Source: Cephalotus follicularis (lineage: Eukaryota; Streptophyta; Magnoliopsida; Oxalidales; Cephalotaceae). From it: a stretch of DNA of 64,000 nucleotides. The stretch covers positions 303,462-367,461 of the forward strand of contig BDDD01000998.1 of assembly GCA_001972305.1 (NCBI GenBank), in the 5' to 3' direction. Shown here in pieces: positions 1 through 64,000 of the stretch. A program made the translations under genes and the position numbers. Position 1 is the stretch's first letter; the number at the start of each line of letters is the position of its first letter. A model generated the notes under the pieces. It saw nothing but the letters and a program-made list of their open reading frames with translations, had not been told where the DNA came from and ran no database searches.

Positions 1-660
1 AAAAACAACCTTCAATTCAATTTCAATTAACATGAAACCACATATAGGATATCATAACATGAAAAGCATGCTATATATATCCGAATCATGTCATAAATTC
101 CTTCTACCTACCTCAAAAGCTATCCCAGAATCAGTTGAAAAGATTACTCTCTTTAAGTTCCAACTCTTCACTTTCCACAACTTCAACAACCCACAGCAGT
201 CTATGTGTGCATTAAACAGTAGGTATATATATATATATATATGAAATCAGTACATATATACTACTGTACAACCATAACAGTAACTGGAATTTAACAACAG
301 AAGCTTACCAAAAATGTAATTCTGAGCTTCTATTCCTCATGCACACACACAGAAGATAACTTCTCTCCTTTCAATGTTTCCAACACTCAAAATCATCCAT
401 GAATGGCTGATATAGGCAGCTTCATCCAAGGAATTCAAATGATTCCTTTAACTCCAACTTTTGCTCTTTTCTTCATCTCTCTCTCATTACTTACTGATTT
501 TAGTTCCTTGTAGGTTTTAGAGGCCCAGAGACACCAATGCATCAGTATACTCAGTCTGTGGCATGTCCACGCCACTTAACCTTGTGAAATCTGTCGTCTC
601 ACACATGTCCACAAAGCAACACGCCACACCCTATTTTCAAGCAACACGTAGCCTTCCTGT
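1..660. other. AT-rich non-coding stretch, no gene seen
   Basis: I see no domain-bearing reading frame, RNA gene or transposon end here. Open frames are short and low-complexity. The only structured part is the TA microsatellite listed separately. It may be host intergenic DNA or an old LTR remnant. Confidence 0.5.
224..242. repeat. (TA)n microsatellite
   Basis: A perfect alternating TA tract of about 9 units is visible directly. Confidence 0.9.
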
Positions 661-671
661 CAAGACTTTGC

Positions 672-820
672 CAGTCGACTATTTTTAAATGGCAGTCGAC
701 TGTTCCCCTGTGACAGTCGGCTGGAGCGTGTACGAACCAACCAGTCGACTGTTCCCCTATGATAGTCGGTCGTGTTCTATACAAAACAACCAATCGACCA
801 TTTATACAAACAGTCGGCTA
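672..820. repeat. Array of CAGTCGACTG-type palindromes
   Basis: Seven variants of the 10-bp palindrome CAGTCGACTG start at about 672, 693, 714, 742, 763, 791 and 811, so steps are 21, 21, 28, 21, 28 and 20 bp. The same motif and the same 21/28-29 steps occur inside LTR families A and B further right. Here no LTR ends are recognisable, so this is either a decayed A/B-type LTR fragment or an independent array. Confidence 0.7.
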
Positions 821-849
821 TTTTATTCCCCACTATTCACACCATAACA

Positions 850-2468
850 CACTTTCGACTCAAGCCTTGCATTAATTGAAATTTATGGTTATTACATTAC
901 TGTACTGGTTTCTGTGAGATGGTGAAGAAGACGACTGTTGGTCTTCTTAACCGTCGATGCTGAGGATAAGCGTCGACGATATGGACTGTAATACGTACTG
1001 GTTTCACATTGAACGTCAACACTTAGTGACAACGTTGACACCCTGAGTTAGATTTCGTACTAGTTTGACTATGCACGTCGACGCTTAGAGAAAGTGTCGA
1101 CGCCCAGCTCGAATAAATGTGTAATGATTGAGACATGGACGTTGACACCTGAGGTCCAACCTCAAAGCGTCAAGGGATAAACAGCGATGCTCAAGGATCC
1201 TTACCTTGAAGCGTCGACGCCAAAGACAAGTTTTGACTCGTAGAGTCACTGGTTTAAAGCGCTGATGCCATGGAGTTGAGCGTCGACGCTTAGAGGACAT
1301 AAGAGTCGACGCCTATAGGTTAAACGTCGACGCTTAACACATGTTTTGGACAACTTCACTCAGATCGTATACGTTGATCCCAAAAAGACCCTAGATGCAT
1401 TTGAGCATATGTTTGTATTGTATATTGTACTATTAACTGAATTGTGAATCGAATCGTGACTATTTTCTAAAGTGTTTTATCATTTTAGAAGTCCATACAT
1501 GGTTTTAAACAAAATCATTATTTTACATGGAAATGTATGTTAACAAATATATATTTTCGGAAGATTGAGAAAAGGGTTTCCAAATATCATGAACCATTTA
1601 AGAGATGGCTTGTTCATCAAAATTACTGTTTCAAGTGTTTATAACTTATAAATTACTTGAGTTGACCGTTGAATGTGATTGTTATTGTTGCCGCTAGTGG
1701 GGATTGTTGTCGCTTAGCCACCGTGCTATGTATCGTGATTGCTACTATTGCCGTTAGCGGGGTACTGTGGGTACTTAGCCACCATGCTAGTATCATTACT
1801 GTCTCCTGACTTTTGTTACTTATCGTCGTGCCAAGAACGTGGACGTTGTTGGTACTGATTGTGATTGAGTGGTCCCCTTGAGGACATGGCTGTTTATACT
1901 GATGAATATACATATAGATATATGTATAGGTAATGTTATACATTATGTACTGTATCATGGTGCATTCATTTCATGACACTCATTATCATTGACCTCGAAT
2001 TCTACTTATAACTTTTCTACTTAGCCGAGTAAGGACAAAGGCTAACCCCCTACAATTTCAGATTGATAGCATGGGTTTTGATATGGAGCATGCTTGGAGA
2101 CCTGAAGAGAAGACTGAGTTGTTCTCTCTTGTGTATTATATTCGGATAATGGATAATGGTTTATTGTATTTGGGATTACTGTACTATTGGATAATATGTT
2201 TATCATGACTGATGGGTAATGTATTTCGTATTGAAATTTTATCATGATCCGTTGTGGGCAATTTGACGATGTTTTACTTATATTGTTAAAGGATTAGTAA
2301 CATGTGGTATGGGACGCATGTTACGTCGCTTAATTCGGCTTCTAAACTGAATGCTTCTGCAAGTTATAAACTATTTAGAAAAGTTTTCAATTACCCGTAA
2401 AATCGTATAAGCCAGATACTTTGTTTAATTGCCATGATATAGATGTTTTTATAAAAACGGGGTGTGAC
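850..2468 (+). mobile_element. Family E-related LTR, 5'-truncated (3' part)
   Basis: The right end reads AAAACGGGGTGTGAC, matching the ends of the family E LTRs at 6245 and 58715. It also shares the 'cttagccgag(t)gaggacaa' block (near 2020 here, 5897 in the 3' LTR and 58390 in the second E copy) and an array of GTCGACGC motifs. The left boundary is not defined and 850 is approximate. The sequence is diverged from the other E LTRs, so it may be a subfamily. Its right end abuts integrase rather than a primer site, so the internal region up to integrase has been lost. Confidence 0.6.
953..1345. repeat. Array of GTCGACGC-type palindromic motifs
   Basis: Repeated cores of the type GTCGAC, GTCGAT, GTTGAC or GTCAAC followed by GC occur at about 953, 972, 1015, 1034, 1077, 1096 and 1141, with more to about 1345. 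Paired sites are 19 bp apart and the pairs about 43-45 bp apart. The fullest form, AGCGTCGACGCTT, is self-complementary. Confidence 0.75.
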
Positions 2469-3695
2469 GACAGTGTTCATCTAGGAAGCTCTAAGCTGTG
2501 GCATGACATGAAGAGAAACTATTGGTGGAGTGGCATGAAGAGAGAGATTGTTGAATATGTAGCAAGATGTTTGACCTGTTAGAGAGTGAAGGCTGAACAT
2601 CAGAAACTTGCGGGACTGCTACAATCATGACCAGTGGTTGAATGGAAGGGGAAGCATGTGACCATGGACTTTGTGCCGAGATTACCGAGGTCACAGAATC
2701 GTCATGAAGCAGTGTGGGTTGTCGTGGACAAACTCACCAGATCTGCTCATTTTCTTCTGATGAACATGACATATTATATCGAGAAGTTGGCTTGATTGTA
2801 TATTCGGGAGATTGTACGATTGCATGGAGTACAAGTCAGTATTGTTTGCGACCATGATGTGAGATTTACTTCAAGGTTCTGGAAGAAGTTCCAATCAGTA
2901 ATGGGAACAACCTTGAACTTCAGTACTGCATTTCACCCACAGACTGATGAACAATCTGATCGTACCATTTAGACTCTCCAAGATATGCTTCGGGCTTGTG
3001 TTATTGATTTCGCTGGTTGTTGGGAGGATCATCTTTCACTGATTGAATTCTCCTACAACAACAGCTATCATGCTAGCATTAGAATGGCTCCTTATGAAGC
3101 CTTGTATGGAAGGAAGTGTAGATCTCCTATTTGTAGGGATGAAGTGGGCGAAAGACAAGTGATGGGACCAGATCTTGTGCAAGAAACTACTGACAAGGTT
3201 GAGATAATCAAGAAGAGGTTACCCGTTGCACAGAGTCGGCAAAAGAGTTATGCCAATAAAAGGAGGAGGAATCTAGAATTTGAGAAGGGGGATCATGTTT
3301 TTCTGAGGATCTCGCCTTCGAAGGGAGTGCACCGATTTGGCCTGAAAGGGAAATTAGCTCCAAGATATATTAGACCTTATGAGATATTGGAGAGAGTTGG
3401 GGAAGTGGCATGTCATATCGCACTACCACCCAACTTATCGAATGTGCATAATGTGTTTCATGTATCCATGTTACGGAAATACGTACCTGTGCTGAGCTAT
3501 GATCATGGATTCATCAGTGATAACCTATCTTATGAAGAAAGGCCGATGAGGATTATCGACCAGAAGGAGAAAGTCCGGAGGAATAAGACTATTCCTATGG
3601 TAAAAGTGTTATGGAGGTTTCAAAGAGCTAAGGAAGCTACATGGCAACGTGAAGCTGAAATTATGGAAACATTCCCTTACTTGTTCGGGATGTAA
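2469..3695 (+). pseudogene. Tekay-type integrase with chromodomain-like tail (element E-i)
   Basis: This is the C-terminal pol segment of a Ty3/Gypsy chromovirus. It begins inside the integrase zinc-binding region (conserved CLTC near 2568-2580) and continues through the catalytic core to a tail resembling the Tekay chromodomain ([10 protein letters not shown]...ATWQREAEI). Integrase inserts cDNA into the chromosome, and the chromodomain-like tail is thought to steer it to heterochromatin. The frame is open from 2985 to 3695, but upstream it carries in-frame stops (near 2580, 2628, 2793 and 2971). The glutamate of the DD(35)E triad, expected in a QSERT-like motif near 2955, reads D. Gag, protease, RT and RNase H are absent: the LTR ends at 2468 and integrase starts immediately. 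A polypurine tract and the 3' LTR follow, so this is the 3' end of an internally deleted element. Confidence 0.9.
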
Positions 3696-3723
3696 AGGAC
3701 AAATTCGAGGATGAATTTTCTAT

Positions 3724-3736
3724 AAGGACGGGGGAA
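3724..3736 (+). other. Polypurine tract of element E-i
   Basis: AAGGACGGGGGAA lies directly before TGTAATAACC, the first bases of the 3' LTR. In LTR retrotransposons this tract primes plus-strand DNA synthesis. Position and composition fit. Confidence 0.8.
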
Positions 3737-3956
3737 TGTAATAACCATTAATTTCAATTAATGTATATTGTAAGATTAATGAATAACATATACATTGACT
3801 TGAAATTTAATGCTTAATTATCCTTTTTATTTAACCTAATTGTTGTTATTGGATTTAATGGAATGAGTTAGGGACCCAATTGAAAGATTTGAAAGTTGGG
3901 TTATGGAGGTTTAAAGAAACGAGATTGGTGCCAACCGTTGAGGCCAAGATACAAGC

Positions 3957-4100
3957 ATCGACGCTTCACACCAAACCGTCAACGCTCAACTCCATACCAT
4001 CAACGCTTTGAGCTTAGACAGTTATTCACCACGTGTAGAGGAGAACGAAGTTATGGCGCGCTAACCACTGACGCCATGAAGTAAACCAGCGACGCTTTGC
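3957..4100. repeat. First GTCGACGC-type motif cluster in LTR E
   Basis: Diverged copies of (A)GCRTCRACGCTT occur between 3957 and 4097, for example 'catcgacgcttca', 'ccgtcaacgctc', 'ccatcaacgctt' and 'ccagcgacgctt'. They lie about 220-360 bp from the LTR start. Confidence 0.65.
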
Positions 4101-4847
4101 ACGGTGACAGGTGCGTGCTACATGTTGAATTACACAGTGCAGTGGCACAAATTCTCACCCTTGCATGACAGGTTTTCTAGGACATGTCAAGGGCACTTTA
4201 AACGTGTTACCAGTTGTTGAAGAGCTGAGATCAGTGTCTTGCATGTGTCCTCTTCCACATGCAACCTTCAAAGAAAGGAGAAGAAAACAAACAGTGAGTT
4301 AAAGAGAGAGAGAAAATGTTGAGGAATGGAGTTAAGCTAATTGATGAATCATTGAGACATTGGAACCTTTATATCAGTCACTGAGTGGTTAATGTGAGTG
4401 TTAGAATCACTGAGAAGAGAAGGAATTGTTCTGGAGGATTTCTGGTATTGCATGTTAAGGAATTGGAATTCAAAGGTGAGAGTTGAATCTTCCATTGAAG
4501 AGGAAAGCTACTGATTTGAATTCTTGCTGTTATAATGGTTGAATAAATATCTAAACATACTGATTTATATATTCATACCACTGTTAAACATGCAACCTAT
4601 AGCTTGGTACTGGAATGGTTGGGGGTTGTTGGAGTTGAAGGAGTTTGGACTTAGAGAGAAGAATCAAACCAATTGATTCTGGGATAAGTGATTGAGGTAG
4701 GAACTTTGACACAATTTTTAACATATAGTATGTGTATCATGTCCAGATAATTTCTATGTGACTGCATGCTGTTAATTGGGTTGGATTGAATTATATATGC
4801 ATGCTCTGTTCTTGATGTTCTTATGAAAATTGCCTAGGTGACTTAAA

Positions 4848-5006
4848 GCGTTGACGCTTAGTCTAGGACCGTCGACGCTTAGGCATAGATGTCGATGCTT
4901 TCGGCAAAATTTCATTGGCGGTTAATGCATGAACACTGTCAATGCTTTAGGCATACCGTTGACGCTTTGAATGTATGCGGCGACGCTTTAATCGAAACCT
5001 TCGACG
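4848..5006. repeat. Second GTCGACGC-type cluster in LTR E, 20-21 bp pitch
   Basis: Six-base cores start at about 4850 (GTTGAC), 4871 (GTCGAC), 4891 (GTCGAT), 4938 (GTCAAT), 4958 (GTTGAC), 4979 (GGCGAC) and 5000 (TTCGAC). Steps are 21, 20, 47, 20, 21 and 21 bp. Each core is usually followed by GCTT, so the complete motif is a palindrome. Confidence 0.75.
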
Positions 5007-6599
5007 ATTTAGTGTAATGTTTTGGCTATTCGTACGGATTTGCACTGGTTTTCAGTGGGGGTGATTTCCATAATCAACCTCTATTAGGTATAATCAATTA
5101 TAGTATTTAACGGTATTGCATCTACTGTTGATTTCATATAAGGAGATCGATTATATTTTTGTCATCCTTGAAATTGATTGAATGGTTGTTGTGCATTGCA
5201 TATAATTCAAAGTGTTAAACTGTTACAAATGTTCACATATTACTGTTTAAGTGTTGCAAAGGGTTTCATGAACTAGGTGCTATATGCACATTTTACTGTT
5301 ACTGTTTACAACTGAGGGCTAATTGCACAAACTACTGTTACTGTTATCTTGTTCTCTACGAGAACCTACTGAAAGTGTTACTCCTATTTTATCCCAAATG
5401 AGGACCACTAATACTGTTTTACTGTTTTCTCTACAAAAGAGACCAATTGCTTTATTACATTATATATGTAATACACTGTATGGACTATGATTGCTAGTTT
5501 CTGTTAGTCGAGTGATAGGATCCATCACTGACAACAGAGGTGTACCTATGTGCCAGGAGCTGGCTAGAGCTCTCACCAAAATTTATAGGTAATGTCGATC
5601 CTGAGTGTTAGCTTCTCGCTAAACACCAGCAGTACTATTTACCTTTTCTACCATCATCGGAGTGCATGGTGGTAGTTAGGTGGTGTGCAGTTTGTGCTAG
5701 GAGTTAGGAACATGTGTCACCCACTACTGGTCTTTGAACAACTATTTGATTGTACCCTTGTGCAGTATCTTTGATGACTGATTGACTGTAGCCCCTCGGG
5801 ATTGCTTATACATATTGGGATTTATATAAACTGTTAAACGATGAACTGTCATGCATGTTTACATATATATTTTCACATTCATGCATACTTCCTGCTTAGC
5901 CGAGTGAGGACAAAGTCTAATACCTACTATTTCAGATTGACAAGGATCACTGTGAGACGTGCTGTGGAAGCTATACTTGGAGGCTTCTTATTTTAAGGTT
6001 GTAAATGTTCAATTGTAATAAGTTACACTCCGTTGCTTTATATTTCCATTGCTAATATGTAATATATGACTTGTATCGTACTTGGTAGCATGTAGTATGG
6101 GCTGCATGCAGAGACCTTTAAATAATCCAATATATGAATGCTTCTGTGAGTTTATTTTATGACTATTTTGATAATTGTTGGATTAACTGATAATCATGTG
6201 TTGTTTATTAATTAAATATTAATAAATGGAAAACGGGGTGTGACAATCCTATAGCTGATACAGTCCTAGAGGGACTGGTCCGCGGTAGCAATTGGCATTG
6301 ATACAGTGAGTAGGACATTCCCTTCTCTTACCATACTTATTCTTGAAATTTCTTGTTGGATATATGTGCCCTTTTTGCATATTCTTGATATGAGATGACC
6401 TTGACTGCCTGATTGTGTTGACACCTCATATTTTGATTCAACTAGTTGTGATACTCACTTTTCCACTATCGAGATACTATTGATACGGATTTGATGATTA
6501 TTTCTTGCTCTAGGTAACAATGTCACCTTCTCTTATGTGTATTATTGTGAGATTGTGTTTTATACTCTGATGTTGGGTACCCCTGTCTTATTTACTTTT

Positions 6600-6745
6600 G
6601 CACGTAAGCCCATTGTACAGGGTGGGGTGTGTGCCATAGCAAGCCCATCGTACAGTGTGGGTTGTTACGTATGATGCATAACCTACAGTGTGCTCTGTAG
6701 CAAAGCCATCGTACGGGGTGGTCGAAGCATAGCCTATAGGCATAC
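6600..6745. repeat. Diverged tandem repeats in LTR H
   Basis: Three copies of an 'agcccatYgtacagggtggg'-like unit begin near 6606, 6643 and 6706, with irregular spacing. Internal tandem repeats are also present in the related LTRs G and D, but with different unit sequences. Confidence 0.7.
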
Positions 6746-7243
6746 TCTGCACCGATACATGATATATATACACACACATTATAGCCTCAGGCTCATTGCT
6801 TTACTTGATGATATTTCATGTGTACCAGTATTTCTTGATATTGTGATTTATAGGTGGACACATTTGCGGTTATAGTGTTATATATGTGGATCTTGTGTAC
6901 ATTTGTCCAGCTCATTTCTTGAGATTGAGATTTCCTTTCATCGAAATTATCTTTCCTTGGATTACATTTTATTGTACTTTGGGCTTATACCTCGGTTTAT
7001 ATCATTTCCTTTTTATTCAGGGTATTCATCTCCTTCAGATTAATACTGAGGGGATGTATTATTCCTATCTCACTTAGTCATTTGGACTAACCCTATTCTT
7101 TTCTATTTTTTAGTTACGACGGCAATTGATAGTCCACCTAATCCACAGTTTAGTAGCAGTTGAGTTTAGTGAAAGTAGACCACGGACACCATACGCCGGC
7201 AGTCTCCGCCAGTTTGGATGCATAATGGGGACATTTGGATTGT

Positions 7244-7247
<4 letters not shown>

Positions 7248-7279
<32 letters not shown>
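7248..7279. repeat. (TA)n microsatellite
   Basis: An uninterrupted alternating TA tract of about 15 units lies inside LTR remnant H. Confidence 0.9.
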
Positions 7280-7281
<2 letters not shown>

Positions 7282-7655
7282 TACTGGAGATTGTGTTTTA
7301 TATATGTGTATGTATTGTGATTATGAGCTGGCTTTTGCTGAACAAGTCCATATATGTATATGGATTCGGATTCCTCCTACGGGAGTGTGGAAATTACTGG
7401 TTGTTGTTTTCTTGCAGGAAATTTTTTTTGGGATAGGTCGAGTTTTAGGGGAAACTCTTGCAACTTTTCTGTAAGAATTTCCACCTCTTCATAAATTTTA
7501 AATAAATAGTTAAGGATAGAAATTGATTTGGTTATGAACTTATATTAGCAAGAAAATAAATAGGTACATTTCAAAGTAAAATAAGTGAGGAAAGTTTATA
7601 GTATAGGCACGGTCCGTTCGGACGAGGCTATGGACTTGCGGGACGATTCGTGACA

Positions 7656-8780
7656 CTGTATCTAAACCTGAAAGCAGTCTTAGCAATATCACTATGTCTA
7701 ACTCTCAGCTAGTGATAACCTGACCTCAAATCGAGTTTGGAAAACACAGTAGCACCCCTCAGCTGGTCAAACAACTTATCAATATGCGATAGAGGATACC
7801 TATTCTTGACTGTGACCCTTATGAGCTATCGAAAATTGATACACATCCGTAATGATCCATCCTTCTTCTTGACAAAAACAACCGTTGCTCCCTAAGGTGA
7901 AACGCTCGGTCTAAAGAAGCCATTGACAAGAAGGTCCTAAAACTGTACTTTCAACTCCTTTAGCTCAATCGGTGCTATATGGTACAATGCTCTGGAGACT
8001 GGAGTGGTACCGAGTAGGAGATCAATGATAAACTTTGTCTCTCTGTCTAACAGCAAATATGTCAATTCCTAAGGAAACACATCTCTGAACTCACACACCA
8101 CTGGAATATCCTCCAAGCTCGGTTGTCATCGGTCGGTGTCAATCGCATGTGCTATGTATTTCTGGCAACCCTGTCTCAATAATATGTGTGCATGTAAGGT
8201 CGATATCCTCAGTACAATGTGCGGCTCCAAGGTCCCAATAAACCAGAAAGGCAACTATTCTGGTGGGCAGAAGGTCACCACTTTCGGGTACAAATAGATC
8301 TCAGCGTAGCGAACAGACAGCCAGTCCATCACAATAATAACATCAAGGTTCTACATGGGGTAAACAATAAGGTCGGCTCACAAGCAACGATTGTCAATCT
8401 CTAAAACACAATCTCTACACACTCAATCAATGGTTACTGACTCACCGTGAGGTGTATTAATCTCCATCAGGAAGGGCAACCAATCAGGACTCAAACCCAT
8501 GTCAAGAACAATGTGTGATGCAATAAAAGAGGGGAATGAGCCCGAATCTATAAGAACCCGCGCTGAAAGCTGAAAATGTCGAATAATAACACAGGAAGAT
8601 GATGGTGTATCACTATACTGCCTCTGTGATCCTTGTACAGATGATGATTGAGGCTGCGATGCCTGAGCTGCTCTTCGAGGACTATTCCTGGTGAAATGAT
8701 CAGCGACATCAAGCATCAAGAATAGACCCAAATGCCATCTACAATTATCTTATGCATGGTTGGACTTGTTACAACGTGTT
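7656..8780 (-). pseudogene. Tekay-type gag/pol fragment I (zinc knuckle, protease, RT start)
   Basis: Read right to left, this block holds a decayed gag zinc-knuckle region (about 8780-8690), an aspartic protease with the motif VLIDSGSFPSFIASH (about 8560-8500), a linker, and the N-terminal part of reverse transcriptase ([29 protein letters not shown], about 7820-7700). The protease cleaves the Gag-Pol polyprotein and RT copies RNA to cDNA. The protease D-S-G triad is intact in the sequence. RT stops at the FRFRY position (near 7660), exactly where LTR H ends, so H or a later deletion removed the rest, including the catalytic YxDD-type motif. Many stops and frameshifts break the frame. The knuckle-to-RT order and wording resemble the pol of element F on the same strand, so both are probably related Tekay lineages. 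Gag upstream of the knuckles is missing. Confidence 0.85.
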
Positions 8781-10448
8781 GATACCCGATTTTGTCTAGC
8801 TTGGTTTTTACTGTTAACCTTTAAACCTTTAACTTGTAATTTTAGATACAAGTTTTCCATTTTACCTTTGGGACTCATTGTATAAAATGGGATAAATGCA
8901 TTTAATCTCTTTCTTTGGCTATCAAATTGATGACCCTTATTCAAATTGATATACTTGTGATATGGATTACTGGATAGTAGGATTTTAATCATTTTCTTAG
9001 GCTTTAAAGCCCAACTTTTGTATTAGGCCGAATGCATATAACATTGATCAATGTCTGGAATGTCTTATATTGTTAGATTTGAATGATTGGCCCATTTTGG
9101 CTTTGAATTTGAATGGATGGATTTAATTGTTACAGTAGGGGTGTCCCTGCATGCCACGAGGTGACTTCATGCTTGTATATACACTCTCTATTTATACAAT
9201 CTGAATTCTTTTTCGTGTTTATGTGCATATTGTTAGGTTAGGGGTGTCCCTGTATGAAATGATATGGCTCATTGTTTGTAAATATATACACTCTTGATTT
9301 ACATAGTTCTGAATTTTATTCATGTTTTACGTGCATATTTATTATATTGGCAAGGCTATATGGCTCAACCCAACCAATAAAAAGGAATAGAATAATTATT
9401 TACAATTAACTGTATATCGTATAGTGCCCTGTCACACCATAAGGGTTGGATCTCGTGCCAAGGAGGCTATGAGAATGAGGTCCTTACTCCCTGTGACAAA
9501 CTATTCCAAGTCATAGGTTCACTTTCTTAGGGCCTTTGATGAACCACGAAGACTTGTCATATTATGCTTGCTCGCAGGGAGGGAGGATGGTTATCGCATA
9601 CCCATTTGGGTGGATCCCTAATGCTAATGTGAGGTGTGTGCTAAGAGCATGACACTAAACTGACCCATCAATAGGAAACCTATTTGGATAGTCAATACCC
9701 AATGTCAATAGGATTCCTATGGTCTCGGTAGTGTATAGTGTATGGTGACTAGTAGGTCCCTAGCCTGCGTTTTCTCCTTTGACATAAGCAGCTGGCATTC
9801 ATTGTTTGGTAACTGCTTGACTTTTATTTCTGCCTTCCCCAACACTAGCCACGTACTGGCAAAAGGGTTGTCTTTTGGTCTTGTGGGAGCTGCATTGAGA
9901 TGTATGGGAGAATGCGCAACAGGGAACCGTCACACCCGGGCTGAGAGTGACCAGCTCTATTTATCTATGTACGTTGTAGACTTAAAAGTCCTGATCAGGC
10001 ATATGTGGACTGGGAATGAGAGGTTTGCATGGGAGGTCTACCGATAGTCTCAGTGCATTCATAGATTTATAGTTATCACAGAAAATATAGGGTTGACATT
10101 CATCCAAACCCTAGACTGTGATAGAAGCCAAGTATGACGAGGGAAACATGACACATATGACAACGACTGAGTAAAATACTGGCTATTTGGACTATGATTG
10201 ATAGACGTGGTAATACACAGATCTGGGGGGTGACTGGCGCTCACACCGCTACTGTTTTAATAGTCAGTGACTGTTAGAATAGTCGTACCAGAATCGGGAT
10301 GTTCTGAGAATTTATCATCATATCGGAGATCGACAGGCTTTCGAGTCCTGCCTGGCTTTGAACAGGTTGACACGTGTAAGGGAGATAAGTCATTTAGTGA
10401 AAGGATAACATCAGGGAGATGTTTATTTGCTAGTGAGTATTTCATTTG
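8781..10448. other. Unassigned stretch, no gene seen
   Basis: No transposon domain, LTR pair or conserved protein is recognisable. A frame of 101 codons at 9742-10047 on the plus strand has no recognisable motif and I treat it as chance. A diverged tandem duplication is listed separately. The right edge is the left flank of solo LTR J, so part of this may be the 5' portion of the Athila-type LTR that continues at 11879. Confidence 0.5.
9135..9340. repeat. Diverged tandem duplication, about 103-bp unit
   Basis: Two units each begin with '(g/t)taggggtgtccctg', contain 'tatacactct' and end in 'gtgcatatt'. They start near 9135 and 9238. The copies differ at many positions, so the duplication is old. 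Confidence 0.7.
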
Positions 10449-10660
10449 TGTAACACCCGAAATTTTATTATGAAGAATGGTGTTTGGGCTTTGAAAATGT
10501 TATTGCTGCTTTTGGGCTTCAGAAGTGTTATTAATACTATTGGACCGAATTATGATAAACGAGAAATGGGAGTGTTGGGCCCACCTCCCTAGCTCTCAGC
10601 CCATTTTGTGAAGGAATTGGTAGAATTGTGCAGGAAGTTCCAGAGCCTTCCACTTTCGGC

Positions 10661-10670
10661 TATAAAAGAG
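10661..10670 (+). promoter_or_regulatory. TATA box of LTR J
   Basis: TATAAAAGAG lies about 210 bp after the LTR start, in the place expected for the U3 promoter. The sequence agrees well with the plant TATA consensus. The transcription start itself is inferred, about 30 bp downstream. Confidence 0.7.
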
Positions 10671-11084
10671 AAGGAATGCAGAGTGGGGACGGTTGTTGAA
10701 CCTTTTTGGAAGGAGACAAAGATATGTCATTGTCCAAAACATTCTTCTCTCCCTTCTCTTGACTTTAAATCTTCCACTCTCAACCTTAAAGGAGCCGTGA
10801 AGCAGTACCTTGGAAGGCGAAAGGAGAATCAGTGAGAGAAGGTCGCAGATTGAAGGCAAGGAAAAGGACGGATTGAGACTCATCATAATCAAGGTAGGAT
10901 CTACTTCCTACTCAGTGCTTTCACTCTTCTGTGTATTGTTTTGAATGCTATGATAATGTGTATTCTAATTCTCGAGAATGAATGAGTACTAGGATTTAGG
11001 GAATGTCCTATATTATATATTGATTGTAGTGAGCAACGTTAGGCATCGAGCATGCAATGTTATGTGTTGTCTACAGCGAAAGGT

Positions 11085-11600
11085 TAGGCGCCGAGCTCTC
11101 ACAAACACGCATCCTGAGCATGCAACATCATGTGCGTCCGAGCTCTCCCTGCATACATCCCGAGCATGTAACATCATGCATCCTGTGCATGTCAGGCAAT
11201 GCGCTGAGCATGAAATGCTAGGTGTCCGAGCTCTCCCTACATGCTTCCGGAGCATGTAATATCGTGTGTCCTGTGCATGTCAGGCAATGCGTCGAGCAAG
11301 AAATGCTAGGTGCCTAAGCTCTCCAAGCATGCGTTCGAGCATGCAATGTGATGCGCACCCAAGCTCTCTACTTATGCACACTCAAGCTCTCCACTGGTGT
11401 CTACCCGAGCTTTCTACTGATGGGCACCCGAGCTCTCAATAGTATGCGCACCCGAGCTCTCTACTGGTGCATACCCGAGCCCTTCAGAGTATGCGCACCC
11501 GAGCTCTCCATAGCTTGCGCACTCGAGCTCTCCATTACTTGCGCACCCGAGCGTGCAATGACATGCAACCGAGCTCCCTGTCGCATGCATCCCGAGCGTG
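11085..11600. repeat. GAGCTC minisatellite in LTR J, 23-24 bp pitch
   Basis: More than a dozen copies of (GCGCAC)CCGAGCTCTCY occur. Between 11361 and 11549 the GAGCT core starts at about 11361, 11384, 11407, 11430, 11454, 11477, 11501, 11525 and 11549, so the step is 23-24 bp. Upstream of 11340 copies are spaced more widely. GAGCTC is a perfect palindrome. Confidence 0.85.
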
Positions 11601-12139
11601 TCTTGGGCATGAGTTATACGCAGTCTGACGGCCGATTTATATAATAGTGAATTGATAAATTGCATTTTCACCTGCCGGTCTGTGGCTGAGCTATAGTTGT
11701 GAACAGTATTGTTCATTGGGTTTTATCCACATAAGCTACGTCTTTATTGGGTTTTCCACATGCATTATCATTCTGTTAAATGTTTTAATAATTTCGCTAG
11801 ATTGTTATTAGTATTGAAGGGTACTGTTTGTAGTGAACCAGACCTTGGGGGTTCACCCTTGGGGTTTGGGGTGTTACAATTTTCTGGATAAAGGTCCATG
11901 CAATGCCACGATGAAATATTTGTTCGGCATAAAAATGTGTTATTTTTAATGATATAATTATTATATTTTTATGCTTGGAACATATTACTTTTGTTGTGTT
12001 TAATTTACTTTCAGGTAAGATGCCAAAAAGATAAAAATTATGAAAACATGAGTCAAATTGGCGCAAATTGTGAGCAGGACATCAAAGATTGAAAAAATTT
12101 GCAGAAACAGGGTAAAGCATCCACGCCTTGCTTGTAAGC

Positions 12140-12302
12140 GTCAACGCTTAAGCTTAAAGTGCCAACAGTTAAGGTCAAAGCGTCGAAGCTTTAGTATAGA
12201 AAATTAAAAGTCAAATTAGACCCTTTAAGTGTCAACGTTCTGGTTATAGCGTCGACGTCTCGACTCAAAGCGCTGACGGTTCTCATTAAAGCGTCGACGC
12301 TT
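12140..12302. repeat. GTCGACGC-type array in Athila LTR, 21-bp pitch
   Basis: Cores start at about 12140 (GTCAAC), 12161 (GCCAAC), 12182 (GTCGAA), 12231 (GTCAAC), 12251 (GTCGAC), 12272 (GCTGAC) and 12293 (GTCGAC). Steps are 21, 21, 49, 20, 21 and 21 bp. One further copy lies near 12376. The motif is the same as in LTR E, although Athila and Tekay are separate Ty3/Gypsy lineages. Confidence 0.8.
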
Positions 12303-12948
12303 AAAATTTCAGTTCAATTATTCATGTGGATGCCAAACATTAAAGGAAGTGAATCTCGGAACAACACACCAAAACGTCGACGCCAAAGACTTAAGCTTCG
12401 ACGCTTACGGCGTATCAGGCAACAAATTTGGAAAGTTTTTACAGTTTTAGTTAGATTGTAATAGTATATTTTTTCCATTTTTTCCGCATTAGGTGAGAGT
12501 ATAACAAGGAAACAATAAGTCACTCATAAGGAGGTCTGATTTTGGAGAAAGAGAGCTGCTGCTAGATGAAGAATTCCTTGAAGATTATTGCTGCTACCAT
12601 CGTCATGACCGACTAAGTTTCTTAATCCCTGGATGTAGATGAACCCATGTTTTATATATATATTAAGTTCTGGTTTTCTGGTTTAATAGCTTGTTTGTAA
12701 GACAATCTTTTTTTGTTAATGTATGTGGAACATTGATGAGAAGGAATTTTAATGATATAAAATTTGTTTCGATGTTTTAGTGCTTGTAGCTCTAATTCAT
12801 TTACATCATGCGTTGCTTCTTACTGTGATATTAACCAATCATCCTTTCGAGAGTATCAAGGTTTGATAGGATAGGCTGTACCTAGGCTAAATCATTATTT
12901 TCGGTGATATCTGTGATATTAAAATTAAACCCGAATTTATGCCATGAA

Positions 12949-12972
12949 TATATATATATATACACACACATG
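12949..12972. repeat. (TA)n(CA)n microsatellite
   Basis: An alternating TA tract runs directly into a CA tract. Confidence 0.85.
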
Positions 12973-13267
12973 CGGGGATTCTCACATCCATGAGATAGTT
13001 TTCTCATCTTACTTTCATATTTATTTATTCACATTGCTTTAGATATTTAATTTGAATTGTTTAATTTCTCATAGCCAAAGTTTAATCCAATTCAATCCTC
13101 TTGTGCAATTATTTTATTTAGTGTTTATTATTTCTGTTTAATTGCATACTACTTTCATTTTTATAGTAAATCATCACAACTCTTCGTGAGAACGATCCAT
13201 ACTTTCCATTTGGTAAATTGTTAGATTAGGGTAATTTTGAAATGGTTCAACGACACGAACAAAATTT

Positions 13268-13284
13268 TGGCGCCGTTGCCAGGG
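13268..13284 (+). other. Primer-binding site, tRNA-Asp type
   Basis: TGGCGCCGTTGCCAGGG closely matches the complement of the tRNA-Asp 3' end. This is the primer site long described for Athila-lineage elements. It fixes the element's orientation as plus and the LTR end just upstream. Confidence 0.9.
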
Positions 13285-13399
13285 AGCTTGCGCATCATTC
13301 CTATAAATTTGAAGTTAGTTTCGCTGTATAATATTTAGTTAGAATTTCCCTTCTTTGTTTCATTTTAGTTAGGTGCATGCTAGGTCACCGATCATTAGA

Positions 13400-14126
13400 T
13401 TCCAAAATAGCTACCTATGACCTAAAGATCCAAAGAATACTGGCTGGCATTAGAGCGAATAACAGAATGGTTGAGAACATTGACGCACCCCAAAGACGGC
13501 CCTAAAGTGAACATTTTACGCCAGGTGCATATACCACTGCCTCATGTATTAGGGTGCCTACTGTCCAAGCAGCTCAATATGAGATCAAGTCTAGCATTAT
13601 ACAGATGTTACCATCCTTTTATGGACTTCCCGCAGACGAACCGTATAAGCATTTGGATGAATTCATTGAGATATGCTCCACATTCAAAATTCAGAACTTG
13701 TCGGAGGATGCCCTTAAGCTAATTTTGTTTCCATTTTCATTAAAGGATAGAGCTAAATAATGGCTCCATTCCTTGAACTCTGTGATCATCACCACATGGG
13801 CACAATTACAACATGAATTCCTCAAGAAATATTTTCCCATACGTAGGACCAACCAGATAAGGCGAGCTCTCACTAGCTTTCGCAACAAGATGGTGAGCAG
13901 TTTCACGAGTCCTGGGAAAGATTAAAGGACCTCATTAGGAAATGCCCCCATTATGCCATTCGTAAATGGCAGTTATTCCAATGCTTCTATGATGGACTGA
14001 CCGTACAAAATAGACAGATGGTGGATGCTTCTTGTGGAGGTAAGGAGGATTGTTTTGCCATAGATATGATAGATGAGATGGTATCCGAGTTGGAACCTGA
14101 GACTCTTGTGAATAACTCTTTGTAGC
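13400..14126 (+). pseudogene. Athila-type gag, disrupted
   Basis: Gag forms the virus-like particle that packages retrotransposon RNA. The retrotransposon gag domain is recognisable: 'AAQYEIKSSIIQML' (near 13570), 'PYKHLDEFIEICSTFKI', 'LILFPFSLKDRAK' then a stop where W is expected (near 13758), 'TWAQLQHEFLKKYFPIRRTNQIRRAL' (about 13790-13870), and after a frameshift near 13895 'WQLFQCFYDGLT'-like sequence and 'QMVDASCGG' (about 14020). The primer site lies about 120 bp upstream, so the N-terminal segment is short or the start is lost. At 14126 gag jumps straight into a pol linker, so the C-terminal gag and protease have been deleted. The wording is typical of the Athila lineage rather than Tekay. 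Confidence 0.85.
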
Positions 14127-14598
14127 AATACTTGAACTTCTTTGGCGACGATTGTGATACAGACACTGTTGAGATCAATGCCCTGATAAATTTTCCTACC
14201 TCTTCAAATCTCCCGCCATGGACATATAAATTTGAGCCATTACCTCCTCTGGCAAAGTCTCCAATGCGGAATTCCATAGAATCTCCTCCTATTTTAGATA
14301 GAAAGTCTTTACCTGATTCTTTGAAGTATGCTTAATTAGGACCAAACAAGAGACCCCCTGTCATTATTGCATCGAGTTTGACTACTGATCAGGAAGACAA
14401 GGTATTGGCAGTTTTGAAAGATCACAAAGAAGCCATTGGGTGGTCAGTGGCAGATTTGAAAGGCATAAGCCCATCTATCTGTATGAATCGTATTTTCCGT
14501 GAAGATGGTGCTAAACCTTTTAGGGACGCGCAATGAAGATTGAATACAAATATGCGTGAAGTTGTTAAGAATGAGATTGTGAAGTGGTTAGATGTTGG
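14127..14598 (+). pseudogene. Athila-type pol linker and RT N-terminus
   Basis: The segment reads 'LPDSLKYA' (stop near 14334), then 'PVIIASSLTTDQEDKVLAVLKDHKEAIGWSVADLKGISPSICMNRIF' and 'NTNMREVVKNEIVKWLDVG'. This is the highly characteristic region just before and into Athila reverse transcriptase. RT copies the element's RNA into DNA. It breaks off after 'WLDVG' at 14598, where the inverted solo LTR begins, and resumes at 17633. The protease that should precede it is missing. Three stops (near 14126, 14334 and 14537) break the frame. Confidence 0.88.
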
Positions 14599-17500
14599 TG
14601 TAACAACCCCGATTTGGAACCGAGATCACTCCCGATTCGGGATCGGTGTATCACACAAAATTGAGCTAAAAACATGTCAAAAATCTTAATCTTAATCATC
14701 ATCATCATCAAATATGCGGTGGTTCAAAAATCTGAAAACATGTATAAACCTTAACATAAACTCCAAAATAAAAATTTTTGTTAATAACAAAGGTCAACAT
14801 ATGATCATAATACAACTATTATTCAAATGACACAATCAAACTCCTAAGTGATCCTCTGACAAAGGTTAACTCTCTCATCATACTTGCCCCAGAAGCTCCT
14901 GATAACCTGCCGCATGGAAAACAAAAATACGACTGAGCAAACCTCAGTATGGATATAGAATCATAAAATAGTTTACGAACAAAACAGAACAGTTACGAAT
15001 CAAAACAGAACAGTTATGAAACAAAACAGAACAGTTCAAAATAGTACGAATCTTTTACAAAAATAGAGTAATTCATAAATAAACCAAATTTATGCAATTT
15101 CAATGGTATTCATGTCAAACATGAAAATCAATAATCTTTCATATGAAACTTACAAAAGTAAACATATGCATATAGGTTCACAAACCTTCATAAAACAAAT
15201 ATAAAATTTCCGTTCATATCAGTTTCCAAAAATGTTTCCAAATAGAGGTTAATACTGAGATATGCAATGACACATTAAATACATACATGTATGCAGTTGG
15301 TTTGCAAAGCCCACATGCTGCAACGACGTGTACGGCACTACACTATCAATTCCCATAACATAACATAACATATAACTAGGATCGATCCATACACCCCTAT
15401 CACAAATCCTACTCAAGGATATCATAAACATAGAGGGACGTCGTAGACTAATCACACCGCTACAGAAGTGTCATGTCCCCGTGCCAGGCCTACGACATGC
15501 CTATGGTACGCCCCATAGGTGGGTACAAATAAACTCAGTACTTTACCATTTAAAAAACATTGATTTTATCATAATTGATTTTAAAGCACATAAAAGGTTT
15601 TCTGAAACATATCCAGAAATCGTTATCAAACGATATTATTTCATATAACACATACTTTCGTAATCAGAAATCAACTCATTTATTTTCACAATAAAGAGAC
15701 GATTGCATAACATTTCGAAAACATATCATAGCTGAATTACAAAGCCAGAAAATATTCACTTTCATAAAAATATCAACTGACTTTATTTCAAAACCTATCA
15801 AAATACGAAGCATATCCGAGTTCATAAAACCGAAGGAATGAAACAAGGAACGAATATCCTTACATATACATTAAAAACCAAAACTGAATTTATTTGAAAT
15901 AATTCAGATGTCCAAGAAGAGAAATATCCGTACTTAGTTCACAAAAGCATAAAACCACAAGAGTGCATCAAAGAACGCAGTATCCATACTAAAGGCATAA
16001 CCGAATTTATTTCAACATAAACCGGAGAAAATTCCAAGAGCGAAAATCAATACTTTAAATCATAAAGGCAAAAACTGGAATCATCTCATTACAACCAAAG
16101 GAGATATCAAGAAAGGAACTAACCTTATATTTCATTAAACAGTAAAAATTGAATTTATCAAAATCCAAAACATGGGATGATAACCAAAGGCGAAGAAGCC
16201 ATACATATTAAATTTGTAAAGCTAACTTTTTCCTCATAATAAAATCAATAAGAGCATCAAAGAACAAATGATCCGTACTTATTTTACCAAAAGCAAAAAC
16301 TAAACTTTTTCTAATAAAATCAGCAGATAGCCAAGAATGAGAAAATCCGTACCTCATGAAATCACAAAAATAACATCAAGAATATATATCAAAAATTATC
16401 TAGACCGCTCCTCAGTTGTTGCAAATATCTAACAGAAATAAAAATCGTTCTCATAAGGACTTGAAATAAAATCAGACCTCGACTCATGGGTCATTGTACA
16501 CTGATCATGACCATATAATATAATGATAGGTTCGATAAGTCCAATTTCTGGAAGCCTCATCTATACATAATTTTGAATTCACTAAAGTAAGTCCAACTGG
16601 TCGTCAAGGTCATTCAAGTTCGAATCATAAAACAAGTTCATCTCATACTATCGTAGAAACAGATACAAAAATACAGAATTCAATAGAAAACAGAATTTAA
16701 CGGAGCAGAGTTCAGAGTTTACCAAAAACAGACAGAACGTAGCACGAAGCCAGAATCACGTAGTGGAACTGGATCGGATCACACCTATGCGGAGAATGGA
16801 GCCGGAAAGGCTATCTGAAACGCGTCGCCGGAGACTGTCGTGCGTTCGCTCAAGCACCGCCACTGGCCGACGCGTGGGCTCAAGCGCCACCTGTTATGCA
16901 CAGTCACCGATTAGCCACTAAAAAGGGCAGAGCTAGAACGCCAGAGGTCGGGGACCACAAATATGGGGTGTGTTTGTCACGGCGCCATAGCATCTGGTCG
17001 GAATGAATGTATTTGATCACAGTTGACTTCGTCATCGATCTGCATTATCGATGTCATCAAGGGTCAGGGCTTGTCAGGTTCGATTCATCTCGATGCAAGG
17101 GGTCCGAATATGGGCTCGCCTTGCCTTGACTGTCGCTGGATACAGAGATATGGTTGTCGATAGTGGTGGGGAGAGAAGACGTCGTGCAAGCATGAGGGGT
17201 TATTGGTCAGAGCGGGATGGCATCTGGTGTGCTCAGAAGGCTATGGGGGTTCGACCGGTACCTTCACCGACGTCAGATTGGCACAAGAGCCGACTGCAGG
17301 AGCTAAATAGGAGAGAGAGCGGGAGAGAGGGTGGCGGGGAGAGAGAGGGAATGGGAGAGAAAAGAGAAAAAATAATATAAAATAGGGTTTTTGATTTTTT
17401 TGAAAGCTGAAATTGGGTTTTAACAAATAAATAAAAGCAAAATTTGTTTTATTCATTTATAGTATTGCTATCAAAACCTACTAGTCTAAGGCTAAAGCCC

Positions 17501-17627
17501 GCTTAGCCCATCCAAGAGCAAAACAAACGAAAAATTGGGCAGTCCACATACCAAATTAAAATAAACAGCCCATACAAAATAGCTAAAAAAAACCCAAAAA
17601 ATTTATACGAAAAAATAGGGTATTATA
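14599..17627 (-). mobile_element. Inverted solo LTR of A/B type (3.03 kb)
   Basis: On the plus strand it starts TGTAACAACCCCG and ends GGGTATTATA; reversed, the ends correspond to TGTAATACCC...GGGGTTGTTACA as in families A and B. One terminal base differs (TATA for TACA), as after deamination of a methylated C. The flanking 5-mers GTTGG (14594-14598) and GCTGG (17628-17632) match at 4/5. The host RT frame resumes across it, which confirms insertion. It carries the conserved hairpin block at 15379-15519. No CAGTCGACTG array as clear as in A/B was found. The open frame at 17051-17380 shows no domain. Confidence 0.88.
15379..15519 (-). ncRNA. Conserved hairpin block, inverted copy
   Basis: The minus strand carries the same stem set as the A/B LTRs: CCTATGG/CCATAGG (15519-15500), a CTGTAG/CTACG stem with one U.G wobble (15465-15442), and the palindrome GGATCGATCC (15388-15379). 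An RNA function is inferred from conservation only. Confidence 0.45.
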
Positions 17628-17632
17628 GCTGG

Positions 17633-18112
17633 TATTATTTACCCCATATCTGATAGCAAATGGGTTAGTCCCATTCAGATAGTGCCAAAGAAGTCGGGCA
17701 TTACTATGGTTGAGAATGAAAAAGGTGACAATATCTCCACTCGTACAATGACTAGTTGGTGAGTATGTATTGATTATAGAAAACTTAATTCTGTGACTCG
17801 CATGGATCACTTTCCACTTCCATTCATTGATCAAATCCTTAAGAAGTTGTCCGGCAATAGCTACTCTAGCTCTTTAGATGGCTATTCTGGATATAACGAA
17901 GTGAGTGTGTGCCCTGAAGATCAAGAGAAAACAACATTTACATGCCCATATGGTACATTCACTTTCCAACGGATGCCCTTCGGATTATGTAACGCCTCTA
18001 CGACTTTCCAGCGTTGCATGCTCGCGATATTCTCTAATATGGTAGTGGAGTTCCTCGAGGTTTTCATGGATGATTTCTCTGTCTTTGAAGTATCCTTTGA
18101 TGATGAACTTCT
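17633..18112 (+). pseudogene. Athila-type RT, central part
   Basis: This continues the RT interrupted at 14598. It reads 'GIIYPISDSKWVSPIQIVPKKSGITMVENEKGD' (from 17633), one stop near 17762 where W-R is expected, then 'VCIDYRKLNSVTRMDHFPLPFIDQILKKLSG', 'SSLDGYSGYNEV', 'TTFTCPYGTFTFQRMPFGLCNASTTFQRCML' and 'FLEVFMDDFSVFE'. The catalytic aspartates are visible: D in LDGYSGY and the DD pair in FMDD. The reading frame is otherwise open from 17793. It ends at 18112, where another LTR starts (TGTAATGACC). The remaining RT, RNase H and integrase of this copy are not found to the right in the same orientation. Confidence 0.9.
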
Positions 18113-20782
18113 TGTAATGACCCGCATTAATTTTGGATAAATTGATGTTTGGGCCTTGGGGGAAATTTTTCGTTTTCTCGTTGGTTAGTTTTGTCTTGGG
18201 CTTGGTTGTTTAAGGCCCATTAGGCATGTGTTATGTTACGTGTTAAGTGAAGAGCGAATAAGGGATGAAAGGAAGATATTTTGTTTGATGCCTTGGGAAG
18301 TGTGTGAAGCTTCTTGTGGAAGTTTTATAGTTGGTGGTTGGTGTGCTTTGGCTGATGTGAAGGGACAGTTGATCATTTCAGTCAGTTCACGTTACGAGAA
18401 GCTTGGTTGAGAGTTTTCTTCTTCTTCTTCATTCTCCATGAAGCTTCGTTCGTCATCTTAGGTTGGAAATTCCTTACCGTCTACATCTTTAGCAAGGTGA
18501 GTGTTCTACTCGGTATGGTTAAGGTGTAAAGCTTCGATGGTAGAGTAACAGTTTGTGAGGCCGAGGAAGAGCTTGGTTGTAGTTCTTATGCATGTGTGTG
18601 GTTCATGCACGTTCCTCGGACATCTGTTGGATAGTTATGGCTAAGTTGTGTGTGTGTGTTGATCTTGTAGAGGTGGATCCAGGCGCGGAGTCCGCCCAGC
18701 AGGGAAGCTAGCAGAGGACTGCAGTTACTAGTGAGTGGCATGTTTTCCTTTTCTATCAATTGATAATGGGAGTCTATTGTTTATATGCCTTTCCATGATA
18801 TTATCTTTGACCAGGATTCTTCTCATGTTGTCTTGTTAGTTGTTGTATGTGAATACTGTTTTCGACCAGAGTTGCTTGACGTCTTGGGTTGATATGTTTC
18901 CCCTATTATTGAGTATTCATGCTTTCATTGATATCATGCGATGTTGTTTCCTCGGATGCTGGTTACTGGTGCTTGGATATGTATGAGACTCATTATGGCG
19001 GATGGAGGAGTGGGCGTTTAATCCCAATTCCATTTGCCAATGTCATTATCTATCATGAACTATAGGGTGTGACTATGCCTGGGTTCCATACCCGGATCTG
19101 CTCATTCCATTGGTCTTTGATGGAATGTTGTGTGGGAGCAGTCGAGGATCTGCTACTTCTTTGGTCAGGCCATGGTTGAGTCCTTGGACACGAGATTGCC
19201 GGCCTGAGATGGTCTAAGTGCTGATAGGCTTACCTCTGAGACAAAGTTCTCCTTTGTCATCTCGACAAGGGTGGAGCCGAGCAGTGATTCGCAGACCCCT
19301 TGGACAATATTAGCGCTATATGATTTCCAACGAGGTAGCTCCTCGATTGATGTTCGTATGGTGTAGTACTGAACTCGTGATTGTCGATGAGGGTGGGCTT
19401 GCGTAGCCCCTCGATCAATGTTCATGTAGTGAGGTGCGCCAACGTGTGATTGCTGACAAAGGAATGCTTGCATAGCCCTTCCATCGATGTTCATACGGTG
19501 CTCTGGAATTGGGTATCTATATACGTATATGAGGGATGTGTACAGTTCTGTAGCCCATGACCTCGCTGATGTGGTTCCAGCGGAGCTCTTTCTTCTGTTT
19601 GCAGAGGTGGTTCCGTCTATGGAAATGTGTGAGTATGATGTGTGCATGAATGTGTGGCGTATGTGCATATGATTGATGCAGTACCAATAGTCCTCTGATC
19701 CTTGGTTATCATCGAAGTCTTGATCATTTTGTTGATCCTCGGATGTTTGGCTCCTCAGCATATTTTTCATAACTTGTTGATATTACTCTCCTTGAGGTTA
19801 GTCAATTAGTTTGGCAGCTCTAATGTCTCCTCGGATTCTTTATTGTTATTAATAATTATGTACATATTCAATTATTCTTTGGTCCTTGTTGAACAGTGGA
19901 TATGTGGCGTCCTCAGTCTAGTTGGGGCATGGCACGTTTGCTTATTCTTAGGGCCCAATGGTTTTGGGTTGCTTGGGAAATTCCTTGATCTTTCTCACTA
20001 GTCAGTTGGACTAATCCCCTCTCAGTTTTGTGTGCAGAGGAAGCAGGGTTGCAGAGTTCTTATGATCCACAAAGAGGAAGCGTGTTGGGAGAGGTAGATT
20101 TCTGATGCAAGCACCTTAGGATGGCTCATCTGCCATCTCTGACCCTCATGCATTTTGGGGCATTCTTGGGGTTTTGTATAGATTTTGTGATGTATAAGAT
20201 CTGTAACCCTTGTATAACATCTCTATATATGAATCATCAAGAACGAGAGTCCGCGGTAAATTTGATGTATTTTGTCAGCGGATCATGTATGGTTTTACTT
20301 GATGATTTTATATGCTCATATATGTCATGAGATCTTCCCCTGATAGATGTGATATTTTCTCTAAGTGTGTAGATACCGAGAGGACAAGTGAGTGCTTGGG
20401 AGTGCTCTGGCTTTGGCAGTGCAATAGGCCTCCTCGGCCCATGCCTTATGTGGGAACATAGGAGATCCTTCTCGGGTCTTTAGAGGAGCTATTGGAACGG
20501 CACCGAGATGCCGAGGAAGGGGTGATGAGGTTCATAGACTAGGCAGACCTTAAGTTTAACCTTTCAGGTCGGGTTAGCTCGACCTTAGAGTTGAAGTCTA
20601 GTGGCATCCTCGGGAGTTTTTTCCTAGGACGTAGCTCACAGACGTTATGTAGGAGTTTGAGGTTCTTCCTTAGTTTTGCCAGACCTCTCGTACTCTGACC
20701 AATAAAGTTCCTTGAGATGAGTTGATGTATGAACCCAGGTGGATCTTTTGAGTGATGGGACGTCGTGTGATTCCATCTCCTT
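18113..20782 (+). mobile_element. LTR G, inserted into Athila RT
   Basis: It begins TGTAATGACCCG directly after RT codons, as expected of an inserted LTR. It shares 'cctgggttccatacc' (about 19080) and 'gttggactaatcccctctcag' (about 20005) with LTR D, and the latter also with H. No clear 3' terminus was found before LTR A1 starts at 20783, so A1 may have landed in G or removed its end. The last 240 bp (20540-20782) resemble nothing I can name. Open frames here (for example 19165-19770 minus) coincide with tandem repeats and lack domains. Confidence 0.65.
19349..19500. repeat. Tandem repeats of about 70 bp in LTR G
   Basis: The unit boundary 'gatgttcRtaYggtg' or '(g)atgttcatgtag' recurs near 19349, 19419 and 19489, each preceded by 'tagccc(c/t)tc(g/c)at'. 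The step is about 70 bp and the copies are diverged. Confidence 0.65.
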
Positions 20783-22337
20783 TGTAATACCATGTTTATC
20801 GGTGTGCATATTTCGGGCTTTTGATCGGTTTTACTATGTAGTCTGTGTGCTTTATGTTGGGTTATGTGTTGTGGGCTGACTGATACCGGCTTTGGTTGGG
20901 TGTGTTAGTATGTATATGAATATGTAAAGTTTGTTTTATTTTATTTATTTACTTATGAATCAATTTTTATTTTAAAGAATTAAAATTAATCCTTTTAAAT
21001 TAATTTCCTTTTTCCCTCTCTCTCATCTCACCCTTTCTCCCGATTCCCTCTCTCTCCTACCTTCCAATTCCGTATGTCTCTCCTTCTCATAACTCCCTCA
21101 TCCAAAAATCTTCTCCTCTTTCCTAATCCAACCAGATTTTGTCTCCACCTTTCCTAATCCTATCCAAAAATTTTGCTCCCTTTCTGTTTAAGTAAGAATG
21201 CAATCACTGCTATGTCACCATCTTGTATCTTTTGCTCCTGGTCATTGCCGTGTCTTGCCAACTGGGAGTTCATTGTGTTTACCATGCAATTGAATTATCA
21301 AGTCAGGTTTGTGCTTAGTAACTTCAGTCCTTGGATTATTCTGTTTTGCTTGGACATTCTTTTAACAGGCTTAGAATCTTTGTGTTTTTGTTCCCTTTTG
21401 AACAGTCGTTGTATACCACTGATTTTATTATCTCTACAACAGTTTTGCCATCCATCGGTTGGTTTCCTCTGTTGTTATAGCTTAGTAATTGGTTTTAGTC
21501 ATATGTCAATCCGATTTTATTGCGTATAGGCTGCTAGAGTGTTATTGGTTTTGGTTCCTGCCTTCTTTTCTTTTTGTTGTTCTGTCAATTGATTTCTAAG
21601 TCTGTTAGCAAGCCTTTAAGCATCTCGATAAAGTTGTGTAAATCTAGTATTGATTAATGACAAGGTTTTTGGACAAAAAATTGGATTATGCATATGTATG
21701 AAATGGTTTAAGTTCATCACTCACTTTAAGATGGTCATTGTTGAGTACCTCTTTTAAATTCAGTGTTATGTTGCTGTTTTTAAATACCAAATAGAGTCCT
21801 TTTAAGTGTTTTTAGTACTCTGGTATTGTGGAATCTAAGTTTTGACGGCAAAGTTGCATATAACTGCCATATTCTTGTTTTCTGTCGCCCAGGACAGTCG
21901 GCTGCCTATATAAACAGTCGACTGTTTTGCCTTGAGTTATCGGCTGCCTTGTGAATCAGTCGGTTGTTTTGTCTTGCACAGTCGACTGGACACCTATCAC
22001 AGTCGACTGGCTGCACTCCAGTTTCTGTAGTCGGCTGCCTATGTTGTACAGTCGACTGCCACCTTTTGTACAATCGACTAGAGTCCTGTATCAGTAGGCT
22101 GGAGTGTCCTGTAATTTCCTGTTTTGATATTCTCGTATCCGTTTGTCCGTTCGTTGAATTCAGGTCTGTTTTAAATACCGTTATAATTCTAATTTATGCC
22201 TACAATTATTTTTTAGATCCTTATATGAATGGTATTTATATTATATACATTATTGTGATACGTGGAACAGTTAGAATTAATCGGTCTATTCGTAAGATAT
22301 TCTGTGATCGCATATGGTACGGATATTTCTCTTCTTA
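20783..22337 (+). mobile_element. LTR A1, left part (split by element F)
   Basis: It starts TGTAATACCATG and is about nine-tenths identical over the first 200 bp to LTR A2 at 51422. A CT-rich tract at 21007-21065 resembles the leader that follows a promoter in other LTRs here, though I see no convincing TATA box. The left flank is TCCTT. Element F interrupts it at 22338; the right part resumes at 31408. Without F and its target duplication the LTR is about 2.7 kb. Confidence 0.88.
21895..22101. repeat. CAGTCGACTG palindrome array in LTR A1
   Basis: Ten motif positions start at about 21895, 21915, 21937, 21957, 21979, 22000, 22028, 22049, 22071 and 22092. Four are perfect CAGTCGACTG. Nine of the steps are 20-22 bp except one of 28 bp. 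The same register is found in LTRs A2 and B. Confidence 0.88.
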
Positions 22338-23589
22338 TGTAACACCCCGCGCCTGCTGGGAAGACACGTGGCATTACTCTCAATCCAATAACAATACAAT
22401 GGTCAGGACTAGCAATATAAAAATGCGGAAAAACTTAAAACTTTGCAATACATATCATTACACGGAAGATACAATACAGCAATCCATCTTTACAGTACAT
22501 TACAATACGATCCTTTACAATACCAATCTTTTACAATACACTTATCAACTCTTCAATACAGCACTACTAAGAACTCTGTTAGATCCAGACGAACCCCTAG
22601 GTCGATGGAATCTTCAATCCTTCGATTCGCTGCCACCTACTACCCTACCTATGCCGCACACAAAGGTACAACACAGCCCCACCCTGAAGGATGGGGTTGG
22701 CCATACTGGCTAAGCAGAAACCTCATGCAGCATGTATGCATGTACAATGTGAAATATCAGTGACAATCTATGCAATAACAATGTACGGTGTACAATATCA
22801 ATGCATGACATGGCAAATTCATATGTACAGTTGGGGATCAGACTACCCGTAGGAAAATGGCCCATAACAGAGCATACGGATAGGATCTATAACAATCAAT
22901 CAACGACAGACAATCAATGGTGGTGTATAAAACACCCAATCAATCAATCAATATCCTATAGAGCATGCGACCCTGGGTCAATACAATGCCAATCAGTTAG
23001 CAGTGATCAATACCACAGAAGGTAGTCCTTCAAAAAAGGTGGGAGATCTATCTACGGTTCTCATATTGATTAGGTCTGGGACTCATAAATCTTCTAGCCT
23101 ATGGCTGTGTCAATACAATCTCGATGAGCTACAACCGAGGGAGCTACTGATACCGTTCGGGAGCTACGGCCTCAAGGGAGCATCAATCGACAATCAATCA
23201 GTACCGCTCCTCAGCGGGTCAATACAGTACAGTGAATGAAATGATCGACGAGATAGTTGGACAGAGTCAACAACCTAACATACCGACACGAATCATAAGG
23301 TCTCTCTATAGGATCCATACAATACAATTAATCATGTTAGTACAATATCATTACAATGTCAATAAGCAAATTCAATGAGTGACGGTATCTAATGGAGGGT
23401 TGGGAATGTGCGTCCAACTTACCAACTTAGACTCACATCACTCATGACTCAAGCAATCAATCGGTCAGTATAATAATTAAAACCATTTTTAGACACTTGA
23501 ACACCTCTAGTGAGGCTCCAATCAAGTGGCAATGTGAAAAGAAGTTGAAAGCCAGCTTTAAAGTAGTTCAAAACTCTTTTCAGTCCATT

Positions 23590-23935
23590 AGGCGTCGATG
23601 TCCTTGGTGAAAGACGTCGACCCATCTGTAAAATGGTGGAAAGACGTCGATGTCTTTGAAAGACACCATTGTCTTTCTCTATTTGTGTAGAGATCTGGCT
23701 GAAATATGTTGATGTCCTTGGAGAAAGACGTCGACGCGTTTCAAGAAAAATAGCCTGGGAATGCGCATCGATGTTCGGCATCGATGTCATTTATAGGGGA
23801 AGACATCTTGACGCAAAGACGTCGATGTCTTTCAAAGACATCGATGACTTTGCTACAGAATCACAGGTACAGCACTCTGAAGCGAAATACATGGACGTCC
23901 ATGGGCTAGGGGTCAATGTCTTTGCTGGGCAGGGT
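23590..23935. repeat. GACGTCGATGTC palindrome array, left LTR of F
   Basis: About a dozen copies of AAAGACGTCGATGTCTTT or its variants lie here, many self-complementary. Neighbouring units in opposite register (AAAGACATCGATGTCTTT) could pair with each other. The right LTR keeps the same array at 30388-30720. Confidence 0.85.
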
Positions 23936-24443
23936 CGAGTTTTGTGCAGAAAAACTAGCCAATCTCATACCAAAATAAAATTTCAAGCCATTCTTTGAAA
24001 ACCATGGTTTAAAATCAATCATTTGAGGTTAGTAAAACTTGTTACAACCTTCAAAATTCAGTTTCAATCCTCCTAGATCAGATAGATCAAGGAAATCAAT
24101 AAAACCCTAGTTTTTCAATTCAATGAAATACAATCACTCAATTCAATCAGTCATTCAATCAATTATGCAATTAAGAAATAGGCAACCAAGTAGGGAAGTC
24201 CTACCTTCAATGAAGCTTCAAAAGTTGAGCTATCGATCGGTCAATCGGCTGAAATCACCCAAGAATCAGCTGCTCTGCCACTCAATCGGCAACCCACACT
24301 GGCAATTGCTATCCTTGTTGAAGGAGATGCAATCAGGAGCTGCTATGGAGATGGGGGGAGGCTGCCAGCAAGAGAGAGAAAGGGAGAAGGATAGAGAGAG
24401 GGAGAAGAATGAAAGAATGAGAGAATGAGAGTGAGAAATTGGC

Positions 24444-24452
24444 TTATATAGT
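24444..24452 (-). promoter_or_regulatory. TATA box, left LTR of F
   Basis: On the minus strand 'actatataagcc' lies about 170 bp from the LTR start and is followed by a CT-rich leader. The right LTR has the same arrangement. Confidence 0.65.
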
Positions 24453-24619
24453 AAGTTTGACCAACTCTCCGATACTCAACCCAAAATCCTGACTATACAT
24501 GCAAATAACCAATACAATAACAATAGGTATAAGAATACCTCAATTCAATAAAATTCGATATAGTACAATACGGTACAATGTCTGCATGAACAGTACAAAA
24601 GGGAATTTGTGTCGTCACA

Positions 24620-24634
24620 TTCTCCCCTCCTTAA
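24620..24634 (-). other. Polypurine tract of element F
   Basis: The minus strand reads TTTAAGGAGGGGAGA directly against the 3' LTR. It is the expected plus-strand primer. Confidence 0.85.
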
Positions 24635-24657
24635 AAGAATCTGGTCCCCAGATTCAC

Positions 24658-25793
24658 TAGTCAATCGATCAATCAATCAAATAGGAAAGGATATGTCTCT
24701 CTCATATCATCCTTACTCTACCAGGTGCGCTCCACTGAACTATGATACTGCCATAGAACACTGACCAAAGGAATGGTCTTGTTCCTCAATACTCTGATCT
24801 GTCTGTCAACAATCTGTATAGGAGTCTCAATAAACGATAAGTCAGGTTCTAGCTGAATTTGACTGTACTAATGATGTGTGAAGGATCTCGAATATATCTC
24901 CTCAACTGAGAAACATGGAACACATCATGAATTCCCGACAATGTTGGAGGCAAGGCAAGCCTGTAAGAAAGTCGTCCAATTCGATCCAATACCTCGGAAG
25001 GTCCAATAAAATGAGGAGAAAGCTTCCCTTTCTTCCCGAATCTCACGACTCCTTTAGTGGGCGACACTTTGAGGAAAACATGGTCACCAACACCAAACTC
25101 CAACCCTCTGCGATGAACATCGGCATAGCTTTTCTGTCTACTTTGTGCAACAAACAATTGGTATTTAATCAATTTCACTTTCTCTGAGGTAATCTGTACA
25201 ATCTCTGGCCCCAAAATGTTCTTTTCACTGACCTGATCCCAACAAACTGGCGATCGGCACTTTCTAGCATATAGGGCTTCATAAGGAGCCATATGTATGC
25301 TCTCGTGATAACTATTGTTATACGAGAACTCAATCAAATGTAAGTAGTCATCCCAACTACCTCCAAAGTCGAGAAGGCATGCACGAAGCATGTCCTCCAA
25401 TGTCTGAATGGTCCTTTTGGACAAACCATCTATTTGGGGATGATAAGCAGTGTTAAAAATCAATTCGGTACCCATAGCTACCTTTAACTTCCTCCAAAAA
25501 CTAGAAGTGAAGCGAGAGTCTCAATCTGAAACGATGCTAACAGGAGCTCCATGGGCTTTGACAATCTCTTTCAAGAACAATCTGGACAACTTTTCTCTCG
25601 AATAAGTCATCCAAATCGGCAGAAAGTTGGCCGACTTCGTGAGCCGGTAGACAATAACCCATATACCATCGTGTCTATCATGAGTCAGAGGTAACCCGGA
25701 CACGAAATCCATGGTAATGTGCTCCCATTTCCACTCAGGAATGAGCAAAGGCTGCAGCAAGCCTACCGGTCTCTGGTGCTTTGCCTTTACTTG
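24658..25793 (-). pseudogene. Element F integrase core and chromodomain
   Basis: The catalytic core reads 'EWKWEHITMDFVSGLP' (first Asp near 25683), 'GAPVSIVSD' then a stop where R is expected (near 25520), and 'AYHPQIDGLSKRTIQTLEDM'. The glutamate of the DD(35)E triad, in QSERT of active relatives, reads K (GLSKRT), so strand transfer should be lost. The GPY-like C-terminal domain follows ('RGLEFGVGDHVFLKVSPTKG...HFIGPSEVLDRIG'). After a -1 frameshift near 24850 the Tekay chromodomain is complete ('LRNKTIPLVSVLWQYHSSVERTW', stop, 'SKDDMRETYPFLF'), ending next to the polypurine tract. The zinc-binding HHCC region lies at the end of the preceding block and is separated by a stop at the CLTC-Q position (TAG for CAG). 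Confidence 0.92.
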
Positions 25794-26615
25794 CTAACAA
25801 GTAAGGCATCTCGATACAAACTCTGCGATCTCGCTCTTCCTACCAATCCACCAATAGCTAAGTTTCAAGTCTTGGTACATCTTTGTACTCCCTGGATGAA
25901 CAGAGAAACGAGATTTATGGTCTTGAGAAAGAAGTTCTTTCTTCAACTCGCTATTGGCTGGAACGCAAATTATGTTCCTGTATCTCAATAATCCATCTAT
26001 AGACAGGGAGAAATCGGGTTTCAATCCTTCATCAACAGAACTAGACACTTTATGCAATTCAATATCCACTATCTGAGCATCTGTAATCCGGTCAAGCAAT
26101 GCAGGTTGCACATGTATATGGGAAAGAGTCATACAATACAACTTGCGACTCAATGCATCTGCAACAACATTCACTTTTCCCGGATGATATTCAATATCAC
26201 AATCATAATCATTAAGAAGCTTGAACCACCTTCTCTGTCTCATGTTCAATTCCTTCTGTGGAAAGAGATATCTCAAACTCTCATGATCTGCGAAAACTGT
26301 GAACTTGGTCCCATAAAGGTAGTGGCGCCATTTTCCAAGAGCAAAGACAATGGCCACCAACTCCAAGTCATGCACTGGGTAGTTTTCTTCATGTGGTTTG
26401 ATCTTCCTCGATGCATATGCAATCACTTTGCCGTATTGCATAAGAACGCAACCAAGCCCCTTCCCAGAAGCATTGATGTATACAACAAAGTCTTCGTTCC
26501 CGTCTGGCAAGGCTAGGACAGGATCAGAAATGAATCTGTCTTTCAACTCTTGAAAACTTCTTTCACAATCACTATCCCATACAAAGGCAGCGTTGTTCTG
26601 TATCAATATGGTCAA
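25794..26615 (-). pseudogene. Element F RNase H and integrase zinc finger
   Basis: A single open frame of 273 codons covers the end of RT, the Ty3/Gypsy RNase H and the HHCC finger of integrase. RNase H removes the RNA strand during cDNA synthesis. Seen motifs: '[17 protein letters not shown]', '[18 protein letters not shown]', '[26 protein letters not shown]', '[11 protein letters not shown]', '[35 protein letters not shown]', and '[18 protein letters not shown]...CLTC'. The first catalytic Asp, usually in YSDAS, reads N (YINAS), which should inactivate the enzyme; the Glu of DLEL and Asp of ADH are kept. The open frame is intact despite this, so the element is not very old. Confidence 0.93.
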
Positions 26616-27600
26616 TGGTGTAGCAATATGAGAAAATCCATCAATAAACTAACGATAATACCCTGCTAAACCCAAGAAGTTGCGAACTTTGGAAGCATTC
26701 GTCGGTCGTTTCCAATCTTTCACTGCCTCTACTTTCGATGGATCCACTGATAAACTGTCACCAGAAACAATATGCCCAAGAAAAGCAACCTCCGATAACC
26801 AAAACTCTCACTTGTTGAATTTGGCATACAATCGATGATCCCTCAATGTCTACAATACAATGTGGAGGCGCCAAGCATGCTCCTCATCGGTCCTGGAATA
26901 GACCAAGAGGTCGTCAATGAACAATACAATGAACTGATACAGATACTGTCTAAACACTCCGTTCATCAGGTCCACGAAAGCCGCGGGAGCATTAGTCACA
27001 CCGAAAGGCATAACCAAGAACTCATAATGGCCATATCTCAATCTAAAAGTCATCTTCGGAACATCCTCCGATCTGACTTTCAACTGGTGGTAGCCCGATC
27101 TCAAATCGAGCTTAGAAAACACTGTCGCTCCTCTGAGCTGGTCGAACAGCTCGTCAATGTGTGGTAGAGGGTACTTATTCTTCACTGTAACTCTATTGAG
27201 TTGTCGGTAGTCAATACACATACGGAGCGATCCATCTTTCTACTTGACAAAAAGAACAGGTGCTCCCCATGGTGAAGCAATAGGTCTTATAAACCTTTGT
27301 CTAGAAGATTCCGTAACGGTATCTTTAACTCTTTCAATTCTATCGGTTCCTTTTGGTACGGTGCTCAAGAAATCGATGCAGTCCCTGGTATCAAATCAAT
27401 CATGAACTCTATCTCTCTGTCAGGCGGTAAAGAAGTCAAATCCTGAGGAAAAACATCTCCGAACTCGCAAACCACTGGAATATCTTCCAGTGCCGGCCGC
27501 CATCTATCTGTCTACATGCAAAGCCAAAATCATTGGAACGAACAATGGCTCTAAGGTGCCAAGAAACTGAAAAGGCTGTCATCCTGGAGGACTGAAAACC
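26616..27600 (-). pseudogene. Element F reverse transcriptase
   Basis: The central part is open from 27221 to 26850: '[47 protein letters not shown]' and '[25 protein letters not shown]', then '[13 protein letters not shown]'. All three catalytic aspartates (LDLRS and FIDD) are present. The N-terminal part (27230-27600) is recognisable but frameshifted, with 'FVKK'-type sequence near 27245. The C-terminal connection domain (26616-26850) carries stops but still reads '[45 protein letters not shown]'. Next comes RNase H. Confidence 0.9.
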
Positions 27601-28154
27601 ACTACTTTTCAATGACAATCCACCTGAACAAAGCTAGTAGACAACCAATCCATGCCAATAGTCACATCGAGGCCATCCACCGGTAAAACAATAAGATCGG
27701 CTAACAAGCAACGATCATCAATCTTTACTATACAATCTTTGCACACTCGATTGGGGGTCACTGACTCACCGAGACGTGTGGATACCTCCATCAAGAATGC
27801 AAGGTACTCAGGTCTCAAACCAACATGGAAGACAAAATGCAATGCAGTGAATGAATAGGGTGAACCCGGATCAATAATAACCCGTGCTGGAAGCTGAAAG
27901 AGTCGAATGGTACCTCGAATCACAACATCGGACCCTGCTGCAGCACTCGATTCCATAGCAAACACTCGAGCCTGAACCGTCGAAGAAGAACTCATAGGCT
28001 GTTTCCCTCTGTACTGTGAAGTCCCACGGGAAGAAGACGGTACATTGGTTGTCGGTCCCGGTGGGGGCGGTGACCGCTGTGTCTGATCAAATCCTCTAGG
28101 TCGAGAACTCCGAGGACAATCTCTAGCAATGTGGTCCGAACCACCACAAACCAA
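27601..28154 (-). pseudogene. Element F second zinc knuckle and aspartic protease
   Basis: One open frame of 181 codons begins in the second zinc knuckle (VCGGSDHIARDC; the first Cys of the CX2CX4HX4C motif lies just upstream), passes a Pro/Ser-rich linker, and enters the Gypsy protease. The active-site motif reads 'ARVIIDPGSPYSFTA', with P in the middle position of the D-(T/S)-G triad, which should abolish or weaken activity. The C-terminal protease motif 'VTIGMDWLSTSFVQVDCH' is intact. Protease releases Gag, RT and integrase from the polyprotein. The next block is RT, as in functional Tekay elements. Confidence 0.9.
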
Positions 28155-29030
28155 GCAAAGGCCTAAAAACCGTCTACAGTTATCAGAAGTGTGGTTGGTC
28201 TTCTAACAATGCACACAAGGAACCGTAGTACTCTGATTACCACTCCTAGAGAGTCTAGAGGGTGTACCCTGACTAGATGCTGAAGATCAGTCTCCTCGAT
28301 GTGCGTTCCTCGATATGTTTCTCCTTTGAGAATGGGACAGGCTCCCGCTATCCTGATTACTATCTTGAGAACCTTGTGAGGGGCTACAATCAGTCTTCTG
28401 CGATTTCGTGCTGCCACTTTCACTATCACTCTGCCAAGAAGAATGAGTAGGCCTGCTACGGGAAATATCTCTCATCAGTTTAGCCTCAGCTGCAATATCC
28501 TCAAGCTGCATAGGTCGGGAAGAAATATCTAATATGGAGGTCAAACCCAAGGGAGTCAGTTGCCTCCTCAAATCCAGTCTCAGACCCGAAGGAACTTCTT
28601 TGCTCTATGCTCTTGGGCATCCACTAAGTATGGGGCAGATCGGGCTAACTGCATGAATCTCACCTCATACTCAGCAACTGTCATGCTTCCTTGTACAAAG
28701 TTAGCGAATTCAATCTCTCTTCTGTCTGTCTCTACCTCAGGATAGTACCTTCCATTGAATTCTCTTTTGAAGGCATCCAAAGAGTGGACTATACCATTCC
28801 TTGTCCAATATGTGTTAACCATAGCTCACCAGTGCTCAGTTTCTCCTTGGAGCATATACACTGCCAATACCAATTTCTGTTCATCATCACATCCCATGAC
28901 CTCAAAGATCTTCTCCAATTGTGTTAGCCAAGACTCCGCAAGAGTAAGATCAGGGAGTCTCACAAATGCTGGAGGCTGTAACTTTAAGAAGCGACTCAAC
29001 AAGGGGATGATTAGATACAATCCCTTTCAA
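28155..29030 (-). pseudogene. Element F gag (retrotransposon gag domain and first knuckle)
   Basis: Gag is split into several frames. From the 5' side: 'PPAFVRLPDLTLAESWLTQLEKIFEVMGCDDEQKLVLAVYMLQGETEHW', then a stop where a second W is expected (TGA for TGG, near 28822), 'AMVNTYWTRNGIVHSLDAFKREFNGRYYPEVE', 'FANFVQGSMTVAEYEVRFMQLARSAPYLVDAQEHRAKKFL', and after a frameshift a charged Ser/Arg-rich region and the first zinc knuckle near 28200. Gag packages the RNA. The primer site lies under 100 bp upstream, so the usual N-terminal segment of about 80-100 residues has been lost. Confidence 0.88.
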
Positions 29031-29110
29031 TTTCAATATCAATCTCTATGCAAATCCATTCAATCAATCTCAATCAATGCATTAATATACTTAACTAGCA
29101 GGCCAAACAA

Positions 29111-29124
29111 TATCTCTGATACCA
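29111..29124 (-). other. Primer-binding site of element F
   Basis: The minus strand reads TGGTATCAGAGATA, matching the complement of the initiator Met tRNA 3' end in the first 11-12 bases. It lies 3 bp from the 5' LTR. It fixes the element's orientation. Confidence 0.85.
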
Positions 29125-30387
29125 TTCTGTAAAACCCCCGCGCTCGCTCGGTGGACACGTGGCATTACACTCAATCCAATAACAATACAATGGTCAGGAC
29201 TAGCAATATAAAAATGCAGAAAAACTTAAAACTTTGCAATACATATCATTACGCGGAAGATATAATGCAACAATCCATCTTTAAAGTACAGTACAATACA
29301 ATACAATCCTTTACAATACCAATCTTTTACAATACACTTATCAACTCTTCAATACAACACAACTAAGAACTCTATCAGATCCAGACGAACCCCTCGGTCG
29401 ATCGAATCTTCAATCCTTCAGTCCGCTACCACCTACTGCCCTACCTATGCCGCACACAAACGTACAACACAACCCCAACCCGAAGGATGGGGTTAGCCAC
29501 ACTGGCTAAGCAGAAACCTCATGCATCATGTATGCATGAACAATGTGCAATATCGGTAAAAATATATGCAATAACAATGTGCGGTGTACAATATCAATGC
29601 ATGACATGGGAAATGCATATGTACGGTTGGCGGTCAGACTACCCGTATGGCAATGGCCCATAACAGAGCATACGGATAGGATCTATAACAATCAATCAAT
29701 GGCACACACTAAATGGCAGTGTATAAAACACCTAATTAATCAATCAATATCCTATAGAGCATGCGACCCTCGCTCAATACAATGTCAATCAGTTAGCAAA
29801 GATCAATCCCACAGAAGGTAGTCCTTCAAAAAAGGTGGGAGATCTATCTACGGTTCTCAGATTGATCAAGTCTGGGACTCATAGATCTTCCAGCCTATGG
29901 CTGGGTCAATACAATCTCAATGAGCTACAACCGAGGGAGCTAGTGACACCGTTTGGGAGCTACGGCCTCAAGGGAACATCAATCGACAATCAATTAGTAC
30001 CGCTCGTCAGCGAGTCAATACAGTACAGTGAATGAAATGATCGACGAGATAGGTGGACAGAGTCAACAAGCTCACATGCTGACACGAATCATAAGGTCGC
30101 TCTATAGGATCCGTACAATACAATCAATCATGTCAGTACAATATCATTACAATGTCAATAGGCAAAGTCAATGAGTGACGGTATCTAATGGAGGTTTGGG
30201 AATGTGCATCCAACTTACCGACTTAGATTCACATCACTCATGACTCAAGCAATCAATCGGTCAGTACAATCATTAAAACTGTTTTCAAACACTTGAACAC
30301 CTCAAGTGAGGCTCCAGTCAAGTGGCAATGAAAAAAGAAGTTGAAAGCCAACTTTAAAGTAGTTAAAAACTCTTTTGAGTCCATTAG

Positions 30388-30720
30388 GAGTCGATGTCCT
30401 TGGTGAAAGACGTCGACGCATCTGTAAAATGGTGGAAAGACGTCGATGTCTTTGAAAGACATCGATGTCTTTCTCCATTTGTGTAGAGATCTGGCCGAAA
30501 GACGTCGATGTCCTTGGAGAAAGACATCGACGCGTTTCAATAAAAATATCCTGGGAATGCGCATCGATGTTCAGCATCGATGTGTTTTCTGGGGAAAGAC
30601 ATCTCGAGGCAAAGACGTCGATGTCTTTCAAAGACGTCTGTGTCTTTGCTGCGGAATCACAGATACAACACTCTGAAGCAAAATACATCGACGTCCATGG
30701 GCTAGGGGTCGATGTCTTTG
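30388..30720. repeat. GACGTCGATGTC palindrome array, right LTR of F
   Basis: TCGA cores occur at about 30391, 30413, 30443, 30462, 30505, 30527, 30564, 30577, 30604, 30618, 30688 and 30709, most inside GACGTCGAYGTC or GACATCGATGTC, and the exact palindrome ACATCGATGT occurs. Several steps are 19-22 bp or near 43 bp; others are irregular. Confidence 0.85.
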
Positions 30721-31240
30721 CTAGGCATGTTCGAGTTTTGTGCAGAAAACCAGCCATATCTCATACCAAATTACAATTTAAAGCCATTCTTTGAAAACCA
30801 AGGTTTAAAATCAATCATTTGAAGTTAGTAAAACTTGTTACAACCTTCAAAATCTAGTTTCAATCCTCCTAGATCAGTTAGATCAAGGAAATCAATAAAA
30901 CTTTAGTATTTTAATTCAATGCAATACAATCACTCAATTAGATCAATCATTCAATCAATTATGCAATTAAGCATTAGGCAATCAAGTAGGGAAGTCCTAC
31001 CTTCAATGAAGCTTCAAAAGTTGAGCTATCGATCGGTCAATCTGCTGAAATTACCCAAGAATCAGCTGCTCTGTCACTCAATCAGCAACCCACACTTGTA
31101 GTCGGCATCCTTGTTGAAGGAGATGTAATCAGGAGCTGCTATGGAGATGGAGGGAGGCTGTCCGTAAGAGAGAGAGAGAGGGAGAAGGATAGATAGAGGG
31201 AGAAGAATGAAAGAATGAGAGAATGAGAGTGAGAAATTGA

Positions 31241-31250
31241 CATATATAGT
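31241..31250 (-). promoter_or_regulatory. TATA box, 5' LTR of F
   Basis: The minus strand reads ACTATATATG about 160 bp from the LTR start, followed by a long CT-rich leader (plus-strand GA-rich tract 31166-31235). This is a typical promoter layout for a plant LTR. The start site is inferred. Confidence 0.7.
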
Positions 31251-31407
31251 CAATTCGACCAACTTTCTAATACTCAACCCAAAATCCTGACTATACATGC
31301 ATATAACCAATACAATAACAATAGGTATAAGAATACCTCAATTCGATATAGTACAATATGATACAATGTATGCATGAACAGTACAAAAGGGAATTCGGGT
31401 TGTCACA

Positions 31408-32553
31408 TCTTGGACATCTAATTTATTTGAAATAAATTCAGTTTTATGAATATGACCTTTTTAGTTTATGACTCCGTTATGTTTTGGATTTTGAAAATAA
31501 AGTCACTTGATATTTCTATGAGTTAAATATTTCTGACTTTATCAATTCAACTATGATATGTTTATGAAGTGTTATGAAATCATCTCTTTACCATGGAATT
31601 AAATGAGTTGATTTTTCTGATTATGAAAGCATGTGTTTATATCGTTTGATAACGATTTATGAATATGTTTTGGAAAACCATTTCTTATGTGTTTTAAATT
31701 CATTATGATAAAATCAATGTTTTGAAATGGTGAAGTACTAAGCTTTTTGTACCCACCTATGGGGCGTACCATAGGCATGTCGTAGGCCTAGCATGGGGAC
31801 ATGACACTTTTCGTAACGGTGTGATTAGTTTACGGTGTTTCTCTGTGATATCCTTGGATAGGATTTGTGATAGAGGCGTATGGATCAATCCTAGTTATAT
31901 GTTATGTGATATGTTATGATATGGGAATTGTTTGTGTGGTGCCGTACACTTCGATTCTATTTGGCAATCTGGATGTCGCGAATCCCTTGCTTCTATGTGC
32001 TTCTGATATGTGATATGTTATGATGCTCAGTTATGGAACCTTATGTTTTGAAAAGGTATGTTTATGTTTTTGCAAGTTATGGATTTGGTTTATAAAAATG
32101 CTGAGGCAATTCTTAAAGAATGTTTAAAGTTATTATTGTTTAAGAATTCTGTTTCTGGAGTACCTTCTGAAATCTTACTGCTTTTAAATCATCGTTTACT
32201 GTTTTTACATTCTATATTCGCACTGAGCTTTGCTCAAACGTTTTTTGTTTTCCATACGGTAGGTTATCAGGAGTACCGGGGAAATGTGTGATGAGAGTGT
32301 TCACCTAAGTTGAGGATCATCTAGTAGTTTGATCCTACTATGCTATGATGTCTTATGGTCATGTCGGGACTAGTTTTATGACTAATATGATAGTTTCAGT
32401 TATGACTTTTGGTTTATGTTTAGGTTTTCAGCCTATGTTTAGTTTCATCTATGCTACCAATTTATGTTTTAGCCCATCACGTTTTAAATAAAGATTAGCT
32501 TGAGAAGCTATTAAATTTTCTTGTAAGGGCTCCCACCTTTCGGGCTTCTTACA
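31408..32553 (+). mobile_element. LTR A1, right part
   Basis: This resumes LTR A1 after element F with the second target-site copy TCTTG. It matches LTR A2 (from about 52976) in order and content. It ends TTCTTACA at 32553, followed by a primer-site-like sequence. Confidence 0.88.
31756..31891 (+). ncRNA. Conserved hairpin block in LTR A1
   Basis: In order: stem CCTATGG (31756-31762) with CCATAGG (31769-31775); CATGTC (31776-31781) with GACATG (31798-31803); CGTAA (31812-31816) with TTACG (31830-31834); and the near-palindrome GGATCAATCC (31882-31891). The block recurs in five other LTR copies of this window. That it acts as structured RNA is inference. Confidence 0.5.
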
Positions 32554-32657
32554 GATTATGCTATCAGAGCAATAGGTTTTGTTCCTTAGAAGACCTAACT
32601 AGGTTTGACCTGTGAGATTGGGTAGAACTAACTAGGTTTGACCTGTCGATTATGCTA
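32554..32657 (+). other. Primer site and leader of element A, truncated
   Basis: TGCTATCAGAGC (32559-32570) differs by one base from the TGGTATCAGAGC primer site. The leader 'agacctaactaggtttgacctgt' starts the internal region and is partly duplicated. At 32658-32661 the sequence switches at a shared TCAG into the middle of LTR B. Confidence 0.75.
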
Positions 32658-33086
32658 TCAGTGTCTGTTAAATCATTACAGGTTAGTAATCCTGGCTGTG
32701 ATGAATTGTTTCACATTGTTGTTGGTTTTCTTATGCATATAGGCTGTTAGAGTTGTGATTCCAGCCACTTAAATCTATGTCATAGTTTATGGACCAATTG
32801 ATCAGTCCTTAGCATCTGTTTATGTTGTAATATAATCTCAGAAACTGAATGTGACTTTGAACAGTAGATTGGTTTGTTATATGTAGGTTCTATTTAGATG
32901 CCATTTGGTCTCTTTTCCCATATTTAGTCACTGGTCACATGGTAATGTCAATTCTATGTTTTTACACAGTCTAAATGTCATATAATGTCACATGCATATG
33001 CTCATGGGTCTCTGGCATAGAATTATACATGTTTAGGCAAGTTTTTGAATTGAAAATGTCAAGTTCTACTATTCTGTCGTCCAGAA

Positions 33087-33294
33087 CAGTCGGCTATGTT
33101 TATGGACAGTCGGCTGGTTTGGTTGTGTAGTCGGTTGTCTTATGAAAACAGACGACTGTTTTGTGTCAGGTAGCCGACTGGACCTCTATCACAGTCGACT
33201 GGCTGAAAGTCTGGTTTGAGTAGTCAACTGGGCTTTATGAGTAGTCGACTGCCAAGCTTCCAACAGTCGACTGGAGCTCTGTAATAGTCAGTTG
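33087..33294. repeat. CAGTCGACTG palindrome array in LTR B1
   Basis: Motifs start at about 33087, 33107, 33128, 33149, 33171, 33192, 33221, 33242, 33264 and 33285: steps 20, 21, 21, 22, 21, 29, 21, 22, 21. Confidence 0.88.
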
Positions 33295-33845
33295 TTTTGC
33301 TCAGAAAATTCCTATTTTAAACTATTTTGATCCGTTTGTTCATTGACTCAATCCGGGTCTTTTCTAAACACTGTAAAGAGTTTGTTTTATGTCCCTAATG
33401 TTTCTTAGACCCTTATATGAATAGTTTTGTGTCTTTTAGATTGTTGTGCTTCAAAGGGGAGTTTGAGTTAATAATCTTTCTGTAAGTGCTTTTGTGAATG
33501 CAAAAAGGTACGGATTTCTATCGTTCTTTGGCTATCTGGTTTTTATCGAACTAAAATCAGTTTTATGCTATGTTTCTTCGTTTTATGGACTTGGTTATGT
33601 TTTATGGTATGTTTCAAAAATAAAGTCGGTTTTTGAAATTTTATGAATTTAAATGTTTTTGACTTCATGATACGTTATGAAATGATCATCTCTTTATATC
33701 GAAAAAAAATGAGTTGATGTTTTGACTATGAAATCCAGGTTATGATATCGTTGGTGAACAATTTTCAAATATGTTTTGAGAAAGCATATTTATGTGTTTT
33801 AAACGTGATGTTTTCGAAATGATTGAATAGTAAGTATTGTACCCA

Positions 33846-34004
33846 CCTATGGGGCGTACCATAGGCACGTCGTAGGCCTGGCACGGGGACATGACACTTT
33901 CGTAGTGGTGTGATTAGTCTACAGCATCTGTCAATGTTATGAATAAATCCCATGGGGTGGATTTATGGATCCGCTATGTATGATAGAGGCGTATGAATCG
34001 ATTC
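33846..34004 (+). ncRNA. Conserved hairpin block in LTR B1
   Basis: Stems CCTATGG/CCATAGG from 33846, CACGTC/GACATG with one mismatch, CGTAG (33901-33905) with CTAC(A)G (33919-33924), then the palindrome GAATCGATTC (33995-34004). RNA structure is inferred. Confidence 0.5.
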
Positions 34005-34697
34005 TAGTATATGGATACGTGATATGAAATGATATGTGAGAATTGACTTGTGTAGTGTCGTACACTTCAATTCTAATGGGCATGTGGAATTAGCGTCTCC
34101 CTTGCCAATCTATGTTATGAAATGTGATATGATATGTGGCTCAGTATGACTTTATCAATCATGATATGATGTTTTTGAAATGTTTCGTAAATGTTTCGAA
34201 TGATATGAAATTGGTATTTTATGGAAATTCGGATATGATTTCAAAGAATGTTTAAGCTGTTTTAATTGCTTAAGATTTTTTTTATGAGTTTTATTGAGAT
34301 CTTACTGCTTTTAAATTGATCGTTCACTGCTTTTACCTTCTTTATCCAGACTGAGGTTTGCTCAGCCGCGTTTTTGTTTTTCATGCGCCATGTTATCAGG
34401 TGTAGCGGGGGAATGTGTGAATGAGAGTTGGTCACCTTTATGTAGTGGATCTCTAAGAGTGTGATCCCTATATGTGTTTTCTGTTATAGTGGTCATGAAC
34501 AATATGTTATTTTTGTTTATGTTTCAGTATTTGACTTTTGAAATATGTTAAGTTTAAAGTTTGGAACAGTTTTTTAGTTATGCTACGACTGCCATGTTCT
34601 TGGCTAATAAAGTTATGTTTATGTTCAGTTATGTTATGCTATTGCTTTTCTATTATGACCTGTGATGACTCCCGCCATCCGGGGTTGTTATAGATTG

Positions 34698-34709
34698 TGG
34701 TATCAGAAA
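34698..34709 (+). other. Primer-binding site, copy B-1
   Basis: TGGTATCAGAAA lies 5 bp after LTR B1. The first nine bases match the initiator-Met-tRNA type site. Confidence 0.8.
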
Positions 34710-34884
34710 ATAGATTTTGTTTCCTTAGAGGACCTAACTAGGTTTGACCTGTGAGATTGGGTAGACACTGGGTTAGGCTATTCCGCTATGATCTTATGAT
34801 ATGTTTTGTGTTTTGATTTTTGATTTTTGTGTTGTTTCATGTTTTGATTGCCTTTTCGTATATGTTTTGAGTGCCTTTTCGTCT

Positions 34885-35787
34885 ATGGAAGAGTTAATGC
34901 CTCAGGCAGTCGCTCAGGAGGTACGTTGTGTGATGGGTAAGCAGAATCAGGAACAAGGCCATAGGGAGCCAGTTGCTGAGGAGGATGCTCCAGCTGATAT
35001 TCAGTTGGGAAGAGAAGCTAGGGATAGGACCGACACACCTGCTTATACCTGGCTTGAGCGGTTCTAGAAGCAGAGACCGTAGTCTTTCAGCTCAGCCATA
35101 ACCCTTGTGGAGGTTGAGCACTGGATTGCTCATAGGGACAAGATTTTCGATGTGGTTGGTTGTAGTGACGAGCAAAAGGATAAGTTAGCTGCTTACAAGC
35201 TTGAGGGTTACGCTCAGAAATGGTGGAAGCCTCTGGGTTTGGCTAAGGGTGCTAACTATGTGGAGACTTTGACTTGGTCGGAGTTTTACGAAGACTTCTA
35301 TCAGCAGTATTTTCCCGCTGCTGATAAGTAGGCTTATGCCAGGGAGTTCATAAATACAAGACAGAAGGATGGAGAGTCAGTCACGGAGTTTCTAACCCGT
35401 TTCAGTAGGCCTGCGTGTTTTGCTGGGTTCACGGCGGGGACATCGCTGGAGCAGGCTGAGAAGTTCAAGTGGATGTTGCACTATCAGCTTAGGGGTAAGC
35501 TGATTAACACTACGTTTGCTGATGTCTCTGAAGTGGAAAATGCAGCAAAGAACATAGAACTAGATAGGCTAGATTTCCAGGCAGCTCATCAGGAAAGTGT
35601 CAAGAAGATAAGCAGAGGAGATTCTCAGGGGCAAGGTTCTGGACAGAATACTAAGAATAGAAACAGCAAGCGAAGAAGGAGGAATGATAACCGGGGACAA
35701 CAATAGCCCAATAATGATCAGAGGCAGACATAGGGAGCTACGGATGTTCAGATTTCCAAGTGTGATGTTTGCGGCAGACAGCATCCA
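34885..35787 (+). pseudogene. Copy B-1 gag
   Basis: This is the Gag of a Tekay-like Ty3/Gypsy element. The gag domain is clear: 'VEHWIAHRDKIFDVVGCSDEQKDKLAAYKLEGYAQKWWKPL', 'LTWSEFYEDFYQQYFPAADK', 'EFINTRQKDGESVTEFLTRFSRPACFAGF', then a basic Lys/Arg/Gly-rich stretch. In copy B-2 Gag starts with MVRTRN at 41211; here the ~70 bp coding for that N-terminus are deleted and the first in-frame Met (34885) is the internal MEEL. Five in-frame stops occur (near 35065, 35080, 35331, 35704 and 35731), several CAG-to-TAG or CGG-to-TAG relative to B-2. There are almost no frameshifts, so point mutation rather than indels disabled this gene. Pol follows in the same frame. Confidence 0.92.
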
Positions 35788-36990
35788 GTGGGAGTGTGCT
35801 ACAAGGCTATTGGGGCCTGTTTTTTATGTGGTCATAAATTGCATTTCGTGAAGGATTGTCCTTATCCTCGTGCGAAGGAAATGAGGGGGAACAATGCAGA
35901 TCATGGACAACGCAATGTGAGAGTTTATGTTTTTGCTATCAGGACTCAGCAGGCTGTTAATGCACCAGGTACTGTTTCGGGCTTTATTTCTTTTGATAAC
36001 CGTAGGGCTTATGTTTTATATGATACTGGATCGACCCACTCGGTAGTAGCGAGGTCTTTTGTTCGGCATCTTGGGATGTCTTCACAATTGCTTGATCAGG
36101 CTTTTGTTATTTTGACCCCTACGGGTACATCTGTTGTGATATCTGAGTGTTTTTATGTTTGCCCTCTTGTTTTCAATGATCGGATTCGTGATGCGAATCT
36201 TCTTCCTATGGATATGTATGACTTCGATATAATTTTGGGTATGAACTGGATGGATCGTCATCGGGCTACGATTGATTGCTATGCTCAGAGGGTTCTGTTT
36301 TACGATGTGAATAGACCTGATTTTATTTATCAAGGTTCACAGCCGAGAAAATATGTGAAGGTTATATCTGCTTTGAAGGCAAGGAAGTTGGTACCTAAGG
36401 GCGCTGATGGTTTCTTAGCTGTTGTGAAGTATGTCTCTAAGGTAGAGCCTCGCCTTGAAGACTATCTTGTGGTTAGAGAATTTTCTGATCTTTTTCCGGA
36501 GGAGTTACAGGGTTTGCCACCGCAACGGGAAGTGGAGTTTACCATTGAACTCATTCCTGGAGCGGCACCTTTATCTAAGGCAGCTTATAGGATGGCACCG
36601 TTGGAACTACAAGAGTTGAAAGAGCAGATGCAAGAGCTGTTGGATCGGGGTTTCATTCGGCCTAGTGTTTCATCATGGGGTGCTTCGGTTCTTTTTGTGA
36701 AGAAGAAAGACAGGTCTATAAGGCTATTCATAGAGTACAGAGAGTTCAATCGGATTACCATTCAGAATAAATACCCTTTGCCTAGGATTGATGACTTGTT
36801 TGATCAACTCCACGGTGCTCGGTATTTCTCTAAGATCGATTTGAGATCAGGATATCATCAGCTTCGTATAAAGGATGAAGATGTGCCTAAAACTGCTTTC
36901 CGTACTCGGTATGAGCATTATGAGTTTCTGGTGATGCCGTTCGGACTCACTAATTCACCGACAGTATCTGTGTGGATCCTGCTAAAGTAG
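35788..36990 (+). pseudogene. Copy B-1 zinc knuckle, protease and RT with catalytic deletion
   Basis: A 400-codon open frame holds a knuckle ([16 protein letters not shown], near 35818-35863), the protease active site ([14 protein letters not shown], with an intact DTG), its '[18 protein letters not shown]' motif, and RT: '[54 protein letters not shown]', '[13 protein letters not shown]', '[18 protein letters not shown]'. At about 36966 the frame jumps to the sequence that normally lies after the FIDD motif (matching 43588 in B-2). The missing part of about 230 bp includes both catalytic aspartates, so this RT cannot be active. The jump also shifts the frame by one, ending the open frame at 36990. 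Confidence 0.93.
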
Positions 36991-37619
36991 AGGCTATTAT
37001 TACTAAATGGCTGAGACCTACCACAGTGACGGAGGTTAAGAGCTTCATGGGTTTAGCTGGATAATATAGACGGTTTGTGGAAGGCTTTTCCTCTATAGCC
37101 TTACCACTAACTCGGCTTATGAGAAAGGGAGCTAAGTTTGAATGGAATGAAGAGCGAGAAGCAAACTTCAAGAAACTGAAGAATGGTCTTGTGTCGGCAC
37201 CAATTCTTCGTTTACCATCTGGGTCTGGTGGATAGCAGATATACAGCGATGCTTCTAAGAAGGGTTTGGGGTGTGTTTTGATGCAACATGGTCATGTGAT
37301 AGCTTATGCTTCAAGACAGTTGAAACGTTATGAAGTAAACTATCCTACACATGATCTCAAGTTGGCAGCAGTGGTGTTTGCGTTGAAGATCTAGAGGCAC
37401 TACTTGTACGGAGAAACTTGTGACGTCTTTACCGATCATATGAGTCTCAAGTATATCTTTAAGCATAAAGAGTTGAACATGCGTCAGAGAAGGTGGTTGG
37501 AGCTTCTGAAAGACTATGATCTGAATATTCAGTACCATCCTGGTAAAGCGAACGTGGTAGCTGATGCTCTTAGTCGGAAGAGTTCTGGGAGGGTAGTGGC
37601 TTTTCTTACTCAGTCGTAG
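36966..37619 (+). pseudogene. Copy B-1 RNase H
   Basis: After the RT deletion a second frame continues: '[56 protein letters not shown]', stop, '[52 protein letters not shown]', stop, '[63 protein letters not shown]'. RNase H degrades RNA in the RNA-DNA hybrid. The Asp of YSDAS and the later Asp residues are kept, but the Glu of DLEL reads K. Stops include TGG-to-TAG near 37392 and CAG-to-TAG at 37617. Confidence 0.92.
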
Positions 37620-39062
37620 TTGATAGCTGATATGGAGCGGATGGATTTACATCTGTATGTTCGGGGTTCTGAATGTTGTGTTGCTGCATTGAATGTAGAG
37701 CCTACTATTATATCTCAGATTAAGACAGCACAGAGTGATGATGGTGAGCTTTGGGCCTTAGTCCAGAATGTTGAAAAGGGTAAGCAATCAGAGTTCCGTA
37801 TAAATGAGCATGGTATGATATGGTTGGGTAGTCGGTTGTGTCCTCCGACAGATTCTTCTATCAGAGATGTTGTTTTGTCAGAGGCACACAGTTCTCCATT
37901 TTCTATACATTCGGATTCTACAAAAATGTATAGAGACTTGAAGAAGAACATCTGGTGGAATGCAATGAAAAATGATGTATCGGAGTATGTTGGAAGGTGT
38001 TTGATCTGTCAACAGGTAAAGATTGTGCACCAGCGTGCTAGTGGTTTGTTACAGCCCTTGGAAGTTCCAGTATGGAAATGGGAGAGCATATTGATGGACT
38101 TTGTTATGGGTTTGCCGAGAACTTTCAGAGGGAACGATGCTATCCGGGTTGTAGTGGATTGATTGTCTACATTTGCTCACTTCTTGGCTATCCGAGAGGA
38201 TATCGCTGTGGATCGTTTGGCTGAGGTGTTTCAGCAGGAGATAGTGAGACTCCATGGGACTCTGGTATCCATTGTTTCGGATAGGGATCCTCATTTCACT
38301 TCGCGGTTTTGGAAAGGGTTTCGGAAAGCTTGGGGTACTAGGCTCAGTTACAGTACAGCTTTCCATCCATAGACAGATGGGTAGACTGAGAGGACCATCC
38401 AGACCATAGAGGATATGTGGAGGTCTTGTGCGTTGGAGTGGACTGGGAACTGGGACGAGTATTTGAGTTTGGTGGAGTTTGCCTACAATAACAGTTGGCA
38501 CGCTACTATTGGTATGGCTCCGTTTGAAGCTCTTTATGGGAGGGAGTGTCGAGCTCCGACAAGTTGGGATGACTTTGGAGAGCGAGTTATCGAGGGACCC
38601 GAGCTACTGCAGATCACTATGGAGAAAGTGGGAATAGCAAGGGATAGATTGAAAACAGCTCAATCTCGACAGAAGACTTATACGGACAGACATAGGAGGG
38701 ACTTGGTGTTCAAGGTAGGTGAACATGTGTTCTTAGAAGTTTCACCTTGGAAAGGAGTCTGACATTTTGGGCGGAAGGGAAAGTTAAGTCCCCGGTATAA
38801 TGGACCTTTTGAAGTTTTGGAGAAGGTAGGCATGGTTGCTTATCATTTAGCTTTGCCTTCGCAGTTAGCACATGTCCATAACGTGTTCCACGTGTCTTTA
38901 CTGAGAAGTTATCAGTATCATCCATTGCATGTGGTTCACTATCAGTTGGACAGCATACGGGAGGACCTATCTTGTGACGAGGAGGGCGAGGCTATTGTGG
39001 ATCGACAGGAACGAGTGACACGTAGCAAGACCGTTCCTTTTGTGAAAGTTCTGTGGAGGAAT
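37620..39062 (+). pseudogene. Copy B-1 integrase, chromodomain truncated
   Basis: In the same frame as RNase H: HHCC finger ('AHSSPFSIHSDSTKMYRDL...RCLICQQVK', near 37880-38020), catalytic core ('WKWESILMDFVMGLPRTFRGNDAIRVVVD', 'VSIVSDRDPHFTSRFWKGF', 'TDG', stop, 'TERTIQT') with both Asp and the Glu of the DD(35)E triad visible, then the C-terminal domain and 'CDEEGEAIVDRQERVTRSKTVPFVKVLWRN'. At 39062 the chromodomain breaks off and the sequence runs into the middle of LTR B2. Stops near 38161, 38370, 38382 and 38759 are mostly CAG/CGA-to-TAG/TGA. The region from 38415 reads as a 115-codon open frame after a small slip. Confidence 0.92.
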
Positions 39063-39449
39063 TGATGAATTGTTTCACATTGTTGTTGGTTTTCTTATGC
39101 ATATAGGCTGTTAGAGTTGTGATTCCAGCCACTTAAATCTATGTCATAGTTTATGGACCAATTGATCAGTTCTTGGCATCTTTTTATGTTGTAATCTAAT
39201 CTCAGAAATTGAATGTGACTTTGAACCGTAGATTGGTTTGTTATATGTAGGTTTAGTTAAGATTCCACTTGGTCTCTTTTCTCGTATTTAGTCACTAGTC
39301 ACATGGTAATGTCAATTCTATGTTTTAACACTGTATAAATGTCATATAATGTCACATGCATATGCTCATGGGACTCTGGTATATAATTATACATGTTTAG
39401 GCAAGTTTTTGAATTGAAAAATGTCAAGTTCTGTTGTTCTGTCGTCCAG

Positions 39450-39661
39450 AACAGTCGCTTGTTCTTGTGGACAGTCGGCTGGTTTGGTTGTGTAGTCAGC
39501 TGTCTTAAGAAAATAGTCGCTGTTTTGTGTTGCGTAGCTGACTTGACCTCTGGCACAGTCGACTGCCTGTAAGTTTGGTTTGAGTAGTCGGTTGACCCTT
39601 ATGAGTATCCGACTGCCAAGCTTCAGACTGTCGACTAGAGCTATGTAACAGTTAGCTGTTT
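39450..39661. repeat. CAGTCGACTG palindrome array in LTR B2
   Basis: About ten diverged motifs (CAGTCGCTTG, CAGTCGGCTG, CAGTCGACTG, TAGTCGGTTG and others) occupy the place of the array in B1 and B3, with steps close to 21 bp and some single-base losses. Confidence 0.82.
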
Positions 39662-40193
39662 TGCTCAGAAAATTCCTATTTTCAACTGTTTTTATCTGTT
39701 TGTTCGTCGAATCAATCCGAGTCTTTTCTAGACACTGTAGGAATCTGTTTTATGTTTCTTAGACCCTTATATGAATAGTTTTGTGTCTTTTAGATTGTTG
39801 TGCTTCAAAGGGTAGTTTGAGTTAACAATCTTTCCGTAAGTTCTTTTGTGAACGCAAAAAGGTACGAATTTCTATCGCTCTTTGGCTATCTGGTTTTTAT
39901 CGAACTAAAATCAGTTTTAGGCTATGTTTCTTCGTTTTATGGACTTGGTTATGTTTTATGGTATGTTTCGAAAATAAAGTCGGGTTTTGACATTTTATGA
40001 ATTTAAATGTATCTGACTTTATGATACGTTACGAATGATAATCTCTTTATATCCAAAAAAAATGAGTTGATGTTTTGACTATGAAATGTAGGTTATGATA
40101 TCATTGGTGAACAATTTTCAAATATGTTTTGAGAAAGCATTGTGTTTTTAAAGTGATGTTTTCGAAATGATTGAATACCTAATATTGTACCCA

Positions 40194-40352
40194 CCTATGG
40201 GGCGTACCATACGCATGTCGTAGGCCTGGCACGGGGACATGACACTTCCGTAGTGGTGTGATTAGTCTACGGCGTCTCTCAATATTATGAATAAATCTCA
40301 TAAGGTGGATTAATGGATCCACTATGTATGATAGAGACGTATGAATCGATTC
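40194..40352 (+). ncRNA. Conserved hairpin block in LTR B2
   Basis: CCTATGG (40194-40200) with CCATACG (40207-40213, one mismatch), CATGTC/GACATG, CCGTAG (40248-40253) with CTACGG (40267-40272, perfect), and GAATCGATTC (40343-40352). Confidence 0.5.
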
Positions 40353-41046
40353 TAGTATATGGATATGTGATATGAAATGATATGTGAGAATTGGCTTGTG
40401 TAGTTCCATACACTTCAATTCTAATGGGCATGTGGAATTAACGCCTCCCTTGCCAATCTATGTTATGAAAAATGATATGATATGGGGCTCAGTATGACTT
40501 TATCAATCATGAAATGATGTTTTTGAAATGTTTTGTAAATGTTTCGAATTATATGAAATTGGTCTTTTCTGGAAATTCGGATATGATTTCAAAGAATGTT
40601 TAAGCTCTTTTAATTGCTTAAGATTTTCTGGTACGCGTTTTATTGACATCTTACTGCTTTTAAATTCATCGTTCACTACTTTTACCTTCTTTATCCGTAC
40701 TGAGGTTTGCTCAACCGCGTTTTTGTTTTCCATGCGGCAGGTTATCAGGAGCAGTGGGGGAATGCGTGAATGAGAGTTGGCCACCTTTATGTCGAGGATC
40801 CTTAAGAGTGTGATTCCTATATGTGTCTTCTGTTATAGTGGTTATGAACAATATGTTATTTTGGTTTATGTGTCAATATTTGACTTTTGAAATATGTTAA
40901 GTTTCAAGTTTGGAACAGTTTTTCAGTTATGCTATGACCGCCACATTTTCGGCTAATAAAGTTATGTTTATGTTCTGTTATGTTATGCCATAGGTTCTGT
41001 ATTATGACCTGTGACGACTCCCGCCATCCGGGGGTGTTAGAGATTA

Positions 41047-41058
41047 TGGTATCAGATA
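41047..41058 (+). other. Primer-binding site, copy B-2
   Basis: TGGTATCAGATA lies 5 bp after the LTR B2 end. Confidence 0.82.
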
Positions 41059-41210
41059 ATAGGTTTTGTTTCCTTAGAGGACCTAACTAGGTTTGACCTG
41101 TGAGATTAGGTGCACACTGGGTTAGGCTATTCCGCTATGATCTTATGATATGTTTTCTGTTTCGGTTTTTCTTCTTTGTGTTGTTTCATGTTTTGAGCGC
41201 CTTTTCGTAG

Positions 41211-42170
41211 ATGGTACGTACAAGGAACGCTGCTCAGAGGGCTGCACCCGTTGAGGCTCAAGAAGTCAGAAATGAGCCGTATATGGAAGAGTTAGTGCGT
41301 CAGGCAGTCACTCAGGAGGTATGTTGTGTGATGGGTCAGCAGAATCAGGAACAAGGCTGTAGAGGGCCTGTTGCTGAGGAGGATGCTCCACCTGATGTTC
41401 AGTTGGGAAGTGAAGCTGGGGACACGACTGACACACCTGCTTATATCTGGCTTAAGCAGTTCCAGAAGCAGAGACCGCAGTCTTTCAGCTCAGCCGTGAC
41501 TCTTGTGGAGGTTGAGCACTGGATTGCTCATATGGACAAGATTTTCGATGTGCTGGGTTGTAGTGACGAGCAGATGGTTAAGTTACCTGCTTACAAACTT
41601 GAGGTTGACGCTCAAAAATGGTGGAAGGCTCTGGGTTTGGCTAAGGGTGGTAACTATGTGGAGACTTTGACTTGGTCAGAGTTTTGCGAAGTCTTCTATC
41701 TGTAGTATTTTCCCGCTGCTGATAAGGAGGCTTATATCAGGGAGTTCATAAATACAAGACAGAGGGATGAAGAGTCAGTCACGGAGTTTCTGACAAGTTT
41801 CACTAGGCTTGCTGGGTTTGCTGGGTCCGCGGCGAGGACAGCACTGGAGCAGGCTGAGAAGTTCAAGTAGAAGTTACACTATCAGCTTACGGGTAAGCTG
41901 ATTAACACCAGGTTTATTGATGTCTCTGAAGTGGCAAATGCAACAAAGAACATAGAACTGGAGAGGCTAGATTTCCAGGCAGCTCCTCAGGAAAGTGACA
42001 AGAAGAGAAACAGAGGAGATTCTCAGGGGCAAGGTTCTGGACATAATAGTAAGAATAGAAATTACAAGCGAGGAAGGAGGAATGATAACCGGGGATAGCA
42101 ACAACCCAGTAATGATTAGAGGCTGACACGGGGAGCTGCGGATGTTCAGATTTACAAGTGTGATGTTTGC
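41211..42170 (+). pseudogene. Copy B-2 gag
   Basis: Gag starts at 41211 (MVRTRN), about 150 bp after the primer site, and is open for 164 codons: an acidic Gln-rich N-terminus, then 'VEHWIAHMDKIFDVLGCSDEQMVKLPAYKLEVDAQKWWKALGL' and 'TLTWSEFCEVFYL', where a stop replaces Gln (CAG to TAG, near 41703). It continues in the same frame ('YFPAADKEAYIREFINTRQRDEESVTEFLTSFTRLAGF', stop near 41868, basic tail) with further stops near 42097 and 42118. This is the best-preserved Gag N-terminus of the family and defines its start. Gag and pol share one frame, as is usual for Tekay elements. Confidence 0.93.
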
Positions 42171-43545
42171 GGCAGACAGTATCCAGTGGGATTGTGCTAC
42201 AAAGCTATTGGGGCCTGTTTTGTATTTTGTCAGAAAGGGCATTTCGTGAAGGATTGTCCTGATCCTCGTGCGAAGGAAATGAGGGGGAACAATGCAGATC
42301 ATGGACAACGCAATGTGAGAGGTCGTGTTTTTTCCATCATGACTCAGCAGGCTATTAATGCACCAGGTACTGTTTCGGGCTTTATTTCTATTGGTAACCA
42401 TAGGGCTTATGTTTGAGATGATACTGGATCGACCCACTCGGTTGTAGCGAGGTCTTTTGTTCGGTATCATGGGATGTCTTCACAATTGCTTGATCCAGCT
42501 TTGGTTTTTTCGACCCATATGGGTACATTTGTTATGATATTTGAGTGTTTTTATGTTTGCCCTCTTGTTTTCGATGATCGGATTCGTGATGCGGATCTTC
42601 TTCCTATTGATATGTATGACTTCGATATGATTCTGGGTATGAATTGATTGGATCGTCTTCGGGTTACGATTTATTTCTATTCTTGGAGGGTTCTGTTTGG
42701 GGATGTGAATAGACCTGGTTTTATTTATCAGGGTTCATAGCCGAGAAAAGAAGTGAAGGTTATATCTGCTTTGAAGGTTAGGAAGTTGGTGGCTAAGGGC
42801 TCTGAAGGTTTCTTAGCTGTTGTGAAGGATGTCTCTAAGGTCGAGCCTCGCCTTGAAGACTATCTTGTGGTTAGAGAATTTTCTGATGTGTTTCCGGAGG
42901 AGTTATTGGGTTTGCCACCACAACGGGAAGTGGAGTTTACCATTGACCTCATTCCTAGAGCGGCACCTTTATCTAAGGCAGCTTACAGGATGGCACTGTT
43001 GGAACTGCAAGAGATGAAAGAGCAGTTGCAAGAGCTGTTGGATCGGGGTTTCATTCGGCCTAGTGTTTCATCGTGGGGTGCTCCGGTTCTTTTTGTGAAG
43101 AAGAAAGACGGGTCTATGAGGCCAAGCATAGACTACAGAGAGTTGAATCGGATTACCATTCGGAATAAATACCCATTGCCTAAGATTGATGACTTGTTTG
43201 ATCAACTCCAAGGTGCTCGGTATTTCTTTAAGATCGTTTTGAGATCGGGATATCAACATCTTCGTATAAAGGATGAAGATGTACCTAAAACTGCTTTCCG
43301 TACTCGGTATGGGCATTATGAGTTTCTGATGATGCCGTTCGAACTCACTAATGCACTGGCAGTTTTCATGGATCTGATGAATAGGTTATTTCACGAGTAC
43401 TTGGACCAGTTTGTGATTGTGTTCATAGATGACATTCTTGTGTATTCCAAGTCGAAGGAAGAACATGAAGAACAACTACGTATGGTTCTGGGTATTATGA
43501 CGAAGAATCAGCTATACGCGAAGTTTTCAAAGTGTGAGTAATGGT
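42171..43545 (+). pseudogene. Copy B-2 zinc knuckle, protease and RT
   Basis: The knuckle reads ACFVFCQKGHFVKDCP, so the CX2C spacing is altered to CX3C compared with B-1. The protease active site is kept as [11 protein letters not shown] after a stop near 42416, and 'MILGMN' is followed by a stop where W is expected (near 42646). From 42753 a 262-codon open frame covers RT: '[54 protein letters not shown]', '[13 protein letters not shown]' and '[15 protein letters not shown]'. The first catalytic Asp (IDLRS) reads V (IVLRS), while the FIDD pair, missing from B-1, is intact. The frame ends at 43541 (TAA for TTA). Confidence 0.92.
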
Positions 43546-44230
43546 TGGAACATGTGGCATTTTTGGGTCATGTGGTTATAGCTGAAGGTATCTGTGTGGA
43601 TCCCGCTGAAGTATAGGCTATTACTAAATGGTCGAGAATTACCACAGTGACGGAGGTTAGGAGCTTCTTGGGTTTAGTTGGATACTATAGACGGTTTGTG
43701 GAAGGCTTTTCCTCTATAGCCTTACCACTAATTCAGCTTATGAGAAAGGGAGTTAAGTTTGAATGGAATGAAGAGCGCGAAGCGAGCTTTGAGAAACTGA
43801 AGAATGGTCATGTGTCGGCACCGATTCTTCGTTTACCATGTGGGTCGGGTGGATACCAGATATACAGCGATGCTTCTAAGAAGGGTTTGGGGTGTGTTTT
43901 GATGCAGCACGGTCATGTGATAGCTTATGCTTCAAGATAGGTTAAACCTTATGAAGTAAACTATCATGCACATTATCTTAAGTTGGTAGTAGTGGTGTTT
44001 GCGTTGAAGATATGGAGGCACTACTTGTACGGAGAAACTTGTGACGTCTTTACCAATCATAAGAGTCTCAAGTATATCTTTACGCAGAAAGAGTTGAACA
44101 TCCGTCAGAGAAGGTGGTTGGAGCTTTTGAAAGACTATGATCTAAATATTTAGTACAATCCTGGTAAAGCGAAGATGGTAGCTGATACTCTTAGTTGAAA
44201 GAGTTCTAGGAGTGTACGGCTTTTCTTACT
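43546..44230 (+). pseudogene. Copy B-2 RNase H
   Basis: It includes the RT connection region ('EHVAFLGHVV', '[37 protein letters not shown]') and RNase H '[30 protein letters not shown]', stop, '[36 protein letters not shown]...[18 protein letters not shown]'. The catalytic Glu reads K and the Asp of TDH reads N, so the enzyme should be dead. Stops are near 43613, 43938, 44151 and 44197, and a frameshift lies between 43940 and 44240. Confidence 0.9.
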
Positions 44231-45736
44231 CAGCCGCAGTTGATAACTGATATGGAGCGGATGGATTTACATCTGTATGTTCAGGGTTCTGAAGGTTGTG
44301 TTGCTGCTTTGAATGTAGAGCCTACTATTATATCTCGGATTAAGACAGCTCAGAGTTATGATTGTGAGCTTTGCGCCTTAGTCCAGAATGTTGAAAAGGG
44401 TAAGCAATCAGAGTTACGTATGGATGAGCATGGTGTGATATGGTTGGGTAGTCGGTTGTATGTTTCGGCAGATTCTTCTATCAGAGATGATGTTTTGTCA
44501 GAGGCACACAGTTCTCCATTTTCTATACATCCGGGTTCTATGAAAATGTATAGAGACTTGAAGAAGAACTTCTAGTGGAATGGAATGAAAAAGGATGTAG
44601 CCGAGTATGTTGGGAGATGTTTGATCTGTCAGCAGGTAAAGATTGAGCACAAGCATGCTAGTGGTTTGTTACAGCCCTTGGAAGTTCTAGTATGGAAATG
44701 GGAGAGCATATCGACGCCGAGAACTTTCAGAAGGAACGATGCTATCTGGGTAGTAGTGGATCAATTGACTAAATCGGTTCACTTCTTGGCTATCCGAGAG
44801 GATTTTGCTGTGGATTGTTTGGATGAGGTGTTTCAGCAGGAGATAGTGAGACTCCATGGGACTCTGGTATCCGTTGTTTCGGATAGGGATACTCGTTTCA
44901 CTTCGCAGTTTTGGAAAGGGTTCCAGAAAGCTTGGGGTACTAGGCTCAGTTACAGTACAACTTTCCATCCACAGACAGATGGGCAGACTGAGAGGACCAT
45001 CCAGACCTTAGAGGATATGTTGAGGTCTTGTGCGTTGGAGTGGACTGGGACGAGTATTTGAGTTTGGTGGAGTTTTCCTACAATAACAGTTGGCACACTA
45101 GTATCGGTATGGCTCCGTTTGAAGCTCTTTATGGGAGGAAGTGTCGAGCTCCAACATGTTGGGATGAGGTTGAAGAGCGAGTTATCGAGGGAGCCGAGCT
45201 AGTGCAGATCACTACGGAGAATGTGGCAATAGCAAGGGAGAGATTGAAAACAGCTCAATCTCGACAGAAGAGTTATGCGGACAAATATAGGAGGGACTTG
45301 GAGTTCAAGGTAGGTGAACATGTGTGCTTAAAAGTTTCACCTTGGAAAGGAGTCCGACGTTTTGGGCTGCAGGGAAAGTTAAGTCCACGGTATATTGGAC
45401 CTTTTGAAGTTTTGGAGAAGGTAAGTGCAGTTGCTTATCGTTTAGCTTTGCCTCCGTAGTTAGCACATGTCCATAACGTGTTCCACGTGTCTTTGCTGAG
45501 AAGTTTTCAGTATCATCCCTTGCATGTGGTTCACTATCCAGTGGACAGCATACGGGAGGACCTATCTTCTAACGAGGAGGACGAGGCTATTGTGGATCGA
45601 CAGGAACGGGTGACACGTAGCAAGACCTTCCTTTTGTGAAAGTTCTGTGGAGGAATCATCCAGAATGTGAGGCCACTTGAGAACTGGAGGAGCACATTCG
45701 GGAGCGATATCCGCACTTGTTTGCTGTTCATATATG
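44231..45736 (+). pseudogene. Copy B-2 integrase with chromodomain-like tail
   Basis: The HHCC finger is present ('SPFSIHPGSMKMYRDL', 'RCLICQQVK'). An 18-bp in-frame gap near 44713, relative to B-1, removes the MDFVMG segment and with it the first catalytic Asp ('WKWESISTPRTFRRND'). The second Asp (VVSDRDTRFTSQFWKGF) and the Glu (TERTIQ) are kept. A 7-bp loss near 45050 shifts the frame ('EWTGTSI' instead of 'EWTGNWDEYL'). The C-terminal domain and the tail 'VDRQERVTRSKT', then 'KVLWRNHPECEAT', stop, 'ELEEHIRERYPHLF', reach to 45736, where LTR B3 begins. No polypurine tract is visible between tail and LTR. Confidence 0.92.
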
Positions 45737-46860
45737 TGTATTACGGACTGTTTATATGATGTTTTCGGGCTTCCAATATTGTTTTGTTTTAAAGTCTGTT
45801 GCCCTGTGTTTTGGGCTTATGTGATTTAAGCTGATTGATACCAGCCTGAATTTTTGGATATGTTACTGAACTGTTGGGTTGGGCCTATGTTTATAACTTT
45901 TATTTTACCAAAACTTTATTCTATTTTACAATTTTCAAATTATTAAAACAATTTCCTTTTTCCTTTTTTTTAAAATTTCTTATTATCGTTTATTTTTATT
46001 TTTATTTTTCCTTTTTCCTTATACTTCTTCTTTACTTTCTTCTCCCTCTTTCTCCCGTAACTCTCTTCTTCTCCCTATCTTCTCACACGCTTTCAATCTT
46101 AATTTCCATTCTCATTGCCTGAAAATCCTCTCTTCTTTCCTATGTAATCAGAATTTGTCTCATATTTTCCGTTTAGAGAGTGACATTCCATTGTTATATG
46201 TTGTTCTCTCTCTCTATGCATAACACACTACCGAATTCTGCATTCTTGAAGCCTGTGTTGATTCTTGTGGAGTTGTTTTGTCAGTTTACCGAGGTAATCT
46301 CTTCTGTTGTTCTTTTGGGTTGAGTTCCTTTGGTTGGTTTAAGGCTGTTTATGTATTCTTTGTTTTCTCTCTTTGCTTTCCTGTAAACACCAGAGTAATC
46401 TTGAACAAGTGGTGTTCTTCTTGCTGTTTTTCAGTGTCTGTTAAATCATTACAGGTTAGTAATCCTGGCTGTGATGAATTGTTTCACATTGTTGTTGGTT
46501 TTCTTATGCATATAGGCTGTTAGAGTTGTGATTCCAACCACTTAAATCTATGTCATAGTTTATGGACTAATTGATCAGTCCTTGGCATATGTTTATGTTG
46601 TAATCTAATCTCAGAAACTGAATGTGACTTTGAACAGTAGATTGGTTTGTTATATGTAGGTTCTGTTTAGATGCCATTTGGTCTCTTTTCCCATATTTAG
46701 TCACTGGTCACATGGTAATGTCAATTCTATGTTTTTACACAGTCTAAATGTCATATAATGTCACATGCATATGCTCATGTGTCTCTGGTATAGAATTATA
46801 CATTTTTAGGCAAGTTTTTGAATTGAAAAATGTTAAGCTCTTCTATTCTGTCGTCCAGAA

Positions 46861-47068
46861 CAGTCAGCTGTTCTTATGGACAGTCGGCTGGTTTGGTTGT
46901 GTAGTAGGATGTCTTATGAAAATAGTCGACTGTTTTGTGTTGGGTAGCCGACTGGACCTCTGTCACAGTCGACTGCCTGTAAGTCTGGTTTGAGTAGTCG
47001 ACTAGACCTTATGAGTAGTCGACTGCAAAGCTTCCAACAGTCAACTGGCGCTCTGTAACAGTCAGCTA
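46861..47068. repeat. CAGTCGACTG palindrome array in LTR B3
   Basis: Ten motifs start at about 46861, 46881, 46902, 46923, 46945, 46966, 46995, 47016, 47038 and 47059: steps 20, 21, 21, 22, 21, 29, 21, 22, 21. The sixth is a perfect CAGTCGACTG and the fourth TAGTCGACTG; each motif allows CAG/TAG at the left end. Confidence 0.9.
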
Positions 47069-47613
47069 TTTTGCTCAGAAAATTCCTGTTTTCAACTGTT
47101 TTGATCCGTTCGTTGAATCAATTCGGGTCTTTTCTAAACACTGTAAGGAGTCTGTTTTATGTCTCTAATGTTTCTTAGACCCTTATATGAATAGTTTTGA
47201 GTCTTTTAGATTGTTGTGCTTCAAAGGGGAGTTTGAGTTAACAATCTTTCTGTAAGTGTTGTTGTGAACGCAAAAAGGTACGGATTTCTATCGTTCTTTG
47301 GCTATCTGGTTTTTATCGAACTAAAATCAGTTTTATGCTATGTTTCTTCGTTTTATGGACTTGGTTATGTTTTATGGTATGTTTCGAAAATAAAGTCGGT
47401 TTTTGACATTTTATGAATTTAAATGTTTCTGATTTTATCATATGTTGCGAAATGATCATCTCTTTATATCGAAAAATAAATGGGTTGATGTTTTGACTAT
47501 GAAATGTATATTATGATATCGTTGAACAATTTTTAAATATGTTTTGAGAAAGCATATTTATGTGTTTTTAAAGTGATGTTTTCAAAATGATTGAATACTG
47601 AGTATTGTACCCA

Positions 47614-47772
47614 CCTATGCGTCGTACCATAGGCATGTCGTAGGCCTGACACCGGGACATGACACTTCTGTAGCGGTGTGATTAGTCTACGGCATCTCTC
47701 AATGTTATTAATAAATCCCATGAGGTGGATTTATGGATCCACTATGTATGATAGAGGCGTATGAATCGATTC
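47614..47772 (+). ncRNA. Conserved hairpin block in LTR B3
   Basis: CCTATGC (47614-47620) with CCATAGG (47627-47633, one mismatch), CATGTC/GACATG, CTGTAG (47668-47673) with CTACGG (47687-47692, one U.G wobble), and GAATCGATTC (47763-47772). Confidence 0.5.
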
Positions 47773-48461
47773 TAGTATATGGATATGTGATATGAAATGA
47801 TATGTGAGAATTTACTTGTGTAGTGTCGTGCACTTCAATTCTAATGGGCATGTGGAATTAGCGTCTCCCTTGTCAATCTATGTTATGAAATGTGATATGA
47901 TATGTGGCTCAATATGACTTTATCAATCATGAAATGATATTTTTGAAATGTTTCGTAAATGTTTCGAATGATATGAAATTGGTATTTTATGGAAATTCGG
48001 ATATGATTTCAAAGAATGTTTAAGCTGTTTTAATTGCTGAAGATTTTCTGTTATGAGTTTTATTGAGATCTTACTGCTTTTAAATTCATCGTTCACTGCT
48101 TTTACCTTCTTTATCTGTACTGAGGTTTGCTCAGTCGTATTTTTGTTTTCCATGCGGCAGGTTATCAAGAGCAGCGGGGGATGTGTGAATGAGAGTTGGC
48201 CACCTTTATGTCGTGGATCCCTAGGAGTGTGATCCCTATATGTATCTTCTGTTATAGTGGTCATTAACAATATCTTATTTTGGTTTATGTTTCTGTATTT
48301 GACTTTTGAAATATGTTAAGTTTCAAGTTTGGAACAGTTTTTCAGTTATGCTATGACCGTCATGTTTTTTGGCTAATAAAGTTATGTTTATCTTCAGTTA
48401 TATTTTGCTATAGGTTCTGTATTTTGACCTGTGACGACTCCCGCCATCCGGGGGTGTTACA

Positions 48462-49300
48462 GTATTGACTGGTTGGATCAGCATCGAGCTACGATTGATT
48501 GTCACGCTCGGAGGATTTTGTTCGCAGATGTGGATCGACCTGATTTTATTTATCAGGGTTCACGGCCAATGAAGGATGTTAATATTATTTCAGTTTTGAA
48601 AGCTAAGAATTTGGTAGCTAAGGGAGCTGAGGGATTCTTAGTTGTTGTGAAAGATGTCTCTAAGTATGTACCTCACCTTGAGGACTATCTTGTGGTTAGA
48701 GAGTTTTCAGATGTGTTTTTGGAGGAGTTACCGGGATTGCCACCGCAACGGGAAGTGGAGTTTACCATCGGGCTCATTCCTGGGGCGGCACCTATATCTA
48801 AAGCACCGTATAGGATGGCACGACTTTAGTTGCAAGAGCTTAAGGAGCAGTTGCAAGAGTTGTTAGATCGGGGTTTTATCCAGCCGAGTGTTTCACCGTG
48901 GCGAGCTCCGGTTCTATTTGTCAAGAAGGATGGTTCTATGAGGCTGTGCATAGATTATAGAGTGCTGAATCATATTACTATCAGGAACAAATACCCTTTG
49001 CCTAGGATTGATGACTTATTGGATCAACTCCAAGGTGCTTGGTATTTTTCTAAGATCGATTTGAGGTCCAAATATCATCAGCTACGAGTAAAAGATGAAG
49101 ATGTACCCAAGACTGCTTTCCGGATACGGTATGGGCATTATGAGTTTCTGATGATGCCGTTCGGACTTACGAATGCACCGACAGCCTTCATGAATCTGAT
49201 GAATAGGGTATTTCATGAATTTTGGATCAGTTTGTGATTGTGTTTACAGATGACATCCTTGTGTACTCGAAGTCGAAGGAGGAACATTAAGATCAACTTT
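48462..49300 (+). pseudogene. Third pol: protease end and RT
   Basis: The frame begins abruptly inside the protease ('[33 protein letters not shown]') immediately after LTR B3. RT follows: '[53 protein letters not shown]', '[13 protein letters not shown]', '[25 protein letters not shown]'. A one-base loss near 49215 shifts the frame before '[14 protein letters not shown]', so the catalytic motif reads FTDD. A stop near 48827 replaces E or Q. It is more diverged from B-1 and B-2 than they are from each other, so it probably belongs to another element, possibly the one flanked by LTRs A1 and A2. Gag and the protease active site are absent. Confidence 0.9.
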
Positions 49301-50099
49301 GTATAGTTCTGGGAATTCTGAGGAAGAATAAGCTATACACAAAGTTTTTAAAGTGTGAGTTATGGATGGAACAGGTGGCATTCTTGGGCCACGTGGTTAC
49401 TGCTGAAGGTATCAGTGTCGATCCTGCTAATGTTGAGGCTATTACCAAATGGCCGAGACCTACCACAGTAACGGAAGTAGAAGCTTTTTGGGTTTGGCTG
49501 GATATTACAGGCGGTTTGTGGAAGGCTTTTCCTCCGTAGCCTTGCCACCGACTCAGCTTATGCGAAAGGGAGCTAAGTTTGTGTGGAACGAAGAACAGGA
49601 GGCAAGCTTTGAGAAATTGAAGAAAGGCCTTGTGTCCGCACCGATTCTTCGTCTGCCGTCTGGGTCAGGTGGGTACCAGATTTACAGTGATGCTACCAAG
49701 AAGGGTTTGGGGTGTGTTCTAATGCAGCATGGTCATGTGATAACATATGCTTCTAGACAATTGAAGCCTTATGAAGTGAACTACCCTACACATGATCTTG
49801 AGTTGGCAGCAATTGTCTTTGCATTGAAAATCTGGAGACACTACTTGTACGGAAAAACTTGTGACGTTTTTACCGATCACAAGAGTCTCAAGTACATTTT
49901 CATGCAGAAAGAGTTGAACATGCGTCAGAGGAGGTGGTTGGAACTTCTAAAAGACTATGATCTGAATATTCAGTACCACCCTGGTAAAGCAAACGTGGTA
50001 GATGATGCTCTTATTAGGAAGAGTTTTGGGAGCATAGCGGCTTTGCTTACTCAGCCGCAGTTGATAGCGGACATGGAGCGGTTGGATTTGAATTTGTAG
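49301..50099 (+). pseudogene. Third pol: RT connection and RNase H
   Basis: It contains '[34 protein letters not shown]', a frameshift near 49480, then a long open frame to 50099: '[81 protein letters not shown]', '[23 protein letters not shown]', '[51 protein letters not shown]'. All RNase H catalytic acids are present, unlike in B-1, B-2 and F. It is the best-preserved RNase H in the window. A stop at 50097 ends the frame. Confidence 0.93.
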
Positions 50100-51421
50100 C
50101 TGATATGAATATAGAACCTACTCTCGTTTCTCGGATTAAGGCGGCTCAGAGTGACGATGGTGAGTTATGGGCCTTAGTCCAGAATGTTGATGAGGGAAAG
50201 CAGTTAGAATTCCGTATGGATGATCATGGTGTTATATGGTTGGGTAGCAGTTGTGTGTGCCGACTGATCTTGCTATCAGAGAGGCTGTCTTGTCTGAAGC
50301 ACACAGTTCTCCATTTTCTATACATCTGGGTTCTACAAAAATGTATGGATACTTAAAGAAAAATTTCTGGTGGAATGGAATGAAGAGGGATGTAGCTGAA
50401 TTCGTTGGGAGGTGTTTGGTCTGTCAGCAGGTCAAGATTGAGCACCAGCGAGCTAGTGGATTGTTACAACCCTTGGTGGTTCCAATTTGGAAATGGGAAA
50501 CTATTGCGATGGATTTTGTTACTGGTCTGACGAGAACTTTTAGGAGGAATAATGCTATTTGGGTTGTGGTGGATCGATTGACCAAATCGGCTCACTTTTT
50601 GGCTATCCGTGAGGATTTCTCTATGGACAGTTTTGCGGAAGTTTACAGGCAGGAGATTGTGATACTTCATAGGACACCTGTATCCATTGTTTCGGATGGG
50701 GATCCCCATTTCATTTCGCGGTTTTGGAAGGGATTTCAGAAAGCTTGGGGTACGAGGCTCAATTACATTACAACTTTCCATCCACAGACAGATGGGCAGT
50801 CTGAGAGGACCATTCAGACCTTATAGGATATGTTGAGGTCTTGCGCTTTGGAGTGGATTGGAAACTGGGATGAGTATCTGAGCTTGGTGGAGTTTGCCTA
50901 CAACAATAGTTGGCATGCTAGTATTCGTATGGCTTCGTTTTAGGCTTTGTATGGGAGGGGGTATCGAGCTCCAACACGTTGGGATGAGGTCGGAGAACGA
51001 GTTATTGAGGCACCCGAGCTAGTTCATATCACTACTGATAAAGTGACCATAGCTAGGGAGAGACTAAAGGCAGCTCAATTTAGACAGAAGAGTTATGCAT
51101 ATAGGCATCGGAGGGACGTGGAGTTCAAAGTAGGTGAACATGTGTTCTTGAAGGTTTCACCTTGGAAAAGAGTCCGGCATTTTCGGTTGAAGGGAAACTT
51201 GAGTCCTCGGTATATAGGACCCTTTGAAGTTCGGGAAAAGGTGGGCGCAGTTGCATATCGGTTAGCTTTGCCTCCGTAGTTAGCACACACTCATAATGTG
51301 TTCCATGTGTCTCTGTTGAGGGGTTATCAGTATCATCCCCTGCATGTGGTCCACTATCCTTTGGACAGTATTCGGGAGGATTTATCTTGTGATGAGGAGG
51401 CCGAGGCTATTCTGGATCGGA
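50100..51421 (+). pseudogene. Third pol: integrase, truncated before the chromodomain
   Basis: After a frameshift near 50250 an open frame of 191 codons carries the HHCC finger ('AHSSPFSIHLGSTKMYGYL', 'RCLVCQQVK') and the core 'WKWETIAMDFVTGLTRTFRRNNAIWVVVDRLTKSAHFLAIREDF', 'VSIVSDGDPHFISRFWKGF', 'HPQTDGQSERTIQTL', with D, D and E of the triad intact. A stop at 50824 (TAG, GAG expected) and another near 50941 precede the C-terminal domain ('HVFLKVSPWKRVRHFRLKGNLSPRYIGPFEV'). The sequence ends at 'CDEEAEAILDR' where LTR A2 begins at 51422, so the tail and polypurine tract are missing. Confidence 0.92.
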
Positions 51422-52535
51422 TGTAATACCCTGTTTATCCGTGTGCATATTTCGGGCTTTTGATCGGTTTTGTTATGTAGTCTTTCTACTTTATGTTGGG
51501 TTATGTGTTGTGGGCCGACTGATACCAACTTTGGTTGGGTATGTTAGTATGTATATGCATAAGTAAAGTTTGTTTTATTTTATTTATTTACTTACAAATA
51601 AGTTTTTATTTCAAAGAATTAAAACTAATCCTTTTTAATTAATTTCCTTTTTCTCTCTCTCTTATCTCACCCTTTCTCACGATTCCCTCTCTCTCATATC
51701 TTCCAATTTGGTATGTCTCCCCTTCTCATAACTCCCTCATTCGAAAATCTTCTCCTCTTTCCCAATCCAACCACATTTTGTCTCCACTTTTCCTAATCCT
51801 ATCCGAAAATTTTGCTCCCTTTCTGTTTAAGTAAGCCTGCAATCACTGCTATGTCGCCATCTTGTATCTTTTGCTCCGGGCCATTGCCGTGTCTTGCCAA
51901 CTGGGAGTTCATTGTGTTTACCGTGCAATTGAATCATCAAGTCAGGTTTGGGCTTAGTAACTTAAGTCCTTGGATTATTCTGGCTTGGTTGGACATTCTT
52001 TTGACAGGCTTAGAACCGTTGTGTTTTGCTTCCCTTTTGAACAACCGTTCTATACCACTGATTTTGTTATATGCGCAACAGTTTTGGCATCCATCAGGTT
52101 GCTTTCCTCTGTTGTTATAGATTAGTAATTGGTTTTAGTCATATGTCAATTCGATTCTATTGCGTATAGGCTGCGAGAGTGTTATTGGTTTTGGTTCCTG
52201 CCTTCTTTTCTTTTTGTTGTTTTGTCAATTGATTTCTGAGTCTATTAGCAAGCCTTTAAGCATCTCGATAAAGTTGTGTAAATCTGGTTTTGATTAATGA
52301 CAATGGTTTTTGGACAGAAAATTGGATTATGCATATGTATGAAATGGTTTAAGTTCATCACTCACTTTAAGATGGTCACTGTTGAGTACCTCTTTAAAAT
52401 TCAGTGTTATGTTACTGTTTTTAAATACCAAATAGAGTCCTTTGAAGTGTTTTTAGTACTCTTGTATTGTGGAATCTAAGTTTTGACGGCAAAGTTGCAT
52501 ATAACTATCATATTCTTGTTTTCTGTCGCCCAGGA

Positions 52536-52742
52536 CAGTCGGCAGCCTATATGAACAGTTTACTGTTTTGCCTTGAGTAGTCGGCTACCTTGTGAATTAG
52601 TCGGCTATTTTGTCTTGCACAGTTGACTGGTCCCCCGTCATAGTCGACTGACTGCACTCCAGTTTGTGTAGTTGGCTACCTAGGTTGTACATTCGACTGC
52701 CACCCTTTGTACGGTGGACTGGAGTCCTGTATCAGTAGGCTG
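52536..52742. repeat. CAGTCGACTG palindrome array in LTR A2
   Basis: Motifs start at about 52536, 52556, 52578, 52598, 52620, 52641, 52669, 52690, 52712 and 52733: steps 20, 22, 20, 22, 21, 28, 21, 22, 21. Individual motifs are decayed, but the spacing is retained. Confidence 0.85.
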
Positions 52743-53321
52743 GAGTGTCCTGTAATTTCTAGTTTTCATATTCTCGTATCCGTTTGTCCGTTCGTTGAAT
52801 ATGGGTCTGTTTTAAATACCGTTATAATTATAATTTATGCCTACAATTATTTTTTAGATCCTTATATGAATGGTTTTTATATTATATACATTATTGTGCT
52901 ACGTGGGACAGTTAGAATTAATCGGTCTATTCGTAAGATATTCTGTGATCGCATGAGGTATAGATATTTCTCTTCTTGGACATCTTATTTATTCGAAATA
53001 AATTCAGTTTTCTGAATATGACCTTTTCAGTCTATGACTCCGTTAAGTTTTGGATTTTGAAAATAAAGTCACTTGATATTTCTATGAGTTAAATATTTCT
53101 GACTTTATAAATTCAGCTATGATATGTTTATGAAGTGTTATGAAATCATCTCTTTACCGTGGAATTAAATGAGTTGATTTTTTCGATTATGAAAGCATGT
53201 GTTTATATCGTTTGATAACGATTTATGAATATGTTTTGGAAAACCGTTTCTTATGTGTTTTAAATTGATTATGATAAAATCAATATTTTGAAATGGTGAA
53301 GTACTGAGCTTTTTGTACCCA

Positions 53322-53457
53322 CCTATGGGGTGTACCATAGGCATGTCGTAGGCTTGGCACGGGTACATGACACTTTCCGTAACTGTGTGATTAGTTTACG
53401 GTGTCTCTCTGTGATATCCTTGGATAGGATTTGTGATAAAGGTGTATGGATCGATCC
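53322..53457 (+). ncRNA. Conserved hairpin block in LTR A2
   Basis: CCTATGG (53322-53328) with CCATAGG (53335-53341), CCGTAA (53377-53382) with TTACGG (53396-53401), and GGATCGATCC (53448-53457). The second stem is broken by a base change. Confidence 0.5.
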
Positions 53458-53613
53458 TAGTTTTATGTTATGTGATATGTTATGTAATGACCGGAAGTTT
53501 TGAGAACAAGTTGCTCTAAGTCTTGCATGTTGAGGATTATGTTGTTTGACGAATGCTACAAGGGACCCGTAGTTTGACCCTCACGCTCGGGGGGTTCGGG
53601 GGTGAAGTTAAGC

Positions 53614-53806
53614 GGCGACGCTTGGGGCAACCGACGACGCTCCAAATGTAAGCTACGACGCTTTGAAGTCAAGTGTTTTAGTTGACCTAGACAAGACCTT
53701 AAAGTGGCGATGCTTTGTAGGAAAGCGTCAGCGCTTTAGTCGGGAAGTAAGTTGAAGAACTCAGGATAAGCCCGTGTCCGGCGACGCTTATGGAGAAAGC
53801 GTCGAA
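53614..53806. repeat. GTCGACGC-type motif array in LTR C
   Basis: Cores start at about 53614 (GGCGAC), 53633 (GACGAC), 53654 (TACGAC), 53681 (GTTGAC), 53706 (GGCGAT), 53727 (GTCAGC), 53780 (GGCGAC) and 53801 (GTCGAA). Three steps are 21 bp. Unlike in F and J, the array is upstream of the TATA box. Confidence 0.7.
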
Positions 53807-54055
53807 GCTTTGCCCTGTGTCAGGTGCAGAATTCTAAGTTTTATGTCACTTGAGGAGGAATTAAATGGATTCAGGGACACATGTCAAGCAAGAAAGTGAA
53901 GAGTTATGATATTTTGATGTTAAGGGACATGTGTCATCAACTGAATTGGAGGAATTGTGCACATGGGCAACTAAGGGGACAAACATCATATGGGTGATGT
54001 CATTACAAGGCAAGGTGGCATCCTAGGCATGCTTGGTCCCCAAGTCTCTCAATCC

Positions 54056-54065
54056 TATATAGATA
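54056..54065 (+). promoter_or_regulatory. TATA box of LTR C
   Basis: CTATATAGAT is the best TATA match in the LTR and is followed by a leader with 'agagcaagaaagaaggaga'. Confidence 0.55.
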
Positions 54066-54689
54066 TGTATAATTTCAGATGAGAAAATGTTAGTTTTCTA
54101 CTGAGTTTGGAGAGGAGAATTCATGGGAGAGCAAGAAAGAAGGAGATCAAAGTAAGGTAAGGAAATCCAATACCCATTTTATCAAAGTTATTCCTCTGTT
54201 TTACTTCCAAATTATGCAGCAAATAGTTTTATTCATATCTTGCCCATTTCTTTATGAAATTTTGAATGGTTTAATGTTTTGGAAACTTCAAGATGTCTAC
54301 TTTAACTGTTATGTTTTATACTTCTCGAAATTCTATCAAATTCTTGATGAGAATCTATGTTTCATTCTACTATTCATGTTCTGTTTTCATATAGAGGCTT
54401 TGACTTTAAAAATTCATAACGGATTCGATTCCCAACCAAATTTTATGATCTTGAGCTTTCTGAATTTGTAAAGATGTCTACTTTAATGTTTATGTTTTAA
54501 GTTTTCTATGAAAGTGTTTATTTATAAATGAAATTCAAGATTTAGAAATGTTATGCAAAATTGTTTTATGAAGGTTTTGAGTTAAATTACTCAAAGTATT
54601 GAAAATGCTTTATGGATTGTGAAAGGACATGATATGAATGTTTCTACATGAGAAATCAGTTTTAGAAATGTTGTACAAGGCTATTTTAT

Positions 54690-54865
54690 AAATGTTTTAT
54701 GAATGCATTTGAGTTAACTACTCAAATGAAGATAAATGTTTTATGAATGCATTTGAGTTAACTACTCAAACGAAGAGAAATGTTTTAGGAATGCAATCGA
54801 GTTAATTACTCAAATGAAGAGAAATGTTTTATGAATGCTTTGAGCTGGTCACTCAAAGTATTAAG
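54690..54865. repeat. 44-bp tandem repeat in LTR C (four copies)
   Basis: The unit 'aaatgttttatgaatgc...gagttaactactcaaa(t/c)gaaga' starts at 54690, 54734, 54778 and 54822. Each unit contains GAGTTAACTACTC, itself partly self-complementary. Confidence 0.88.
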
Positions 54866-55491
54866 AAATTTTTTATGAGATGAATGAACAACTACTGGAT
54901 TGAGATACAGGGAGGATTAATCTAGTAAAGATTAATAATGAATGAACCACCATTGGATTGTGATCCAAGGGGAAAGAATCGGAGATGGATTAATGCTAAT
55001 GGAGCCGAGCGTGCTAATAGGCATCCATGTGATATAAGGATAGTAATCAGGGAGTGCACAATTCCCCGGTGAAGCGGTGTGAAAGGGTTCATTAAAGGTT
55101 CATGACCATTAAGTTTTATGAAATGTTCTGAATCATGAGATATGATCAGAAAAAGAAAAGGAATGTGAAATGTTCTGGTTTTATGAAATATTCCAGAAAA
55201 TGATTTTAATGGTGTTTTCAAGTATGGCTATGATACATGCCATAAGAATGTATGAATGGAAAACGTTTTTGATTGTTTTCAAGTAAGTCGGTGTTATACA
55301 CCAGAAAATGCATGATTTTAGAAATGTTCCGATTTTATGAAAGTTAGCCGAAAAATGGATTTCAATAGTACAATGTTCTGGTTTTGAAAAACTAGAAGAA
55401 GATTTTCAACGATGTTTTGAATTACATGAACTGCAAACGTTTTGATAAAGATTATGAAAAATGACGGATTTCAATGACGTTTTATGACTAT

Positions 55492-56383
55492 GATCTTCCA
55501 ACTCAGATAGTTGGAGAGCACGATGACTATCCACAGTGGAACGATCAAAATTAAATTGCTTAATGGCCCAAAAGGCTTGATGTTCCAATTCCATTGGAAG
55601 ATGACAAGCTTTACCGTATTGACCAAGGTCAGTCTTGAAAGCGGTTCGATAAGCCCATAGAGTATCCATGAGTCGGGTGGACCAATCCTTTCAGCTAGGG
55701 TTGACTGTTTTTCTAAGATTTGTTTAATTTGGCAATTGGATACTTCAACTTTCCCACTAGTTTGTGGATTGTAAGGCATGGCAAGTTTGTGAGTGATCCC
55801 ATATGTTTTCATGAGAGCGTCGAAAGAGCGATTTCAAAAGTGGGTACCCCTATCACTGATGATGGCACATGGGGTACCAAAACGAGAAAAGATATGTTCC
55901 TTGAGGAACTTGGCAACCACAAAGTTCTCATTGGTTCGATAAGGAATTGCCTCAATCTATTTTGAGACATAGTCAATAGCCATAAGGATATATAAATTCC
56001 CAAACGAATTGGGAAAAGGACCCATGAAATCGATACCCCAAACATCAAAAATATCTATGGTCAAAATTAGAGTTAACGGCATCATATTCCTCTTGGTCAC
56101 ATGGCCTAAAGATTGACATGATGCACAAACCCTACAGTACTGAAAAGTATATTTGAAATTGTCGGCCAATAAAAACCACATTGTGAAACCTTAGCCACTG
56201 TCTTTGTGGGGATAAAATGGCCACCACACGCCTGATCATGACAAAAAGAGAGTATAGATCGACACTCATGATCAGGAACACATCATCGCATAATTTGGTC
56301 GGGACATGCTTTGAAAAGATAAGGATCATCCCACAAAAAGTGTTTTACTTGCGAGAGAAACCGTGCTTATCTTGAGCAGGCCC
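55492..56383 (-). pseudogene. Athila-type integrase fragment
   Basis: On the minus strand, from 56383 downward: 'FLSQVKHFLWDDPYLFKACPDQIMR', the HHCC finger ('HDQACGGHF...'), 'NMMPLTLILTIDIFDVWGIDFMGPFPNSFGNLYILMAIDYVSK' (first catalytic Asp in GIDFMG), 'DGGTHF'-like sequence near 55855, 'KTYGITHKLAMPYNPQTSGKVEVSNCQIKQILEK' (Glu in KVEVSN) and '[41 protein letters not shown]', ending at 'LQLSELE'. At least three frameshifts and several stops break it. It is in the opposite direction to the Athila gag-pol at 13400-18112, so it comes from a different insertion. Its two ends coincide with LTRs C and D. Confidence 0.92.
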
Positions 56384-57940
56384 ATTGGTCAACGATGGGG
56401 TGTTATGTGGGATCTGCCCCTGGGTTCCATTACCTGGATCTGTGGTATATCATTGTCTATGATGGTATACTGAGTGTGAGTGCTGCAGAGCTGCTCCATT
56501 GCCTACCCTTGACCCAGTTTCAAATACTGTGCACCAGTTATGGTGTACCAGATATTGTGCACTGGATATTGTGCACCAGATTATCCTTAGGCACTCTGCA
56601 TCGGTGTATGAGGGATGTGTACAATCCTGTAGCGTATGGATCAGATATTATTACTGCAGCCATATTCAGTATTTGCCATTAGATATGGCCAGATTCAGTA
56701 TTTGCCATCAGATATGGCCAGATGGGAATTGATAGATATATGATGATGACAGCATAGCTGTACCAGCATCCAGCATCATAGATAGCATGGTAGTCACAGT
56801 ATCTCAGACAACACAGTAGTCTCAGTACTTCAGATAGCACAGTAGTAACGGTATCCCAGACAACACTATAGTTTCAGTATTTCAGTCAGCACAGTAGTAT
56901 CAGTATCCTACATAACATAGTTGCATCAGCATCCAAATAGCACGGTTGCGTCATTATCCCAGATAGCACAATTGTGTCAGTGTCTAGATAGCACAGTTGT
57001 GTCAGTATCCAGATAGTACAGTTTTGTCAGCATTCTAGATACCATAGTGGTGTAAGTATCCTACACAGCATAGTTGTGTCAGTATCCCAGATATCTTATA
57101 GGCACATTTCTTGATTCATGATTACTGATCCTATTTGTAATTCTGATTATTTTATTGCACTATGATCTTATTGTGATTATATTGTACTCGTATAGTACCA
57201 GTTTAAGTTTTGAGATTTGTTCAGTACCTTTCATTGTTGAGTTGCTTTTATTGAAGTCTTGTTGATTAGTTCCGCCTTTATTATTGGTTTATATATTCTT
57301 GATCATTGCTATATCATTTTCTTTCAGTACATCCGATTATTCATGGATGTAACAGGGAATGACTTGTCCCAACTCACTTAGTCATTTGGACTAACCCCCT
57401 CTCAGTTTTCCTTTTTAGATAATGGCGAGCAGTTGCTAAGTCAGATTCAGTAGGGGATGGACCATGAGAGCAACACATGCCTACCAGAGTGCAACACATG
57501 CATATCATTCACGACATCAGATTTTAAATTATGCATTATTTACGTATTTCATGGATGTTTTATATTTATGGTTTTGCATCGAAGGGATGAGCCCTAATTT
57601 CTTTTCATGCTTTGATAATATAGTTGAGGGTTGAGCCCATTTGTGATTTGACGAGGGCTGAGCCCAATTATAAACTGTTGATTCCTCCTTCGAAAGTGTA
57701 TTTTTATAAACTGCGTTTTCTTTATAGGGGGCATAGTCCGATAAACGGATACTACATGCCTGATGTTCATAAAATTTTAAGAGTTAGAAAAATTTTCAAG
57801 TTCTTGAAAAAAGTTCAACTTAAGGATTTTTAATGATTTCACGAAATTTTCAAATGGGGTTCAAGATTTCACGTGGAGGTTTGCGAAAGGAGGCTTGCCA
57901 CGTGACGGTCACATCTCTCTCGGTTGGGACGGGTGTGACA
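56384..57940 (+). mobile_element. LTR D, 5'-truncated
   Basis: It ends GACGGGTGTGACA at 57940. It shares 'ctgggttccatnacc' and 'catttggactaaccccctctcagttt' with LTRs G and H. The left end abuts Athila integrase without a TG terminus. It appears to lie within an E-family LTR that resumes at 57941. The small open frames inside have no domain. Confidence 0.7.
56784..57105. repeat. Tandem repeats of about 25 bp in LTR D
   Basis: About twelve copies of a unit like 'agcacagttgtgtcagtatccagat' run through this stretch with drift in sequence and length. Confidence 0.85.
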
Positions 57941-58715
57941 ATATATGTAATACTGCTATACTGTACTGTACTGTTTTGTCTCTGCTAGTTTCCGATTGTC
58001 TAGTGATCGGAGTGTATCACTGACTATGGTGGTGAGCCTATATGCTAGGAGTGTTTGCTAGAGTTTATTCACCAAACTTATCTGTTACGCAGATCGTGAG
58101 TGTTAGCTGCCCGCCAAGTGCCGGCAATATTGTTTACCTTTTTATCATCATAGGAGTGCATGGTGGTAGCTAGGTGGTACATCGTTGGCTAGGAATTAGC
58201 GACGTTTGACACCCACTACTGGTCTTCGGACAACCTACTGGATTGATTGATTGTACCCTTGTGCGATATCTCTGATAACTGATTAACTGTAGCCTCTTGG
58301 CATGTTTTCTTATATATTGATATATATTGTTTTCAAAAATAAAAACTATCATGCATGGTTGCATCTTTATTTTCATTCTCATGCATCTTACTTAGCCGAG
58401 TGAGGACAACGGCTAATACCTATAATTTTAGATTGACAAGGAGATCGGAGGTGTACTGTTGAAGCTATACTTGGAGGCTTCTTTGTGTTAAGGTTGTTAA
58501 GTTGTACTGTAATAAAGTCATACCCTGTATGTTATATCTACATTCTCCATATGTATTATATAACTTTTTCTTGTGTTGTATAAAGCCTAAGCATGTCGTA
58601 TGGGCTACATGTGTCCAGTATGTTTAATGCTTCTGCAAAGTTTTAAAATTTCAATTATTGGTAAATACTGGATTAAATGTTTAACCTTTTGTGTTAAATG
58701 AAACGGGGTGTGACA
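57941..58715 (+). mobile_element. Family E LTR, 3' part (5' LTR of element E-ii)
   Basis: It matches 5465-6245 of LTR E in order ('ggagtgcatggtggtag', 'cttagccgagtgaggacaa', 'ttggaggcttctt') and ends AACGGGGTGTGACA at 58715. The primer-binding site follows, so this is a 5' LTR. The first two-thirds are missing, replaced by LTR D. Confidence 0.88.
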
Positions 58716-58719
58716 AGCA

Positions 58720-58731
58720 TGGTATCAGAGC
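58720..58731 (+). other. Primer-binding site of element E-ii
   Basis: TGGTATCAGAGC is a perfect initiator-Met-tRNA type site, 4 bp after the LTR. Confidence 0.92.
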
Positions 58732-58827
58732 TTATATTAAATTATAAGCTATCGCTGGGATACTATCCTCGGAAACCAAGTGAATTGTTTCCTGATGATT
58801 AACATCATTCTCCTTATAGGAAATATA

Positions 58828-59330
58828 ATGGACGAAAGGAGAAGACATGAAAGGGTTCAAGCTACTGAGGAGAACATTCCTCAGGAAGCGAATAATGTCC
58901 CTCAGGAAGCGAATGATGGGGGTAACCCGATGGATCGTATAGCCGATTTTATCCAGCAACAGATGGTTACCAATGCGGCCATATGGAGGAGATGCAACAA
59001 TTGTACACTCAAGTACAGCATGCTAGACAACCTTCTAAACAGTCTAGGCCAGCTTCGTCGAAGTGCTAAGGGGGTGGTTCTCCACCCAAATCGACAAAGA
59101 ATAGATCTCAACAGATTACTACTCAGGGTACGCCTAATCAATGTAGCAATGTGAGATCTGAAGTTTGTTCTTATTATGGTCGTATGGGAAATCAACAGAA
59201 GGATTGTTGGAAGAAGAATGGGTTGTGAATAAGGTGCGAAGCATCTAGCCATAGGATGAGAGATTGTCAGAAGGCAGTGCCTACTGGACCTGCTTGTTGT
59301 AGCGGTACTGCAGCTAGACCTTCGCAGTAG
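58828..59330 (+). pseudogene. Element E-ii gag, heavily deleted
   Basis: The frame starts MDERRRHERVQATEENIPQEA at 58828, about 100 bp after the primer site. A short upstream in-frame Met (58780) exists, but MDERRR fits better as the gag start. After 'MDRIADFIQQQMVTNAAIW' (58930-58990) the gag domain proper is missing; the sequence passes to a basic/Ser-rich region and a decayed pair of zinc knuckles ('CSYYGRMGNQQKDCWKKNG' and 'RCEASSHRMRDCQK', near 59165-59275). One Cys of the first knuckle reads Y. A stop interrupts the knuckles near 59226 and another lies near 59328. The open frame to 59154 passes out of the true frame at about 58988. Confidence 0.8.
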
Positions 59331-59797
59331 AAGGATACTGGAAAAGGCATCATGAAAGGTAGAGTCTTTACTCTTACTCGAACAGATGTACCATCTTCGT
59401 ATATGGTATATTAGCTCGTGTATTGATTGATCCGAGCACTTCGCATTCATTCATTGCATCATGTTTTCTGTGTAAACTTGCATGGTGTGACTTCTTGCTT
59501 GCCTTATGTGTTGAGAGTGGATACTCCAACCAGAGACTACTTATTGACTGATACTGTGATACATAACTGTGGGATCACGATAGCTGGAGTTCAGTTATTT
59601 GATGATCTGATTTTATTGCCTATCCAAGATTATGATGTCATCTTGGGAATGGACTGGCTCTATCTACATAAAGCTTCTGTTGACTATTGTAATAAGGTGG
59701 TGACCTTCTATCTGGAGGATTGAACTAAATGTAAATTCACGGGGGAGAAGAATATTTCTACTCCGATTGTTTTTTCTACTTGAGCACAGAAATATCT
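59331..59797 (+). pseudogene. Element E-ii protease
   Basis: The active-site region reads 'RVLIDPSTSHSFIASCFL' (59417-59470), so the D-(T/S)-G triad has become D-P-S. After a frameshift the C-terminal half is open: '[40 protein letters not shown]' (59590-59712). The linker 'AQKYLEKG' ends at 59797, where RNase H begins. The whole RT and the start of the connection domain are absent, so this element could not reverse transcribe itself. Confidence 0.88.
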
Positions 59798-60384
59798 CGA
59801 GAAAGGATGATGCTTGTGAAACAATTTTCCAAGAATTGAAGAGTCAATTGATTACTACTCCTGTTTTGGCATTACCCAAGGGTAATGAGGATTTTACTGT
59901 ATACAGTGACGCTTCTGAGAAAGGCTTGGGATGTGTTCTCATGCAACGTGGTCGCGTAATTGCATATGCATCGAGAAAGTTGAAATCGTACGAGGAGAAT
60001 TATCCTGTACATGATCTTGAATTTGCTACCATAGTGTTTGCTTTACAGAAATGGAGACATTATCTGTATGGCACTCAATTCAAGATATTCATCGACCACA
60101 AGAGCTTGAAGTACTTGTTTTCTCACAAGGAACTGAAAATGAGACAGAGAATGTGGGTTGAATTCTTCAATGATTACAACGGCAATATTCCATACCACCC
60201 AGGGAAGGCGAATGTTGTTGCGGATGCACTGAGTCGCAAAGCAATGATTGCTGGTGCGATGGTTTCACAGTGGAAGCTATTGGAGGATTTTCAGAGATGG
60301 AATCCATTCATGGTTTCCAGAGGTGTAATTGTAGCTAATCTTAGAGCACAACCGGAACTTCTTGACCGCATCATGAATGCATAG
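59798..60384 (+). pseudogene. Element E-ii RNase H
   Basis: An open frame of about 195 codons: '[102 protein letters not shown]', '[37 protein letters not shown]'. All catalytic acids (YSDAS, DLEF, IDHKS, ADAL) are present. The junction with protease at 59797 replaces RT. The frame reaches 60384, where a stop replaces Gln. Confidence 0.93.
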
Positions 60385-61087
60385 TTTAATGACACCGAGT
60401 TATGGAACATTCGTGAGAATTTAGAATCAGATCCTGACTCTGATTTCTCCAAACATTTGGATGGTATATTGAGGTTCCGAAGAAGAGTATGTGTTTCGGA
60501 TGATGATAACTTGAAAGATGAGCTATTGCAACAAACTCATAAATCACAGTACAGTGTTCATCCAGGAAGCTCTAAGATGTGGCATGACATGGAAAGAAAC
60601 TACTGGCTGATTGGCATGAAGAGAGATATTGTTGAATATGTGGCGAGATGCTTGACTTGTCAGAGAGTCAAGGCTGAACATCAGAAACCTGCCGGATTGT
60701 TACAATCCTTACCAGTGGTTGAATGAAAGTGGGAACATGTGACCATGGATTTTGTATCGGGTTTACCGAGGTCACAGAATCGGCATGAAGCAGTTTGGGT
60801 TGTCGTGGACAGACTCACTAAATCTGCTCACTTTCTTCCGATTAACATGACATATTCTATCGAGAAGTTGGCTTGACTGTACAACTGAGAGATTGTGAAG
60901 TTGCATGGAGTGCCGTTCAGTATTGTTTGTGACCGTGATGTAAGGTTTATTTCAAGGTTTTAGAGGAAGTTCCAATTAGCTTTGGAAACAACCTTGAACT
61001 TCAGTATTGAATTTCACCCACAGTTTGATGGACAGTCTTAGCATACCATTCAAACTTTAGAAGATATGCTCTGGGCTTGTGTTATTG
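60385..61087 (+). pseudogene. Element E-ii integrase, cut by CACTA element
   Basis: 'GILRFRRRVCVSDDDNLKDELLQQTHKSQYSVHPGSSKMWHDMERNYWLIGMKRDIVEYVARCLTCQRVKAEHQKPAGLLQSLPVVE' is open to a stop at 60724 (TGG to TGA), giving a complete HHCC finger. The core continues 'KWEHVTMDFVSGLPRSQNRHEAVWVVVDRLTKSAHFLP', stops near 60873, 60885 and 60960, and 'FHPQFDGQS' then a stop at the position of the catalytic Glu. It ends at 'EDMLWACVI', where CACTAG... starts. The remaining 3' end of this element is not in the window. It is closely related to the integrase at 2469-3695. Confidence 0.93.
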
Positions 61088-61109
61088 CACCACTAGAAAA
61101 AGAAGAATT

Positions 61110-61404
61110 CCCGACCGCCTTTTTTGCTGACCACTTTCCCGACCGTCTTGCCGACCGCTTTGGTGGTCGGAAAATGTCCTCAAGTGAAATCGCGTTACTT
61201 TCCCATCGGCAATCGCAGTATTTTGGAATTGCCGACCGCCTAAGCGATCAACAATTCCAAAATAACGAAAATCATTTTTTTATTTAATCTTTGCAACCGC
61301 AATTTTTTTTCCGACCGCTATGGCGGTCGGTAATTAAATAAGTATGTATATTATTATTGTTTTGCTCATCACCGACCGTCGTTCTGACCGTCAAAAGCGG
61401 TCGG
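61110..61404. repeat. Subterminal CCGACCGC repeats of the CACTA element
   Basis: Direct and inverted copies of CCGACCG(C/T) occur at about 61111, 61139, 61151, 61229, 61310, 61371 and, inverted (GCGGTCGG or near), at 61162, 61323 and 61397. The pair at 61310-61330 (CCGACCGCTATGGCGGTCGG) forms an 8-bp inverted repeat. Confidence 0.88.
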
Positions 61405-61484
61405 TGTTTTCCTCTTATTTTAATTTCTTATCTCCTATTGAAGACTTCTCGATCTCCCATTAATCCCAAATACACAGCAGACAT

Positions 61485-61750
61485 TGCTTCCTCTCTCTCT
61501 CACTCTCTACGTTTTCTGCCTCTCCATTTTTTCCGTCATCAACGGTAACGGCAGTGGCAGCAACCCAGTACGTTTGCTACCTCAACATCTCCAAGCACAC
61601 ATCATCGGTTCCTCTCTCTCTCGACGTTTTCTGCCTCTGCTTTTTTTTTTGTCATCAAGGTCACCGACTTTTTCTGTCCATATCCTCTCGATCGCTCCAA
61701 GCGGCAAATCCGATTTCTGATTTCAGGTACCGTTTTTCTGTCCATATCCT
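61485..61750 (+). promoter_or_regulatory. Possible leader of the CACTA gene, internally duplicated
   Basis: A CT-rich tract followed by 'acgttttctgcctct' occurs twice (about 61508 and 61622), and 'tttctgtccatatcctct' twice (61671 and 61736). It resembles a transcript leader with duplication; short frames here have no domain. Confidence 0.4.
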
Positions 61751-63348
61751 CTCTGTCATTTTACTTCTCTTGAAATACCGAAGCTTAGAGCTTCCATTTG
61801 GTGACACCCATTTCTTCCGACGAGATTGTTGTAGGAGAGAAGCTCGGTTTGACGGCATTGAAGCTTTGAGGGGCTGACAGTCGACGATTTGGTAGTTGAG
61901 GAGTGTATTAATTGTGCATTAGCAGTGTGAATGCTCTTGAGCATTATTTACTGAGGTCAGTTCCTAATTCCATGTAGTTGCGAATATTTGCTTTGATGGT
62001 AGTTGCGAATATTCGGTTGGACTATTGATTTTTCATCGCTTTTGATTAAACTGATGTTCTTGTTGTAAAATTTATCTTTTCCCATACTCATGGTCTTGAT
62101 ATGTTCTGTTGCTGCATTTATGCCTCTAATGTATTACTTTATGTCAACGTATTGCTTCTTATTTAGAACAGGCACATTCAAGTTGAAAATAGATTGCTTC
62201 TTTGTGCTAATTGTTGTTACTTTTTTGGGGGGTCAATGGCATAATCAATGTTTGAACTATTCTAATTGATCAATTTTGTGTATCAACTATTTTTTTTTTG
62301 TCAATTGAATACTCTAACTCCATAATGTGAAGCAATGTAGTCCAACCGTGAACATTGTCGTTAAATTTGCCGACATGACCCTTAATTGGCCATGTCGTTA
62401 CTTTGGGAGCTCATTACTTTTGGTAGGAGTCGATTCTTTTCATAGGGTTTAAAGATGTTCATCCAAATTCCGGTAATAGTAGACCTTGGAGTTGACTCTT
62501 AATTTCTAATAGTCAAGTTTTAAAAAATAAATAAAAAATAAGTGTAACAGAGAATAAGTGAACTTTAATCCTACGGTTCGATCATAAAGTGCAACAGAGA
62601 ATACTGTTAATATTACAATAAAGGATCCGTATTAGTATTTTCTATAGCAAAGCCCTATGAGTCATGACCTGTAGGCCATATACTCGGCCACTTTAGATCT
62701 ACATCTCAATCACAGCTTGTATGTGTAGTCAATTTTGTGACTTTGATTCGTACATTTTACCAAATTCTAATTGATGCTTGAATATCTGTATGACTACTTA
62801 AGTGTGTGTTTACATGCAAATATATCATTGATTCTACAAACATATATTGACCCATATATTGAGGTAATCATAATTCTTTCCCTTTTTTTTTTTAATAAAC
62901 CATACATTACACTTTTTATTATGTATGCCTAAACTAATTCAAACCTAAGCCCAAACATCAACAGATCTTTTCTTGGGAGCAAAGGGCATCTGGTCGAATA
63001 TTGTCTCGGCACAAGTTTTGTGCAATTTGTTATTATATAAGAGTGTTGAACGAAACATAGATTGATGACGTTAGGGTTTGTGTGAGAGACAACCTTACAA
63101 AATCTTAATTACGTAGTAAAATCCTCGAACATGAGTGATGATGATGATCTGTGATTTATTCTGTCATGTTAATTTGGAATTTTTGTTTTGGTTATTATAA
63201 TTGTGAATAATAAATATGTATTCATTAGCTGTTAGCGAATGCGTAATTCTAAATTGGTAAATTACGTAATTCTATTTTGTACATATTTGGTATGACGTTT
63301 CTATCACCTGTCATTTTATATTAACAATTATAGATATTTTACATAGAA
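61751..63348. other. AT-rich interior of the CACTA element, no gene seen
   Basis: No convincing exon, RNA or repeat is visible. It probably holds leader introns or spacer before the first coding exon at 63349. Confidence 0.45.
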
Positions 63349-64000
63349 ATGGCTCGTGGAAGTCGATCTTATTGTTCTACCTCTATGAGTGGACGTGGTA
63401 GAGGTATGTCTCCTCGTGCTGATGATGGGGAGCATGGCTTCACAGGCACCACCAATGATATGTATGTTGTTGAATTATATTCTTTAATACAAAATTAATG
63501 ACTCAGATTTATAAGTTTACAGATATGAATTATGTTCGTATTCTTTGATAATGCACGTGCTTTATGATGTTATATAGGTCCTGAGCCATATGGTGTTCCG
63601 ACCCAGGTGGCGGGGTCCTCCACTCATGCATCCAGTTCAGGCAGAGTTACAGGCAGGGACCACCCATCCACAGCCACTGCCAGTAGTTTGTTATTTTTCT
63701 TCAATATAATAGGAAAACTTGTTAAACTTATGAATATAATGGATATATAAATCTTTTCAATCACTTCACTTGGTTCACAATATCTTGTAGGTTCTCAGTC
63801 CCGTGCTAGAGGACCCACTATAGGTATTGATCTTCCAGCACAGCCGGAGGATCGGGTGTATGTATTGATCGTTGGAGAGAGGTAGCTATACATATGGATT
63901 TAAAATTATTCTAACGACGATCAATCTCATGTGAAAGTAGGAACCATAATTTTTGATTTGGTTTTGCAGTGACTTTCCAGTCCCTGAAGTTAAATCCAAG
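63349..64000 (+). CDS. Multi-exon gene inside the CACTA element, 5' part
   Basis: Exon 1 starts with ATG at 63349 and reads MARGSRSYCSTSMSGRGRGM..., a Gly/Arg/Ser-rich N-terminus, to a GTATGT donor at 63462. Exon 2 (63578-63682) is Ser/Thr-rich (TQVAGSSTHASSS), exon 3 (63791-63881) reads RARGPTIGIDLPAQPEDRVYV, and exon 4 begins at 63970 (DFPVPEVKSK). AG/GT signals flank each intron and the phases of exons 2-3 and 3-4 agree exactly, with one open frame to the window edge. The exon 1-2 join does not keep phase with these sites, so that junction or exon 1 may be different. The position and style suggest the non-TNP2 protein that plant CACTA elements often encode, but I cannot identify a domain. 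Unlike the neighbouring retroelement genes it has no stop codon. Confidence 0.55.

Follow-up and report, generated by a model that had tools for sequence, protein, structure and literature searches.

Arrays of TCGA-centred palindromes with a modal pitch of 21 bp in the LTRs of four Ty3 groups of Cephalotus follicularis

The window analysed here is a stretch of 64,000 nucleotides from contig BDDD01000998.1 of Cephalotus follicularis, in which TCGA-centred palindrome arrays with a modal pitch of 21 bp lie in the LTRs of four Ty3 groups. An initial annotation had proposed that LTRs of at least four families carry palindrome arrays of about 21 bp pitch, and this is confirmed, the separate groups being A/B, E/C (or E/C/S), an element with an Asp-type PBS (the "Athila" of that annotation) and D. 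The array families that it named are real, but A and B are related to each other, as are E and C, and D was absent from its list. The parts are as follows.

668..860, minus strand: P1 array of LTR S, 6-7 units; LTR start at 896; LTR S runs off the window
947..1338, no strand assigned: P2 array S_P2 with 13 units, in a candidate LTR separate from LTR S
3931..4100, plus strand: P2 array E_a, 5 units, within the E 3' LTR (LTR start at 3737)
4844..5012, plus strand: P2 array E_b, 6 units, likewise in the E 3' LTR
12113..12409, plus strand: P2 array of the "Athila" LTR, 9 units, upstream of the Asp-type PBS
13268..13285, plus strand: Asp-type PBS word, 1 mismatch in 18 to the word that we presume
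21891..22106, plus strand: P1 array of the B 5' LTR, ten aligned units; LTR start at 20783
23587..23925, minus strand: P3 array of one D LTR
30383..30720, minus strand: P3 array of the other D LTR, 12 units
33083..33299, plus strand: P1 array of LTR A1, ten aligned units
39448..39663, plus strand: P1 array of LTR A2, ten aligned positions, at least 7/10 match at 8
46857..47073, plus strand: P1 array of LTR A3, ten aligned positions, at least 7/10 match at 9
52532..52747, plus strand: P1 array of the B 3' LTR; LTR start at 51422
53608..53813, plus strand: P2 array of LTR C, 7 units; LTR start at 53483; iMet-type PBS at 58720

In the LTRs with a placed start (S, E, C, B5 and D), the array lies in the upper half of the LTR. 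Each array is built on one main palindrome. The consensus unit is CAGTCGACTG in the A/B arrays (P1), AAGCGTCGACGCTT in the E/C arrays (P2) and AAAGACRTCGAYGTCTTT in the D arrays (P3), and the P2 14-mer recurs in the Asp-PBS element. The core common to the families is GTCGAC/TCGA, and they differ outside it. Across the whole window CAGTCGACTG occurs exactly 10 times and GCGTCGACGC 3 times; with up to 3 mismatches over 14 bp, P1 and P2 have 32 matches each, against a mean of 2.5 for about 300 control palindromes from similar letters, the best-scoring of which are themselves near P1 or P2. Each of the 13 array regions has 5-13 units, where shuffles lead one to expect 0.5-1.2. Ten of the 13 have at least 8 units at threshold; E_a and E_b together supply 11 in one LTR, and C has 7. 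The observed/expected CpG ratio is 1.2-1.8 in eight of the 13 arrays and 0.5-0.7 in the five A/B arrays, the window as a whole standing at 0.65. The 23 unit positions given in the initial annotation largely hold, with a 10-mer matching at 7/10 or better within 3 bp at 21 of them; those at 46902 (6/10) and 12161 (5/10) are weak, and the palindrome is perfect at 2 of the 23. Window-wide, 14-bp dyads at 6/7 or better number 159 versus 98, but TA runs make up a large share of this excess. No consistent TATA word was found downstream of the arrays, and a search of IMG/VR viral contigs with paired exact patterns gave 0 matches for two patterns.

The hosts of the arrays belong to different lineages. 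The ORFs scanned encode Ty3-type domains and RT, and their elements do not belong to the Copia Sirevirus genus. The A and B LTRs are about 67% identical, and E and C share 70% across the 3' part of the LTR. LTR S has 28 of the first 29 bases in common with E and, farther in, 62% over 531 bp, so that S and E are related LTRs with arrays of different palindromes; the surroundings of S_P2 also contain 3' LTR-like matches to E at 2014-2404. The RT of the Asp-PBS element is 37-43% identical in amino acids to the A and D RTs, which are 64-70% identical to each other (blastp). The iMet-type and Asp-type calls use words that we take to be those of the respective PBSs: five of ten iMet-type words (at most 2 mismatches) lie at LTR ends, those of B, A1, A2, C and D, and the single Asp-type word in the window is the one at 13268. 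A Chromo domain was seen in E only, below the cut-off (17.9 versus 25.1 bits), so that A/B, C, D and E are candidate chromoviruses. In the parts of PMC6317226 available to us, a tRNA-Met PBS is attributed to most chromoviruses and not to non-chromoviruses. From its non-Met PBS and distant RT, the Asp-PBS element is a non-chromovirus of the Ogre/Tat/Athila kind, with Athila itself a putative label. With the palindromes masked, its array gains nothing over shuffles when aligned with E_a, E_b, C or S_P2 (4/4 comparisons, 12 shuffles each); in the same test the related pair E_a/C scores 17 against a null of 10.3 (maximum 12). The proposal that unrelated LTRs carry such arrays is thus borne out by the absence of detectable spacer homology outside the motif, along with RT divergence and PBS type.

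The pitch is not what random placement would give. In eight arrays, 36 of 60 adjacent steps measure 19-23 bp, where random placement with a minimum distance of 10-14 bp yields means of 8.4-11.6 and where the most extreme of 20,000 simulations reached 20-24, none attaining 36. Arrays A1-A3, B3 and D5 were left out of this count as homologues of kept arrays, and the kept pair E_a/C still has some spacer homology. The excess is seen in single arrays as well (p 0.0012-0.044). Within the window, the periodicity suspected at the outset is therefore upheld. The further suggestion that the sites lie on one face of the helix finds no support beyond the modal step: the other recurrent steps are 28, 41-45 and 48-53 bp, and 28 and 49 bp are not whole turns. 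Over all steps the 10.25-bp period stands out (z 10), but once the 19-23 bp steps are fixed the remaining 24 show no significant helical phase (cosine p 0.08-0.11 at 10.0-10.5 bp). The best conditional periods (10.25, 12.5 and 22.5 bp; p about 0.005 each, uncorrected) fail correction over 56 periods. A 7-bp rhythm in the other steps has a cosine p of 0.016 uncorrected, and we make no claim for it either.

The A/B pair is the sole one in which selection on the palindromes can be tested. Among its five sequences, the ratio of fixed to variable columns is 5:36 in units, 27:27 in spacers and 59:31 in flanks (Fisher, units versus spacers plus flanks, 4e-8; versus spacers alone, 1.5e-4), and the choice of reference matters little: calling units on a single sequence, whichever of the five it is, gives p of 2e-7 to 3e-6. 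With CpG columns dropped, units at 5:25 still differ from spacers at 26:23 (p 0.0018). Palindrome arms differ by 11.8% within families and 16.2% between them, and spacers by 11.6% and 40.4%. Between A1-A3 and B5 there are 2-3 gap columns in the array, all single-base indels, against an average of 19.5-22.2 in other LTR windows. Arms that decay at the spacer rate inside a family yet diverge much less than spacers across the two families, with few indels in the array, mean that the A/B palindromes were under purifying selection before insertion, while the elements were active. In the D pair only decay is seen (units 12.1% versus 8.0%).

We think that each array is probably a cis-regulatory module that occupies the U3 (upstream) half of a Ty3 LTR and recruits a dimeric DNA-binding protein, the specificity of which varies from family to family. 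Every palindromic site in the row would be occupied by a sequence-specific dimer, and sites about two helical turns apart would allow dimers to sit side by side, all sites of an array sharing one palindrome. The family differences outside the core could reflect different host factors or paralogues, or a site and its factor that changed together. Binding on DNA, the dimeric state of the protein and its control of LTR transcription or silencing are predicted roles. The idea of a dimer on phased sites, already put forward in the initial annotation, agrees with the selection and spacing of the A/B pair, but not as regards phasing beyond the 21-bp step. The presence of the same 14-mer in two lineages, with spacers lacking homology, is a further point in favour of the module.

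An RNA role is unlikely. Here the array would be transcribed and neighbouring palindromes would form hairpins that serve the element (stability, packaging or dimerisation) or become substrates from which the host cuts small RNAs, and a link to siRNAs has been published for Sirevirus LTRs (PMC10760457). Folding is stronger than z -2 in 9 of 12 arrays (D3 -10.4, S_P2 -6.1, A1 -5.7, Asp-PBS -5.1) and absent at that level from 21 of 24 flank windows, two of the three exceptions overlapping a neighbouring array. Palindrome arrays fold by construction, however, and three are not significant (E_a 0.0, B3 -1.5, S_P1 -2.0); nor would hairpins need a fixed 21-bp step. The A/B variants lean towards changes that keep wobble or pairing (51:20, not independent), but those of D lean the opposite way (10:25) and those of P2 are even (18:23). 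Pooled over arrays, the variants (C>T 52, G>A 41, A>G 32, T>C 29) are about strand-symmetric, as expected of double-stranded sites; the structured transcript envisaged in the initial annotation would instead favour changes that preserve pairing, a tendency seen in the A/B variants alone.

It is quite unlikely that the arrays are anti-silencing targets at which an element-encoded or captured protein docks and lifts silencing, as VANC does on VANDAL elements. Such docking would explain different motifs in related elements, as in S and E, and VANC targets are dense short non-coding motifs that differ between related elements in what we have of PMC5735166. Against this, the scanned ORFs, a subset, contain the usual Ty3 domains or nothing, and no candidate binder. 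As a separate observation, the internal regions of the elements here are broken and so could have lost a binder.

That recombination or template switching carried the P2 array from one LTR type to the other (E/C and Athila), the shared 14-mer then marking common descent, is very improbable: the same 14-bp palindrome does occur in both types, but the spacers lack homology in a test that detects E_a/C, a result that an old exchange with saturated spacers would also fit. Such an exchange bears on how the array arose and would fit any function. A functionless relic, in which a 21-bp unit was duplicated in tandem and then decayed, is barely credible, since regular pitch, some 19-22 bp repeats reported by Tandem Repeats Finder and weak spacer likeness in two arrays (Asp-PBS, p 0.013; S_P2, p 0.004) are set against P1 spacers that are unlike one another and carry no duplication trace, and against A/B palindromes conserved beyond spacers at an equal decay rate, which contradicts a relic and rejects simple duplication without selection for this pair.

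A wider and rather doubtful generalisation is that arrays of palindromes with a fixed pitch of two turns form a general means of control that plant Ty3 LTRs have adopted convergently. A putative DNA-binding partner, be it a silencer or activator of the host or a factor carried by the element, would then change its specificity in step with all the sites of an array, much like an arms race, and the related LTRs S and E would show one such change. LTR palindrome arrays have so far been described as a Sirevirus trait tied to siRNA targeting; that two Ty3 lineages also have them, at a modal pitch and, in the testable pair, with clear selection that is lost within families, indicates a more widespread, functional module. 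Sequence alone is enough to set within-family decay against between-family conservation, and the approach is applicable to any plant genome, where it could reveal active LTR control sites and, via their palindromes, lead to the proteins behind the activity or silencing of very abundant elements.

The 21-bp repeats of the HTLV-1 LTR and the repeated boxes of the Tnt1 and Tto1 LTRs are repeated transcription-factor sites in U3, in few copies and with known factors; the arrays here resemble them as repeated U3 sites and have 5-13 units each. Literature searches on LTR palindromes (Gypsy, Athila, chromovirus, Tekay and U3 terms) gave no Ty3 counterpart among the matches listed, as far as their text was available, and those combining GTCGAC with LTR-palindrome or transcription-factor terms found no paper. 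VANC targets of VANDAL DNA transposons share the density, non-coding position and variation between related elements, but the portions of PMC5735166 and PMC10398659 at hand do not describe them as palindromes, and their element-encoded binder is known whereas ours is only predicted. The closest precedent is the palindromic repeated motif (RM) of Sirevirus LTRs. In the available parts of PMC2829016, much as here, many copies of one palindrome per element cluster in the upper LTR half, the palindrome differs between elements, and some are TCGA-centred (Vitis CGGTCGACCG, Tnd-1 ACAATCGATTGT); a fixed pitch or a selection test was not found stated in those parts. RMs are further marked by 8 or more copies per element and by a CpG-island-like setting, traits that the unit counts and CpG ratios above show in part of the arrays. 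The same parts call the RM Sirevirus-specific and give 12 of 13 published RMs a CGG-CCG core, Tnd-1 being the exception, and this core is absent from CAGTCGACTG, AAGCGTCGACGCTT and AAAGACRTCGAYGTCTTT. The RM hosts are Copia elements, in contrast to the Ty3 hosts described here, and what is new relative to them is the A/B selection contrast within versus between families and the related LTRs S and E with different palindromes.

A nest of Ty3-type LTR retrotransposons, of a composition that points to a plant, fills the window, as revealed by self-comparison, PBS words and LTR ends, with the following layout.

896, minus strand: start of LTR S, a relative of LTR E
From 3737: 3' LTR of E
13268: Asp-type PBS word, with the LTR called Athila in the initial annotation lying upstream
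From 20783: 5' LTR of B (B5), interrupted near 22336/31408 by element D; PBS at 32559
About 22338-24619 and 29125-31407, minus strand: LTRs of element D, inserted in B5
34698 and 41047: PBS-like words preceded by ends of LTR A copies; third copy end near 48461 (copies A1-A3)
From 51422: 3' LTR of B (B3), broken near 53482 by element C
53483: start of LTR C; perfect iMet-type PBS word at 58720

The iMet-type word has 10 matches at no more than two mismatches, five of them at LTR ends. The start of the LTR upstream of the Asp-type PBS was not found. Pfam matches to RVP_2, RVT_1, RNase H, Integrase_H2C2 and SH3_Tf2-1 are scattered among the elements, not all of which have the full set, and a Chromo match in E is under the cut-off. 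In a blastp comparison of reverse transcriptases (RTs) that took in A, D and the Asp-PBS element, A and D share 64-70% identity with each other and 37-43% with the Asp-PBS element. PBS use by lineage is given in PMC6317226. Inside B, at 32658-51419, three consecutive A-type LTR and coding blocks with 81-93% mutual likeness suggest nested or tandem recombined copies. Minus-strand pieces resembling the 3' part of the A/B LTR lie within the Asp-PBS element (14834-15928), and no array was detected there. A minus-strand RT piece at 7574-7864, 58% identical to the D RT, is a further Ty3 remnant. Tandem repeats at 54690-54844 (44 bp, 3.5 copies) and 56771-57093 (26 bp, 12.5 copies) both sit in the 5.2 kb separating the C LTR start from its PBS.

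Three palindromes make up the arrays: P1 (CAGTCGACTG) in A1, A2, A3, B5, B3 and S, P2 (AAGCGTCGACGCTT) in E (two arrays, E_a and E_b), C, the Asp-PBS LTR and S_P2, an array outside LTR S, and P3 (AAAGACRTCGAYGTCTTT) in both D LTRs. Array regions hold 5-13 palindrome units each, against 0.5-1.2 expected. A word scan (thresholds 8/10 or 10/12) found a single palindrome dominating each array: five P1 and no P2 words in S; six P2 words in E, with one P3-like word and one isolated P1-like word distant from the arrays; six words in C, all P2 (2 kb scanned); nine in the scanned part of B5, all P1; seven in the Asp-PBS LTR, all P2; and five P3, one P1-like and two to three P2-like words in each D LTR. 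A frequent P1 variant, AGTCGGCT (for example units 33087, 33107, 21895 and 22028), replaced on the sense strand of LTR S by AGCCGACT, includes GCCGAC, which we take to be the DRE core and regard as a lead only. PMC11656987 names DREB, ERF and E2F sites among the informative ones for plant LTRs. An LTR-like stretch at 10449-11878 with TG..CA-type ends (TGTAACACCC..GGGTGTTACA), whose second copy is absent from the window, carries direct repeats around CCGAGCTC at 11136-11552 with a pitch of 23-24 bp; since these differ in motif and pitch, LTR arrays here are not confined to TCGA palindromes.

The observation made in the initial annotation, of palindrome arrays at a pitch of about 21 bp, was borne out and extended. 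Across eight arrays, 36 of 60 unit-to-unit steps measure 19-23 bp, whereas random placement gave means of 8.4-11.6 and a maximum of 24 in 20,000 runs. The ten aligned A/B units follow one another at 20, 21, 21, 22, 21, 28-29, 21, 22 and 21 bp, and eight or nine of the ten score at least 7/10 in any single sequence. The remaining steps cluster at 28, 41-45 and 48-53 bp and, given the 19-23 bp steps, carry no significant helical-phase signal. Two helical turns therefore describe the modal step and are not an independent result.

Simple tandem duplication, the origin named beforehand as contrary to the initial interpretation, is at odds with three P1 arrays, whose spacers are no more alike (0.25-0.30) than shuffled letters (0.28-0.30; p 0.36-0.83). 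Likeness among E and C units is also not above shuffles (p 0.14 and 0.31); weak spacer likeness persists in the Asp-PBS array (p 0.013) and S_P2 (p 0.004). The claim that the arrays occupy unrelated LTRs stands. With palindromes masked, nine of ten Smith-Waterman pairs of P2 arrays, including all four Asp-PBS pairs, are not above shuffles, and the sole exception, E_a/C, comes from related LTRs. Comparison of the A/B, D and Asp-PBS LTRs gave no mutual match except A-B, and E, C and S match the Asp-PBS LTR solely within arrays or at array edges.

LTRs S (1-896, minus) and E (3735-5240, plus) share 28 of their first 29 bases and, further inside, are 62% identical over 531 alignment columns (112 bits; maximum 29.7 in 30 shuffles). 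In the stretch separating these homologous blocks, a P1 array lies at LTR offset 77-225 in S and a P2 array at offset about 199-360 in E. This one case suggests that array specificity can differ at roughly corresponding positions of related LTRs.

Selection was measured in one family pair, by aligning A1-A3 with B5 and B3. Between families, unit columns differ by 22%, spacers by 40% and flanks by 43% (18-24%, 39-41% and 42-44% with units called on one sequence only). Within families, where the differences mostly reflect decay that followed insertion, units instead rank highest and flanks lowest: 16.8%, 11.6% and 8.1%. The ratio of columns fixed between families to columns variable within them is 5:36 in units, 27:27 in spacers and 59:31 in flanks (Fisher test of units: p 4e-8 versus spacers and flanks together, 1.5e-4 versus spacers; 2e-7 to 3e-6 when a single sequence of the five is used to call units). 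With columns that have a CpG in any row dropped, 5:25, 26:23 and 53:26 remain, and units differ from spacers at p 0.0018 and from spacers and flanks together at p 1e-5. Palindrome arms (positions 2-4 and 7-9) allow the cleanest comparison: they differ about as spacers do within families (11.8% versus 11.6%) and far less between them (16.2% versus 40.4%). When the unit frame is shifted by 9-11 bp, the number of fixed columns rises from 5 to 24-27. In the D LTR pair, expected to display post-insertion decay alone, the difference is 12.1% in units and 8.0% in the remainder. The A/B array has two to three indels, all single-base, while equal-size windows elsewhere in the LTR average 19.5-22.2 gap columns (A1-A3 versus B5) or 25.1 (A3 versus B3); the contrast in gap events is smaller (2-3 versus 5.0-5.8), and fractions are descriptive since the windows overlap. 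The A copies all lie within a single tangled element, and some of their divergence may predate insertion, in which case the test would be conservative.

RNA folds better than shuffles (z < -2) in 9 of 12 arrays, the exceptions being S_P1 (the array of LTR S), E_a and B3. The same holds for 3 of the 24 flank windows, and two of those three overlap a neighboring array; palindrome arrays tend to fold better by their nature. Pooled variants are approximately symmetric between strands, with 52 C>T against 41 G>A and 32 A>G against 29 T>C. Wobble-keeping versus opposite changes lean toward keeping in A/B (51:20), away in D (10:25) and neither way in P2 (18:23), in counts that homologous copies enter repeatedly. 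Fold and variant data give no steady support for selection on sense RNA, which may still play a part.

The initial interpretation is partly supported, as to arrays in unrelated LTRs and not as to helical phasing beyond the modal step. PMC10760457 describes maize Ty3 elements as generally without the LTR structure peak seen in Copia elements and relates the link to siRNAs made by Bousios et al. 2016, VANC studies offer a model of motif and binder changing together, and PMC6911290 deals with palindromes at insertion sites. The closest precedent is the repeated motifs (RMs) of Sireviruses, some of which are likewise TCGA-centered palindromes (Vitis, Tnd-1) and which PMC2829016 calls Sirevirus-specific. 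Palindromic LTR arrays were already known from Sireviruses; unlike those RMs, the Sirevirus-like arrays described here sit in Ty3 elements, and for them the pitch has been measured, as has selection in one family pair.
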